A stretch of 41,742 nucleotides of DNA from a virus: IMG/VR virus record IMGVR_UViG_3300037086_000029, positions 1-41,742 of that record; one strand, 5' to 3'. Within the stretch, counting starts at the first letter, position 1, and each line of letters starts with the position of its first letter. Of this stretch, positions 1-41,742 are shown piece after piece. A program made the translations under genes and the position numbers. The notes beneath the pieces are model-generated. The model was not told where the DNA came from and searched no databases. It was given only the letters and a program-made list of their open reading frames with translations.

Positions 1-153
1 AGCCATATCTTATATCTTCTGTTGCAACAAAATTCTTCAGATATTTAAACTCATTTTTTGAAAGAAGAATATTTACCATGCTACCTAATTTCATTCTAGA
101 CATAATTTGTTCTTTATTCAATCCTTTAAAGGGTTCCGATTAGCAGGAATCAT
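1..153 (-). CDS. Partial ORF at left edge, possible -1 frameshift gene
   Basis: From ATG 153 the frame reads about ten residues (MIPANRNPLK) and then meets GAT TGA. Directly before that stop lies T TTA AAG, a classical X XXY YYZ slippery heptamer in the right phase. A -1 slip there continues as GLNKEQ and stays open to the window edge. An internal ATG at 103 (second at 94) could instead start a protein that runs off the edge. The composition before the slip (F..KGMIPANRNP..KG) resembles the basic NPKG-type leader of small phage DNA-binding or terminase-associated proteins, which is only an inference. It may be one gene with the 26-aa ORF upstream at 160-240, broken by a TAA. Function unknown. 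Confidence 0.45.
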
Positions 154-159
154 TCCTTT

Positions 160-240
160 TTAAAATGAAGTGGGATTTTCTTTGTGAAGTGTGTATTTAC
201 CCCGTTTCTTACCTAAACGACTATCACCTGATTTTGACAT
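160..240 (-). CDS. 26-aa basic ORF, first part of a possibly interrupted gene
   Basis: This short ORF begins at ATG 240, five bases after a perfect -10 box, so its mRNA would be leaderless. The peptide is basic (MSKSGDSRLGKKRGKYTLHK and six more residues) and ends in TAA at 160-162. The same frame continues after the stop into the ORF starting at 153, so the TAA may be a nonsense mutation, an assembly error, or a real end. No family is recognised. Confidence 0.4.
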   Translation of the reverse strand: MSKSGDSRLGKKRGKYTLHKENPTSF

Positions 241-245
241 AACCT

Positions 246-275
246 ATTATAGCACAGGGTTAACAGCCTTGTCAA
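246..275 (-). promoter_or_regulatory. Sigma70-type promoter, leaderless start
   Basis: On the minus strand TTGACA (270-275) and TATAAT (246-251) are both perfect consensus and 18 nt apart. The -35 overlaps the stop codon of the adaptor-like gene. The -10 ends 5 nt before ATG 240, so the transcript should begin at or very near the start codon. Confidence 0.75.
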
Positions 276-1198
276 CTGAGATTTGTGCTCCACACTTTGA
301 ACTGGAGGGGATTTAAGCGAGGTCGTCTTCTTATAATCGTTTTAGTGGTTCTATTCTTATATCTATTTACCAAACCATACAGACCACCCTTAATCATGGA
401 TTGTGCCGAAGCATCTATGGGAAGTGGCACATTTCCCTGTCCTGTTAAAAACTTATTCGTAAACCAAGTGGCTTTATCGGGATCAACCCTCATTCCTGAG
501 TAGTAATCTGCCGTTACTCCGTCAACCAAAACCACTCCCCCCTCTTCTGGGATTTCAGGACTCTCGCCTATCAAGTAAGTAAGTGCTGAGTTTGAATCTC
601 CATAAAAAGATGTATTAAGCGTGGCCGTAGTGCCACTTCCGACTGCTGTAACTCTATACATATATCCATGTCCGTTTACCGAGGTGTCCGTAACTGAGAA
701 CCATCTGCCAACCATTCCCGCCGTCCAAACTGTATTTGAACCCACTATCGAAGCACTCCCACTTGTTACCTGAACTGTTCCCGTGGTGTAGTCATCCACA
801 AGTAAATTTCTGTCTCTTGAGTATTGATTGAAAGTAATTGTGTAAACTGCTTGAGGTATGGGCCATACACCAAAGTCATCTTTTCTTGGAAAAACAAATT
901 GTGGCATAGCTGAGGCTTGAATTAAGATGGCGTTAAGTTGATCCCAATTCCTTTGAGCTGAGATTATCTGCATGGGGTAGTTGACTGACCCTACCGTTAT
1001 TACTACTGAGTCTATCTCTCCCATCCCGGGAGGCCATGAATAGAATTGTTGGCTAGCAACTGTTGAGGCCGTGAACTGGTCTTGGTTGCGGTAATTCTTT
1101 AACTCCGATTTGACCAACTGATATCTTCTACCTAAATTGGCCTGAAAATCGGCCAATAAATTAGCATCCGTACTTCCAACGAGATTTATGTTCCTCAA
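272..1198 (-). CDS. Adaptor-like head-tail connector protein
   Basis: The protein has about 308 residues. Its N-terminal part (DFQANLGRRYQLVKSELKNY) is helical, as in phage head-completion/adaptor proteins. A central Gly/Thr/Ser beta segment (about residues 140-205) looks like the small inserted domain common in such proteins, and a basic C-terminus follows. The role is inferred from this and from its place as last gene of the capsid block, facing the tail gene if the window is circular. Start: TTG 1198 is the only standard start in frame, but a strong AGGAGG at 1243-1248 lies 8 nt before an in-frame ACG at 1234. The frame is open back to there, giving a natural-looking N-terminus (T/M)KDTYTSIKGQF. 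True initiation is therefore probably upstream of 1198. Confidence 0.55.
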   Translation of the reverse strand: MRNINLVGSTDANLLADFQANLGRRYQLVKSELKNYRNQDQFTASTVASQQFYSWPPGMGEIDSVVITVGSVNYPMQIISAQRNWDQLNAILIQASAMPQFVFPRKDDFGVWPIPQAVYTITFNQYSRDRNLLVDDYTTGTVQVTSGSASIVGSNTVWTAGMVGRWFSVTDTSVNGHGYMYRVTAVGSGTTATLNTSFYGDSNSALTYLIGESPEIPEEGGVVLVDGVTADYYSGMRVDPDKATWFTNKFLTGQGNVPLPIDASAQSMIKGGLYGLVNRYKNRTTKTIIRRRPRLNPLQFKVWSTNLS

Positions 1199-1242
1199 AA
1201 ACTGGCCTTTAATACTGGTATAGGTATCTTTCGTAAATGTAT

Positions 1243-1297
1243 CCTCCTAACACAAAAAACCGGCAATAAAGCCGGTGTGTCCGTTGATATCATTATA
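1243..1297 (-). promoter_or_regulatory. Late promoter with GGACACA hairpin leader (adaptor gene)
   Basis: The minus strand shows TGGTATAAT (-10 at 1292-1297), 9 nt, GGACACA (1282-1276), then a hairpin CCGGC-(6 nt)-GCCGG (1275-1260) and TTTTTTG. Unlike its sister sites it is followed by a real ribosome binding site, AGGAGG at 1248-1243. It is one of seven copies of this module in the window. Confidence 0.75.
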
Positions 1298-1300
1298 CCA

Positions 1301-2020
1301 CTAACTACCGACACTGAGTGTTGTTAATCCATGTCCTCCACTAAATAAACTTAATACCTCAGCAGCAGAAAGGGCACGATTAAAAACTGCAACATCATCA
1401 ATTACCGATGATGAGAAATTCTCCATTGTTCTAGCAGTATTTCCCCCGTCACATCCCGCTCCAATAGCGAACCCATCGTGTCCGGCCGAATTTCCACCCG
1501 CACCACTTGCAGCGGTCGGCCCCGCAACGAGTGCCCCATTTACATAACCTCTTATATTTGTAGCATCATAGGTATATACCATGTGATACCAATTTGCAGT
1601 TCCTAGTGTAATTGTATAATAAGAAGTTTCTGCCGCAACATTGTTTTTAGTACGATTAAACCCTATCCTCTGTGTTCCTCCGTTGTATTCATAGCTAAGC
1701 TGTTCTCTTACATAAGAGGTCGTTTTACTTGATTGACCAACTAACGTCCACGTTCCACTTCCTATTTCGGCCAATAACTTAACCCGGCAACAAATAGAAC
1801 AGGCTCCGCCATCTATTGTTAGATTTGAGGCAGAATCCAAAGATTTATTTGTATTAGTTGCCCCAAAATTAGACGCATTATTATATACACCCGTCGTAAA
1901 AGTAACGGTATTATTATTAGTTAAGGTATAAGAAGCCTTTGAATCGTTAACATTTTCCAATCTCCAATAACCAATTAAATTAGCATCACTAAATAGTGAG
2001 TTGTAGTAAAGTTCTGCCAT
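1301..2020 (-). CDS. LamG/concanavalin-like virion protein
   Basis: The 239-residue product has the LamG/laminin-G-like layout: an early LIGYWRLEN strand with the typical Y/W-R-L-E pattern, a central NWYHMVYTYD motif followed by RGYVNGALVAG, and a closing IDDVAVFNRALSAAEV segment. These folds bind carbohydrate or serve as adhesion domains in phage fibres. Start ATG 2020 overlaps the upstream TAA as TAATG, so translation is coupled. It is the last fibre-type gene before the adaptor promoter. Receptor or host-glycan binding is inferred. Confidence 0.7.
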   Translation of the reverse strand: MAELYYNSLFSDANLIGYWRLENVNDSKASYTLTNNNTVTFTTGVYNNASNFGATNTNKSLDSASNLTIDGGACSICCRVKLLAEIGSGTWTLVGQSSKTTSYVREQLSYEYNGGTQRIGFNRTKNNVAAETSYYTITLGTANWYHMVYTYDATNIRGYVNGALVAGPTAASGAGGNSAGHDGFAIGAGCDGGNTARTMENFSSSVIDDVAVFNRALSAAEVLSLFSGGHGLTTLSVGS

Positions 2021-2823
2021 TATAAGCCCACGTACCCCGATATAGAACAATATTGGGTAGTGCTTGAGGACCCGCAAACGAAGCCCAAGTTTTTATTGGC
2101 AACAGGGACTTTTAGTGGTACTGGAAAAGTTATATTATCCCCTCCCTGTACTGGGTTAATCATATACCAAATGGCGGTCTTAGCGGATGCCGTATCAGTT
2201 TCGATAGTTACTAAAGAAGTGGTAGCCCCAGTATTGGCGATTGATATCGAGGTAATGTAAATAAAAAGCCCTGCTCCTTGTGCTGCTATCACTGCGGTAT
2301 CGGCTGTATTAGCCACGCTTGCTATTCCTGAAACAAAATTTTCTGGGTTGGCGTATGGAAGCGTTATTAACTTACCTACTTTATCTGATACTAATTGAGC
2401 TTTGCGTGCTGTTGTAATTGCTGAGTTTTCTGAAGTCACTGCCTGCGCTCCAATATTTAGAGGTGCATCGGTAATCGCAACGTTGGTGGCCGTAATTGCT
2501 CCACCAGCCACTTTTGTAATATCTGCCGCCACCAAGTCGCTTGTCCCATGGGTTGTTTGATCTGTAGTTACCTTTCCGATAATATTAGTTCCCGCTTTTA
2601 AGACTATGTTTGCCTTGATATCTGTATCAATCGTTGTAAGTGAGGCATCTTTGGCTACTGTTGAATCAAGTGCTAATAATGAAGTATTTAGAGTCTGCTC
2701 AACTCCAGCTGAGCTATTTAATACCACTCGCTGAAGCTGTTTAGTTACCGCATCCTCAGTAAAAGAATTAGTAGCAAGATATGTCCCGCTCCCTGCTGTG
2801 ACTGGAATATTATTTGTAGCCAT
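2020..2823 (-). CDS. Virion/fibre-associated protein, Thr/Ala-rich
   Basis: The 267-residue product is rich in Thr, Ala, Ser, Val and Asn with many short beta-type segments and no membrane segment. That composition is typical of phage fibre or baseplate-like proteins. The N-terminal half contains AVTKQLQRVVLNSSAG and SLLALDSTVAKDASLTTID, a pattern shared with the neighbouring fibre gene at 4197 (VDATTHELLVKAS). Its C-terminal half looks like a compact beta domain ending in CSISGYVGL. It is coupled to both neighbours. No specific family is recognised. Confidence 0.55.
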   Translation of the reverse strand: MATNNIPVTAGSGTYLATNSFTEDAVTKQLQRVVLNSSAGVEQTLNTSLLALDSTVAKDASLTTIDTDIKANIVLKAGTNIIGKVTTDQTTHGTSDLVAADITKVAGGAITATNVAITDAPLNIGAQAVTSENSAITTARKAQLVSDKVGKLITLPYANPENFVSGIASVANTADTAVIAAQGAGLFIYITSISIANTGATTSLVTIETDTASAKTAIWYMINPVQGGDNITFPVPLKVPVANKNLGFVCGSSSTTQYCSISGYVGL

Positions 2824-3023
2824 TATGTTTTAGTCCAATTTGAGCTATTATTGCTCACCTTGGTATAGTTACTATTATACCCTATGTATGTAACTGTTAC
2901 ATCAGTTGCGTACGCATGACCACCCAAAATACCTATCAAAGTTCCTTTAGGAATGGTTACAGTAAAAGTCGGTTGAGCTTGTGTATAACTAGTTGAATTT
3001 TGAGATGGTTTAGTCCATGTCAT
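2823..3023 (-). CDS. Small fibre-cluster protein (66 aa)
   Basis: Starting at ATG 3023 (ATGA overlap with the stop of the S74 fibre gene) the product is a 66-residue, Thr/Ser/Tyr-rich, probably all-beta protein (TFTVTIPKGTLIGILGG, DVTVTYIGYNS). An upstream in-frame extension exists but lies inside the previous gene and is unlikely. No family is recognised. Its place between two fibre genes suggests a small structural or fibre-assembly protein. Confidence 0.5.
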   Translation of the reverse strand: MTWTKPSQNSTSYTQAQPTFTVTIPKGTLIGILGGHAYATDVTVTYIGYNSNYTKVSNNSSNWTKT

Positions 3024-4195
3024 TTTTCTAGTTTTTCTAATCTGGTTGTTAAATCTTCTACAACGGTTTGCAACTTTTGCACGCAACCATAAAGTGCTGC
3101 AATTATCTGTCCGCTATTTAAGTCCAAACAGTCCTTAATAATCTCTTCTTTTATAATTGGTCGTGTTTTAGTAACTGTAACAAATTGTGGTTTATTATCA
3201 ACTAATATAGTTTTACCCTTCTTGTCTAAAAGTGGTTTGTCAGTAACTTCTTCGTATTCTTCAACTTCACCTGTATCAATTTTTTTCGTAAAAGGAACAG
3301 TATTTACAGCTTTGGGAAAAGTTTTCTGGACATCTTGGGCAATCCAACCCAAACCATGTCTATCTTTTACCTGCTCTTCTGTATAGACCCCTTCTGTCCA
3401 ACCAAAATGTTTAAGAGGAATTGTTTTCACTATTTCGTAACACCTATCCAAGTCTGCGAGAACAATATCTTGCTTTAGTCGTTTATCTGAAACTACAGTC
3501 CACAATCCTCCAAGACCTGGTTTTCCTGCACTATCGCTACCAATTTCAAGTTTATAGTTAGGTGCTGTCGTCCCGATGCCGACGTTGCCGGTGCTTGTTA
3601 TTCTCATTCTTTCAGTCAATGTAGAATTGGAACCAAGGGTCGTCGCAAATACTAAGTAACCCGCCATATCAGTAGTCGCTCCATTTTCCTTTCTTCCCGT
3701 TATCGCCGCAAAGTTCCCTCTATCTCCAGCATTAGTGTAATTACCTCCAAATGTAAGTTCTCCACCTTTATCAGCCGCTTGTGCATCACTTGACCTTATT
3801 TGCACATTGCCCGCTGAATCCAAAACAGTGCTTGCTCCATAAATATCCAATTTGGTGACAGGTGCCGTCGTCCCGATGCCGACGTTGCCTAAGGAAGTAT
3901 CCACATATAATTGATTTGTGTTTACTGCCAAATCTCCCGTTGTTGCCAAAGTTACGTTTAAGTTTGAACCCGAAGCGGGTGTTATACCTACTGCCCCAGT
4001 ACCAATAATTGAAGGGGTTGAAATTGAAGTTGTGATAACTGGTGTAACAATAGTCGGAGAGGTGTCAACAACAAACTTCGTTCCTGTCCCCGTTTGAGAA
4101 GCGATTGAAGTAGCATTCCCAACCGAAGTAATTACTCCTGTCAGGTTGGCATTAGTAACTGGTTTGCTTGTTGTTGAAAATGTTTTTGTAGCCAT
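3020..4195 (-). CDS. Tail fibre with C-terminal S74 intramolecular chaperone
   Basis: The 391-residue protein has repeated fibre motifs VGIGTTAP near residues 105-112 and 205-212. A Peptidase_S74 / endosialidase-type intramolecular chaperone domain begins at SDKRLKQDI (about residue 236) and includes the LGWIAQDVQKTFP motif. In this family the domain trimerises the fibre and cuts itself off after the Ser-Asp pair; both residues are present. A coiled coil (about 360-391) closes the protein. It follows the 371-aa fibre gene by one base and is probably translated with it. The role is host recognition at the virion surface. Confidence 0.85.
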   Translation of the reverse strand: MATKTFSTTSKPVTNANLTGVITSVGNATSIASQTGTGTKFVVDTSPTIVTPVITTSISTPSIIGTGAVGITPASGSNLNVTLATTGDLAVNTNQLYVDTSLGNVGIGTTAPVTKLDIYGASTVLDSAGNVQIRSSDAQAADKGGELTFGGNYTNAGDRGNFAAITGRKENGATTDMAGYLVFATTLGSNSTLTERMRITSTGNVGIGTTAPNYKLEIGSDSAGKPGLGGLWTVVSDKRLKQDIVLADLDRCYEIVKTIPLKHFGWTEGVYTEEQVKDRHGLGWIAQDVQKTFPKAVNTVPFTKKIDTGEVEEYEEVTDKPLLDKKGKTILVDNKPQFVTVTKTRPIIKEEIIKDCLDLNSGQIIAALYGCVQKLQTVVEDLTTRLEKLEK

Positions 4196-4196
4196 A

Positions 4197-5312
4197 TTAA
4201 TTTATTCCAATGTAGGTAACTCCTTCTCCGTTCACGCTTGAATCTAAATTAACTGTTGCTAAATTTCCAATATCTAAACTTAAACTATCCCCCGCCAGTA
4301 AAGCAAAACCGTTAGTCGAAGCAACAGCAGTATCTCCCACGTAAATTATTCCCGTATTTGCTGCCAGAGCTTTAATAGTTACCGATTTAACTGCCTGAGA
4401 TGAGGCCAGAGTCACCCTGGTGCCAGCAGTTGTCACTACTTTTTTACCATTATAAATCGTAGTAGCCGCAGTTTCTTGGGTAGCAAAAGTTCCAGCATTG
4501 GTAACTTGATTATTACACCCAGCTGAACCATTCCAAAACTGAACACTCCCTAAACCCGTACCTGAGAAATCTACTGTAGCCTTGAGATTGGCAGCTGTTC
4601 CCTGAGTAACAGCAAAAGAAGTGTTTGCAATGCTCCCAGATTTAATATTTATATCTAAAGCGTTACTTGTACTTCCTATACCATTCGTTGAACTGTCATA
4701 CAGATGTGCTTCCGTTTTAAGGTTTGACGCCGTTCCTTGGGTGGCAGCGAAAGTTGTGTTAGAAATTGAACCCGATATATTTGCCGTAACAGTACCAGTA
4801 ATCGCACCCGAAATTACCCAAGGAGAAGTACCTTGATTAACTGTACCTATTACCTTAGAAGTTTCTGCATCAAGAGTAGCAGCGACTTTTAAGTTTGAAG
4901 CGGTAGATTGTGTGGCAATAAATGAGGTGTTAGCAATCGAACCCGAGGATATATTTACATTCATCTTAGAAGAACCCACTGCTCCCGCTATGGTGGCCAA
5001 GTTTCCACCAGTTTCAAGAGCAAATCCCGAAATAGTATTTACTGTCACACTAGATAAGGGAGTGAGAGTAGAAAGCTGAGAAGATGTTAAAACAACCGGA
5101 AGAGAAGCTGAAGCTACCTGTTGACCGAGAGCAAAAGTTGCTCCGCCCACTTGTTTCAGATTTGTGTCCTGAGTTCCCGAAGTGGTAGTGCTGGCTTTAA
5201 CTAATAATTCGTGTGTTGTTGCGTCAACAGCAGCGGTGGTCGGAACATTAAACCCTATACTGTCAACACCAATTAGTGTTTTTTCTCTGTTCTGGTCAAT
5301 AGCGGCGTTCAT
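4197..5312 (-). CDS. Repeat-containing fibre or virion protein
   Basis: The product is 371 residues long. Three copies of a repeat of about 40 residues occupy the middle. Each has the core SGSI(A/S)NT(S/T)F followed by a TQ-T/S-A-NLK element. Ser/Thr/Ala/Gly dominate and no membrane segment is present. Such repeats are typical of elongated beta fibres; receptor or surface binding is inferred. The gene begins a unit with its own hairpin-leader promoter; ATG 5312 follows the leader U-run with no ribosome binding site. The S74 fibre gene follows directly. Confidence 0.65.
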   Translation of the reverse strand: MNAAIDQNREKTLIGVDSIGFNVPTTAAVDATTHELLVKASTTTSGTQDTNLKQVGGATFALGQQVASASLPVVLTSSQLSTLTPLSSVTVNTISGFALETGGNLATIAGAVGSSKMNVNISSGSIANTSFIATQSTASNLKVAATLDAETSKVIGTVNQGTSPWVISGAITGTVTANISGSISNTTFAATQGTASNLKTEAHLYDSSTNGIGSTSNALDINIKSGSIANTSFAVTQGTAANLKATVDFSGTGLGSVQFWNGSAGCNNQVTNAGTFATQETAATTIYNGKKVVTTAGTRVTLASSQAVKSVTIKALAANTGIIYVGDTAVASTNGFALLAGDSLSLDIGNLATVNLDSSVNGEGVTYIGIN

Positions 5313-5360
5313 AAATAAAAATACCGCCAGTTAGGCGGTGTGTCCGATATCTATATTATA
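5313..5360 (-). promoter_or_regulatory. Late promoter with GGACACA hairpin leader (fibre genes)
   Basis: Minus strand: TGGTATAAT (-10 at 5355-5360), 9 nt, GGACACA, stem ACCGCC-(5 nt)-GGCGGT (5339-5323), then ATTTTTATTT and ATG 5312. No Shine-Dalgarno sequence is present. The stem sequence differs from the other copies while the flanks are the same. Confidence 0.8.
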
Positions 5361-5368
5361 CCACCGAA

Positions 5369-5983
5369 CTATATTCCCTCTGAGGCATCCATCTGAAGTT
5401 GCTGTTCTCTCATTTTAATTTTCTCAGCTCGTTTATCTAGGAGGCTTTTACGCTCTTCGTCTATTTGCTCAGACTTTGTAACTACAGACTCACGCCTATC
5501 TAAATCTTGTTCCTTTTCTTGTAACTTTGAGAGAGATTTCTTTTTGTCGTCAAGTATTGATTGTTGTTTAAGGGTTTCGAGTTGGATAGTTTTATATTCT
5601 TCCTTGGCAACTTCAATTTTCTCTAAGACTAATTTCTCTTCAGCTAGTTTAGTTTCACGAGTCTTTATGTCTAGGGTGAGATTGACAATATACTCTTTTT
5701 CTCCTTTGAGTGCTTCTTCACGGGTAGAAATATCTTTTTGCTTCTCGATAATATCCAATTCGTCGAATTTAACCCGTGCTTCCCTTTGACTCAACATTTT
5801 AATCTTACTGTCGAACGTCTGAAGATCATCCACATAAGCAGTCATGGCGTTAGTCAGGTTTTCAACCAAGTCTTTAATCCCCCGGATAGCTAGGGAGCGT
5901 TTAGCCAATTCATCAGCCTCTTCTTGAGTGGGAGGGAGTATCTTTGGAAATTCTGATAGGTCTAATGCTTGTGAGTCTGTCAT
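5369..5983 (-). CDS. Long coiled-coil protein
   Basis: Start ATG 5983 overlaps the upstream stop as ATGA, giving 204 residues. From about residue 60 to the end the sequence is an almost unbroken heptad-type coiled coil rich in Glu, Lys, Gln and Leu, with no membrane segment. The gene ends the small-gene run that follows the decoration genes. A virion or assembly role (rod, spacer or tail-fibre linker) is inferred from position only. No family is recognised. Confidence 0.6.
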   Translation of the reverse strand: MTDSQALDLSEFPKILPPTQEEADELAKRSLAIRGIKDLVENLTNAMTAYVDDLQTFDSKIKMLSQREARVKFDELDIIEKQKDISTREEALKGEKEYIVNLTLDIKTRETKLAEEKLVLEKIEVAKEEYKTIQLETLKQQSILDDKKKSLSKLQEKEQDLDRRESVVTKSEQIDEERKSLLDKRAEKIKMREQQLQMDASEGI

Positions 5984-6231
5984 ATCTCTACATATATCTG
6001 CTTGATCCACTTCTTGTAGTCAAATTCATACTGAGAACCTGAACCACCATCCTCTAAAGCTAGTTTTTGAGCTAGGTGTTTGGCTAGATGATCGGCTAGG
6101 TATTTAGGAAAAGATACTATTTTGCGTGAAGGAAGGGTTTGATCTACTCCGTCATAAGGCCACAAAAAGTCATTTTTTGACGGATTGTATAAAAAAGTTT
6201 TTGTTTGATCTGGTTCGGTTGGCAACATCAT
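5980..6231 (-). CDS. Short paralogue of the 221-aa protein at 6687
   Basis: Likely start ATG 6231 (or 6228) gives about 83 residues; it overlaps the upstream gene by about 60 nt. The core YNPSKNDFLWPYDG ... FPKYLADHLAKHLAQKLAL matches, position by position, YNPLDHDFVFMQDRY ... MPRYLARHYAEKIVEAM in the 221-aa protein encoded at 6687-7352. The two therefore share a domain of about 50 residues. Function is unknown; both sit in the capsid-proximal operon. Confidence 0.55.
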   Translation of the reverse strand: MMLPTEPDQTKTFLYNPSKNDFLWPYDGVDQTLPSRKIVSFPKYLADHLAKHLAQKLALEDGGSGSQYEFDYKKWIKQIYVEI

Positions 6232-6397
6232 TTTCAAGTATTTCTATTTGCTGACAAATTATCAAAACTAACCCGATAAGTTGTTTTCTATTCGGTACTC
6301 CATCTCTATCAAGTATCCCCATATAAGATTCCCATTTCCCCGCAGGAATACTTAAACCCAATAATCTTGATACTTTATCTCTGATTCCTTCATTCAT
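6170..6397 (-). CDS. Small hypothetical protein (75 aa)
   Basis: The product is a predicted helical 75-residue protein. A hydrophobic stretch (QLIGLVLIICQQIEIL, about residues 39-54) is amphipathic rather than a clear membrane span. Start ATG 6397 overlaps the upstream stop as ATGA, so it is translated with its neighbours. No family is recognised. Confidence 0.5.
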   Translation of the reverse strand: MNEGIRDKVSRLLGLSIPAGKWESYMGILDRDGVPNRKQLIGLVLIICQQIEILENDVANRTRSNKNFFIQSVKK

Positions 6398-6687
6398 TTG
6401 TAATAAAATTTAATTATTTCTTTATATTCGTCTGGGATAATCAAAGCAGGAGCTATTGAAGTAAGATAGTCTTTTTTGTGTTTCAGTTTTAATGCTTTTT
6501 CAAACAGTTTCCAAGCTTGAGTAGGATTTTTACTTTCTGGGTCAGTCCATGCTTCTATCCTTGCATCAAACCCTTTTCCTGTAGCTCTTATCGCCCAATA
6601 GATATAATACCATCTCCTGGGTTGGTCTTTTGCCAATCTCTTCTGAACCATTATGAATTTTTTTAGGTAACTATAATCTCTTTTCAT
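6394..6687 (-). CDS. Small basic hypothetical protein (97 aa)
   Basis: This 97-residue basic protein is rich in Lys, Tyr and Trp (QPRRWYYIYWAIRATGKGFD) and predicted mostly helical. Its ATG overlaps the upstream stop as TAATG. No domain is recognised. The basic, aromatic character would fit a nucleic-acid or protein-binding role, but nothing more can be supported. Confidence 0.5.
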   Translation of the reverse strand: MKRDYSYLKKFIMVQKRLAKDQPRRWYYIYWAIRATGKGFDARIEAWTDPESKNPTQAWKLFEKALKLKHKKDYLTSIAPALIIPDEYKEIIKFYYK

Positions 6688-7352
6688 TATATTTTAGTCA
6701 TTTCTGCCGCTTCCTTAGCTAAGGTCGCTTTGGATTTATAGATAGGAGGGGTTTTAACAGCTGTCGCTTCTTCTAAACTAGCACCCATTGGTTCATTGTT
6801 TGTGATAATTACTTCTTTCGGTACCACGCCTAATTGTTCTTCTGATATATCGTCAAAGGCTTTCTCATATGAACTCCTGTTATCAAGTGCTTCTAAGGCT
6901 ATCGGTTGTTCTTGTTGGGCTTCTTGATCCATTCCATAGTCAGCTATCTTGTGAATTCTAAGACTCTTCATGTGTAAAGCTACCAATTCAGGATCGTTAA
7001 CTTTGGGGACTTTATTCCAGACTTCGACATTCTCTACATACTTATCAAGAAATTGAGTTCCCATCTGTTCTTCCCGTTTCTTTTTAAGAGCTTCGCCTGT
7101 TAGGGCAATCTGATCGTTAATCATAGCCTCAACTATCTTTTCAGCGTAGTGACGGGCTAGATAACGGGGCATCTGCTTAGTAGAGTGGGCCGGGACTACA
7201 TGATTGTATCTGTCCTGCATGAATACAAAGTCATGGTCTAAGGGGTTATAGACTTCAAACGGGTCCATCTTCCGTCTTTCAAGTTCACGGATAGAGGCAT
7301 CATTCCTTATCTGCTGTCGTATCTCTTCTTCTGTGGGTGCAAATGCTGGCAT
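6687..7352 (-). CDS. Hypothetical virion-operon protein (221 aa)
   Basis: The 221-residue, charged protein contains a domain (about residues 30-90) shared with the 83-aa protein encoded at 5980-6231. Its key pattern is YNP..(H/N)DF...D, P..YLA.H.A. The C-terminal half is acidic, low in hydrophobic residues and probably extended. ATG 7352 overlaps the previous stop as TAATG. The family is unrecognised; structural or assembly function is inferred from the neighbours. Confidence 0.55.
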   Translation of the reverse strand: MPAFAPTEEEIRQQIRNDASIRELERRKMDPFEVYNPLDHDFVFMQDRYNHVVPAHSTKQMPRYLARHYAEKIVEAMINDQIALTGEALKKKREEQMGTQFLDKYVENVEVWNKVPKVNDPELVALHMKSLRIHKIADYGMDQEAQQEQPIALEALDNRSSYEKAFDDISEEQLGVVPKEVIITNNEPMGASLEEATAVKTPPIYKSKATLAKEAAEMTKI

Positions 7353-7639
7353 TAGTTTTTACGTTTACTGCCTAAAATAACCGGGTCAACTACATGATTC
7401 GGTTGGGGGTTACTACCGGGGGCTTGTAACTTGATAGAGTTGACTGTCGGCTCAAATGCTTTGACTAATTTAATAACTCCGTTAAAATCATCAAACCTAA
7501 AACTGGCGTTAGTTAAAATATTGTACATGATGAGAGCTTGACGCATTGAAACCTTGATAGATACTTCCGTTTCATCTAAGGACTTCTCAAACATCATGTT
7601 TGCTTTTACTTGTTCGGGTGTTGGTGTGTTGGGGTTCAT
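7352..7639 (-). CDS. Small hypothetical protein (95 aa)
   Basis: The product is a 95-residue helical protein. Its middle (VSMRQALIMYNILTNASFRFDD, split by no stop) looks like a small globular helical bundle; the ends are Pro- and Asn-rich. Start ATG 7639 overlaps the upstream stop as ATGA. No family is recognised. Confidence 0.5.
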   Translation of the reverse strand: MNPNTPTPEQVKANMMFEKSLDETEVSIKVSMRQALIMYNILTNASFRFDDFNGVIKLVKAFEPTVNSIKLQAPGSNPQPNHVVDPVILGSKRKN

Positions 7640-7860
7640 ACGACTTGATCTCCTGTAGATGGCTCATCTGTCACCTTTGCGTCTGGAGTGGCCTTAGAAT
7701 CGACTACAGCAAGGGTGGGGTTCGTAAAAGTGATGGTCAGGAGGGGTTGTTCGACTATTACACCGCCATTTTCAATAAATCTGATTTGGGGTTTAGCAAT
7801 AGTAACTGAGAGGTTGTTATCTTCTAGTAACTTCTGAAACAAAGTAACTGGTGAGTCCAT
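7636..7860 (-). CDS. Small hypothetical protein (74 aa)
   Basis: This 74-residue acidic protein begins a small-gene run (7860 down to 5369). A -10 sequence six bases before ATG 7860 suggests a leaderless mRNA. The middle (GGVIVEQPLLTITFTNPTL) is predicted beta. No family is recognised. Confidence 0.5.
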   Translation of the reverse strand: MDSPVTLFQKLLEDNNLSVTIAKPQIRFIENGGVIVEQPLLTITFTNPTLAVVDSKATPDAKVTDEPSTGDQVV

Positions 7861-7866
7861 AATATA

Positions 7867-7872
7867 ATTGTA
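7867..7872 (-). promoter_or_regulatory. Extended -10 promoter, leaderless start
   Basis: The minus strand reads TGATACAAT with the hexamer 6 nt before ATG 7860. The TG two bases before the hexamer makes it an extended -10 site. No clear -35 is visible. It lies in the 31-nt gap after the gene ending at 7892. Confidence 0.5.
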
Positions 7873-7891
7873 TCATAATCAATTTTTTTGA

Positions 7892-8161
7892 TTAGACACC
7901 ACTTCTGGAGAGATCGGCCGAGGCGGTTATATCACAATTTCCTGAAGCAATAACTAGGAGTCCTGTAACAATTCCCCAGTATTCATATTTAGTACCAACT
8001 GTAGGATTCGTAATCGTGGCCACGTTGGCTGACGTTCCACTTACACCGTCAATCACTTTAATCGTTCCGGTAAGAGCCGCATTTACTTGAATGATGGCTT
8101 TTTTAACTGGCCCAGTGTAAACCTGTGTCGGGGCGTTAGAGGTTATATATGAGTAAATCAT
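7892..8161 (-). CDS. Small virion-cluster protein (89 aa)
   Basis: Start ATG 8161 follows the upstream TAA by one base and gives an 89-residue beta-rich protein (KKAIIQVNAALTGTIKVIDG ... NCDITASADLS). The longer reading from 8221 lies inside the fibre gene and is unlikely. A small all-beta protein right after a decoration/fibre gene may be a head decoration or fibre accessory protein; this is inference. Confidence 0.55.
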   Translation of the reverse strand: MIYSYITSNAPTQVYTGPVKKAIIQVNAALTGTIKVIDGVSGTSANVATITNPTVGTKYEYWGIVTGLLVIASGNCDITASADLSRSGV

Positions 8162-8162
8162 G

Positions 8163-9356
8163 TTAGCTCGTAGCAAACGGGGTTGCAGCTGTACCTGAAC
8201 AGAAGTCTGTTCCTGATACATTCCACAAACCTGTTGTTAGGGCAACGAAGGTGAGGTCTGTTCCGATCAATCCGCCTGTGGTCGAACCATTCATTGAGAC
8301 GTTGATATTGTGCGTAGCGAGAGCTGAATTAAAGACTGAGGCCGTTGTCGTGGCTCCTACAATCGCACCCTGTAGGTAAGTTGTACCTGTATCGGTAATG
8401 ATTGAAAGCGTACCTGTATTGGCTGTACAAACTATAAACCTATAAATCATTCCAACTACGGGAACTGGTAGTGTTACAGTTATACCTGCAGCCCTATTAA
8501 GCATAAATACTGTACCGCTTTGTGCTGCTGACGGGGCTAAGGTAGAAGCAGTACAAGTTACAACAGCATTGCTAAAAGTTAATGGCCCATTTACAGCTAA
8601 GCCAAGTAATGATGTTGTATTACCAATCGTAACTAAACCTGTTGTCGTACCTACTGTATTTATACCGACAGTTCCTGTTCCTTTAGCATCTATTGTTAAG
8701 TTGTTATTACCAGATGCCTGATTAGAAACGACTGCGACTGTTCCGTTGGCTGCCGCACCTGTAACCTTAAGTCCTGCTGCTTGTGAACCTGTATTAGAGG
8801 CAACTGCAAAGGCTGGTGTCGTTGCTCCCAAACGACCTACTGCTAAAGATGATGCTGATGCTGATGTTATTGTAAGAGGCCCATTGATTGCTGCTCCTGC
8901 AACTGAGGTGCTGTTTCCGATAGTTACCAAACCAGATGTCGTGCCTAGGGTGTTGATTCCAAGAATTCCTGTACCTGCTGCATCCAAGGTAATGAGTTCG
9001 TTGGCACTACCCAAAGCCAGTAAAGCAACTCCGTTTCCGGATGCGGCACTCTTAATATTAAGTCCTGTGATAGCACTACCAGTTGAAGCGTCTATATTAA
9101 ATGAAGGATTTGTGGTAGCTGTAGCATTAGGCCCAACCGCAAAAGCATTAGCTGATGTCGAGGATATGGGGCCAAGAGCTGATAAAGCCAAAGAGACTCC
9201 TCCGAGAGTCGTACCTGCAGGAAGAGCAAAGGTTGTAACCCCGCTAAAATCAATACTAGCTAAGTTAGAACCAAGAGTTTGACCCCTGAAAAAAGGAATG
9301 ATTCCTTCAAGAGTTTCACCTACATAGAATCTTGCGTTTAATTTAAGATATTTCAT
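8163..9356 (-). CDS. Repeat virion protein with MKYLKL-type N-terminus
   Basis: Start ATG 9356 overlaps the upstream stop as ATGA and gives 397 residues. The first ten residues, MKYLKLNARF, match the N-termini of three other virion proteins here, including the major capsid protein. The body has repeats of about 100 residues, each ending in a GTG.(L/V)GIN(T)(L/V)GTT(S/T)GLVTIGN(S/T)TS element followed by NGPLT. Gly, Ala, Thr and Ser dominate, as in beta-solenoid fibres. A C-terminal beta domain (about 280-397) follows. Probably a capsid-attached fibre or decoration protein; the exact role is not known. Confidence 0.65.
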   Translation of the reverse strand: MKYLKLNARFYVGETLEGIIPFFRGQTLGSNLASIDFSGVTTFALPAGTTLGGVSLALSALGPISSTSANAFAVGPNATATTNPSFNIDASTGSAITGLNIKSAASGNGVALLALGSANELITLDAAGTGILGINTLGTTSGLVTIGNSTSVAGAAINGPLTITSASASSLAVGRLGATTPAFAVASNTGSQAAGLKVTGAAANGTVAVVSNQASGNNNLTIDAKGTGTVGINTVGTTTGLVTIGNTTSLLGLAVNGPLTFSNAVVTCTASTLAPSAAQSGTVFMLNRAAGITVTLPVPVVGMIYRFIVCTANTGTLSIITDTGTTYLQGAIVGATTTASVFNSALATHNINVSMNGSTTGGLIGTDLTFVALTTGLWNVSGTDFCSGTAATPFATS

Positions 9357-9496
9357 ATTTTCTTTCCTGTGCCTCCGCAAACTTCACACCTATTAAATCC
9401 AAATTTAGTTGCTACAAGTCCACCCTCACAAGCCAAACATTTAGGAACAACAACTTTAATCGGTTCTTTTTTGATTTCTACTTCTACTTTTTTCAT
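9353..9496 (-). CDS. Mini-protein with DnaJ-type zinc motif (47 aa)
   Basis: The 47-residue ORF has CLACEGG at residue 20 and CEVCGGTG at residue 37. That is a single four-cysteine zinc site with the CxxCxGxG signature of DnaJ-type zinc fingers. It starts at ATG 9496, inside the base of a strong hairpin that also contains the stop codon of the upstream gene, and its stop overlaps the next ATG as ATGA. It sits between two virion genes. A chaperone-like or structural zinc role is inferred. Confidence 0.6.
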   Translation of the reverse strand: MKKVEVEIKKEPIKVVVPKCLACEGGLVATKFGFNRCEVCGGTGKKI

Positions 9497-9529
9497 AGAC
9501 TTTGATCCTCGAAGATAGGATTAGTCTAT
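9495..9529 (-). promoter_or_regulatory. Intercistronic hairpin spanning a stop and a start codon
   Basis: Stem 1 pairs 9495-9501 with 9523-9529 (ATAGACT/AGTCTAT) and stem 2 pairs 9505-9509 with 9517-9521 (ATCCT/AGGAT). The upstream TAA (9521-9523) lies in the 5' arm and part of ATG 9496 in the 3' arm. Ribosomes finishing the upstream gene would open it, so it probably makes translation of the mini-zinc gene dependent on the upstream one. Confidence 0.6.
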
Positions 9530-10297
9530 CTGGAGGAATGCTGCTATACCTTTACCTGACGAATTGGCTTGGCGTGCCATACCGATTCTCACTCTGCCTG
9601 ATATTACTGCGTAAAGTCCCGCTGCTCCCGCTACTGTCACTGAGAGAGCCAAATCTGATCCGACTGCCATTGTGGTGGCATCACAAAGTACTGTACATTC
9701 TCCGTGAGTTTGAACCCACCCGTAAGTGCTAAGAGGCATTTCGTAAATTGCTACTCCTACCGGCATACCTGTTGCTGTCGTACCATTTGATTGGATTACT
9801 CCGCTCCAAGGATTTTGATTCATGGCGACTTTCGTAGTCGTAGTAGCGTAAGCATATCTAAGAGGTCTATCAACCCAGACCTTCAAGGCTGCGCCTGTCG
9901 TTAGGGTTCCTGTAACAGCTTGAACTACATATTCATCTCCGATTGCTACTCCTGCTCCTGCGACTACACATCCGATTGTCCCATCTGCGAATTGTGCAGA
10001 AGTAATGGTTGCATTTCCGTTTGTAACTTGAAGATATTTGTCTCCAACTACTCCGGCTGTTCCGATTGCCATTTCATCATAACTTGTATTGGTTATCGCT
10101 TCTTGAAGTGTATTACCTTTGATTAAGGCCGCTGCAGAATCTACCTGTGCATATCTGTACAACTTCCCACCGTACCCAAAAGCTAAACTTCCAAAAGGAT
10201 GATTTTTAACAGTATCAGAGGTGTAGAGGTCTTGACTCTCTAACATGACTGGCCCTGACATAAAATTAAATTTAGCTGATAGTTTTAAGAATTTCAT
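9521..10297 (-). CDS. Probable capsid decoration or minor capsid protein
   Basis: The 258-residue product starts MKFLKLSAKF, the same pattern found at the start of the major capsid protein and two other virion proteins. The rest is Gly/Ala/Thr/Val-rich beta sequence with a globular look (YLQVTNGNATITSAQFADGT, split over several strands). It lies two bases after the capsid stop codon, the usual place for a decoration or head-stabilising protein. No family is recognised from sequence alone. Confidence 0.6.
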   Translation of the reverse strand: MKFLKLSAKFNFMSGPVMLESQDLYTSDTVKNHPFGSLAFGYGGKLYRYAQVDSAAALIKGNTLQEAITNTSYDEMAIGTAGVVGDKYLQVTNGNATITSAQFADGTIGCVVAGAGVAIGDEYVVQAVTGTLTTGAALKVWVDRPLRYAYATTTTKVAMNQNPWSGVIQSNGTTATGMPVGVAIYEMPLSTYGWVQTHGECTVLCDATTMAVGSDLALSVTVAGAAGLYAVISGRVRIGMARQANSSGKGIAAFLQID

Positions 10298-10298
10298 A

Positions 10299-11438
10299 TT
10301 ATACTCCTGTTATTCCTGTTCCTTTACTGTGCCTTCTGAAAGAAAGCGGTACCATCTGTCCTATACAATAGAATCTTGCTATGCGACCTGCTTGATCCGG
10401 GATAGTTAATGGTTTCTGGAAGAACCAGCCATTCCATTCCGAGGGGGCTTCAAGAGCAATCGCTCCGGTTCCTTCGTAGGCTTCCATCGTACCAAAGTCT
10501 ACTTTCTCCAAAACGTCTTTGTACTCTTCGGGGATTTCATAGCGTCCCTTCCAGACTACATACTTTTCATTGACCATCCAAAGCATCTGAGCTGTGGAGA
10601 AGTAATCTCTGATAAGGTATGTCCCTCTGTAAGCGAGTGCGTCAAATCCTGCCGCTGATTTCAACTCGTCATTATTTCTGACTGCGAACTTGCCTCGTGT
10701 GGTTAGTTTGTTGTAACCAACCTCTGAGTAAGACTGTCTGACAAAAGGAGTTAACAAAGCTTCGTAATCTGAGAAGATAGCTGCTGAACAGAATCCTACG
10801 TTTGGCATTTCATCTGCTGCTCCCGGGGCTAAGGCTGAGTCATATTGAACAGCCATTGTTGCGAGGGTCAACTTACCACCCGAATATGCTGTTAAGGTTG
10901 AATTCAATGAAGAGTAAGTTGACTTAGAAAGTCCGCCAATTGTTGAGACGTTTGTCGTGTCGTCAATGATTGCTCCAAGTCCGAGAGGTTGATTGGCTGT
11001 TCCAAGTCCGTAAATAGCTGAGCCAAGCGTGTTCATGGCTTGTGCAGCTGCTTTCTCGTACTTAAATGTATCAAGATTGATAATTCCAAGTGAACCTACG
11101 TTTGCGAAGCTTTCAAGCATGATGCTAACAACCGGCTGGGTGTAGGCTGTGTGGGCGAAAGAACCTGTAACCGAAGTATTGACTGCTGAGCTGTTAAGAG
11201 TTTCAAGAGATGTGAAGAACTGTCCTTGCGTGTCTGCGGTCACATCGTAGGTAACATCTTCTGTTTTACCTTCGAATTTAGAACCTTGAGAAACTAATCT
11301 AGCATAAAGAGAAGGGAAGTTAAGAATCTGGTCAACTACTTTGGTGTAGAGCTGTCTGTTTCCTAAAACGTCAACACGGGAAGGTACGGCGATACCATCC
11401 GGTGCGAATCTTGCTGAAAGTTTAATAAATTTTGACAT
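10299..11438 (-). CDS. Major capsid protein
   Basis: The 379-residue protein lies directly after the acidic scaffold and portal genes and heads its own hairpin-leader transcription unit. It has no membrane segment. Its N-terminus (MSKFIKLSARF) carries the shared virion pattern. The length, the mixed alpha/beta composition and the position fit an HK97-fold capsid protein; a possible spine-helix and E-loop region falls at about residues 30-100. The identification rests mainly on position, length and strong leader, since no catalytic motif exists. The promoter and lack of ribosome binding site suggest high late expression through the hairpin leader. Confidence 0.75.
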   Translation of the reverse strand: MSKFIKLSARFAPDGIAVPSRVDVLGNRQLYTKVVDQILNFPSLYARLVSQGSKFEGKTEDVTYDVTADTQGQFFTSLETLNSSAVNTSVTGSFAHTAYTQPVVSIMLESFANVGSLGIINLDTFKYEKAAAQAMNTLGSAIYGLGTANQPLGLGAIIDDTTNVSTIGGLSKSTYSSLNSTLTAYSGGKLTLATMAVQYDSALAPGAADEMPNVGFCSAAIFSDYEALLTPFVRQSYSEVGYNKLTTRGKFAVRNNDELKSAAGFDALAYRGTYLIRDYFSTAQMLWMVNEKYVVWKGRYEIPEEYKDVLEKVDFGTMEAYEGTGAIALEAPSEWNGWFFQKPLTIPDQAGRIARFYCIGQMVPLSFRRHSKGTGITGV

Positions 11439-11498
11439 AAAAAAACCGACCTGCTTGGTCGGATGTGTTCCGTAAAACTAACTCTAAAGCATATTATA
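11439..11498 (-). promoter_or_regulatory. Late promoter with hairpin leader (capsid gene), variant spacing
   Basis: Minus strand: TATAAT at 11493-11498, a longer 21-nt gap, GGAACACAT (11471-11463), stem CCGACC-(5 nt)-GGTCGG (11462-11446), seven T and ATG 11438. The hairpin plus U-run has the shape of an intrinsic terminator placed between promoter and capsid gene. The 21-nt gap (9-10 nt in the six other copies) and GGAACACA instead of GGACACA make it the most divergent copy. Confidence 0.75.
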
Positions 11499-11530
11499 GC
11501 GAGTTTATAAAATCTGTCAAGGGGATAGAC

Positions 11531-12496
11531 TTAATGACTTCTAAACTTCCCCATGATATCTGATGCTATTTGAGCAAAAGTTCTGTTATGATCTCGCTTG
11601 TAATCGTACTTGTCTTTGGAAGATTCGTTAGATGGTACGCTAGGATTTCCTGCCACTGGGGCATCGGCCCCGGCCACTTCTTTAACCTCTTTTAATTCAG
11701 GGTGTGCATCCAACTCTGGTTTGTAGTGTAGGAAGTATAATTTAGTTAATGAAGTTTCAGGTGGTAAACCTTTCTTAGATTGATCGGTATTGTATTTAAC
11801 TCCATACTCAAAGAACTTTTGGACTTCTTTGGCGGCCTCATCTGTAGTATTAAGATTGTTGATTTCCTCAGGTTTCTCAGGTTTCTTTAACACTTTGGCT
11901 TGGTGCAATTCTTCCAACTCGTTAGCAATCCTCTTGTTAAAATCCTCTATTTGGGTTGACCTTGCTTTCTCTGTCTCTTCTTTTTGTTTGGTTTCTTTCT
12001 CTTGTTGGACTTTAACCTCGGCATCTCTTTTAGCTAATAAATCTTCCATTGTCCTCTTGGCTTTTACTTCAGCTATTCTTTGAGTTTCACTTATAAGTTC
12101 GGGGTAGTCTTTGGGCAGTCTTTTTTCTTTCTCCCATGACGCAACCAACTCGTCGGCTTCCTTTTGCTTTTGTTGGTCATCAATAGGCTTTTGGAGAATC
12201 TTGTCAATCTCTTCCTTAAATGCGGTTTTAGTCTCTTCGGATACTTTCTTTGCGGTCTCCTCTGAAGTCTTTTTAACTAACTCCTCATCCTTTTTAGCCT
12301 CTTCCTCTTCACGCTGTTTGGCACGTTCCTTTTTCTTTTCAACAACATCCTCCGGCTTCTCTTCCTTCTTGGGTTCTTCTTTGGGGGCTTGAGGTTTACT
12401 GACCTCTTCAACTATCTGTCTAATTGATTTGGGGCGTAATTCTTCGACAATGGTTTTCTTCTCTTCTTTGGGTGTGTCCTTTTTAATTTCGTCCAT
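11531..12496 (-). CDS. Scaffolding protein
   Basis: The 321-residue protein is extremely rich in Glu and Lys and forms long predicted coiled coils over residues 1-230. It ends in a basic C-terminal segment (KDKYDYKRDHNRTFAQIASD) that could contact the coat protein. It contains no zinc, membrane or catalytic motif. The place between portal and major capsid protein and this composition are typical of phage internal scaffolds, which are removed during head maturation. The last 14 nt of an upstream 19-aa ORF overlap its start. Confidence 0.75.
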   Translation of the reverse strand: MDEIKKDTPKEEKKTIVEELRPKSIRQIVEEVSKPQAPKEEPKKEEKPEDVVEKKKERAKQREEEEAKKDEELVKKTSEETAKKVSEETKTAFKEEIDKILQKPIDDQQKQKEADELVASWEKEKRLPKDYPELISETQRIAEVKAKRTMEDLLAKRDAEVKVQQEKETKQKEETEKARSTQIEDFNKRIANELEELHQAKVLKKPEKPEEINNLNTTDEAAKEVQKFFEYGVKYNTDQSKKGLPPETSLTKLYFLHYKPELDAHPELKEVKEVAGADAPVAGNPSVPSNESSKDKYDYKRDHNRTFAQIASDIMGKFRSH

Positions 12497-12542
12497 CTTT
12501 GGGTTTCTTATTCGGTGCCTTCTTCTTCTTATACTTCCTCAT
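12483..12542 (-). CDS. Possible 19-aa basic peptide
   Basis: ATG 12542 overlaps the stop of the 37-aa ORF as ATGA, and the peptide (MRKYKKKKAPNKKPKDGRN) is almost half lysine. It ends inside the beginning of the scaffold gene. Coupling is suggestive, but such a short ORF may be chance. Confidence 0.25.
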   Translation of the reverse strand: MRKYKKKKAPNKKPKDGRN

Positions 12543-12652
12543 TTTCTCTTATGATCTCTGACGATTTGACGGATGATTTTCTTTGAAAACTCGGGGTGTT
12601 CTCTGCTTTCTTTCTTTATTTCTCTTTTGTCCTTAGACCTTTTTACCTTCAT
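12539..12652 (-). CDS. Small basic protein before scaffold (37 aa)
   Basis: The ORF starts at ATG 12652, six bases after TGGTATAAT, so it should be leaderless. The product is a 37-residue peptide rich in Lys, Arg and Glu (MKVKRSKDKREIKKESREHP and more), predicted helical. It leads the scaffold transcript. A similar Lys/Glu-rich 32-aa peptide precedes TerS (17703-17801). Function unknown; nucleic-acid or portal/scaffold contact is possible. Confidence 0.45.
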   Translation of the reverse strand: MKVKRSKDKREIKKESREHPEFSKKIIRQIVRDHKRK

Positions 12653-12658
12653 ATATCA

Positions 12659-12664
12659 ATTATA
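12659..12664 (-). promoter_or_regulatory. Extended -10 promoter, leaderless start
   Basis: The minus strand reads GGTGGTATAAT with the hexamer six bases before ATG 12652. The GTGGTATAAT block is identical to the late promoters, but the GGACACA hairpin leader is missing. A GGAGAGG run just upstream of the -10 is therefore outside the predicted mRNA. Confidence 0.6.
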
Positions 12665-12690
12665 CCACCCTCTCCTTTTTAGTGAGTGGC

Positions 12691-12745
12691 GGTGCTGTGT
12701 AGATATGCTATTACAATATGGAAAGAAGGTGAATTGCACAGCACC
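12691..12745. repeat. 9-bp inverted repeat after the portal gene
   Basis: GGTGCTGTG (12691-12699) is repeated in inverted form as CACAGCACC (12737-12745) with a 37-nt loop. It lies between the portal stop and the next promoter. No U-run follows on the minus strand, so it is not a standard terminator; RNA end protection or processing is possible. Confidence 0.55.
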
Positions 12746-12753
12746 CCAACGCA

Positions 12754-14808
12754 CTAAAGAATCCTCGGCGACCCCTGCGGAGGGCCGGTTGATGTCTGAG
12801 GGATAGCGATGGTGTTCATGGGGCTTGGGCCTTGTACTGGTGCCATAGGAGGCTGACCCTGCTGTGGCATTGTGGGTTGGGCAGGACTTACTGGCCCAGC
12901 CGCTGATGAAGATGTCTGGGGCATCGCTGCACCCGTTTGTTCAACATTCATCAGGGCTTGGGCAAGTGCCTGACTACTATCTAACTTTTTGCTGACCTTT
13001 TGCAGATAAGCCATAGGGTCAGTCTTAGCAAGGATTAGCTTCTCCGTTCTTCCTTCCGGATCAGATAATCCCATATCTACAAAGAATGTATAAGGATCAG
13101 TCATCTGCATTTTACCCATCTCTAAGGCGTTATTCTGAGCCCTGATCTTGTCGCTTCCACTAGACTTAATCTTGACAATCATACCCTCCATAATCATATT
13201 TCTATTAAGTTTCTGATAGACAACATCTCCTGCTACTCCCATGATCCATCTGAAGTGATCTTTGGTATACCTGAGTTTGATCCATTGCATTGACCAATCC
13301 CCCATCCACTGTCCTGCGGGATTGATAGTATCTTCGACTATATCATCAGCTGCGGTGAAGTCTCCCTCTCTTGCGATCTGGTTGCTGGTAGCGGGTGCTT
13401 CGGCTTTAATCTCGCCCCTGATAGCTTGTGAGTGAGCGATAGCATACATCCTGCCTCTAAGGTTATTTATCTCTTCAAACTCTTCTTTTGTGGGTCTTTC
13501 AGGGGCTATATAAGCATGAACTTCATTGACGTTACCTTCTACTGACAGGTCTACATTTGGTGCGTCTAAGTCCATTTCTTCTACATCTGAAGGGGTTAGA
13601 GCACCCTTGCTAAATATGTGGTGTCCTCTTGAATCGAGCGTCTCCTCAATCTGCTTGCCACGTTTATCCAGCGATCTCTGATTTTGAGTGTTCTGTTCTA
13701 CCCAACTTGTCTCATCCATCGGAGTCTTACCCCATTGGTCATAACCCATAAAGAAGAATGGTTTACGGGGGAAGCGGAAGTAATTGTGGTAAACCTGCAT
13801 CTCTTTGACATTACCCGGAGTTTGGCCCGTAAACAGTAACTGGGCTAACTCACTTTCATTTATAGCCCGTTTGGTATTCTCATCCTTAATATCATCATAG
13901 GCGAAGTATCTTCTCTCACCCTCGTAGTCAAAGTTGGGGTTCTTCATCTTGCCCAGGATACAATCTCCATACTTCCAGACTACAGCGTCTATTCTCTCAA
14001 CCTCGTCATCGGCTTTTCTTTTGTACTCAGTGAACCATACTTCGCTGTATTTAATCTCGGTAGCCAGTGCTTTCCACGTCTCCTTGCCTCCTGGCATTAA
14101 ACCATCTTTTTCTAGTTCTTTGTAAAACTCATCCTTTTTGCTGGGGAACTTGAGGGCTATCTGTTGAACCGTAGCGGGAACTTTCTGCATGACCCATTTC
14201 ATTTTATCTGAGTCATTGGTGGGGCAAGTCCAGTCAAATTTAACTAGGTCGGGGTGAATTACTCCGAAATCATAATCATCCTCTTCGTTATCCCACCAAG
14301 TCTTAATACATGAAGTGAAGTAAATCGGTAAGTGCTTATAAGCCAGACCTAGTACAAACCTTGAGTCCTGTTCTTTAATCTGAGTGTCAATAACTTTACC
14401 GATTTGGTCAGCTATCTCGGTAGCCTCGTCTGAGTCATAAGCCGGCAGAGCCATCATATCAGGTACTCTACTCATGGCTAGAGGTTTGACTGTCCCCATG
14501 ATCTCGTAAAGGACGTTATCCTGATACCTTGACTCGTAACTCTTTAACCTCTTCTCGTCCTCGGCTTGTTGAATTTGTCTGCCAAAGTAATAGACTTCAT
14601 TCTTTTTGCGTCTCTCAAATAAGTTGTATTTATCGGTGTAGAAATTGTTGTATCCGTCCTCGTAATCATCCAGTATCTTAACCAATTCTTCATCTTCAAT
14701 CTCTAATTTTAATGGGTCTAACGGAGGGGTCATCTGACCCTCTTGGGGATAATTGACATCAGGAATAGTCTCGTTAAAACTACCCTGCATTTTTTGATTG
14801 CCTTCCAT
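12754..14808 (-). CDS. Portal protein
   Basis: The 684-residue protein follows the terminase block and precedes the scaffold and capsid genes. It is rich in charged and aromatic residues and has the long alpha/beta profile of podovirus-type portals. The C-terminus (about 615-684) is a flexible Pro/Gln/Met/Ser tail. Start ATG 14808 is chosen because the earlier in-frame TTG lies in the leader hairpin. In the virion it would form the dodecameric DNA gate at one capsid vertex. The call is based on position, length and composition. Confidence 0.75.
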   Translation of the reverse strand: MEGNQKMQGSFNETIPDVNYPQEGQMTPPLDPLKLEIEDEELVKILDDYEDGYNNFYTDKYNLFERRKKNEVYYFGRQIQQAEDEKRLKSYESRYQDNVLYEIMGTVKPLAMSRVPDMMALPAYDSDEATEIADQIGKVIDTQIKEQDSRFVLGLAYKHLPIYFTSCIKTWWDNEEDDYDFGVIHPDLVKFDWTCPTNDSDKMKWVMQKVPATVQQIALKFPSKKDEFYKELEKDGLMPGGKETWKALATEIKYSEVWFTEYKRKADDEVERIDAVVWKYGDCILGKMKNPNFDYEGERRYFAYDDIKDENTKRAINESELAQLLFTGQTPGNVKEMQVYHNYFRFPRKPFFFMGYDQWGKTPMDETSWVEQNTQNQRSLDKRGKQIEETLDSRGHHIFSKGALTPSDVEEMDLDAPNVDLSVEGNVNEVHAYIAPERPTKEEFEEINNLRGRMYAIAHSQAIRGEIKAEAPATSNQIAREGDFTAADDIVEDTINPAGQWMGDWSMQWIKLRYTKDHFRWIMGVAGDVVYQKLNRNMIMEGMIVKIKSSGSDKIRAQNNALEMGKMQMTDPYTFFVDMGLSDPEGRTEKLILAKTDPMAYLQKVSKKLDSSQALAQALMNVEQTGAAMPQTSSSAAGPVSPAQPTMPQQGQPPMAPVQGPSPMNTIAIPQTSTGPPQGSPRIL

Positions 14809-14855
14809 AAATAGAAATAGACACGCCAAGTGGTGTGTCCTATGGCATTATTATA
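14809..14855 (-). promoter_or_regulatory. Late promoter with GGACACA hairpin leader (portal gene)
   Basis: Minus strand: TGGTATAAT (-10 at 14850-14855), 9 nt, then GGACACACC-ACTT-GGCGTGTC, in which GGACACA itself forms the 5' arm with one A-C mismatch, then TATTTCTATTT and ATG 14808. This copy shows that the stem may use the conserved box instead of a separate sequence. Confidence 0.75.
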
Positions 14856-14858
14856 CCA

Positions 14859-15311
14859 CTAAAGACTCACCACGTCTGACAACGTATACTCTTTCTCGCA
14901 ACTGGGACAGGTAAAGTTATACGGCATGTTTATTAGAGTCTCTTCTGGTAGTCTAACAGCAATCTTGGGCGTGTATTTAATCAGAGGCATACGGCACAAA
15001 AAGCATCTGAAGATCGAACTATCCGTATTAGGTTGAGGAGAAAGAATTAAACTTGTCCTTTTGCGGTTACTCAATATGGTTTGAAAGGTATAGGCCTCAT
15101 GGCATTGATAACACGCATGAATAACGGGAACATCATAAGTTGGAACGAGTCCGGGGACGATACTTACTACCAATCCGGGTATTCTACTAACGGGTGTACC
15201 GCATCTGAAACATCTAAATAAACACGAATTATCGGGGTTATCTTTGTCTTTTGCTATGGATACGGTTTGTATCAGTAGTTCGGTTGGGACAGAATGAATT
15301 ATAATTCTCAC
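14859..15311 (-). CDS. Double zinc-ribbon protein (150 aa)
   Basis: Two zinc-ribbon units are visible: CFRCG (about residue 34) with CYQC (about 67), and CFLC (about 102) with CPSC (about 136). The spacing of about 32 residues between the knuckles is the same in each, so this is probably an internal duplication. The start is GTG 15311, overlapping the HNH stop as GTGA. No catalytic motif is seen. The role is unknown; such ribbons bind nucleic acid or protein. Confidence 0.55.
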   Translation of the reverse strand: MRIIIHSVPTELLIQTVSIAKDKDNPDNSCLFRCFRCGTPVSRIPGLVVSIVPGLVPTYDVPVIHACYQCHEAYTFQTILSNRKRTSLILSPQPNTDSSIFRCFLCRMPLIKYTPKIAVRLPEETLINMPYNFTCPSCEKEYTLSDVVSL

Positions 15312-15745
15312 ACATATATTTTACCATTGTGGACATCTTTGTGGTGTTGTGGGCACAAGAATATTACTTCATCTGGTAGATTGACATTCGGATGATGTCT
15401 ATGTGTTGGTAGTTTTCCACAAACTATACACGGCCTCAAAACTGGTTTTTTCCACTGTGCCCTTCCCCACGCCCTCTTTCTTCGGGGGTGTTTAGCTTCG
15501 TATTTTTTAACAGCTCTTAAAACCGCCTCCTTTCCCTTCTTAGTATGACGATACTTTTTCATACGTGCGGTATTATATTCCCCATGTCGAGCCATCCATT
15601 CCCTATTTCTTCTTAAGGTGGATGTTCTCATCCTTTCACTCCACGTTGAATATGGATGTTGGTGACGAATAAATTTGCTATAATGTCTCTTACATAATTG
15701 TCTTTTCTTATTAAAGACTGGGGCACTGCACTCTAAGCAAACCAT
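15308..15745 (-). CDS. HNH-type endonuclease next to terminase
   Basis: An N-terminal zinc knuckle (CLECSAPVFNKKRQLCKRHY) is followed by a very basic helical region and a C-terminal HNH-like core: CIVCGK, THRHHP and LCPQHHKDVH. HNH proteins encoded beside terminase are known to aid DNA packaging in some phages, while others are homing endonucleases; the sequence does not decide. Start ATG 15745 has a -10 five bases upstream (leaderless). ATG 15760 is an alternative. Confidence 0.7.
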   Translation of the reverse strand: MVCLECSAPVFNKKRQLCKRHYSKFIRHQHPYSTWSERMRTSTLRRNREWMARHGEYNTARMKKYRHTKKGKEAVLRAVKKYEAKHPRRKRAWGRAQWKKPVLRPCIVCGKLPTHRHHPNVNLPDEVIFLCPQHHKDVHNGKIYV

Positions 15746-15750
15746 AATAC

Positions 15751-15756
15751 ATTTTA
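15751..15756 (-). promoter_or_regulatory. Extended -10 promoter, leaderless start
   Basis: The minus strand reads TATGATAAAATGTATTATG, with TGn before the hexamer TAAAAT and only 5 nt to ATG 15745. The arrangement closely matches the promoter at 7867. Confidence 0.45.
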
Positions 15757-15776
15757 TCATATATCATGTGAGTTTT

Positions 15777-17282
15777 CTATAGCAGAGTGCTTTTCTTGGG
15801 TAAGAATTTGTCAGGGTCAAGTCCTTTGCTCGCCTCCTCATTCCATACATGGAAGTGTCGTTGTTCTCTTGTAAGAGGTTGTTCACTACTCTTGCTCTTT
15901 AACTGTCCTGTAAAGCCGTCTAAGAAGGTTATGTGTTGAAGCATATATCTACAGCTGTCTCCACTATCGTCGTCAATCCCGCCCTTACGTGAACTCTCTA
16001 CATCCTCAATATTATTCTCATCATGTATAAGTTGGGGTAGCGTACGGTCTAATGCTTCACAATTAGTAGTCCACTGCCAATAAGGTAAACCGTCAGGGGC
16101 CAGTGAGAGCCAAGTGTGCATATTCTGCCAGCCTCTGACACGTGAGTCCGGGCCTTTGATTGCCGGCTTTAATATAAATCCCCATCTACTGTCAGCATCC
16201 TTGAACTGATCGAATATACTCTTTGAATTATCATCACCCTTAGCGAATATCATTGAGTCGCACCTCACCCATGCACCAATTTCAACCAGATCAGACAGCG
16301 TCATATTGTATCGTTTTAATAATTGGTCTTTGATTATCTCGCTCCAATCTGCGGGGTTCTTCTCTTTACCATATACCTCAAAGAATGTCTTAACTCGGTA
16401 GAAAGGTGCGGTTTCATTCTTCTCGTCTCTCCACTCAATCTTCTCTATAATAGATAGATAAAATGCAAAAGGGTTAGCACGTCCCCAATCCATACCTCCG
16501 ACAATAGGTGAATAACTGGGTACAAAAGGTTGAATCTTGTGCTTAGCATTGATCTCCACAAAGTATTGCCCAGCGAATATATCCCACGAACCCTCTAGGT
16601 AAGCTTTGCGTTGTTGTGGTGGCAAACTCTCCAACTGCTTAATATACTCAAGTGAGATGTATTTATTATCATAGGCGTTAGCGTGAATATAGAAGAAACG
16701 ATCTTGCTCACTGTCATCCGATGTTTTATCAATGAAGTATTTCTTGACCCAACCATGTCCCACACCTCCAGGATTACTTGCAGCTACAAATTTAACCTCA
16801 TCTACACCAGGATAACGCAAGCGGTTTCTAAGGTCTAAAAATGTTTGCTCGGGGTCTCTTGTAAGTTCATCTACAAACTCTCCTGCAAACTCCGTACTCA
16901 TATATTTACTTGGATCATCTAGGTTACGAAGCAATATCCTCCCACCTCCATATTTCTTTTTAAGTTTGAATGATAACCCGCCTATTTGATCGTCTTTGAG
17001 TTCACCCAACCAACTAGGGAACTCTCTTTCAATTCTACTAATTTGTCTATCTTTAAGTGTTGGATAATCCTCACTGAAGAGACCAACTGGAGCGTTTTTA
17101 ATTCCTTTTTCTCTATATAACCAATAAGTATATGAAAATGCAGCCCATCTTAAGAAGTAACTTTTCCCTCCGGACATAGCCCCGCCATAAAGTAGATATT
17201 TACATTTAGGATTAAAGAGAATATTTAACGCTTCACTTTGTTTCGGTTGGGGTTGGATTAACGTTGATAATGGTATTTCCAT
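15777..17282 (-). CDS. terL: Terminase large subunit
   Basis: The 501-residue packaging ATPase/nuclease has Walker A GGAMSGGKS (residues 33-41), Walker B ending FVDE (about 136-139) and the coupling motif SNPGG (about 169-173). The C-terminal RNase H-type nuclease begins at GGMDWGRANPF (about 250), where the Asp is the first metal ligand. The protein cuts concatemeric DNA and pumps it through the portal. Its start ATG 17282 overlaps TerS by 50 nt with no better in-frame start later, which is a longer overlap than elsewhere here. A 16-nt gap separates it from the next promoter. Confidence 0.95.
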   Translation of the reverse strand: MEIPLSTLIQPQPKQSEALNILFNPKCKYLLYGGAMSGGKSYFLRWAAFSYTYWLYREKGIKNAPVGLFSEDYPTLKDRQISRIEREFPSWLGELKDDQIGGLSFKLKKKYGGGRILLRNLDDPSKYMSTEFAGEFVDELTRDPEQTFLDLRNRLRYPGVDEVKFVAASNPGGVGHGWVKKYFIDKTSDDSEQDRFFYIHANAYDNKYISLEYIKQLESLPPQQRKAYLEGSWDIFAGQYFVEINAKHKIQPFVPSYSPIVGGMDWGRANPFAFYLSIIEKIEWRDEKNETAPFYRVKTFFEVYGKEKNPADWSEIIKDQLLKRYNMTLSDLVEIGAWVRCDSMIFAKGDDNSKSIFDQFKDADSRWGFILKPAIKGPDSRVRGWQNMHTWLSLAPDGLPYWQWTTNCEALDRTLPQLIHDENNIEDVESSRKGGIDDDSGDSCRYMLQHITFLDGFTGQLKSKSSEQPLTREQRHFHVWNEEASKGLDPDKFLPKKSTLL

Positions 17283-17706
17283 ATAGGTCGAATCTTAAAT
17301 CTGGTAGATCATCCTCATTATTCATTTTATCAAGTAACCGCTTTTTAAGTTTAAGTGCTGTCTCTAAATATTTATGTCTTGTCAGAAAATCAGGCACATC
17401 TACAAAGTCCGTACTATCTGCTGTTGCATTCCTTGATGTCTTAACTGCACTAACAGTTCGAGTAGCATCGAGTCCCTCCATTATCTTTTCTTGTAATAGT
17501 TTATCGGTTATACCCGCTTCTTCTAAAAAGTATGAATAGTCAAGTTTAGTAAGGTTCTCCGAGCCTATTGATTTAGCAACATCTCTATTTTTACAGTCAT
17601 ATACCTGCATGGCTGCTTCTGTAGCGTTACCTGTATCAATATAAACCCTTATCCACTTCCTTTGCTTTAAAGTTGTTGGATCATCTATTCGAAGTGCATC
17701 GGTCAT
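17233..17706 (-). CDS. terS: Terminase small subunit
   Basis: The 157-residue protein has the usual N-terminal DNA-binding segment (LKQRKWIRVYIDTGNATEAA, then a second helix to about residue 52). A middle oligomerisation region and an acidic C-terminal tail likely to contact TerL follow. ATG 17706 overlaps the stop of a 32-aa basic ORF as ATGA. TerL follows with a 50-nt overlap. It selects the viral DNA for packaging. Confidence 0.85.
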   Translation of the reverse strand: MTDALRIDDPTTLKQRKWIRVYIDTGNATEAAMQVYDCKNRDVAKSIGSENLTKLDYSYFLEEAGITDKLLQEKIMEGLDATRTVSAVKTSRNATADSTDFVDVPDFLTRHKYLETALKLKKRLLDKMNNEDDLPDLRFDLYGNTIINVNPTPTETK

Positions 17707-17801
17707 TTCTTTCCTTTCTTTGCTTTGCGTTCTTTCATCTCTTCACGTTTGCCGTGTTTCTTTTCATTCTTTTCTTCTTTTTTCATTGATTTTTTAAACA
17801 T
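17703..17801 (-). CDS. 32-aa Lys/Glu-rich peptide before TerS
   Basis: This ORF starts immediately after the TAA of the upstream gene (TAAATG) and its own stop overlaps the TerS start as ATGA. The peptide is almost entirely charged (MFKKSMKKEEKNEKKHGKRE and more) and predicted helical. The tight coupling on both sides supports that it is translated. No family is known. Confidence 0.5.
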   Translation of the reverse strand: MFKKSMKKEEKNEKKHGKREEMKERKAKKGKK

Positions 17802-17987
17802 TTAACTCATCTCCTTTCCATTTGAGTATATAGGTCGTACTCTTTTAGTTAGTTTACCTAATTTTAATGCTTCTTTTTGAGCCACCTTCCAAAGCTCATC
17901 CAAAAATGGGGTAAATTCTTTTACTGAAACCAATAGTTTTCCTTTTATTCCGCTTTCTTCTAAATTTAGACAACGTTGTGTTTTCAT
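17802..17987 (-). CDS. Small hypothetical protein (61 aa)
   Basis: The 61-residue basic, helical protein starts at ATG 17987, overlapping the upstream stop as ATGA. The segment KEFTPFLDELWKVAQKEALK looks like an amphipathic helix. Its position between the HExxH protein and TerS suggests co-expression with packaging genes. No family is recognised. Confidence 0.5.
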   Translation of the reverse strand: MKTQRCLNLEESGIKGKLLVSVKEFTPFLDELWKVAQKEALKLGKLTKRVRPIYSNGKEMS

Positions 17988-18358
17988 TTTAGTATCCTTA
18001 CCATTATACTCGTTAATTGACTTACTGCATTTTCTCTATTCACAAATAATACTTGTTGGTCTTTGTCTTCAACCACATTATCCGTGTAAAAATCTAATCC
18101 GGCCATTACTATGTGGATAAGTTCGTGAATTATAGTCTCATCCCACAATTCTTTTTTGTCGATAAGTTGTGGATAGACTGTAATTGTAGCTTGATTATAA
18201 GTTGGGTTTGCTAAAGTCTTTGCACTCCTTTGTGAATCAAGTCCACCCACTAAGTTCTCTCCGGCTACATCATTCTCTTGATATATAACTCCTATCTTCC
18301 AGTTGGTAAGACCGAATAAATCTCTAAAATATTCTAGCCTATCTTCAAAGTCTTTCAT
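17984..18358 (-). CDS. HExxH metalloprotease-fold protein (124 aa)
   Basis: The zincin signature IIHELIHIV is at about residues 76-84 (H78, E79, H82) and the protein is 124 residues long. It is short compared with secreted proteases and has no signal peptide. Many phages encode such small zincin-like domains (SprT/ImmA-like) of unknown substrate. A third zinc ligand is not obvious, but Glu and Asp residues follow (DNVVEDKDQ). ATG 18358 overlaps the upstream stop as ATGA. Confidence 0.65.
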   Translation of the reverse strand: MKDFEDRLEYFRDLFGLTNWKIGVIYQENDVAGENLVGGLDSQRSAKTLANPTYNQATITVYPQLIDKKELWDETIIHELIHIVMAGLDFYTDNVVEDKDQQVLFVNRENAVSQLTSIMVRILK

Positions 18359-18684
18359 TTGAATTTCATGTCTCCCTCTCTAACAAAATAAATCAATCCT
18401 TTTTGTTTCCTATATTTCTCCATTTCCTTTCGGTAGTTTTCATTTATTACTTTACGTTTTCCTATTCTAATCGGATACCAACCGAAGAATAAACCCTTAC
18501 GATCTCCATCAAATTCACCATCTATGTAGAGATATGGAATCTTAATTGTGAACCGAGGTCTATACCAGAATTTAACTGGCTTCTCCCATATAAAACTATT
18601 ATCAACATAGATGTTATCAACTACCTTTTTCATCATTAATTGAGATGTAATTTGAGGCATAAATCCTAGTTCAGATTCTTTCAT
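18355..18684 (-). CDS. Hypothetical protein (109 aa)
   Basis: This 109-residue basic protein is rich in Trp, Tyr and Phe (FIWEKPVKFWYRPRFTIK) and predicted beta in the middle with a helical C-terminal part. It overlaps the previous gene by 14 nt. No motif or family is recognised. Confidence 0.5.
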   Translation of the reverse strand: MKESELGFMPQITSQLMMKKVVDNIYVDNSFIWEKPVKFWYRPRFTIKIPYLYIDGEFDGDRKGLFFGWYPIRIGKRKVINENYRKEMEKYRKQKGLIYFVREGDMKFK

Positions 18685-18976
18685 TTTGTTTTTTAACTTT
18701 ATCGGCTAAATCCTTTAACTCAGTATTATCTAATGTGTCTTTCATTGCTTGCATCCCTTCCTTTTCTTTGTTTGGTCTATTGTGTTCAAATTCATCTAAT
18801 GCAGTCTTGGGTTTGATTGCTCCTGTAGGGATCGATGGCCTTATTACATCCTTAAATTTATCTGATATATCTGTCGTCAGCGTATAAAGATCGTTGATGT
18901 TTGGTTTTTTGCTTCCCAAAAAATATCCTATTAAGAGACTAATAATTGTAATTAAAAAGTAAATCATATAAAGCAT
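18671..18976 (-). CDS. Membrane-anchored coiled protein (101 aa)
   Basis: An N-terminal hydrophobic helix (MIYFLITIISLLIGYFLG, about residues 4-21) anchors the protein in the inner membrane. The rest is charged, flexible and partly helical (about 60-101). The type fits a small single-pass phage protein such as a spanin- or exclusion-like factor, but nothing specific supports either. It overlaps its upstream neighbour by 13 nt. Confidence 0.5.
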   Translation of the reverse strand: MLYMIYFLITIISLLIGYFLGSKKPNINDLYTLTTDISDKFKDVIRPSIPTGAIKPKTALDEFEHNRPNKEKEGMQAMKDTLDNTELKDLADKVKKQNERI

Positions 18977-19236
18977 TGTCTATAACTAAATACCATTCTC
19001 ATATCTTCAAGTTCCTTCCTCTCGTTTTTTTTTAGTTTGATATCACTATCTAGTGCGTACTCATCGTAGTGTCTGGGTAAGAGTGTAAGCATTTGAGCCA
19101 GGGGCGGGTCGATCATTAAGTCTACAATGCTCGTGTAATAATTCGAGGTATGTAAAACTAAATAAGGATGTCCGGTTTCTCGGTGTCTAATCAGTTGGTT
19201 TACTTTCCAGTTGGCTTTTGGCAGATCGTCCATCAT
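18964..19236 (-). CDS. Hypothetical protein (90 aa)
   Basis: The 90-residue protein has an N-terminal beta part with WKVNQLIRHRETGHPYLVLH, resembling small beta-barrel (KOW/SH3-like) phage proteins of the 'ligand pocket' type. A charged helical part follows. Start ATG 19236 (or the second Met) overlaps the upstream stop as ATGA. The fold suggestion is weak. Confidence 0.45.
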   Translation of the reverse strand: MMDDLPKANWKVNQLIRHRETGHPYLVLHTSNYYTSIVDLMIDPPLAQMLTLLPRHYDEYALDSDIKLKKNERKELEDMRMVFSYRQCFI

Positions 19237-19562
19237 TTTAAGTGCTTATTAAAACTGCTTTCTTCTTCTCCGTATACATATTTTGCATTCTTTATTTCCT
19301 TTTCCGTATATCCTTCATGTCTGGCTCTGTCTGCTCCATATACATCGACATATTCTTTATTTAACTCACCTTTTCGGTTGCTTTGAATTATGTCTCGATG
19401 ATACTTTTGTCTCTGCAACTTGATATCCTCTCCTACAAATTCTACTTGTCCCCCTGGCTTGGCTAATCTAGCTTGTTTCTCCTGACAAGAACGACAAGGC
19501 AGATAACCCCAATAATCATCATAAATAGCGTCATTTATTTTGCAAACTCCGCATTTAAGCAT
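19233..19562 (-). CDS. Zinc-knuckle protein (109 aa)
   Basis: An N-terminal four-cysteine site (CGVCKINDAIYDDYWGYLPC, then RSC) is followed by a charged helical region with Gln, Lys and Glu. The form CxxC-(about 15)-CxxC is common in small phage proteins whose function is unknown. It follows a 24-aa ORF coupled to GroEL. No enzyme motif is seen. Confidence 0.5.
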   Translation of the reverse strand: MLKCGVCKINDAIYDDYWGYLPCRSCQEKQARLAKPGGQVEFVGEDIKLQRQKYHRDIIQSNRKGELNKEYVDVYGADRARHEGYTEKEIKNAKYVYGEEESSFNKHLK

Positions 19563-19568
19563 AATCCA

Positions 19569-19643
19569 TCAAGTGTTCCCAATGTATTGGTTCTTTCCAA
19601 GCCACTGTGTGTGTGCACCCTTATGTCCTATGACTCCACTCAT
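19569..19643 (-). CDS. 24-aa peptide coupled to GroEL
   Basis: ATG 19643 overlaps the GroEL stop as ATGA. The peptide MSGVIGHKGAHTQWLGKNQY plus IGNT ends at TGA 19569. The coupling matches that between all neighbouring genes, so it may be a real small protein produced with the chaperonin, or only chance. No family is known. Confidence 0.35.
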   Translation of the reverse strand: MSGVIGHKGAHTQWLGKNQYIGNT

Positions 19644-21283
19644 TTTACTTCCCTCCTAGCCATATCTTCGGCATCTCGAACTATTACATTGTCAGTGGTA
19701 ATTATTGACACGGCTACCGAACAGGCATTCTTTAAAGCATTTATTCCGACTAAACTTGGGTCTACAATGCCAGCTTTAATCATATCTTTAACCTCACCTG
19801 TAGTTACGTCAATTCCAAAGTCTTTACCTTTACCATTTAAAGCTAGGGCCATATCAACTTCAGATAGTCCTGCATTAGTTATTAGTTTTTGGAACGGTTT
19901 ATATAAGGCGTTAAATAAAACTTTCTCGGTCTGGTTCATTTCCATTGGTTTCCAAGGTTGATCTTTAACAGCTGGTCTTAATGCTTTTCTAATATGTAAA
20001 TAAACTATCTCTCCCCCTGGTACTATTCCACCCTGCATCGCAGCCTTGGTGGCTCCTACGCTATCAAGAACTCTCTCTCGCCTTTCTTTCATTTCGACCT
20101 CAGTCTGGCCACCACCTCGGATAACTGCTACCCCGTTAGTTAGTTTGCCTATTCGGGCTTTCATTCTCTCTTTGTCGAAATCACTCAAATCAGCATCCTC
20201 CATGGCCTTTTTGATCGAGGCGACTCTTAAAGCTATTTCTTTCTTGCTGCCTCTGCCTCCGACTATGATTGAGGCGTTCTTAGTAGCGGTAATGCTCTCG
20301 GCAAATCCTAAATCGTCTGTAGTAAGTTTACTTAAATCAAATCCGGCATCCTTTGATAAAAACTTGCCGTCAGTTAGAGTAGCTATATCTTGTAAGATAT
20401 TCTTTTGATCCTCTCCGAATGAGGGAGCTTGAATACAAAGCGAGAAGATTTTACCTTGAATTTTATTCTGTACAAATGAAGGGAAAGCCTCGCCTCCTAT
20501 TTCGGGTGATATGACTACCAAGTTTTTAGACAACTTAACAAACTCTTCTAAGAAAGGGATTAGCTCGGTAAAATTAGTTATACTTTTATCCGTGATTAAA
20601 AAGTAAGCATTCTCTAGTACGGCTTCCATTCTTTCGGGGTTAGTCATAAAATAAGGAGACAAGAAACCTTTGTCTATCTGCATACCTTCCTGAATTTCAA
20701 CTGTTATTCTTTCGGGGGCTTTGCTTTCCTCAACCGTTATAACTCCATCCTTGCCAACTTTCTGATAAGTTTCAGCTATAAGTTTGCCTATTTCAGCATC
20801 CCCGGCTGACACTGTAGCCACAAACTCCATGTCTTTTAAGCCTTTAATCGGGATTGCTAGTTTCTCTAACTCTTTTACTAGCAGGTCTGTACCCTCTTCC
20901 AAGCCCTTTCTAAGACTCATGGGGTTGACCCCGGCTTCTATTAACTGCATACACTCTTGGATAATGGCTTGAGCGAGGATTTGGACAACTGAAGTCCCGT
21001 CACCCGTTTCTTCGACCTGTTTCTGTGACGCTTGGCGGACAAGTGATGCTCCGACTTGTTCTACAAAGTCCGGCAAATCTACTGCTTTTGCTATCGAAAC
21101 TCCATCATGTAAAACTTTAGCTTCAGCATATAGTTCTCCCGTGGGCACAAACTGCTCTAAGGCGGTATTCCGGCCCATCGGGCCTAACGAACTGCCGACA
21201 ACATCAGCTATCTTATTTACACCAGCGAGGAGTTTTTCTCTCGCTTCTTTACCTGATACGATTCTGATTTTAGGTGCTATCAT
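19640..21283 (-). CDS. groEL: Phage-encoded GroEL-like chaperonin (Hsp60)
   Basis: Start ATG 21283 (ATGA overlap with GroES) gives 547 residues, the normal GroEL length. ATP-site elements are present: LGPMGRN (33-39, usually LGPKGRN), HDGVS with the Asp equivalent to D52, GDGTS (94-98), GGGQTEVEMKERRERVLD with the Asp equivalent to D398, and GGIVPGGE. The apical SPYF of the substrate-binding region is kept. Changes: Lys to Met in LGPKGRN, Lys to His before the catalytic Asp, and no Gly-Gly-Met tail. It probably folds phage proteins such as the capsid with its own GroES. It is transcribed just upstream of the packaging genes. Confidence 0.95.
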   Translation of the reverse strand: MIAPKIRIVSGKEAREKLLAGVNKIADVVGSSLGPMGRNTALEQFVPTGELYAEAKVLHDGVSIAKAVDLPDFVEQVGASLVRQASQKQVEETGDGTSVVQILAQAIIQECMQLIEAGVNPMSLRKGLEEGTDLLVKELEKLAIPIKGLKDMEFVATVSAGDAEIGKLIAETYQKVGKDGVITVEESKAPERITVEIQEGMQIDKGFLSPYFMTNPERMEAVLENAYFLITDKSITNFTELIPFLEEFVKLSKNLVVISPEIGGEAFPSFVQNKIQGKIFSLCIQAPSFGEDQKNILQDIATLTDGKFLSKDAGFDLSKLTTDDLGFAESITATKNASIIVGGRGSKKEIALRVASIKKAMEDADLSDFDKERMKARIGKLTNGVAVIRGGGQTEVEMKERRERVLDSVGATKAAMQGGIVPGGEIVYLHIRKALRPAVKDQPWKPMEMNQTEKVLFNALYKPFQKLITNAGLSEVDMALALNGKGKDFGIDVTTGEVKDMIKAGIVDPSLVGINALKNACSVAVSIITTDNVIVRDAEDMARREVK

Positions 21284-21588
21284 TTTGCTTTCGCTCTGAG
21301 ATCCCCCCACTTGCAAAAAATATATTGTTTTCCCTCAATAGTTCCCAAGTCGGCCCCACCCTCTATAGCGTAGTGTAAAAACCAAACAATGTCTCCTACT
21401 TTGCCATATTTTTCTGATTTAATAAGCTCTCCAGTCATTGTGGTATCATCCGGCCCCATGGCAACAATCCTACCTTTAACAATTCTACCTGTTGATTGGC
21501 CTGTAACAATGAAGGTATTGTTATTCTTTTCTTCTAAAGATTCGATAATCGCTAATCCGGGGTAAGCAGTGAAGTTTATTTTTGTCAT
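21280..21588 (-). CDS. groES: GroES-like co-chaperonin
   Basis: The 102-residue protein starts at ATG 21588; the longer reading from 21612 would cross its promoter. It has the GroES layout: an N-terminal strand (GLAIIESLEEK), a flexible mobile-loop region (NNTFIVTGQST), RIVAMGPDD, then GDIVWFLHYAIEGG and a final KQYIFCKWGDLRAK. The loop is unlike the bacterial GGIVL and could be adapted to the phage's own GroEL. Its stop overlaps the GroEL start, giving equal expression. Confidence 0.85.
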   Translation of the reverse strand: MTKINFTAYPGLAIIESLEEKNNNTFIVTGQSTGRIVKGRIVAMGPDDTTMTGELIKSEKYGKVGDIVWFLHYAIEGGADLGTIEGKQYIFCKWGDLRAKAK

Positions 21589-21603
21589 GTGTTGACTGAT
21601 ATT

Positions 21604-21609
21604 ATTATA
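21604..21609 (-). promoter_or_regulatory. Promoter for the chaperonin operon
   Basis: The minus strand has TTGTATAAT, with TATAAT at 21604-21609, 15 nt before the GroES ATG, leaving a leader of roughly 8 nt. It is an extended -10 type (TG before the hexamer). There is no GGACACA hairpin, so the chaperonins belong to the simple promoter class. Confidence 0.6.
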
Positions 21610-21659
21610 CAACTATGTCAAATAAATATAAAGTCTTTCATATTAAGTACTAATCATCC

Positions 21660-22184
21660 TTACTTCACCACATCTCCTAAATCTATCGGGCTTTCTAATT
21701 CAGTTTGCCCTCGCAGGTCTCTTAATGTAATTTCAGCCAGAACTCCCTCATAATACCCTTTCCGTTTACCACTTCTGTAGCCCTTCTGGTAAGCCATTTT
21801 TTCAAGTCCAGTCCACATTGGTTTTGCTTTAGCGTCTTTTAGACCTTTGGCATATCCTTTATTATAGGAATAGACTTCTACATTTTCTATGGCCTCCCCG
21901 TCTTTTTTACCTTTGGTATAACCACGCTTAAAAGCCAATTCCGTTATCTTTGCTTTAGAATTAGGTTTAACTTTGACATAGGTTTCAATAGTTTTGTGAA
22001 CCAAATGATGTTTAAGTGCATATTCCCTTGTGTGTCTGTAATGTTTCCGTACTTTCTTAACTTTAAGTCTATTCTCTACTCCTGTGCCGTGACAAACCTG
22101 GCAACCTATTAAACCGTATGGCCAACCAATCCTTACTCCTTTTCCTTTACAATTTTTGCATTTCTTTGTTTTTAGGTTTGTCAT
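21660..22184 (-). CDS. DnaJ-type zinc-finger protein with GY-G repeats
   Basis: Starting at ATG 22184, the 174-residue protein has CKNCKGKG near residue 9 and CQVCHGTG near residue 28. This CxxCxGxG pair is the hallmark of DnaJ (Hsp40) zinc fingers. No J-domain (HPD) is present. The middle and C-terminal parts hold three copies of an aromatic-K-GY-x-(K/S)G-x-(K/R) repeat (KRGYTKGKKDG, NKGYAKGLKDA, QKGYRSGKRKG), resembling Yae1-type repeats. It lies directly before GroES/GroEL, so an adaptor role in the same folding block is plausible. Confidence 0.6.
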   Translation of the reverse strand: MTNLKTKKCKNCKGKGVRIGWPYGLIGCQVCHGTGVENRLKVKKVRKHYRHTREYALKHHLVHKTIETYVKVKPNSKAKITELAFKRGYTKGKKDGEAIENVEVYSYNKGYAKGLKDAKAKPMWTGLEKMAYQKGYRSGKRKGYYEGVLAEITLRDLRGQTELESPIDLGDVVK

Positions 22185-22208
22185 TTTATATTTCTTTCTT
22201 TGCAAACC

Positions 22209-22442
22209 TTAATAATTATTTAATTCTTTAATCCAGCCAGAATAATGTTTACCTTTAACCAATCTATCTAAAAATCTATTCTCCATATTGTCAAAAACTA
22301 TTGTTCCATTATGAGAACTTCCTCCAGTTGAATAATGTGTTTCTCCTCTATCTACACCCCAACCGCCACCAACCCAACAACCTTTTCCAAAGATAGACCC
22401 CTTTCTCATAAATGGTAATTCTTTCAATAATTTGTATTTCAT
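22209..22442 (-). CDS. Gly-rich small protein (77 aa)
   Basis: The 77-residue protein has a Gly/Trp-rich middle (GCWVGGGWGVDRGETHYSTG) and basic ends. No membrane segment or known motif is found. It is preceded by a structured leader with two alternative hairpins (22485-22533) and so may be regulated at RNA level. Family unknown. Confidence 0.5.
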   Translation of the reverse strand: MKYKLLKELPFMRKGSIFGKGCWVGGGWGVDRGETHYSTGGSSHNGTIVFDNMENRFLDRLVKGKHYSGWIKELNNY

Positions 22443-22484
22443 ATCGTTTTCTTTGCAAACCTTACTGCATATAAATTTCTCAGT

Positions 22485-22533
22485 GGTGAGTGCTCTTTAA
22501 GGCGTTTTCCGACACCTTTGAGGTACTCACCTC
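22485..22533 (-). ncRNA. Structured leader with two competing hairpins
   Basis: On the minus strand ACTCACC/GGTGAGT (22485-22491 with 22525-22531, 7 bp) encloses a second 7-bp stem with a CGGAAA loop (AAGGTGT...ACGCCTT with one G-U). The 5' arm can alternatively form a tight hairpin GAGGT-GAGT-ACCTC (22520-22533), which excludes the long stem. The element lies between the Acb2-like gene and the 77-aa gene. Mutually exclusive pairings suggest a switch or attenuator, but no ligand class is recognised. Confidence 0.5.
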
Positions 22534-22541
22534 TTAAAAAT

Positions 22542-22790
22542 CTATTTAGCCTTATCCTGAAACTCTGCTGGTAAAGGTTGTCCAATTTCTTCTAAAACCT
22601 TTCCTGCCCACATTTTTGCTTCCTGCAACTTGGTATAAACTAAAGCGATTTCTCTTTTACCTTTTTCATACCTCGTATCGTTTTTGACATTTCCGACATA
22701 TCCAATTATGGCATCAACTTTTTGTCTGATGTCGTGCATTTTCTCGTCGTAATCCATTTCTCTTGTATCTTGTGAGTCGTCTGACTGCAT
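22542..22790 (-). CDS. Acb2/Tad1-like cyclic-nucleotide sponge (anti-defence)
   Basis: The 82-residue helical protein ends with a signature resembling the Acb2/Tad1 helical-hairpin family: KREIALVYTKLQEAKMWAGK at about residues 45-64, followed by VLEEIG. These proteins form oligomers that bind signalling cyclic nucleotides and so block CBASS or Thoeris host defence. Length and the two-helix layout fit (about 15-35 and 46-70). A strong ribosome binding site (GAGGAGGTGA) precedes ATG 22790, unusual for this phage, consistent with early strong translation. The assignment is from motif memory and should be confirmed by profile search. Confidence 0.65.
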   Translation of the reverse strand: MQSDDSQDTREMDYDEKMHDIRQKVDAIIGYVGNVKNDTRYEKGKREIALVYTKLQEAKMWAGKVLEEIGQPLPAEFQDKAK

Positions 22791-22825
22791 ATATTTTCAC
22801 CTCCTCTCATTGAACCCATTATTTG

Positions 22826-23011
22826 TCATTCTTCTGTTGCTAAATTCCTAATTGTCCGCATTAAACCATCCATCTCAATCAATTCGGTTCTGTCTGTACT
22901 TTCAAAATACCTTTTCCATTCATCCGTGGCACGATAGGAAATTGCCCACTTTGATATTATACTAGCTTCTCTTTTGTCTATTACCAATAAGTCGCTTATT
23001 TTATTTGACAT
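22826..23011 (-). CDS. Small hypothetical protein (61 aa)
   Basis: The 61-residue acidic, helical protein (SIISKWAISYRATDEWKRYF) has no known motif. It precedes the Acb2-like gene and follows the TnpB element. Several small phage anti-defence genes cluster like this, so the position is suggestive only. Confidence 0.45.
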   Translation of the reverse strand: MSNKISDLLVIDKREASIISKWAISYRATDEWKRYFESTDRTELIEMDGLMRTIRNLATEE

Positions 23012-23039
23012 TTCCTTTTTTTGTTTTGGATGATGTAGT

Positions 23040-23127
23040 CATAAATTAGATTTTCCCCTTATCCTTAAGATACTCTTGTAGGTTTAACCTACATAAGGGC
23101 GGTATCCCGTAGCCCATGTTCAATCGG
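23040..23127 (-). ncRNA. Omega-RNA / right end of the TnpB element
   Basis: Directly after the tnpB stop the minus strand carries GGGCTACGGGATACCGCCC (23098-23116), able to form small stems, and then TGTAGGTT-A-AACCTACA (23077-23093), a compact hairpin followed by AGAGTATCTTAAGG. This order, with a small GT-rich hairpin at the very 3' end, is the usual right end of IS605-type TnpB elements, where the omega-RNA scaffold lies and the next bases serve as guide. The exact boundary is unknown. Confidence 0.6.
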
Positions 23128-24198
23128 TCATGCCGAAAGAACAGTGTTTCCTCGGATTGCTATGTTTATAGCCCCGACTCTGTCCGCATTGCTTTCGTAG
23201 TTACATTTGCGACACTTAAATACTGATTGTGTCCGTCTGTTATTGCGAGAGCAATATTGACATTTAGGGCAAGTCTTACTCGTACCTCTAGGGTCAACAT
23301 ATACAACTGTAATACCTGCTAGTTTAGCTTTGTACTCAATAAAGTCTGCCAGTTGCCGAAATGACCAACCTTTGAGCATTTTTCTACTTTTCTTGTGTAC
23401 CTTTAACCTCTCGGTAATACCTGTTAATTTTTCAAGTGCGATACTTCTTTTATTCTTAATAGCCATGTTCACTATTTCTCGGCTAATTTTATGGTTTTCG
23501 TTAGTGACCCAATTCGCTTCGTGTTTACTAATTCTTTTAAGAAACTTATATACATTTCCCTGTTTTAGTTTAGGCTCTACCCCTTTGCGTAACTCCATAA
23601 AATGATTCTTCTTGAATCTGTAAGGCTCTCCGTTAAAAAATCTTGTATGTTTTCCGTTCCAATCACAAGTTACTGCGGTTTTGGCTATTCCTAAATCTAC
23701 TCCCATAAATCGTTTGTAATTTTTAGGTTTAGGTTCAGTTCGGTCAATACGCAAATAACAAAGCCATTCACCATTTATCTTTTTAAGTATGCTTTCCTTT
23801 GTCGTTCCTGAGACAGGTTCTTTGTAAAGATATTCTACCCAAGTACGCTTTGATCCATCTGAGAAAATTAAACCAACTTTAAATCCGTCAATCTTTATTT
23901 CCCTTAAAGATAAAAAGACCTTATTGAACTTACTGGAATGCTTTGCCGTTTTATGATTCACCTTCATCATTGTTACGGCTCTATATCCAGCAAATTGAAT
24001 TAAATTTGAACCCAACTTGAATAGTCGTTTTGCTTCAAAATATGGTTCACCACTTAAGTCCTTCAAACTGGTGCTCTGTTTATCTTTGATTACTTCTACA
24101 AAATAGTTAGCACATTTACTCTGTTCGGATGCTAATAGACTCAACTTTTCGTCTAATTCGTTACTAACTACCAATTTTACAGGTATGGTTACTACCAT
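23128..24198 (-). CDS. tnpB: TnpB (IS200/IS605-type RNA-guided nuclease)
   Basis: The 356-residue protein has an intact RuvC site: VDLG (D168), ALEKL (E256) and NADRVGAINIA (D339). A four-cysteine zinc finger carries CPKC (310-313) and CRKC (329-332). The N-terminal part binds the omega-RNA. No TnpA transposase is encoded nearby, so the element is immobile alone or has been kept for another use. TnpB cuts DNA next to a short target motif with its 3' RNA as guide. The start ATG 24198 is leaderless. Confidence 0.9.
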   Translation of the reverse strand: MVVTIPVKLVVSNELDEKLSLLASEQSKCANYFVEVIKDKQSTSLKDLSGEPYFEAKRLFKLGSNLIQFAGYRAVTMMKVNHKTAKHSSKFNKVFLSLREIKIDGFKVGLIFSDGSKRTWVEYLYKEPVSGTTKESILKKINGEWLCYLRIDRTEPKPKNYKRFMGVDLGIAKTAVTCDWNGKHTRFFNGEPYRFKKNHFMELRKGVEPKLKQGNVYKFLKRISKHEANWVTNENHKISREIVNMAIKNKRSIALEKLTGITERLKVHKKSRKMLKGWSFRQLADFIEYKAKLAGITVVYVDPRGTSKTCPKCQYCSRNNRRTQSVFKCRKCNYESNADRVGAINIAIRGNTVLSA

Positions 24199-24204
24199 AT
24201 CTAC

Positions 24205-24232
24205 ATTGTATATGTTTTATTTAAAAGTGCAA
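24205..24232 (-). promoter_or_regulatory. Promoter for tnpB, leaderless start
   Basis: Minus strand: TTGCAC at 24227-24232, 16 nt, TACAAT at 24205-24210, then 6 nt to ATG 24198. It is inside the left end of the element, so TnpB can be expressed on its own. Confidence 0.55.
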
Positions 24233-24265
24233 TAGTTATCCTTGTGTGTGTTCATAAATTATTCT

Positions 24266-24517
24266 TTAGTCTAAAAAAGAAACAACTTCTCCCGTCGGAT
24301 ATTTTTTCTTATAAGCCTCTACACTGAAATCTCCTTTTCCATCTCCATTCCAATCGTGCATACCACACAACCGACAAACTGCATAATTCTCATAACTTTC
24401 ATAGATAACCATTTTATGTTCGTGTTTTCCAATATCTTGGTGCATTACACTTGTTTTAATAAATTCTTTTTTATCCTTCCGTGATTTGTTGTGCATAATG
24501 TTTTGGGTTTGGGTCAT
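24266..24517 (-). CDS. Small zinc/EF-loop-like protein (83 aa)
   Basis: The 83-residue protein has CRLCGMH followed by DWNGDGKGDFSVE. The first is half of a zinc site (with nearby His residues), and the second resembles a calcium-binding DxNxDG loop as in dockerins. Either may be chance in such a short protein. Start ATG 24517 overlaps the upstream stop as ATGA. Function unknown. Confidence 0.45.
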   Translation of the reverse strand: MTQTQNIMHNKSRKDKKEFIKTSVMHQDIGKHEHKMVIYESYENYAVCRLCGMHDWNGDGKGDFSVEAYKKKYPTGEVVSFLD

Positions 24518-24732
24518 TTAAGTTTTACTATTGTTACATTTACTGGGATTGGTTCACCGAAACATGGGAACCCCGTCTCAATTACCTGTTCTGCGTGCCA
24601 CCTACTAGTTTCCAAACTTCTTAAACCGCCACACTTACCAGTTACCATCCACATTTTCAATTTTCTAGTCTTCTTTTCTTTGGTTTTTGTGTTTTCAGGT
24701 GTCATTTCTTCTCCTGTTGTTGTTATATTCAT
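24514..24732 (-). CDS. Small hypothetical protein (72 aa)
   Basis: The 72-residue protein has a charged N-terminus and a compact C-terminal part with Cys, Trp and His (GKCGGLRSLETSRWHAEQVI). The final strand (VNVTIVKL) is beta. No family is recognised. It is followed by an ATGA-coupled partner. Confidence 0.45.
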   Translation of the reverse strand: MNITTTGEEMTPENTKTKEKKTRKLKMWMVTGKCGGLRSLETSRWHAEQVIETGFPCFGEPIPVNVTIVKLK

Positions 24733-24737
24733 TTTAG

Positions 24738-25097
24738 TTATCTTACTAAGGATTCAAGTTGGTCTAATAACTCTTGTAGTTGAAAGTCTTTATACTTTAT
24801 CGGGTGAACGTACTTGAAGTGTAATGCTTCCACACCGTCTTTACCCAGTATGAGTTCAGCGTAGTTCATTAAAGGGTAAGGGTCGCTTTCGTGCCGGAAA
24901 TTACAGTTAATACATTGAGCGAATACATTATCTAAGTCCCAGCGTGTTGAGTAAGCTACTCTGCTAAATAAATGCCCCGGTGTTAAATTCTGAGATGTAC
25001 CGCAACACACACAAGTCACATCCCTATCTATAACTATTTGTTTAACGATAGCGTCCAATTTTCTAACTAATGTTTTTCTGCTAGGTTTCTTACTCAT
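24738..25097 (-). CDS. NinG/Rap-like HNH recombination protein
   Basis: The 119-residue protein shows the NinG (lambda Rap-like) pattern: CVCCGTSQNLTPGHLFSR, then RWDLDNVFAQCINCN. Zinc ligands are the CxxC pairs; the His of GH and the Asn of DN are the HNH-like active residues. In lambda the protein resolves recombination intermediates (branched DNA). It lies between a lysozyme-like gene and small accessory genes. Confidence 0.7.
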   Translation of the reverse strand: MSKKPSRKTLVRKLDAIVKQIVIDRDVTCVCCGTSQNLTPGHLFSRVAYSTRWDLDNVFAQCINCNFRHESDPYPLMNYAELILGKDGVEALHFKYVHPIKYKDFQLQELLDQLESLVR

Positions 25098-25099
25098 AT

Positions 25100-25573
25100 T
25101 TATACTCCGTACACTCTACCACACGTCCAGGCTGAAAAGTTTCCTCTCGCTTTGAATAACTTATAAGCATAGTCTGTGGAACATTTAACATCTCTTGCAC
25201 ACCATTCGGTTACTTTAGGATGATACACGGTGTTAATCTGCCAATATCCTATGTCTTTTCCTACTCCACCCCATTGCGTGTTGTCGTTATCCTGATGGTC
25301 AACTAAGTTTCTATTCTCTGCACAACTACCTGGACCATTTCCTTGTAAAACTAAGAATGCTTTTGGTGCATCTTTACCGAAGACGATGGGAATGTACTCC
25401 TCGATAGTTAGAATGTGTTGTGGGGCTTCCTGTAACGTCACAGTAGTGTTTGTAGTGTTGTTGGAGTTAATGATGATTGTCACAGGTTTATTCATCCAGT
25501 AAAAGAAAGCACTGATAAGTATTAGGACTACGCTAATTTTTAAAGTGTCTTTCTTCCAGTATTGTTTGTACAT
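25100..25573 (-). CDS. Membrane-anchored lysozyme-like protein
   Basis: A transmembrane anchor (ISVVLILISAFFYW, about residues 13-26) is followed by a linker rich in Asn and Thr. Next comes a lysozyme/transglycosylase-like domain with CAENRNL (probable catalytic Glu, about residue 86), DIGYWQINTVYHP and YAYKLFKARGNFSAWT. Six cysteines in the domain may form disulfides, so the active site is likely outside the membrane (periplasm or cell surface). It could be a signal-anchor endolysin or a DNA-entry hydrolase. A structured RNA precedes it at 25639. Confidence 0.7.
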   Translation of the reverse strand: MYKQYWKKDTLKISVVLILISAFFYWMNKPVTIIINSNNTTNTTVTLQEAPQHILTIEEYIPIVFGKDAPKAFLVLQGNGPGSCAENRNLVDHQDNDNTQWGGVGKDIGYWQINTVYHPKVTEWCARDVKCSTDYAYKLFKARGNFSAWTCGRVYGV

Positions 25574-25638
25574 ATTAGTCGAGCACCTGAATCGGTTTTC
25601 TTACTCCTGCCTATTAAGGTTTAGAGCATTTAAGTAGC

Positions 25639-25737
25639 TTTTAAGGCTCGGTTAGTCGTGGCGAGACAACCCTAACCAAGTCTTTATGTACTTGCGAGCA
25701 GTTATCCTGTTATGGTTATTGCAAGCTAGCCTTAAAA
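25639..25737 (-). ncRNA. Predicted three-way-junction RNA
   Basis: A 10-bp perfect closing stem (25639-25648 with 25728-25737) encloses two hairpins: 25691-25695 with 25721-25725 (CTTGC/GCAAG) and 25650-25655 with 25672-25677 (GGTTAG/CTAACC, extended past a bulge). It lies in the 169-nt gap before the lysozyme-like gene. The compact junction with long loops is riboswitch-like. No known class is recognised. It may also act as a small RNA on either strand. Confidence 0.6.
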
Positions 25738-25742
25738 ACTAT

Positions 25743-25934
25743 TTAAAAGTTAATGTCCTCTGATTCAGTTGCGTCTTTCATACTTGCAAACGGTTCTCCG
25801 TATTTATCAGCATCATCAGCATTCTTTTCCGCCTCACACCTTAGACATACAGTCTTGTAATAAAAGTGATGTTCTTGGCAATACTTTTGCCCATGTCTTT
25901 TGGCCCATTCAATACTAGGTGTTGAGAAATTCAT
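25743..25934 (-). CDS. Small zinc protein (63 aa)
   Basis: A short Cys/His cluster (CQEHHFYYKTVCLRCE) forms one probable zinc site, and the C-terminus is acidic. A strong ribosome binding site (GAGGAGG) precedes ATG 25934. It overlaps the end of the upstream 54-aa ORF. Family unknown. Confidence 0.5.
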   Translation of the reverse strand: MNFSTPSIEWAKRHGQKYCQEHHFYYKTVCLRCEAEKNADDADKYGEPFASMKDATESEDINF

Positions 25935-26079
25935 GTTTTTTTGCCTCCTCTACTTGTCCGGCCCGAAACATTAACTCTAACCAGAACTTAATTTCTTCAT
26001 CAGTCTTTTCTTTGGTTTCCCATTCGATGGCGTGATTGATGTCTTTAATGGCTTGTGATATGTGTTTTTGTATTTTCAT
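25915..26079 (-). CDS. Small helical protein (54 aa)
   Basis: The 54-residue ORF starts at ATG 26079, overlapping the stop of the upstream zinc-ribbon gene as ATGA. The protein is predicted to be helical (HISQAIKDINHAIEWETKEK and more). It contains the ribosome binding site of the next gene near its end. No family is known. Confidence 0.5.
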   Translation of the reverse strand: MKIQKHISQAIKDINHAIEWETKEKTDEEIKFWLELMFRAGQVEEAKKHEFLNT

Positions 26080-26504
26080 TGTTCGTATTGTTCTACCGGT
26101 ATTCCGCCATCTTTATATGGATCAGTCTTGTCATAACTAACTACAGGGTTAAGCCAATCTACATAATCACAGCCAGTTGCTTGTTTGGTAGTAAAGTCCC
26201 ATTTGCCGTTTTCGCATTTATGAAAAGGTTTACCAACACTTGATACTTTCTTTACCAACCTACCTTGGCATTTTGGACATTTCTTTCCTTCTACATAATC
26301 TAATTCCTTTTTACCGAATGTTTGTTTAACTTGTGGCTTGTAACCCCTTGCTTCTAATTCTTTTTCAACACTTGCTATCTTATCTAGTAAAACCATTCCG
26401 GACATTTCCCTTAAAGTGAATAAAGTGTTATATCCTTTTGGTGTAACTACACTTAGTGTCGCAGAAGCAGGTGCTTCACCAATTATGTTTGTATCGTTTT
26501 TCAT
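26076..26504 (-). CDS. Zinc-ribbon protein (142 aa)
   Basis: The N-terminal half (NTLFTLREMSGMVLLDKIAS) is helical, and the C-terminal half has a zinc ribbon, CPKC (about residue 75) and KCENGKWDF...GC, resembling topoisomerase-type C4 fingers that bind single-stranded DNA. Similar small phage proteins often occur near recombination genes. No catalytic motif is seen. DNA binding is inferred. Confidence 0.55.
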   Translation of the reverse strand: MKNDTNIIGEAPASATLSVVTPKGYNTLFTLREMSGMVLLDKIASVEKELEARGYKPQVKQTFGKKELDYVEGKKCPKCQGRLVKKVSSVGKPFHKCENGKWDFTTKQATGCDYVDWLNPVVSYDKTDPYKDGGIPVEQYEQ

Positions 26505-26699
26505 TTAATTTTTATTATCATCCCCTACTAAAGGTAATACTTCATCTTTTAATTGCTCTCTTTTAACAATTGCATAGATTCTTGCACTTGAAATTCGATA
26601 ATCGTGTACTAATTCAACTACGCTAAACTTGCCAGACTTAAAGTCCTTATAAAGTTTTTGGTTTCTTGCGTCGTTTTTATGTTGTCCTTGACCTGCCAT
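26505..26699 (-). CDS. Small helix-turn-helix protein (64 aa)
   Basis: The 64-residue protein has a helix-turn-helix-like centre (FSVVELVHDYRISSARIYAI, about residues 25-44) after a basic N-terminus. The size and fold type suit a transcription regulator. It has its own promoter and lies close to three phased ACTAGT sites (26938-26963), which may be its operators. Both ideas are inference. Confidence 0.55.
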   Translation of the reverse strand: MAGQGQHKNDARNQKLYKDFKSGKFSVVELVHDYRISSARIYAIVKREQLKDEVLPLVGDDNKN

Positions 26700-26705
26700 A
26701 ATTTA

Positions 26706-26733
26706 ATAATATACCTTTTTAACCTCTTGTCAA
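26706..26733 (-). promoter_or_regulatory. Promoter for the HTH gene, leaderless start
   Basis: Minus strand: TTGACA at 26728-26733, 16 nt, TATTAT at 26706-26711, 6 nt to ATG 26699. This gene heads a run of coupled genes (down to 25743). Confidence 0.65.
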
Positions 26734-26772
26734 TACCTTTTCAATAGTAGTTTGTGGCTAACTTACTGAGAA

Positions 26773-26928
26773 CTAGCTGAAAAGATTTTTTGCTTCCTCG
26801 AAAGTTGCCGGCGTTTTTGGAGAACTCATTTTAAGCAGTTTAGCTCTGACTTCTATTATCTTTCTTTTAGCCGGATTGGCTAACCATTCTTTACGTAATT
26901 CTTTTAATTTATCATCTATATTTGACAT
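26773..26928 (-). CDS. Small basic helical protein (51 aa)
   Basis: ATG 26928 starts 9 nt after the last ACTAGT repeat. The 51 residues (SNIDDKLKELRKEWLANPAK and more) are predicted helical, with no membrane segment. There is no obvious ribosome binding site. Its position beside the ACTAGT array and the HTH gene suggests a regulatory pair. Confidence 0.45.
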   Translation of the reverse strand: MSNIDDKLKELRKEWLANPAKRKIIEVRAKLLKMSSPKTPATFEEAKNLFS

Positions 26929-26937
26929 CTATATAAA

Positions 26938-26963
26938 ACTAGTCTAAACTAGTACTAACTAGT
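26938..26963. repeat. Three ACTAGT palindromes spaced exactly 10 bp
   Basis: ACTAGT occurs at 26938-26943, 26948-26953 and 26958-26963, so the sites lie on one face of the helix. The intervening 4-nt spacers are A/T-rich and similar (CTAA). The array lies between genes; operator sites for a small DNA-binding protein are likely. Confidence 0.65.
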
Positions 26964-26964
26964 C

Positions 26965-27009
26965 AGAGCCGGTTGTAGTCCTTTAATAAGAACTTTAATA
27001 ACCGGCTCT
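26965..27009. repeat. 10-bp inverted repeat at a gene end
   Basis: AGAGCCGGTT (26965-26974) pairs with AACCGGCTCT (27000-27009), loop 25 nt. The stop codon of the 115-aa gene (26995) is inside the loop. On the minus strand no U-run follows; on the plus strand TTTTGAT follows. It may stop transcription weakly or protect the mRNA end, next to the ACTAGT array. Confidence 0.55.
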
Positions 27010-27342
27010 TTTGATAAATCCCAACTCAATTGCTTTCTCTCTTAACCTCTCCCTAACAGCATTCGGCATTGTAAAGTCTTCTATTACTTGGGGTTCCTCT
27101 TTATCTGGCACTAAACTTTTACAATAAAGTACCATCGGTTGATCTGGGATCAAAAATACTTTTTCTATTCTATCAGCTCCCTGCATAAATTTACTTGGCG
27201 AAATTGTAGTAACTCCTAGTGGGGTAGTAATCCTTAAATCCTTGTGGTACTTCTTGGCTTGAATGATGTATTTATCACGGATACCACAGTAATTTGCATA
27301 GATTGGCTTCTTAATCTCTACATTTATGTAACTTTTATACAT
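26995..27342 (-). CDS. Hypothetical protein (115 aa)
   Basis: The 115-residue protein is mixed alpha/beta, with VFLIPDQPMVLYCKS in the middle and a helical C-terminus. No motif is recognised. A long hairpin (27353-27386) precedes the start and another one overlaps the end. Confidence 0.5.
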   Translation of the reverse strand: MYKSYINVEIKKPIYANYCGIRDKYIIQAKKYHKDLRITTPLGVTTISPSKFMQGADRIEKVFLIPDQPMVLYCKSLVPDKEEPQVIEDFTMPNAVRERLREKAIELGFIKRAGY

Positions 27343-27352
27343 AATCTTATTT

Positions 27353-27386
27353 GTTAGGGTAACCTGAACGGTGGCGTTATCCTAAC
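27353..27386 (-). promoter_or_regulatory. Long intergenic hairpin
   Basis: GTTAGGGTAAC (27353-27363) pairs with GTTATCCTAAC (27376-27386), 10 of 11 bp, loop 12 nt. It lies after the five-zinc-finger gene and 10 nt before ATG 27342. It may end the upstream transcript or act as a leader hairpin like those of late genes, but lacks GGACACA and the U-run. Confidence 0.5.
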
Positions 27387-27393
27387 TATAAAA

Positions 27394-28464
27394 TTACCTC
27401 CTATGTTCAACACACTTTTGTATTTTATTTACTTCACTATTTCTAACTTCAAATTCTACTCCACAAACCTTACAATGTTTAATTGTTCTATTACTTTTAG
27501 ACCAACAATTATGTGAACAATATACTTGATCCTTAGTACTAGGATGTGTGTAGAATACTTTGTTACAAACTTTACATTTTTTATATTCTCCCCTACGCCA
27601 CTTCTTAAAACTTTCACTTCTCTTTTTGATCCATTTTGGATCTTTTGACAATTTGGATACAACTCTACCGGCCAATACACCGCTACAAGCGTGGCCACAA
27701 ACCTTCTTCTCATATTTACCTCTAACTTTATACAGAGGAACTAACATTTCTTTTCCACATACGACACATTTCCGCTTATATCTCACTGTAGTACCGACGA
27801 CTACATATCCAGTTTCTTTTGCTTTTGAAAGAGCCAGATTTAATCTATGAGCGGTAGTAAAACTTCTTCCACTTAATACAATCTTTTGGCACTTATTAGA
27901 GCAAGTCCTTCGTTTAGTATTTGTTTGATCGTGTCCTCCCCAAAACACAGTCTTTGGTATAAACGTCTTTCCACAAACTATACAATTTCTAGGTTTTTTC
28001 GCTATTCTTTTTCTTTCTAATGCTCTTTCTTTGAATTTTTGAATTGAAGCTCTATTCTCCCATTTCTTGGCAAACTCAGGATTCTTCATCCTTTCTTTCA
28101 TTTCGCCTTTCATCCATTTGGCTTTATTTTTTAAGTTATAATCTTTTGACCAATATTTAGTTCTAGCTTCCACGGCTTCCTCACTAACTCCAATCTCGGC
28201 TGCGGATTCTTGAATAAATTTTAGGTAGTCTTTTCCATAAAGTTCTTTATTATCTTTAATACCAAATTTTTTCTTGTAGTCACTCAGACCGTGAATTTGA
28301 CAGATGTGGCCAAGTAAATAAATATAACTTCCGCCACACTCTTTACAATCCATCCTATCGTTAAACCTACTAACTTTTCGATCACCATGTCTCAATCTTC
28401 GATAAGATGGCATTGGCTTTGTATTTTTTTTAGATAATCCTATGAAGTGTTTATAAATTGCCAT
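27394..28464 (-). CDS. Five-zinc-finger DNA-binding protein
   Basis: The 356-residue protein contains five Cys-based fingers. The first (CKECGGSYIYLLGHICQIHG, then LSDYKKKFG) is Ros/MucR-like. It is followed by three treble-clef CxxC...CSxxC or CGHAC units and a final CKVCG...C unit. A charged helical linker (about residues 75-155) separates the first finger from the rest. No HNH, GIY-YIG or other nuclease motif is visible, although the fingers resemble those of homing endonucleases. It may have lost its nuclease or be a regulator. A strong leaderless promoter drives it. Confidence 0.6.
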   Translation of the reverse strand: MAIYKHFIGLSKKNTKPMPSYRRLRHGDRKVSRFNDRMDCKECGGSYIYLLGHICQIHGLSDYKKKFGIKDNKELYGKDYLKFIQESAAEIGVSEEAVEARTKYWSKDYNLKNKAKWMKGEMKERMKNPEFAKKWENRASIQKFKERALERKRIAKKPRNCIVCGKTFIPKTVFWGGHDQTNTKRRTCSNKCQKIVLSGRSFTTAHRLNLALSKAKETGYVVVGTTVRYKRKCVVCGKEMLVPLYKVRGKYEKKVCGHACSGVLAGRVVSKLSKDPKWIKKRSESFKKWRRGEYKKCKVCNKVFYTHPSTKDQVYCSHNCWSKSNRTIKHCKVCGVEFEVRNSEVNKIQKCVEHRR

Positions 28465-28472
28465 ATAAAGAC

Positions 28473-28502
28473 ATTATATTACAAAAGATATTTACTTGTC
28501 AA
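28473..28502 (-). promoter_or_regulatory. Strong sigma70 promoter, near-leaderless start
   Basis: TTGACA (28497-28502), 18 nt, TATAAT (28473-28478), then 8 nt to ATG 28464. Both hexamers are perfect. Confidence 0.75.
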
Positions 28503-28543
28503 TACCATTACCAACTTTTTAGGTAAGACTTATATCTTTAGTC

Positions 28544-28834
28544 TTAAAGGAAATAAGTATCCCTCTCTGTTTTTGGATACCATCCTTGAAGTTGTTTTCT
28601 TAATTTTTCGTCTTTGTGTATCGCCGTGTGACAAAACTTACATAAAATTATCAAGTCACTATTCTTCTCATGTCCAAACCTATCATATGTACGGTGATGA
28701 ATATTTAAAAAAATTTTGCGTTTACATAACTTACATCTCGGATTGCCTTTATACATTCTAGTTCTAACTTTCTTCCAGTGATCTGTATTTAAGTAATTCT
28801 TGTATAACATAATATTAAATTCCTGAGGATTCAT
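28544..28834 (-). CDS. HNH endonuclease (96 aa)
   Basis: The protein has the small HNH layout YLNTDHWKKVRTRMYKGN, then CKLCKRK, LNIHHRTYDRFGHE, DLIILCKFCHTAIH. Zinc ligands are the two CxxC pairs; the HH and the last His are the active residues. It is of the type found in group I introns and as free-standing homing nucleases. A structured RNA region lies immediately upstream (28835-28988), which could be part of an intron. Confidence 0.8.
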   Translation of the reverse strand: MNPQEFNIMLYKNYLNTDHWKKVRTRMYKGNPRCKLCKRKIFLNIHHRTYDRFGHEKNSDLIILCKFCHTAIHKDEKLRKQLQGWYPKTERDTYFL

Positions 28835-28988
28835 TCCCCCTACCCCTTTCAGAGTATTCGGCGAACCCTCGTTATTCCCGAGGACTTCTCTTCCTGTAGC
28901 CGAGAAGTAGGCATCATCCCCGTCAGTTAGTTACCGATTTCTCGTTCCGCCTTGCACGGATTTATAGTCCCTTTTGACTTCTAGGACT
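28835..28988 (-). ncRNA. Structured RNA region before HNH gene, possible group I intron 5' part
   Basis: Minus strand: AGTCCT (28988-28983, end of the previous ORF) can pair with GGGACT (28971-28966), with a final U-G pair, the hallmark of P1 at a group I 5' splice site. Further stems: GGCG(G)AAC/GTTCGCC (28951-28944 with 28866-28860), ACTTCTC/GAGAAGT (28908-28902 with 28890-28884) and CCTCG/CGAGG (28883-28879 with 28871-28867). I could not identify the P7/S elements, so an intact intron is not shown. Confidence 0.45.
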
Positions 28989-29319
28989 GATTATACTTTT
29001 TATATAATCGATCAAGTGAATTTTTCGATAAGTAATCTTCAAGAAAACAAGCGGTGGTATAAAGTAAATAAGAAGCGTCAGAACTCTTCAAAGTCTCATT
29101 GGTGGTATGGTTGGTATACTTTACTTCTACAACGATTTTTGCATCATTATCCACGGCTAAACTTTTGGTTATCTTTCGTTCTAAGAAGCGGTACACTAAT
29201 TCTGGAGAAACTCTTTTGGCATGGTTTATTTTCCATAAACTATTTTTCTCGGGGACAATGATAACAAACTTGATAAAAGGAGATGCCTTGTGAGATAATG
29301 TAGACGATTTATTTAACAT
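28981..29319 (-). CDS. Hypothetical protein (112 aa)
   Basis: The 112-residue basic protein is mixed alpha/beta (ELVYRFLERKITKSLAVDND; KIVVEVKYTN). No motif is seen. Its last codons form the 5' side of a possible intron P1 helix, so the true C-terminus may differ after splicing. A weak -10 (CATAAT, 8 nt before ATG 29319) is present. Confidence 0.5.
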   Translation of the reverse strand: MLNKSSTLSHKASPFIKFVIIVPEKNSLWKINHAKRVSPELVYRFLERKITKSLAVDNDAKIVVEVKYTNHTTNETLKSSDASYLLYTTACFLEDYLSKNSLDRLYKKYNQS

Positions 29320-29330
29320 TAAGTCAGATT

Positions 29331-29364
29331 ATGGGGACAAGGCCTTAAAAAGTCAAGTCCCCAT
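29331..29364. repeat. 8-bp inverted repeat upstream of 112-aa gene
   Basis: ATGGGGAC (29331-29338) and GTCCCCAT (29357-29364) are perfect inverted repeats with an 18-nt loop, just upstream of ATG 29319 and overlapping its weak -10. An operator or RNA hairpin is possible. Confidence 0.5.
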
Positions 29365-29372
29365 TTTCGTGC

Positions 29373-29423
29373 TATACTACTTATTCAAGAGACGGACTTC
29401 CGAAAGGGAGTCCTTTTCTTTTT
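29373..29423 (+). ncRNA. Plus-strand promoter-terminator pair (tiny RNA?)
   Basis: On the plus strand TGCTATACT (extended -10, hexamer 29373-29378) is followed after 15 nt by a hairpin GGACTTCC-GAAA-GGGAGTCC (29394-29413) and TTTTCTTTTT. The hairpin with U-run is a clear intrinsic terminator for the plus strand. If the -10 is used, the RNA is only about 40 nt. No plus-strand gene precedes it. The 170-nt gap 29320-29489 otherwise holds only the repeat at 29331. Confidence 0.5.
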
Positions 29424-29489
29424 AACTTACCAAATATCTTTCTCCAAGTATTATTGGGTTTCTTTCTTTTCTTGGGGATTATGGGGATT

Positions 29490-29678
29490 CTAACTATGTA
29501 TTTTTTCAATTTCTTTTAATTCTTTTCTCAGGGCCTCCAACTGTTCAACACTCTGTAATTCTTGTTCTTCTCTCCTTTTCCTAAACTCACTATAACTCAT
29601 GCCTTTAATTCCCGCCTGCTCGGCTTCGACTGATAAAATCATCATTGCTTGGTCGTATATTACTTTTTCTTTTGGCAT
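29490..29678 (-). CDS. Small charged helical protein (62 aa)
   Basis: The 62-residue protein ends in a coiled-coil-like helix (REEQELQSVEQLEALRKEL and more). It overlaps the small HNH gene by 19 nt. No family is recognised. Confidence 0.5.
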   Translation of the reverse strand: MPKEKVIYDQAMMILSVEAEQAGIKGMSYSEFRKRREEQELQSVEQLEALRKELKEIEKIHS

Positions 29679-29878
29679 ACGTGTATATTATCAATTAGTT
29701 TGTGTATAAATGCGTGTGTTTGTATGTCTAATAAAGCTAAATTTTCAAAGTCGTTTGTGCCTCCATCACTTTTAAAAACTATATGATGTACATTTTTCGT
29801 ACCCTCTCTTGGGTCGTATCCGTGAATTTCATACAAACATTCTTTATTGTGCTTGAGTTTGTCTTTTTCACAACTCAC
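29660..29878 (-). CDS. Small HNH protein (72 aa)
   Basis: The core GTKNVHHIVFKSDGGTNDFE followed by NLALLDIQTHAFIH is an HNH domain with the HH pair, the Asn of ENL and the last His in place. No zinc cysteines frame it. The start is GTG 29878, overlapping the stop of the 24-aa membrane ORF (GTGTGA). Confidence 0.65.
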   Translation of the reverse strand: MSCEKDKLKHNKECLYEIHGYDPREGTKNVHHIVFKSDGGTNDFENLALLDIQTHAFIHKLIDNIHVCQKKK

Positions 29879-29949
29879 ACCTCGGGTTTTCTATTCGAAA
29901 GAATCAAAAGTACACCTGCAATAAATATAACTAAAAGTATAAACCACAT
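29875..29949 (-). CDS. 24-aa single-pass membrane peptide
   Basis: MWFILLVIFIAGVLLILSNR plus KPEV is one hydrophobic helix with a basic end. It lies directly after the holin-like gene and overlaps the next gene start. The context favours a small lysis accessory protein. Confidence 0.45.
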   Translation of the reverse strand: MWFILLVIFIAGVLLILSNRKPEV

Positions 29950-29950
29950 A

Positions 29951-30169
29951 TTAAATTCCTGTTAAGCCGTTACCGGCAACTCCAACTTCTGACTTGTGTA
30001 AAAATTTATCAAGACCCATTAAGACTGCAATTATTCCTGCGATAACAATAGACCTCCAATCAATAGAATTAGTCTGTAATCCTGAAATGACTAAAGGTAT
30101 AACCGCAACAAGTGCAACTCTTAAAAGCTGTTTTAGTCCTTCTACAAAAGGAGATTTTATATCAAACAT
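29951..30169 (-). CDS. Holin-like membrane protein (72 aa)
   Basis: Start ATG 30169 (overlapping the HNH stop) gives 72 residues with two hydrophobic segments (LLRVALVAVIPLVISGL and SIVIAGIIAVLMGL) and the charged motif DKFLHKS after the second. This is the layout of small phage holins that open the inner membrane for the endolysin. It lies near the amidase gene. The exact holin class is not identified. Confidence 0.65.
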   Translation of the reverse strand: MFDIKSPFVEGLKQLLRVALVAVIPLVISGLQTNSIDWRSIVIAGIIAVLMGLDKFLHKSEVGVAGNGLTGI

Positions 30170-30704
30170 AATCTGTATCACCTACTTTCTTAAAACTAAA
30201 ACCCCATTTTACATCTTTGGGTTTTTTCTTACCATAAGTTATAAAGTAATGACATCCAACACATAAAGTACGGCAGTTATTAATATCAAACCTTCCTTCG
30301 ATGTATTTTACCCAGGGTTGAATATGATCTACTTGCAATTCGACTCCTGAAACTCCACAAATCTGGCAAGTATAATTGTCTCTTTCGAGAATTGATTTAT
30401 ATATTCCACGTCCAAATTTATTTCTTTCAAATTTACTTAGACTATAATTTTCTCCACCTTTCCAAAAGTTGTTATTTTTTCCCCGTCTATTTAAACCATT
30501 TCCTTTAGCTCTACACTTTACAGAACAATACGTCCCTGGAATGGATGGAGAACAAGTAAATTTGTTTTTACAAAACAGACATATATGTTCCTGCTGGTTT
30601 TTGTTCCAAGGTGTGTAACCCGATGGTTTGGGCAAACTAAGGTGTTTAACTCGTGGCCACACACCTTCTTTTCGTTCATAAATACCTCTTGTCATATAAT
30701 TCAT
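30162..30704 (-). CDS. HNH endonuclease with zinc finger (180 aa)
   Basis: The N-terminal part has a NUMOD3-like GYTPWNKN segment and a zinc finger (CLFCKNKFTCSPSIPGTYC, then SVKC). The C-terminal HNH is CQICG, LQVDHIQPW, DINNCRTLCVGCH. The DH, N and final H are the catalytic set. It is a homing-endonuclease type. A hairpin (GGTTGG/CCAACC) precedes the start. ATG 30695 is an alternative start. Confidence 0.8.
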   Translation of the reverse strand: MNYMTRGIYERKEGVWPRVKHLSLPKPSGYTPWNKNQQEHICLFCKNKFTCSPSIPGTYCSVKCRAKGNGLNRRGKNNNFWKGGENYSLSKFERNKFGRGIYKSILERDNYTCQICGVSGVELQVDHIQPWVKYIEGRFDINNCRTLCVGCHYFITYGKKKPKDVKWGFSFKKVGDTDYV

Positions 30705-30747
30705 TCGGTTGGGCTACCTCAATTAAATAAATAGTCCAACCTATCAA

Positions 30748-30864
30748 TTACTTGACTGCTCCTATCGCTGGTAAACTAATACCAAAGAAACTCAAAATCC
30801 ACATAGCCAAAAGCAAACAAACTACAAGTATTATCAAGCCTTTCCAATCTCCTGCAAAAGCCAT
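30748..30864 (-). CDS. 38-aa membrane protein
   Basis: MAFAGDWKGLIILVVCLLLA then MWILSFFGISLPAIGAVK: one long hydrophobic segment with a short amphipathic start. A fair ribosome binding site (AAAGG, 7 nt) precedes ATG 30864. It lies between the coiled-coil protein and an HNH gene in the lysis region. A holin or antiholin-like role is possible. Confidence 0.55.
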   Translation of the reverse strand: MAFAGDWKGLIILVVCLLLAMWILSFFGISLPAIGAVK

Positions 30865-30897
30865 CAAAATACCTTTTATAAATTCCAGTTGGCATTT

Positions 30898-31236
30898 TTA
30901 ATTTGCAACCTCCTTACGAAATTCTCCGATTAGTCTCTTCCACCACGGTCTATTGTCAATTCCGAAAACGACTGTCTTTGATTTTTCTATCTTAGAAGCT
31001 AGATTTTGAGTAGCCTGCGATATCGGTTCAACTGCTTCTGCAACTTTATCCTTTGTTCGCTCTGCATTAAGGTTAATGGCTTTCCGTAATTCCGAAAGTT
31101 CAGCCCCCATACTCTGTAATTTAATATTAAGATCCTGAATGTCTTGACGATCTTTCGCCATATCCCGATCTTTACTTGCCAAATCGTTTTCAATACGCCG
31201 GAGCGTTTTAATAATGACGTCATCTGTTTTTATCAT
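30898..31236 (-). CDS. Coiled-coil protein after amidase (112 aa)
   Basis: Starting at ATG 31236 (ATGA overlap with the amidase stop), the 112-residue protein forms a coiled coil over about residues 5-85 and ends with a basic aromatic stretch (DNRPWWKRLIGEFRKE) that could touch the membrane. Its position in the lysis operon suggests a link with the holin or amidase, but no family is recognised. Confidence 0.55.
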   Translation of the reverse strand: MIKTDDVIIKTLRRIENDLASKDRDMAKDRQDIQDLNIKLQSMGAELSELRKAINLNAERTKDKVAEAVEPISQATQNLASKIEKSKTVVFGIDNRPWWKRLIGEFRKEVAN

Positions 31237-31958
31237 TTGCCCAACCACTTAAGCCACACCAATATCCGTTGGAATATATTGGGTTTGGGAGTAGGCATGT
31301 TTGGGGTAGTTGTAATTATCACATCGGGTGGATATGTTGTGACTGGAGGTACATCTACTGGTACTGGAGGGGTAGAGGGGCTTGTGGGTGGCTCTGGTAC
31401 GGTCACAGGGGGTGTTACAACGACTGGAGGAACTTCTACGGGAGGGGTAACAACTGGAGGAGTAACCACGGGAGGTGTTAATAATATTCTAGCTCCGTCA
31501 ATTATTCTACTAATATCTAGTCCGTTTGGACATGCTGTCGGGACTATTGCTGAATGCGGTACAACGTGTTCAATATCACAAGGTATTCCGTAATATTTAC
31601 AAATATCTGCTACTAATTTAATTGAGGTGTCGTATTGTTCATTAGTATGTTTTTTAACTGTGGCTCCCTCGTCTACGTGTTCTATTCCGATACTTGATTG
31701 ATTAACTCTATAATTCCCCGCTTGATAGGCTACATTGTATTCCTCTAAGAAAGCCATAATCCTACCGTCATTATCAATTCCATAATGAGCTGAAACCAAA
31801 CGTGTACCACCATCAAAAGTATCTATTAAACCTTGTTTGGTTGAGGCTGAGGAATGTAAAACTATTTTATCTATCGGATAAACCCGTGAAGTATCAAAGT
31901 GGCCGTAAGCTACTGTGTATTCTGTATAAGGAAGTGTAGTGTATTTGCGTTTCCCCAT
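31233..31958 (-). CDS. N-acetylmuramoyl-L-alanine amidase (endolysin)
   Basis: The N-terminal Amidase_2/T7-lysozyme-type domain carries zinc ligands H35 (VLHSS), H135 (PHSAIVPTACP) and C143, with E93 in IGIEHV. Reaction: cleavage of the amide between MurNAc and L-Ala. A Pro/Val/Thr-rich linker of about 65 residues (PPVVTPP-type repeats) and a final amphipathic helix (NIFQRILVWLKWLGK) follow; the helix probably binds the membrane or envelope. ATG 31958 lies five bases after TATAAT (leaderless). There is no signal peptide, so it needs a holin. Confidence 0.9.
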   Translation of the reverse strand: MGKRKYTTLPYTEYTVAYGHFDTSRVYPIDKIVLHSSASTKQGLIDTFDGGTRLVSAHYGIDNDGRIMAFLEEYNVAYQAGNYRVNQSSIGIEHVDEGATVKKHTNEQYDTSIKLVADICKYYGIPCDIEHVVPHSAIVPTACPNGLDISRIIDGARILLTPPVVTPPVVTPPVEVPPVVVTPPVTVPEPPTSPSTPPVPVDVPPVTTYPPDVIITTTPNMPTPKPNIFQRILVWLKWLGK

Positions 31959-31963
31959 GATTT

Positions 31964-31969
31964 ATTATA
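31964..31969 (-). promoter_or_regulatory. -10 site for the amidase gene, leaderless start
   Basis: TATAAT on the minus strand at 31964-31969 overlaps the stop codon of the upstream gene and lies 5 nt before ATG 31958. No good -35 and no TG extension are seen, so it is the weakest of its class. Confidence 0.35.
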
Positions 31970-32261
31970 AACCCTTTCGCATTTCAAAGTAACTAATTAC
32001 CAAAAAAGTTACTGTTGAGGAGGCTATTGCGGCGAAGATTGGAGCTATATATTTCTTCGGGCCTTGGATTGCCTCTTCTAGTACCTGAATTCTAATCTCG
32101 GTTTCTTTGGCGACATCTTTTAATTCTTCTCTTGAGGCAAAAATACCCGGCAAACCTTTAATACTGGTTTTAATCTCGTCAAGTGAACTAGCCATATCGG
32201 ATTGCCTGGAATCAACCCTTATTAGCAAATCATGATCTTTTAAGTCTATTGGTTTTGTCAT
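31965..32261 (-). CDS. Coiled coil with C-terminal membrane anchor (98 aa)
   Basis: Residues 1-70 are charged and helical (coiled coil), and a single membrane helix (IAPIFAAIASSTVTFLVISY) lies near the end, followed by a short basic tail. This resembles XhlA-type or holin-accessory proteins in lysis cassettes. It is ATGA-coupled to the proline-rich gene upstream and directly precedes the amidase. Confidence 0.6.
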   Translation of the reverse strand: MTKPIDLKDHDLLIRVDSRQSDMASSLDEIKTSIKGLPGIFASREELKDVAKETEIRIQVLEEAIQGPKKYIAPIFAAIASSTVTFLVISYFEMRKGL

Positions 32262-32665
32262 CCTTGTATTCCATTAGGTTCCGGTATCATCGCATTTAAT
32301 AATTTCTCTTCCATCTTCCCTTTATGGTCTAGGTGATGACTTAGGGCTTTCAAAATAAGTTCTGTTTCCGATACCGGCATGGCTGGCTGGGGGGCTGATG
32401 ATGCTGTCGCTTGTTGGGCAACTTCAGGAGGGACTTGAGGGGCTGGTTGACCTTGTAATTGTTGAGGTACTGGCTGGCCTGCTCTCTTAAAATGGCGGTG
32501 CAAAGCGGTCTCACCTATGGCGGGAGACATATTAGGCATTGGAGAAGAGGCAGGGGGCATCATTCCTGGATTAAACCCTGGATTAGAACTAGACATTTGA
32601 TCTAAAGCGGGTACGCCCGCATTCATGCTTCTGTTTACTTGACCTACGATTGATGATGGTTGCAT
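32258..32665 (-). CDS. Pro/Met/Gln-rich protein (135 aa)
   Basis: Start ATG 32665 follows the leader U-run. The protein is of low complexity (Pro, Met, Ser, Gln, Ala) in residues 1-95, with a helical charged end (ETELILKALSHHLDHKGKME). It begins a late unit that leads into the lysis genes. No family is recognised; it may be a virion protein or flexible linker. Confidence 0.55.
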   Translation of the reverse strand: MQPSSIVGQVNRSMNAGVPALDQMSSSNPGFNPGMMPPASSPMPNMSPAIGETALHRHFKRAGQPVPQQLQGQPAPQVPPEVAQQATASSAPQPAMPVSETELILKALSHHLDHKGKMEEKLLNAMIPEPNGIQG

Positions 32666-32709
32666 AAAAAAGGAACACAAAATAGATGTGTTCCTTGAGA
32701 TATATTATA
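32666..32709 (-). promoter_or_regulatory. Late promoter with hairpin leader (lysis-side unit)
   Basis: TATAAT (32704-32709), 9 nt, then AGGAACACA pairs perfectly with TGTGTTCCT (32695-32671, 9-10 bp), followed by TTTTTT and ATG 32665. As in the portal copy, the conserved GGAACACA box forms the stem itself. No ribosome binding site is present. Confidence 0.75.
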
Positions 32710-32740
32710 TCACGAAGTCGCTAAACTTGACATTTAGGAC

Positions 32741-32746
32741 TACAAT
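32741..32746 (+). promoter_or_regulatory. Possible plus-strand -10, leaderless start
   Basis: TACAAT lies 6 nt before ATG 32753 on the plus strand, the same distance as at the minus-strand leaderless sites. A TTGACA at 32727-32732 is too close to act as its -35. Confidence 0.35.
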
Positions 32747-32752
32747 TAAGGT

Positions 32753-32902
32753 ATGTTACAGTTTATTTTAGTCTGTTGGTGTGGTCTATTGTTGGGGACT
32801 TTATTTGTCGCCCCTGTCATGGCTACCGCTTTTATTATTCTGACACTAATAGCCTACGGAGTGTTTAAATTATTTAAGTTTGTCTTCTTTTATTGGAGTT
32901 GA
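32753..32902 (+). CDS. Plus-strand two-span membrane protein (49 aa)
   Basis: MLQFILVCWCGLLLGTLFVA begins a 49-residue, very hydrophobic protein with two membrane segments and a basic end (FKLFKFVFFYWS). It occupies an otherwise empty gap and overlaps the minus-strand stop at 32890 by 13 nt. The hydrophobic profile without breaks supports a real gene. It is the only credible plus-strand gene here. A membrane or lysis role is inferred. Confidence 0.5.
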   Translation: MLQFILVCWCGLLLGTLFVAPVMATAFIILTLIAYGVFKLFKFVFFYWS

Positions 32903-35193
32903 GGCAGTCCTCCACCAGGGCCACCTGGAATATTATAATTTACGGGGACTCCTATTTGTGATTGCTCTTGTTGTGGAAAAGGAGAAGGTGTCGGTGATAA
33001 AGATGTTGTTGTTCCACTACTTGCAGGATTTGGCATTGCTCCTCTAAAATACTGTTGAACTAAACCATTATAAATATTTTTCTGATCTTGCGTGGCTGTA
33101 TCAAGAGCCGAAAGTAATGCTCCCTCCGTCTTGTATTGTGATAAATCTATATTAGCTTCATTTGCAAAAACTTTAATGGCGGCTCCTAATGCTGCACCTT
33201 GTGGAGTACCTGATTTGAATATGTTGTCTACGGTCTGACTCAATTTTGCTAGACCGGGATCGGCTTTTTTAATTAGATTATAAAGAGAACTAGCTGCTGC
33301 ACTTGTTGTACTATTTTTTGTCCACTGATTTCTAATATCTGCTTGGTCATCCCAATTCCCCTTGTTTGTATCAAATTGACCCTGCAATTGATTTGCAAGA
33401 ACATCATTCCCAGCAGCTTTTGCTTGTGCAATTTGATTAGTTAACCCATTTGTTCCAAATTGTTGATCATTGTAATCTTTTCCTATATAGAATCCTGTCG
33501 GTAATGGATCAGCCACATATTTAGATTGTTCAGGTGCTGTAGTAGTCGTAGAATTAGCTAGAGTGGGTGGTAAATTAGTCTGACCAAGGAGTTTACCAGG
33601 TGTTCCCGACACTGGACTTGTGGGCCAATTAGGATTTGGTGTCTGAGGATTATTGTCATTTCCTTGATTTAACAGGCCGGGTGCGTTTGATATTAAACCT
33701 ACTGCGGCAGGAATGGCCTCACGGAGACCAAGTGCTGTCGCTACCGCACCACCTGTCCTTACCCAAGGATTAGCTGTCATTTTCTGGAACCAGTTGGGAT
33801 TTGGTTCGCTTTGGGCAATATTTGCCACAGTTGTAGCTCCAAGTTTCAGATCGTGATATTGATTCAACAAGTCTTTGGTATCTTTTAAATTATCAGCGAT
33901 TACCTGTCGGGAAGCATCTCCCATACTCATTTGAAGTTGATCTTCTTTACTTAAACCAAGTTTTGGTTCTCCAGTTTTAGGATCATACATTGATGAAGTG
34001 GCATCATTGTTTACTTTATTCATTTCAACGGCTGTATCTTTATCAATAAAATCTGGAAGATCGGGAGGATCGGGAGGAGCCCCACCAGCAGCCCCGGCAT
34101 AGATTCTGCTTACCCAACCAGTTACATAAGTTTGGGCTTCAGTTGGTGTTATCTGTCCACTATTTACCATTGGTTTTAAGGCTTCCATTCCAGCTTCTTT
34201 ATATGCAGTAATGGGAATTTTCTCGTCATTCGGAAGTGCTTTTATTTTCGCCATAATATTATTTTCTGCTTCCGGTATATTGTTATATTTTTCGGCCCAA
34301 GTATTTCCCAAAACTTCTGTATTGTATGTGTCTATAATTTTAGCCTGATTTACTGGAATATGTTCTGCATTATGGTTGGGGATAGGTAACTTAAATTTAG
34401 CCTGTTCTTTAGCGGACATATTTGTGTCTTCGGGGTCATATTCTTTGGGTTCAGGTAACGGTTCTTTTACTGGAGTTTTAACTGTTTCTTCTGTCGGAGG
34501 TAGTTTATTTTCTCCTGAAAAAGGTTCTCCTGCATTTTCCGATTCACTACCAACTGTAGGAAGTGGTGCTACAGGCCCATGAATCGTAGGGGCTGATTCA
34601 GGTTCGTTTATTTTCAATGGAGGTGTTTCAGGTGGTACTTCAGGAACTGTTTTAGGGGCAATATATCCCATTCTTGTTGGCGGTTCACCAAAAGTTTGAG
34701 GTTTTTGTGCAACATCTTCAGCCATTGTTGCTTTTTCTGTTGCCAATCTTTCCTTTTCAGCTGCAGATTCAGCTCGCAAAGCAATCTGTTCAGGGGTTAA
34801 TTCATTTTCATCTAACGGAAATTCGTCAGTACTACCCATTGATAATACCAAAGGAATCATGGAGCTTGCTAGTCCTCCATATTTAGCGATAGTTTCAGGG
34901 GAAACCTTACCTCCAAAATCTTTTGATATATTAGTAGAAAGATCAGAACCCATTTTCCCAACCTGAGTGTTGATATTTTGACCAATAGCTCCCACAAAAT
35001 CATTTGCTTGTTTAGTGAAAGGCGATTGAGGTATAGGAGATGTATTTTGAGTATTAGAAGTATCTACATATCCGCTTGTATTAGCATTAGGGGTAAAATA
35101 AGTACCAACTGCACCTGCGGCATTATTTATACCGCCTCCTATGGCATTTTTAGCTTTAATTAGTGTATCGACAAAGTCGCTTATTTGTGACAT
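32890..35193 (-). CDS. Large virion protein, possible internal/ejection protein
   Basis: From ATG 35193 the product has 767 residues (ATG 35208 is an alternative start overlapping the CHAP gene). It is low-complexity in many parts: Gly/Asn/Thr-rich N-terminus, a Pro/Glu-rich stretch (about 150-260), a helical middle and a hydrophobic segment (GGAVATALGLREAIPAAVGL, about 490-510). The C-terminal third is helical and Gln/Ala/Asn-rich. The size and mixed character fit podovirus internal core or ejection proteins. No motif proves it. Confidence 0.5.
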   Translation of the reverse strand: MSQISDFVDTLIKAKNAIGGGINNAAGAVGTYFTPNANTSGYVDTSNTQNTSPIPQSPFTKQANDFVGAIGQNINTQVGKMGSDLSTNISKDFGGKVSPETIAKYGGLASSMIPLVLSMGSTDEFPLDENELTPEQIALRAESAAEKERLATEKATMAEDVAQKPQTFGEPPTRMGYIAPKTVPEVPPETPPLKINEPESAPTIHGPVAPLPTVGSESENAGEPFSGENKLPPTEETVKTPVKEPLPEPKEYDPEDTNMSAKEQAKFKLPIPNHNAEHIPVNQAKIIDTYNTEVLGNTWAEKYNNIPEAENNIMAKIKALPNDEKIPITAYKEAGMEALKPMVNSGQITPTEAQTYVTGWVSRIYAGAAGGAPPDPPDLPDFIDKDTAVEMNKVNNDATSSMYDPKTGEPKLGLSKEDQLQMSMGDASRQVIADNLKDTKDLLNQYHDLKLGATTVANIAQSEPNPNWFQKMTANPWVRTGGAVATALGLREAIPAAVGLISNAPGLLNQGNDNNPQTPNPNWPTSPVSGTPGKLLGQTNLPPTLANSTTTTAPEQSKYVADPLPTGFYIGKDYNDQQFGTNGLTNQIAQAKAAGNDVLANQLQGQFDTNKGNWDDQADIRNQWTKNSTTSAAASSLYNLIKKADPGLAKLSQTVDNIFKSGTPQGAALGAAIKVFANEANIDLSQYKTEGALLSALDTATQDQKNIYNGLVQQYFRGAMPNPASSGTTTSLSPTPSPFPQQEQSQIGVPVNYNIPGGPGGGLPQLQ

Positions 35194-35194
35194 A

Positions 35195-35743
35195 TTAGTT
35201 TGGTACATAACCTAAAACTGTTTGACCCGTGATCGAGTTCCACTTAGAAATACTATACTCCGCTACGCCATTATCTGTCGCTGAGATGAATTTCCCTAAA
35301 CCTTCATAAAGTCCGACATGACCTAAACCTTTCTCTGGACCTGTCTGTGGCCCCGTAAAGAATATCCTATCACCAGGTTGTATTCCTTCCAAAGTTCCCG
35401 CCACTTTATTTGGACTCTCATACCAGTTATCTATTGCATTTCCTTTGTAACTACTACCTGTCGCTTTAGCTACAAAAGACATACACCAACCGTCATAATC
35501 TTGACTACCCAATTGAGATTTAGCTGTTTGAACATCTTGTGGAGTAGCACCCCCAAGTAATGCACTTTTTGTGGGAGTATCTATGTCTGACGTTTTGGAA
35601 TTTGAATCTGAAACTTTACTTGCTAAGTCGATTAAATTTTGAACATCTGGATCGGAAGTGTTTGTTACATCGGAAGAAGAACTTGTTTGTGTTGAAGTTT
35701 CGTTTGCCAAATTAAGTAAATTTTGAACATCTGGATCATTCAT
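35195..35743 (-). CDS. CHAP/NlpC-type peptidoglycan hydrolase
   Basis: The 182-residue protein has an N-terminal direct repeat (NDPDVQNLLNLANETS and SDPDVQNLIDLASKVS), then a papain-like CHAP domain with Cys87 (DGWCMSFVAK) and His142 (GLGHVGLYEG). Such virion-borne hydrolases open the cell wall during entry. It lies between two virion genes, which favours that over lysis. The repeat may bind another virion protein. Confidence 0.8.
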   Translation of the reverse strand: MNDPDVQNLLNLANETSTQTSSSSDVTNTSDPDVQNLIDLASKVSDSNSKTSDIDTPTKSALLGGATPQDVQTAKSQLGSQDYDGWCMSFVAKATGSSYKGNAIDNWYESPNKVAGTLEGIQPGDRIFFTGPQTGPEKGLGHVGLYEGLGKFISATDNGVAEYSISKWNSITGQTVLGYVPN

Positions 35744-35745
35744 TT

Positions 35746-36552
35746 TTAATAAGTTGCAACTCCTGTTTTAGTTGTGAGCATGGACGGATTGATAATAGAT
35801 TTAGTCAGGGCGTTTGTAAGTGTATTTCCATTCGATACTGCGGTAAGCGGTATCTCAGCTGTAGCAACTGCTTCCTGATACTTTTCTTCTGTTGCAGCCA
35901 AAGTCTGTGCCATGGTCATCTCATTACCCGACAAAGTTACACCACTCTGCATCTTGTCTATTAAACCGTTAAATTGATCTTGTAAAGTTTGATTCCAACC
36001 TGTGGCTTGTGCAGCCTCCTGATTTGTAACCAGAGTACCTTGTGCTTGATAAGGAAGTAAAGCGTTTGCAATATAAGTACCGGAAAGACCTGCAGCTGTA
36101 TTTGCATTAGCAGTAGCCGCATTGGCTTGGGGAGTTAAATAGGCCGTACTATTGGCTATTCCATTGTTTATGTCCGTTGCATCCACATCGTACCCTTTGG
36201 CTGCAATGTAGGCATTAGGGGTGGCATTTGTAACTCTATTTTGTAAATTAGTGGCAGTCGTTTCGAGGTTTGGCGTATTATACATATCCATACCAGTCTT
36301 ATAAATAGAAGGAATAGCGTTGGCAAAATTAGATATATAACTGTTTGTTTCTCCGTTTAAGAGAGAACCCAAACTATTATCTCCATTACCTAGACTTGTT
36401 TGCTGAGCACCTGTGGTTTGGGTGGGATCAAAACTTGCAATAGCGTTTTTTCCTGTATCTGTCCCATTAGTAGAATTATCAGTAGCTGCCGATAGATCAG
36501 GTGAACTAGGAATAGTCGTATCAAATCTCGCTTGTAGTTTTAAGTATTTCAT
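35746..36552 (-). CDS. Virion protein with MKYLKL-type N-terminus (268 aa)
   Basis: The protein begins MKYLKLQARF, as in the major capsid and two other virion proteins. The rest is Asn/Thr/Ala-rich, helical in the centre (about 100-250), with no membrane segment or motif. It heads a late unit (hairpin leader) with the CHAP and 772-aa genes. It may be an internal virion or tail-associated protein. Confidence 0.6.
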   Translation of the reverse strand: MKYLKLQARFDTTIPSSPDLSAATDNSTNGTDTGKNAIASFDPTQTTGAQQTSLGNGDNSLGSLLNGETNSYISNFANAIPSIYKTGMDMYNTPNLETTATNLQNRVTNATPNAYIAAKGYDVDATDINNGIANSTAYLTPQANAATANANTAAGLSGTYIANALLPYQAQGTLVTNQEAAQATGWNQTLQDQFNGLIDKMQSGVTLSGNEMTMAQTLAATEEKYQEAVATAEIPLTAVSNGNTLTNALTKSIINPSMLTTKTGVATY

Positions 36553-36600
36553 AAAAAAACCGAGGTCAAAGCCTCGGTGTGTCCGTTACCTTATATTATA
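36553..36600 (-). promoter_or_regulatory. Late promoter with GGACACA hairpin leader (virion unit)
   Basis: TGGTATAAT (-10 at 36595-36600), 10 nt, GGACACA (36584-36578), stem CCGAGG-(6 nt)-CCTCGG (36577-36560), then TTTTTTT and ATG 36552. No ribosome binding site. Confidence 0.8.
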
Positions 36601-36606
36601 CCACCT

Positions 36607-37317
36607 TTACGAAAGATTCGATTTGAAGTAATTTGGAGTTTTCGTATGACAGTCGTGGCAGAGTGTTCTACCATTATTTATATCCCACAAATGAGCACAC
36701 AATCTCCCTTGATTTATATTGGTGATATTATTTTTTTCGATAATTTGAACAAAAGATAGGGGATAATGATCGGCTTCACAATCTTTTTTAGAATATTTGC
36801 CACATAACTGACAGATAAATTTATCTCTCAAGAAAATAGACAACCGCCAAGAATTATATTCAAAAGTCTTTCTTAAACAATGTTTTAATGAAGTTCTACC
36901 ACCTTTCCAATTAAAATGATTCTTACCTTGCATATAAGAAGGATGTGTTCCTTTTATCCGGCTAACTTGGCCTTTTTTAAACTGTGTTCTAGTACTTACA
37001 CTTTTTCCTTTATATCCAACATTTCTACAGGATATACTGCAATATTTTCCATGTTTTAATTGTGAAGTTACTATATATCGTTTCCTGCCACAAACCTCAC
37101 AAGATACGAATCTTCCGCTTTTTCTTTTTTCTGCACACAAAGCGATTCTTGGATCATCTAAAGTTAAACCTTGGTTCCATGGGACACCACCTTTAGGAAA
37201 ACTATACGAGGGTCTCTTACCTTTAAGACTTTCCCAATAACATTTTCTACTGTGATATTTCTCGACGGTTGAATGTTTTGGTGTAAATTTAATTCCACAA
37301 GTTTTACAAATAGCCAT
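36607..37317 (-). CDS. HNH endonuclease with NUMOD and zinc fingers (236 aa)
   Basis: The protein has an N-terminal CKTCGIKFTP...SRKC finger, NUMOD3-like GGVPWNQGLTLDDPR, a second finger (CEVCGRKRY...YCSISC) and an HNH with CQLCGKYSKKDCEADHYPLS, DINNGRTLCHDCH. It is a homing-endonuclease type gene inserted between two late virion units. ATG 37317 is leaderless. Confidence 0.85.
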   Translation of the reverse strand: MAICKTCGIKFTPKHSTVEKYHSRKCYWESLKGKRPSYSFPKGGVPWNQGLTLDDPRIALCAEKRKSGRFVSCEVCGRKRYIVTSQLKHGKYCSISCRNVGYKGKSVSTRTQFKKGQVSRIKGTHPSYMQGKNHFNWKGGRTSLKHCLRKTFEYNSWRLSIFLRDKFICQLCGKYSKKDCEADHYPLSFVQIIEKNNITNINQGRLCAHLWDINNGRTLCHDCHTKTPNYFKSNLS

Positions 37318-37322
37318 AAACT

Positions 37323-37328
37323 ATTATA
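37323..37328 (-). promoter_or_regulatory. Promoter for the HNH gene, leaderless start
   Basis: TATAAT (37323-37328) lies 5 nt before ATG 37317. A TTTACT at about 17 nt upstream is a weak -35. Confidence 0.55.
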
Positions 37329-37342
37329 CTGTGTATCAGTGG

Positions 37343-37711
37343 CTAAGTAAATGTGCTACTTTTCCATCCGGTTCCATTCCAAATACTTAAAACATTAGTG
37401 TCTGTAGCATAGTACATATCGGAAAGGTAACGACCACTCGTTGGCCGTGCTGTAGCTATTCCACTATTAGTTGCACTTCCCCAAGTTGGAACTCCCGCAA
37501 CCACTTGTAGTACCTGTCCCGTAGTCCCTATTCCTACCCTATTAAAATTGGCATTACCTCCTGTAAAGAATATATCTCCCTGTTGAACAGGATTAGGTAC
37601 CAAGTGCTGAGGGCGAATCCCACCTGGAATTATGTGTTGAGGCAGAATCCACGAAGAACCACCTTTGGTATCTCGTGGACTTTGGTCTTGTTTGTCTTTT
37701 TTGTCGAACAT
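37343..37711 (-). CDS. Small fibre-like protein (122 aa)
   Basis: The N-terminus is charged and Pro/His-rich, followed by VGIGTTGQVLQVVAGVPTWG (about residues 58-77) and a C-terminal YYATDTNVLSIWNGTGW. Both motifs are common in phage fibre and hub proteins; VGIGTT is also in the S74 fibre here. It follows the nozzle-like gene by 17 nt. Confidence 0.6.
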   Translation of the reverse strand: MFDKKDKQDQSPRDTKGGSSWILPQHIIPGGIRPQHLVPNPVQQGDIFFTGGNANFNRVGIGTTGQVLQVVAGVPTWGSATNSGIATARPTSGRYLSDMYYATDTNVLSIWNGTGWKSSTFT

Positions 37712-37728
37712 TTTTATTTTCTTCCGAT

Positions 37729-40700
37729 CTATAACGAATCCTCGGAAATCAACGGGTCTTGATCTAAGGTCAAAGATAACAAGGTCGGGGATGTACCATT
37801 GGTTTGAGTCATGGTTACACCTATTTGAACCTCATTAACTCTACCATTATTTATCAACTGTTTAGTGTATTTGCTTCCGACTGTTGAGTCTGCGGTTAGT
37901 TGAGCAAAAGTACCTCTTTCAAGGCTGACTTCAGGAGTAATACTCTCTCCTGTCTTGAGAGGAGAATAGACCGCTTTTAAGGCTAGATTATTATCATCAT
38001 GCCACATCTTGCCTCCGTCATTTAATAATAACTGAATCTCCCCGTTGGGGGCAGGAGGGTTGTTAAAGTTGATTACATCACACCCATATCCCGATCCGTC
38101 CCGCCAACCGATTAAAAGGTTCTGTCCTACGGGGTAAACTAAGCCTATCGTAACGCTCGATCCTCTGTTACCAGTCGAGATAGGATAGTCAAACGATAGA
38201 GCTTCGGGATAAAAAGGATTAAGCGTCCCGTAAGAATAGGCTCCCCTTTGAGAAGTAGTTGACGAGCTGTTTGCATACAGTCCCATATGTAATAATCCTC
38301 TCCACATATTCAAGGCTCCGGGATAAACCTCAGTATAAGTATTCGATTCCAAAAGGGGCATCTTTTTAATCTTATTAGATTCTGAATTGCCCGTATTGTA
38401 AAAATATCCGCCTTTGTAATCCAAGAGTTGTCCCCTGTAACCTGCAAACATATAGAGGTCTGAGTCTACACCGAATAAGGCGTTTATCTGTCCTTCAGGT
38501 ACGTCTATGAAGAAATCATACGCAGGCTGATATCCCGTCCAGAAGTAAATTCTTCCTTGGTGTAAATCGTAAATGTTCCCGCCTTTCCATACTCCGATGG
38601 CTAGATATTGCCTCCACTGAGCAAAGCATCTTACCTTCCAGCCCGGAGTTAGAGTAATAAAATTAGGTATATAGTTAGCCCCATCCCAGACTGCGAGATA
38701 GCGTTCGTTTCCTATAATCTCCGCACCCGTTAGTGAACCTCCTAGAGGTTGATATTGGAATTGAACGATAGGGTGGAATTGAGTATCGGGTACAAGGAAT
38801 CCGAAATAAGTCGTATATTCTGCGGTTGAGAAATTAGCTGTAGTCCCAGTAACTACTTTAGATGTCCCCGCACTTACCGTGAGGTGCATATGATAAGTTT
38901 GTTTGAAAACCAATCTCCAAGGGTTAGCGAAGATAAACTCTACAAATCCTGATGTCGGGATATTGGCATTTAGGATTGTTTTAGTAGCGATAACTCTATT
39001 CTGTTGATCGTGGACTGTAACCGTCCAGTCTCCTGACCCCTTAGTGTCTACAAAGAACCCAACCGAGGCTTGGGGGTCATTGACTGGTGTAAAAGGTAAC
39101 ATATCTGCCGAGTTCTCGGCTATCGCAGTCAAAAGTGTGTAAGTCTGCCCTGTGAGGACACTTACAGCGTCTATATCCAGTCTGGTTGTAGCTCCCACAA
39201 AAGGCACATCAGTCGAGAATGTCGGGCTTCCGTGAGAGGTAAGAGTATTCGTGTTAGCTGTAGCATCTGTATAGGCTGAGTTGAATTTATAATAGGCTGA
39301 TAATCCTGCCGAGGCCACGGGGATTTGAGTTAAACAGTTAGTAAGTATCTGCGTAGCGGTTTGGGCGTTAGACCATATCCTCATATCGTTTAACAGTCCG
39401 TCAAAGTAATTCGCTACTGCACTTGTTTTATTTGCTCCGACATACAAAAGTGAGGCGTTGTCATGTATAGCTGTTTTTGTTCCAACGAACGTGCCTAAAC
39501 TAACGGCATTCATGTAGAATGTAGCGGTTGACGTACTTGCCACCCACGAAACCGATATTCTATTCCGAACACCCGTGGTAATACCTACTAAATTTTGACT
39601 AAGATACTCAAAAGCTGTGCCATCACTCGAAATCCCAAGTCTGCACTGAGTAGTATTCGTAGTAACTAGAGTATTATCCTGAGCATAATTAAGAGTCGGG
39701 GAAGTGGTACCTGTATAGGAAGTGTAGTAGTCAAGATGAATACGACCAACTCCGCCATCTCCTCCATGTCCATTTGAAGTACCTCCGCTTCCAGCTAACG
39801 CAACAATAACTCCCGTACCCAAAGTTGCGGTTTGTGCCTTGAGTAGAATTGATCCTCCTGCACCCCCGCCTCCGCTTCCAGCTCCAGCATCTCCGTTTGT
39901 TCCGTTAGAACCATCAAATCCATTGGATGTAATCGAAGTTCCTGAAGCAATGGTTGTTCCTGTAATAAAGACTATACCTCCGCCATTCCCTCCCGAACCA
40001 CCGACTCCTCCTCCAGTTGTGCTTTTTCCTCCACCTCCGCCACCACCTAAGACTATTGTTGTTAAATCCGCCGACCCCGCAACTCCTCCGCCATAACCGC
40101 CCTGAGGGGAGGGTGGCGAACCCGAACCTTCTGTTTGTCCATTTGACCCTGAAGTTCCGTTGCCTCCACCTCCGCCAGCTGATCCATTCATGTTGGCATC
40201 TCCACCATAACCATTTCCGCCACCATTTCCATTTGCTAAATATGTATCTCCGCCAGCACCGAGAGTTCCTTCACCTTGTGCATTGTGACTTCCTTTCCTA
40301 AATCCTGTACCATCGGCACTTATTTTTCCCGTAATCGTTCCAGTTGCCAAGAAAGCCAAAATACCACCCTTTGTACCGTTCCATGCCTTTGCGGTATAGG
40401 TTTTGCCTGTATTTACCGTAACATTGGTATATTGAGGTAGAACTCTGACTTGTGCCCCTGAAACATAGTCATTTTTAAGCGGTGTACCCAGAGTTATGGT
40501 TCCCGCAGTGTAACCTTGAATTGTATTTCTCTCCCACTGGCCCGCCCCTGTCCCCTGAGTCTGGTGAATTAAAATTACCTGTCCTTGTGCAAATGCGGCG
40601 TTTGTCGCTGACAAGGCCTGTGTACCACTACTCCCTGTACATGACGAGTCTACGGGGGCTTCTGTGGTGTCTGTTGAGATTGTAAGAGCACTATCCCCTC

Positions 40701-41391
40701 CGTTACCAAAATATCCAGACACTCCGTATAAATCTAGTTTATAAGACCTTGTTGCCCCCGATTCGTCCCATTTACCAAGTAACGTCATTGAACTTCCGAC
40801 TGCTGGCAGGGAATTACACTTAAAGAATGTTTCGAGTGTAAGGTCGCCTGTAACTGATAATGAAACCGAATCTGCCGCACTTCCGTACATTGACGAGGCT
40901 GAGGCTAATAATAGTGAGGCTGTGTTAGTCGGAATACCACCCTGAGCTTGTAAAAAGTTGGGAGTGAATACGGGTGAATTAGATGTCGGACCATACCTTG
41001 AAATAGAGGTATCTGAGGTTAAGTAAACAAAGTCATCCCCTGAAAAATAAGATAAACCATTTCCGTGTGAATTGGGAACCACTCCGATACTTGACCACGA
41101 TCCCAATGTACTTCTTGAGTAGAAATTACCCGCATCTCCATAACTAAATACTACCAAACTGGTAGGAACTATATCAGCCCACTTAAGTAAATCGATGACT
41201 ACGTTTCCCGATTCTTTCAATGCACCCGGTAAAAGTGTGAGAGCTTGAGGGTCGTTTCTGAAGTCCACCGAACGGCCAAAGTAAAACTGAGAGGGAACTT
41301 GAAATGCTGACCCTTCTTTTAGGTACTCAGAAATTCCGCCAATCCATCTTTTCTGCTCTTCTTTATTGTCTGTTGATTCATTTTTAGGCAT
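37729..41391 (-). CDS. Large tail/nozzle-like protein with split LamG domain
   Basis: The 1220-residue protein has an N-terminal segment (FGRSVDFRNDPQALTLLPGA) and a C-terminal beta-rich half (about 760-1220) of the podovirus nozzle / tail tubular B type. In between, a LamG-like domain appears split: first part about 165-245, second part about 580-720 (WSNAQTATQI, LSAYYKFN). A Gly-rich insert (about 250-575) separates them. It begins a late unit; ATG 41391 follows the leader U-run. It probably forms the tail tip; the inserted domains may add host adhesion. Confidence 0.65.
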   Translation of the reverse strand: MPKNESTDNKEEQKRWIGGISEYLKEGSAFQVPSQFYFGRSVDFRNDPQALTLLPGALKESGNVVIDLLKWADIVPTSLVVFSYGDAGNFYSRSTLGSWSSIGVVPNSHGNGLSYFSGDDFVYLTSDTSISRYGPTSNSPVFTPNFLQAQGGIPTNTASLLLASASSMYGSAADSVSLSVTGDLTLETFFKCNSLPAVGSSMTLLGKWDESGATRSYKLDLYGVSGYFGNGGDSALTISTDTTEAPVDSSCTGSSGTQALSATNAAFAQGQVILIHQTQGTGAGQWERNTIQGYTAGTITLGTPLKNDYVSGAQVRVLPQYTNVTVNTGKTYTAKAWNGTKGGILAFLATGTITGKISADGTGFRKGSHNAQGEGTLGAGGDTYLANGNGGGNGYGGDANMNGSAGGGGGNGTSGSNGQTEGSGSPPSPQGGYGGGVAGSADLTTIVLGGGGGGGKSTTGGGVGGSGGNGGGIVFITGTTIASGTSITSNGFDGSNGTNGDAGAGSGGGGAGGSILLKAQTATLGTGVIVALAGSGGTSNGHGGDGGVGRIHLDYYTSYTGTTSPTLNYAQDNTLVTTNTTQCRLGISSDGTAFEYLSQNLVGITTGVRNRISVSWVASTSTATFYMNAVSLGTFVGTKTAIHDNASLLYVGANKTSAVANYFDGLLNDMRIWSNAQTATQILTNCLTQIPVASAGLSAYYKFNSAYTDATANTNTLTSHGSPTFSTDVPFVGATTRLDIDAVSVLTGQTYTLLTAIAENSADMLPFTPVNDPQASVGFFVDTKGSGDWTVTVHDQQNRVIATKTILNANIPTSGFVEFIFANPWRLVFKQTYHMHLTVSAGTSKVVTGTTANFSTAEYTTYFGFLVPDTQFHPIVQFQYQPLGGSLTGAEIIGNERYLAVWDGANYIPNFITLTPGWKVRCFAQWRQYLAIGVWKGGNIYDLHQGRIYFWTGYQPAYDFFIDVPEGQINALFGVDSDLYMFAGYRGQLLDYKGGYFYNTGNSESNKIKKMPLLESNTYTEVYPGALNMWRGLLHMGLYANSSSTTSQRGAYSYGTLNPFYPEALSFDYPISTGNRGSSVTIGLVYPVGQNLLIGWRDGSGYGCDVINFNNPPAPNGEIQLLLNDGGKMWHDDNNLALKAVYSPLKTGESITPEVSLERGTFAQLTADSTVGSKYTKQLINNGRVNEVQIGVTMTQTNGTSPTLLSLTLDQDPLISEDSL

Positions 41392-41440
41392 AAAAATACC
41401 CGCACTAAGCGGGTGTGTCCTATGACCCTATTATACACCT
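41392..41440 (-). promoter_or_regulatory. Late promoter with GGACACA hairpin leader (nozzle-like gene)
   Basis: TGTATAAT (-10 at 41430-41435), 9 nt, GGACACA (41420-41414), stem CCCGC-(5 nt)-GCGGG (41413-41399), then TATTTTT and ATG 41391. The promoter overlaps the end of the HNH gene. Confidence 0.8.
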
Positions 41441-41657
41441 AAAGAAGTTTGTTTTCGCCAGCCTGCCTCATCCGTTCATGTTCTTGAATGTGATGTTTAT
41501 CACAAAGCCACTTAATATCTAGCCAATGTTCACGATCATATCCAAGATAATGATGACCAATAGTATTTTTATCTCCACAAACGCAACATTCTTTGAAAAC
41601 ATGATGAGTTCCTGTAGTGGATTCATCAGAGAGAATAAGAATTGGAGGATTCAGCAT
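41439..41657 (-). CDS. Small HNH-like zinc protein (72 aa)
   Basis: CCVCGDKNTIGHHYLGYDRE is followed by WLCDKHHIQEHE. This is the compact HNH/zinc form of about 40 residues, common in phages. It overlaps the end of the partial gene at the right edge by 32 nt. Nicking or structural zinc function cannot be told apart. Confidence 0.6.
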   Translation of the reverse strand: MLNPPILILSDESTTGTHHVFKECCVCGDKNTIGHHYLGYDREHWLDIKWLCDKHHIQEHERMRQAGENKLL

Positions 41658-41742
41658 TTGAAAGTTTCTCTTTTAGCGAGTCTACGATCTTTGAATTTTC
41701 TTTAACTGTTTCATTCTTTCTTGCAACTCCACTTACAGAGCC
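41626..41742 (-). CDS. C-terminal part of a coiled-coil gene at the right edge
   Basis: Read from the window edge, the frame GSVSGVARKNETVKENSKIV and more is open and ends at TGA 41626. It is a charged helix. If the window closes by merging the shared AGCC, this is the direct continuation of the ORF at 1-153 (IRYG + SVSGV). It would then be the end of the same small gene between the adaptor and the nozzle-like gene. Confidence 0.5.
   Translation of the reverse strand, partial: GSVSGVARKNETVKENSKIVDSLKEKLSNAESSNSYSL

Follow-up and report, generated by a model that had tools for sequence, protein, structure and literature searches.

Putative attenuators made of two overlapping hairpins recur before late genes in a clade of phages that probably infect Patescibacteria

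Why should a structure shaped like an intrinsic terminator stand, again and again, between a promoter and the gene behind it? The question is raised by an IMG/VR virus record, here called the window (the whole stretch of 41,742 nucleotides that was analysed), in which TATAAT, GG(A)ACACA, a hairpin and a U-run follow one another in seven copies, all on the minus strand and each before a gene. An earlier note had pointed out these sites and offered three explanations for them, an attenuation or antitermination signal, a 5' stabiliser and a translation-start element; that interpretation is partly supported by the analysis given here. Gene regulation in Patescibacteria phages is almost unexplored, and the module offers an RNA element that can be tested, is shared across the family and covaries strongly.

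All seven sites are present as claimed (module coordinates are on the minus strand). Module 1 (1254-1297) begins with TATAAT at 1297-1292 and continues with a mini-hairpin, CGG(ACACA)CCG, at 1283-1273, a terminator with the stem ACCGGC/GCCGGT at 1276-1259 and a U-run to 1254; the gene behind it (272-1234) is tail-fibre-like on the basis of a tail-fibre PHROG match. Module 2 (5317-5360; TATAAT 5360-5355) has CGG(ACACA)CCG at 5346-5336, a terminator at 5339-5323 and a U-run to 5317, before the gene at 4197-5312. Module 3 (11439-11498), where TATAAT (11498-11493) is accompanied by a TTGACA -35 element, carries CGGA(ACACA)TCCG at 11472-11460, a terminator at 11462-11446 and a U-run at 11445-11439, and precedes the major capsid gene (10299-11438, capsid PHROG match). 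At the portal gene (12754-14808, portal PHROG match), module 4 (14809-14855; TATAAT 14855-14850) has GG(ACACA)CC at 14840-14832, a terminator at 14840-14819 and an interrupted U-run (UUUCUAUUU) to 14809. Module 5 (32666-32709; TATAAT 32709-32704) combines GGA(ACACA)TCT at 32694-32684 with a terminator at 32696-32670 and a U-run to 32666, before a gene (32258-32665) whose family is present in 17 of 18 genomes. The family behind module 6 (gene 35746-36552) is also found in 17 of 18 genomes, many of them with a module before the gene; here (36553-36600) TATAAT lies at 36600-36595, CGG(ACACA)CCG at 36585-36575, the terminator at 36578-36559 and the U-run down to 36553. Module 7 (41392-41435; TATAAT 41435-41430), with GG(ACACA)CC at 41420-41412, a terminator at 41414-41398 and a U-run to 41392, precedes a gene of 1220 amino acids (37729-41391).

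The core TATAAT-N9/10-GGACACA occurs five times in the window and was expected 0 times in 100 dinucleotide shuffles; the two remaining copies read GGAACACA, with TATAAT at a spacing of 9 at 32.7 kb and of 21 at the capsid, in agreement with the spacings first described (9-10 nt, 21 at the capsid). The promoter takes the form TGGTATAAT in four of the seven copies and TGATATAAT in one. The best fold of each leader contains the hairpin (-10.6 to -13.5 kcal/mol) and then the U-run, as had been stated for every copy. That the module ends at a start codon does not hold at module 1, where the gene has no in-frame AUG, GUG or UUG near the module (1232-1248, minus strand); a homologue's AUG aligns with ACG at 1234-1232, and just before it stands AGGAGG, the sole strong Shine-Dalgarno sequence among the seven modules. 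The other six copies do lack one, yet this is not specific to the module, SD-like 4-mers being rare genome-wide (before 9 of 50 window genes, and 4 of 63 modules). Across 18 genomes, 81-100% of module genes have a T directly before the start codon (UAUG), even with the U-run farther off. The claim that the copies precede virion or late genes stands for the capsid, portal and tail-fibre-like genes, with the qualifier that late genes may instead have leaderless promoters without a module.

Within the window GG(A)ACACA is indeed shared, and its GG(A) pairs with the bases that follow ACACA to give a further small hairpin (strands a and b, a stem of 2-4 bp around the 5-nt loop ACACA), which overlaps the terminator. 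Strand b is usually the start of the terminator 5' strand, which pairs with strand c and is followed by the U-run; in modules 4 and 5 the terminator takes strand a and the loop instead. Because a:b and the terminator share a strand, the two hairpins are mutually exclusive, and the predicted folds have the anatomy of an attenuator, in which, between promoter and gene, a terminator and an antiterminator hairpin upstream of it exclude each other. The mean energy is -11.7 kcal/mol for the terminator stems and -1.7 for the mini-hairpin (in several copies a:b has 2-3 bp and an energy near zero), so that read-through should need help.

As a fixed motif GG(A)ACACA does not survive comparison with relatives, which were found through the capsid and portal proteins: the GGACACACC string is altered there, yet the bases around the short loop still pair, as in GAG-ACACA-CTC, AAGG-ACATA-CCTT, GCAA-ACATA-TTGC, GTCA-ACTTA-TGAC, GGCC-ACCTA-GGTC, GGGT-AATTTA-ACCC and AGTC-ATTTTC-GACT. 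With a conserved core of about 11 nt, the covariance model suggested at the outset was replaced by direct pairing tests. When loop length is left free, complementarity between the upstream strand and the terminator 5' strand peaks at 5 (24 against 2.8 expected), and in wider relatives at 5-7. Among 129 combinations of -10 box and terminator chosen regardless of a:b pairing, 88 have an overlapping hairpin with a loop of 5-7, whereas 200 swaps of partners give 20.6 (32 at most) and shuffled upstream sequence gives 9.8; in the same set loops of 3, 4, 9 and 10 lie at background and a loop of 8 slightly above it. With the loop as the only anchor, pairing at three positions reaches 91-94% (43-57% when swapped). 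Stem cells pair in 94.9% in the relatives (53.9% shuffled), 40 cells have both sides changed (10.6 expected) and the covariation score is 1.079 (0.259 shuffled), shuffle counts that, the sequences being related, are not probabilities and with which the swapped-partner and slid-column controls agree. The covariation predicted by the earlier note is found, most tellingly in the mini-hairpin and not in the terminator stem alone.

Within one genome the loops hardly change while the stems do, and from genome to genome the loops differ; on a single contig of one relative (G007 contig 1), six sites have six different stems around the loops ACTTA, ACATA or ACCTA. Loop position 4 never differs within a genome and differs in half of the between-genome pairs of the tested set, a comparison made on a site table compiled by hand. 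A fixed GGACACA protein or DNA site was rejected, since stems vary within one genome and still pair; a protein bound to a set DNA sequence would not tolerate such stems. The pattern would naturally point to a factor that recognises the loop and evolves together with it.

We consider it slightly better than an even bet (a probability of about 0.55) that the module is a promoter-proximal attenuator of late operons, with two mutually exclusive hairpins of which a:b is stabilised by a loop-reading factor. The sequence itself shows the two overlapping hairpins and how they covary, how the loop is conserved within genomes, the U-run and where the genes lie; from these we infer where transcription starts, that it terminates, that a factor reads the loop and that expression is late. 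RNA synthesis would begin a few bases ahead of strand a, at a host-type promoter whose -10 is mostly extended. In the default state b (or, in some copies, a and the loop) would pair with c as an intrinsic terminator, and transcription would end just before the gene. A factor recognising the mini-hairpin through its conserved loop (ACACA in this phage) would stabilise a:b, the base of the terminator could then not form, and polymerase would enter the late gene, the seven copies making up a late regulon on constitutive-looking promoters. Consistent with such an attenuator, modules recur before orthologous late genes, and the antitermination option first proposed gains from a competing hairpin that had been missed and from a U-run anchored on the hairpin.

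The same arrangement could be read in other ways, which the position of the U-run, the tandem copies and the loops help to weigh. If hairpin and U-run served to position or mask the start codon, as a translational switch or start element, it would make sense that half of the copies have the start codon no more than 10 nt from the hairpin and that strand c is often G-rich. The U-run, however, is tied to the hairpin and not to the start codon: where the start codon is near, T reaches 0.78-1.0 at positions 1-6 after the hairpin, and where it is 11-50 nt away, T stands at 0.84-1.0 in those positions and at just 0.19-0.55 at -7 to -2 before the start; hairpin and U-run are still there with start codons 11-43 nt off. 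Strand c, moreover, is not SD-like in several copies, and SD-like sequences are rare anyway, which leaves this explanation improbable. We give a similarly low rating to a 5' stabiliser, a strong hairpin shielding late mRNAs from decay near their 5' end; in most copies the hairpin does start about 10-15 nt from the predicted 5' end, but neither the U-run nor the competing a:b strand would be needed, some capsid leaders are longer, and internal second units occur. The latter come from two lineages (G001, 21649/21691; G018, 10299/10344) in which the capsid gene is preceded by units in tandem, the second with its own mini-hairpin but without its own promoter.

That the terminator mainly ends the preceding operon, with the mini-hairpin acting in cis to free polymerases from the embedded promoter and no dedicated factor involved, is unlikely without being negligible. 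The strong terminator-like structures listed for the coding strand of the window are those of the modules, 64 of 108 strong terminator-like hairpins in the 18 genomes have a -10 box upstream and an ORF start downstream, upstream genes often end beside the promoter, and the regulator search gave no factor. Such a boundary, if it has no reader, would nevertheless not account for loops conserved genome by genome; read-through RNA contains strand a as well, so that escape in cis gives no obvious distinction, and tandem units would be redundant. Practically no weight remains for chance similarity or an inherited string without RNA function: six window copies carry GGACACA or GGAACACA almost literally, but the relatives show compensatory changes and zero matches are expected, and a chance origin is ruled out by the swapped-partner, covariation and dinucleotide-shuffle tests.

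Counting against the attenuator, no phage gene tracks the presence of the module, and the loop factor may therefore be host-encoded or absent. The zinc-ribbon gene at 14859-15311 is conserved in 18 of 18 genomes and 19233-19562 in 17 of 18, and the conserved small zinc proteins were rejected as the tracking factor because they also occur in phages without modules; Pfam and PHROGs gave generic zinc matches only for the candidate regulators. A weak PHROG match named Q-like (21660-22205, E 8e-4) was not found in 12 relatives. The minus strand of the window also carries GroEL-like and GroES-like phage genes (19640-21612), common to 12 of 18 relatives, a small protein (22542-22790) with a Pfam match (E 2e-6) to the Acb2/Tad1 hairpin domain, whose family is known for sponge proteins with an anti-defence role, and, in the early region, a TnpB-like protein (23128-24198; Cas12f1-like TNB domain, E 1e-22).

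The module was seen in one clade of phages, with up to about ten copies per genome. These phages probably infect Patescibacteria, judging from one phage-like contig in a Patescibacteria MAG and a distant TM7 phage; a second phage-like case was not found among 380 genomes of the phylum. Outside the clade, other IMG/VR contigs with TATAAT and a GGACATACC or GGACACACC core gave only chance-like matches without a terminator, and neither the distant TM7 phage MG269973 nor MW202566 had a detectable module. An element used host-wide was rejected, there being no loop-5 enrichment in the 390 kb sampled of the linked MAG chromosome, where one of 5 promoter-terminator combinations has a:b. Complementarity upstream of terminator-like hairpins on that chromosome (L032-L051) exceeds expectation at loop 4 (23 against 13.3). 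In a relative with a 50% identical capsid protein (G013, L188-L189), the scan found no module; three of the five late genes inspected there have TATAAT 6-7 nt before the start codon and are leaderless, the portal gene has it about 13 nt before, and the capsid gene retains a mini-hairpin-like stretch without a terminator. Some late genes, several of them in this genome, have leaderless promoters and no module, so the switch is not obligatory; joint loss of all modules would fit the loss of a shared factor, in this single case. Orthologous late genes alternate between leaderless and switch-controlled promoters. The module family as a whole suggests a terminator/antiterminator switch that is compact and transferable, with a loop-binding regulator behind it. 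Put more broadly, and with somewhat less than even confidence, a Patescibacteria phage clade would run its late regulon by a tiny RNA antiterminator, with a stem of 2-5 bp and a loop of 5-7 nt, repeated at as many as about ten promoters in a genome and read by a factor coevolving with the loop.

No description of the module was found in the literature, and no module in the window and three relatives matches Rfam at the curated threshold, sub-threshold matches lying elsewhere only. At 29373-29424 on the plus strand, a weak sub-threshold ctRNA match falls on an isolated TG-TATACT -10 followed by a terminator-like hairpin, with no opposite-strand ORF, possibly a very short RNA. Among known systems, the ANTAR/EutV elements share the small hairpin with a conserved loop and free stem sequence that overlaps a terminator, and there protein binding stabilises the hairpin (PMC8934654, PMC3369936). 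Two hexaloop hairpins carrying A1 and G4 make up the ANTAR motif; the second overlaps the terminator, and a single hexaloop is the minimal protein-binding unit (PMC8934654, PMC3369936). The phage loops, in contrast, are of 5-7 nt (ACACA in all window copies) with no conserved G4, six-nt loops such as AATTTA having T at position 4, and the mini-hairpin is single, with a few nt before it in most predicted leaders. An ANTAR profile (PF03861) gave no match above cut-off in 15 phage records, with one sub-threshold match in G014, and the control genomes were also without a match. BglG/SacY/LicT systems likewise have an antiterminator hairpin that is mutually exclusive with a terminator before the gene. 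Their RAT is a larger, sequence-specific hairpin. The CAT_RBD protein (PF03123) is absent from these phages (0 of 15 records) and from the linked MAG, whereas 4 control genomes were positive. In the lambda Q pR'-tR' system, too, late genes lie behind a promoter and a downstream terminator to be overridden, but the site that Q recognises is DNA and lies within the late promoter itself, of which lambda has one (PMC6606751). Here the element would be an RNA hairpin, present up to about ten times in a genome. The boxB of lambda has a pentaloop, and lambda N-nut and HK022 put act on distant terminators and are not known to share a strand with one. These are, as the module would be, phage nascent-RNA hairpins that suppress termination (PMC9378689). 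In its proposed logic the module resembles lambda Q control, and in its RNA anatomy it comes nearest to ANTAR/EutV and the LicT-type RAT; we class it as a variant form of transcription attenuation that is new, outside the ANTAR, LicT and lambda Q families.
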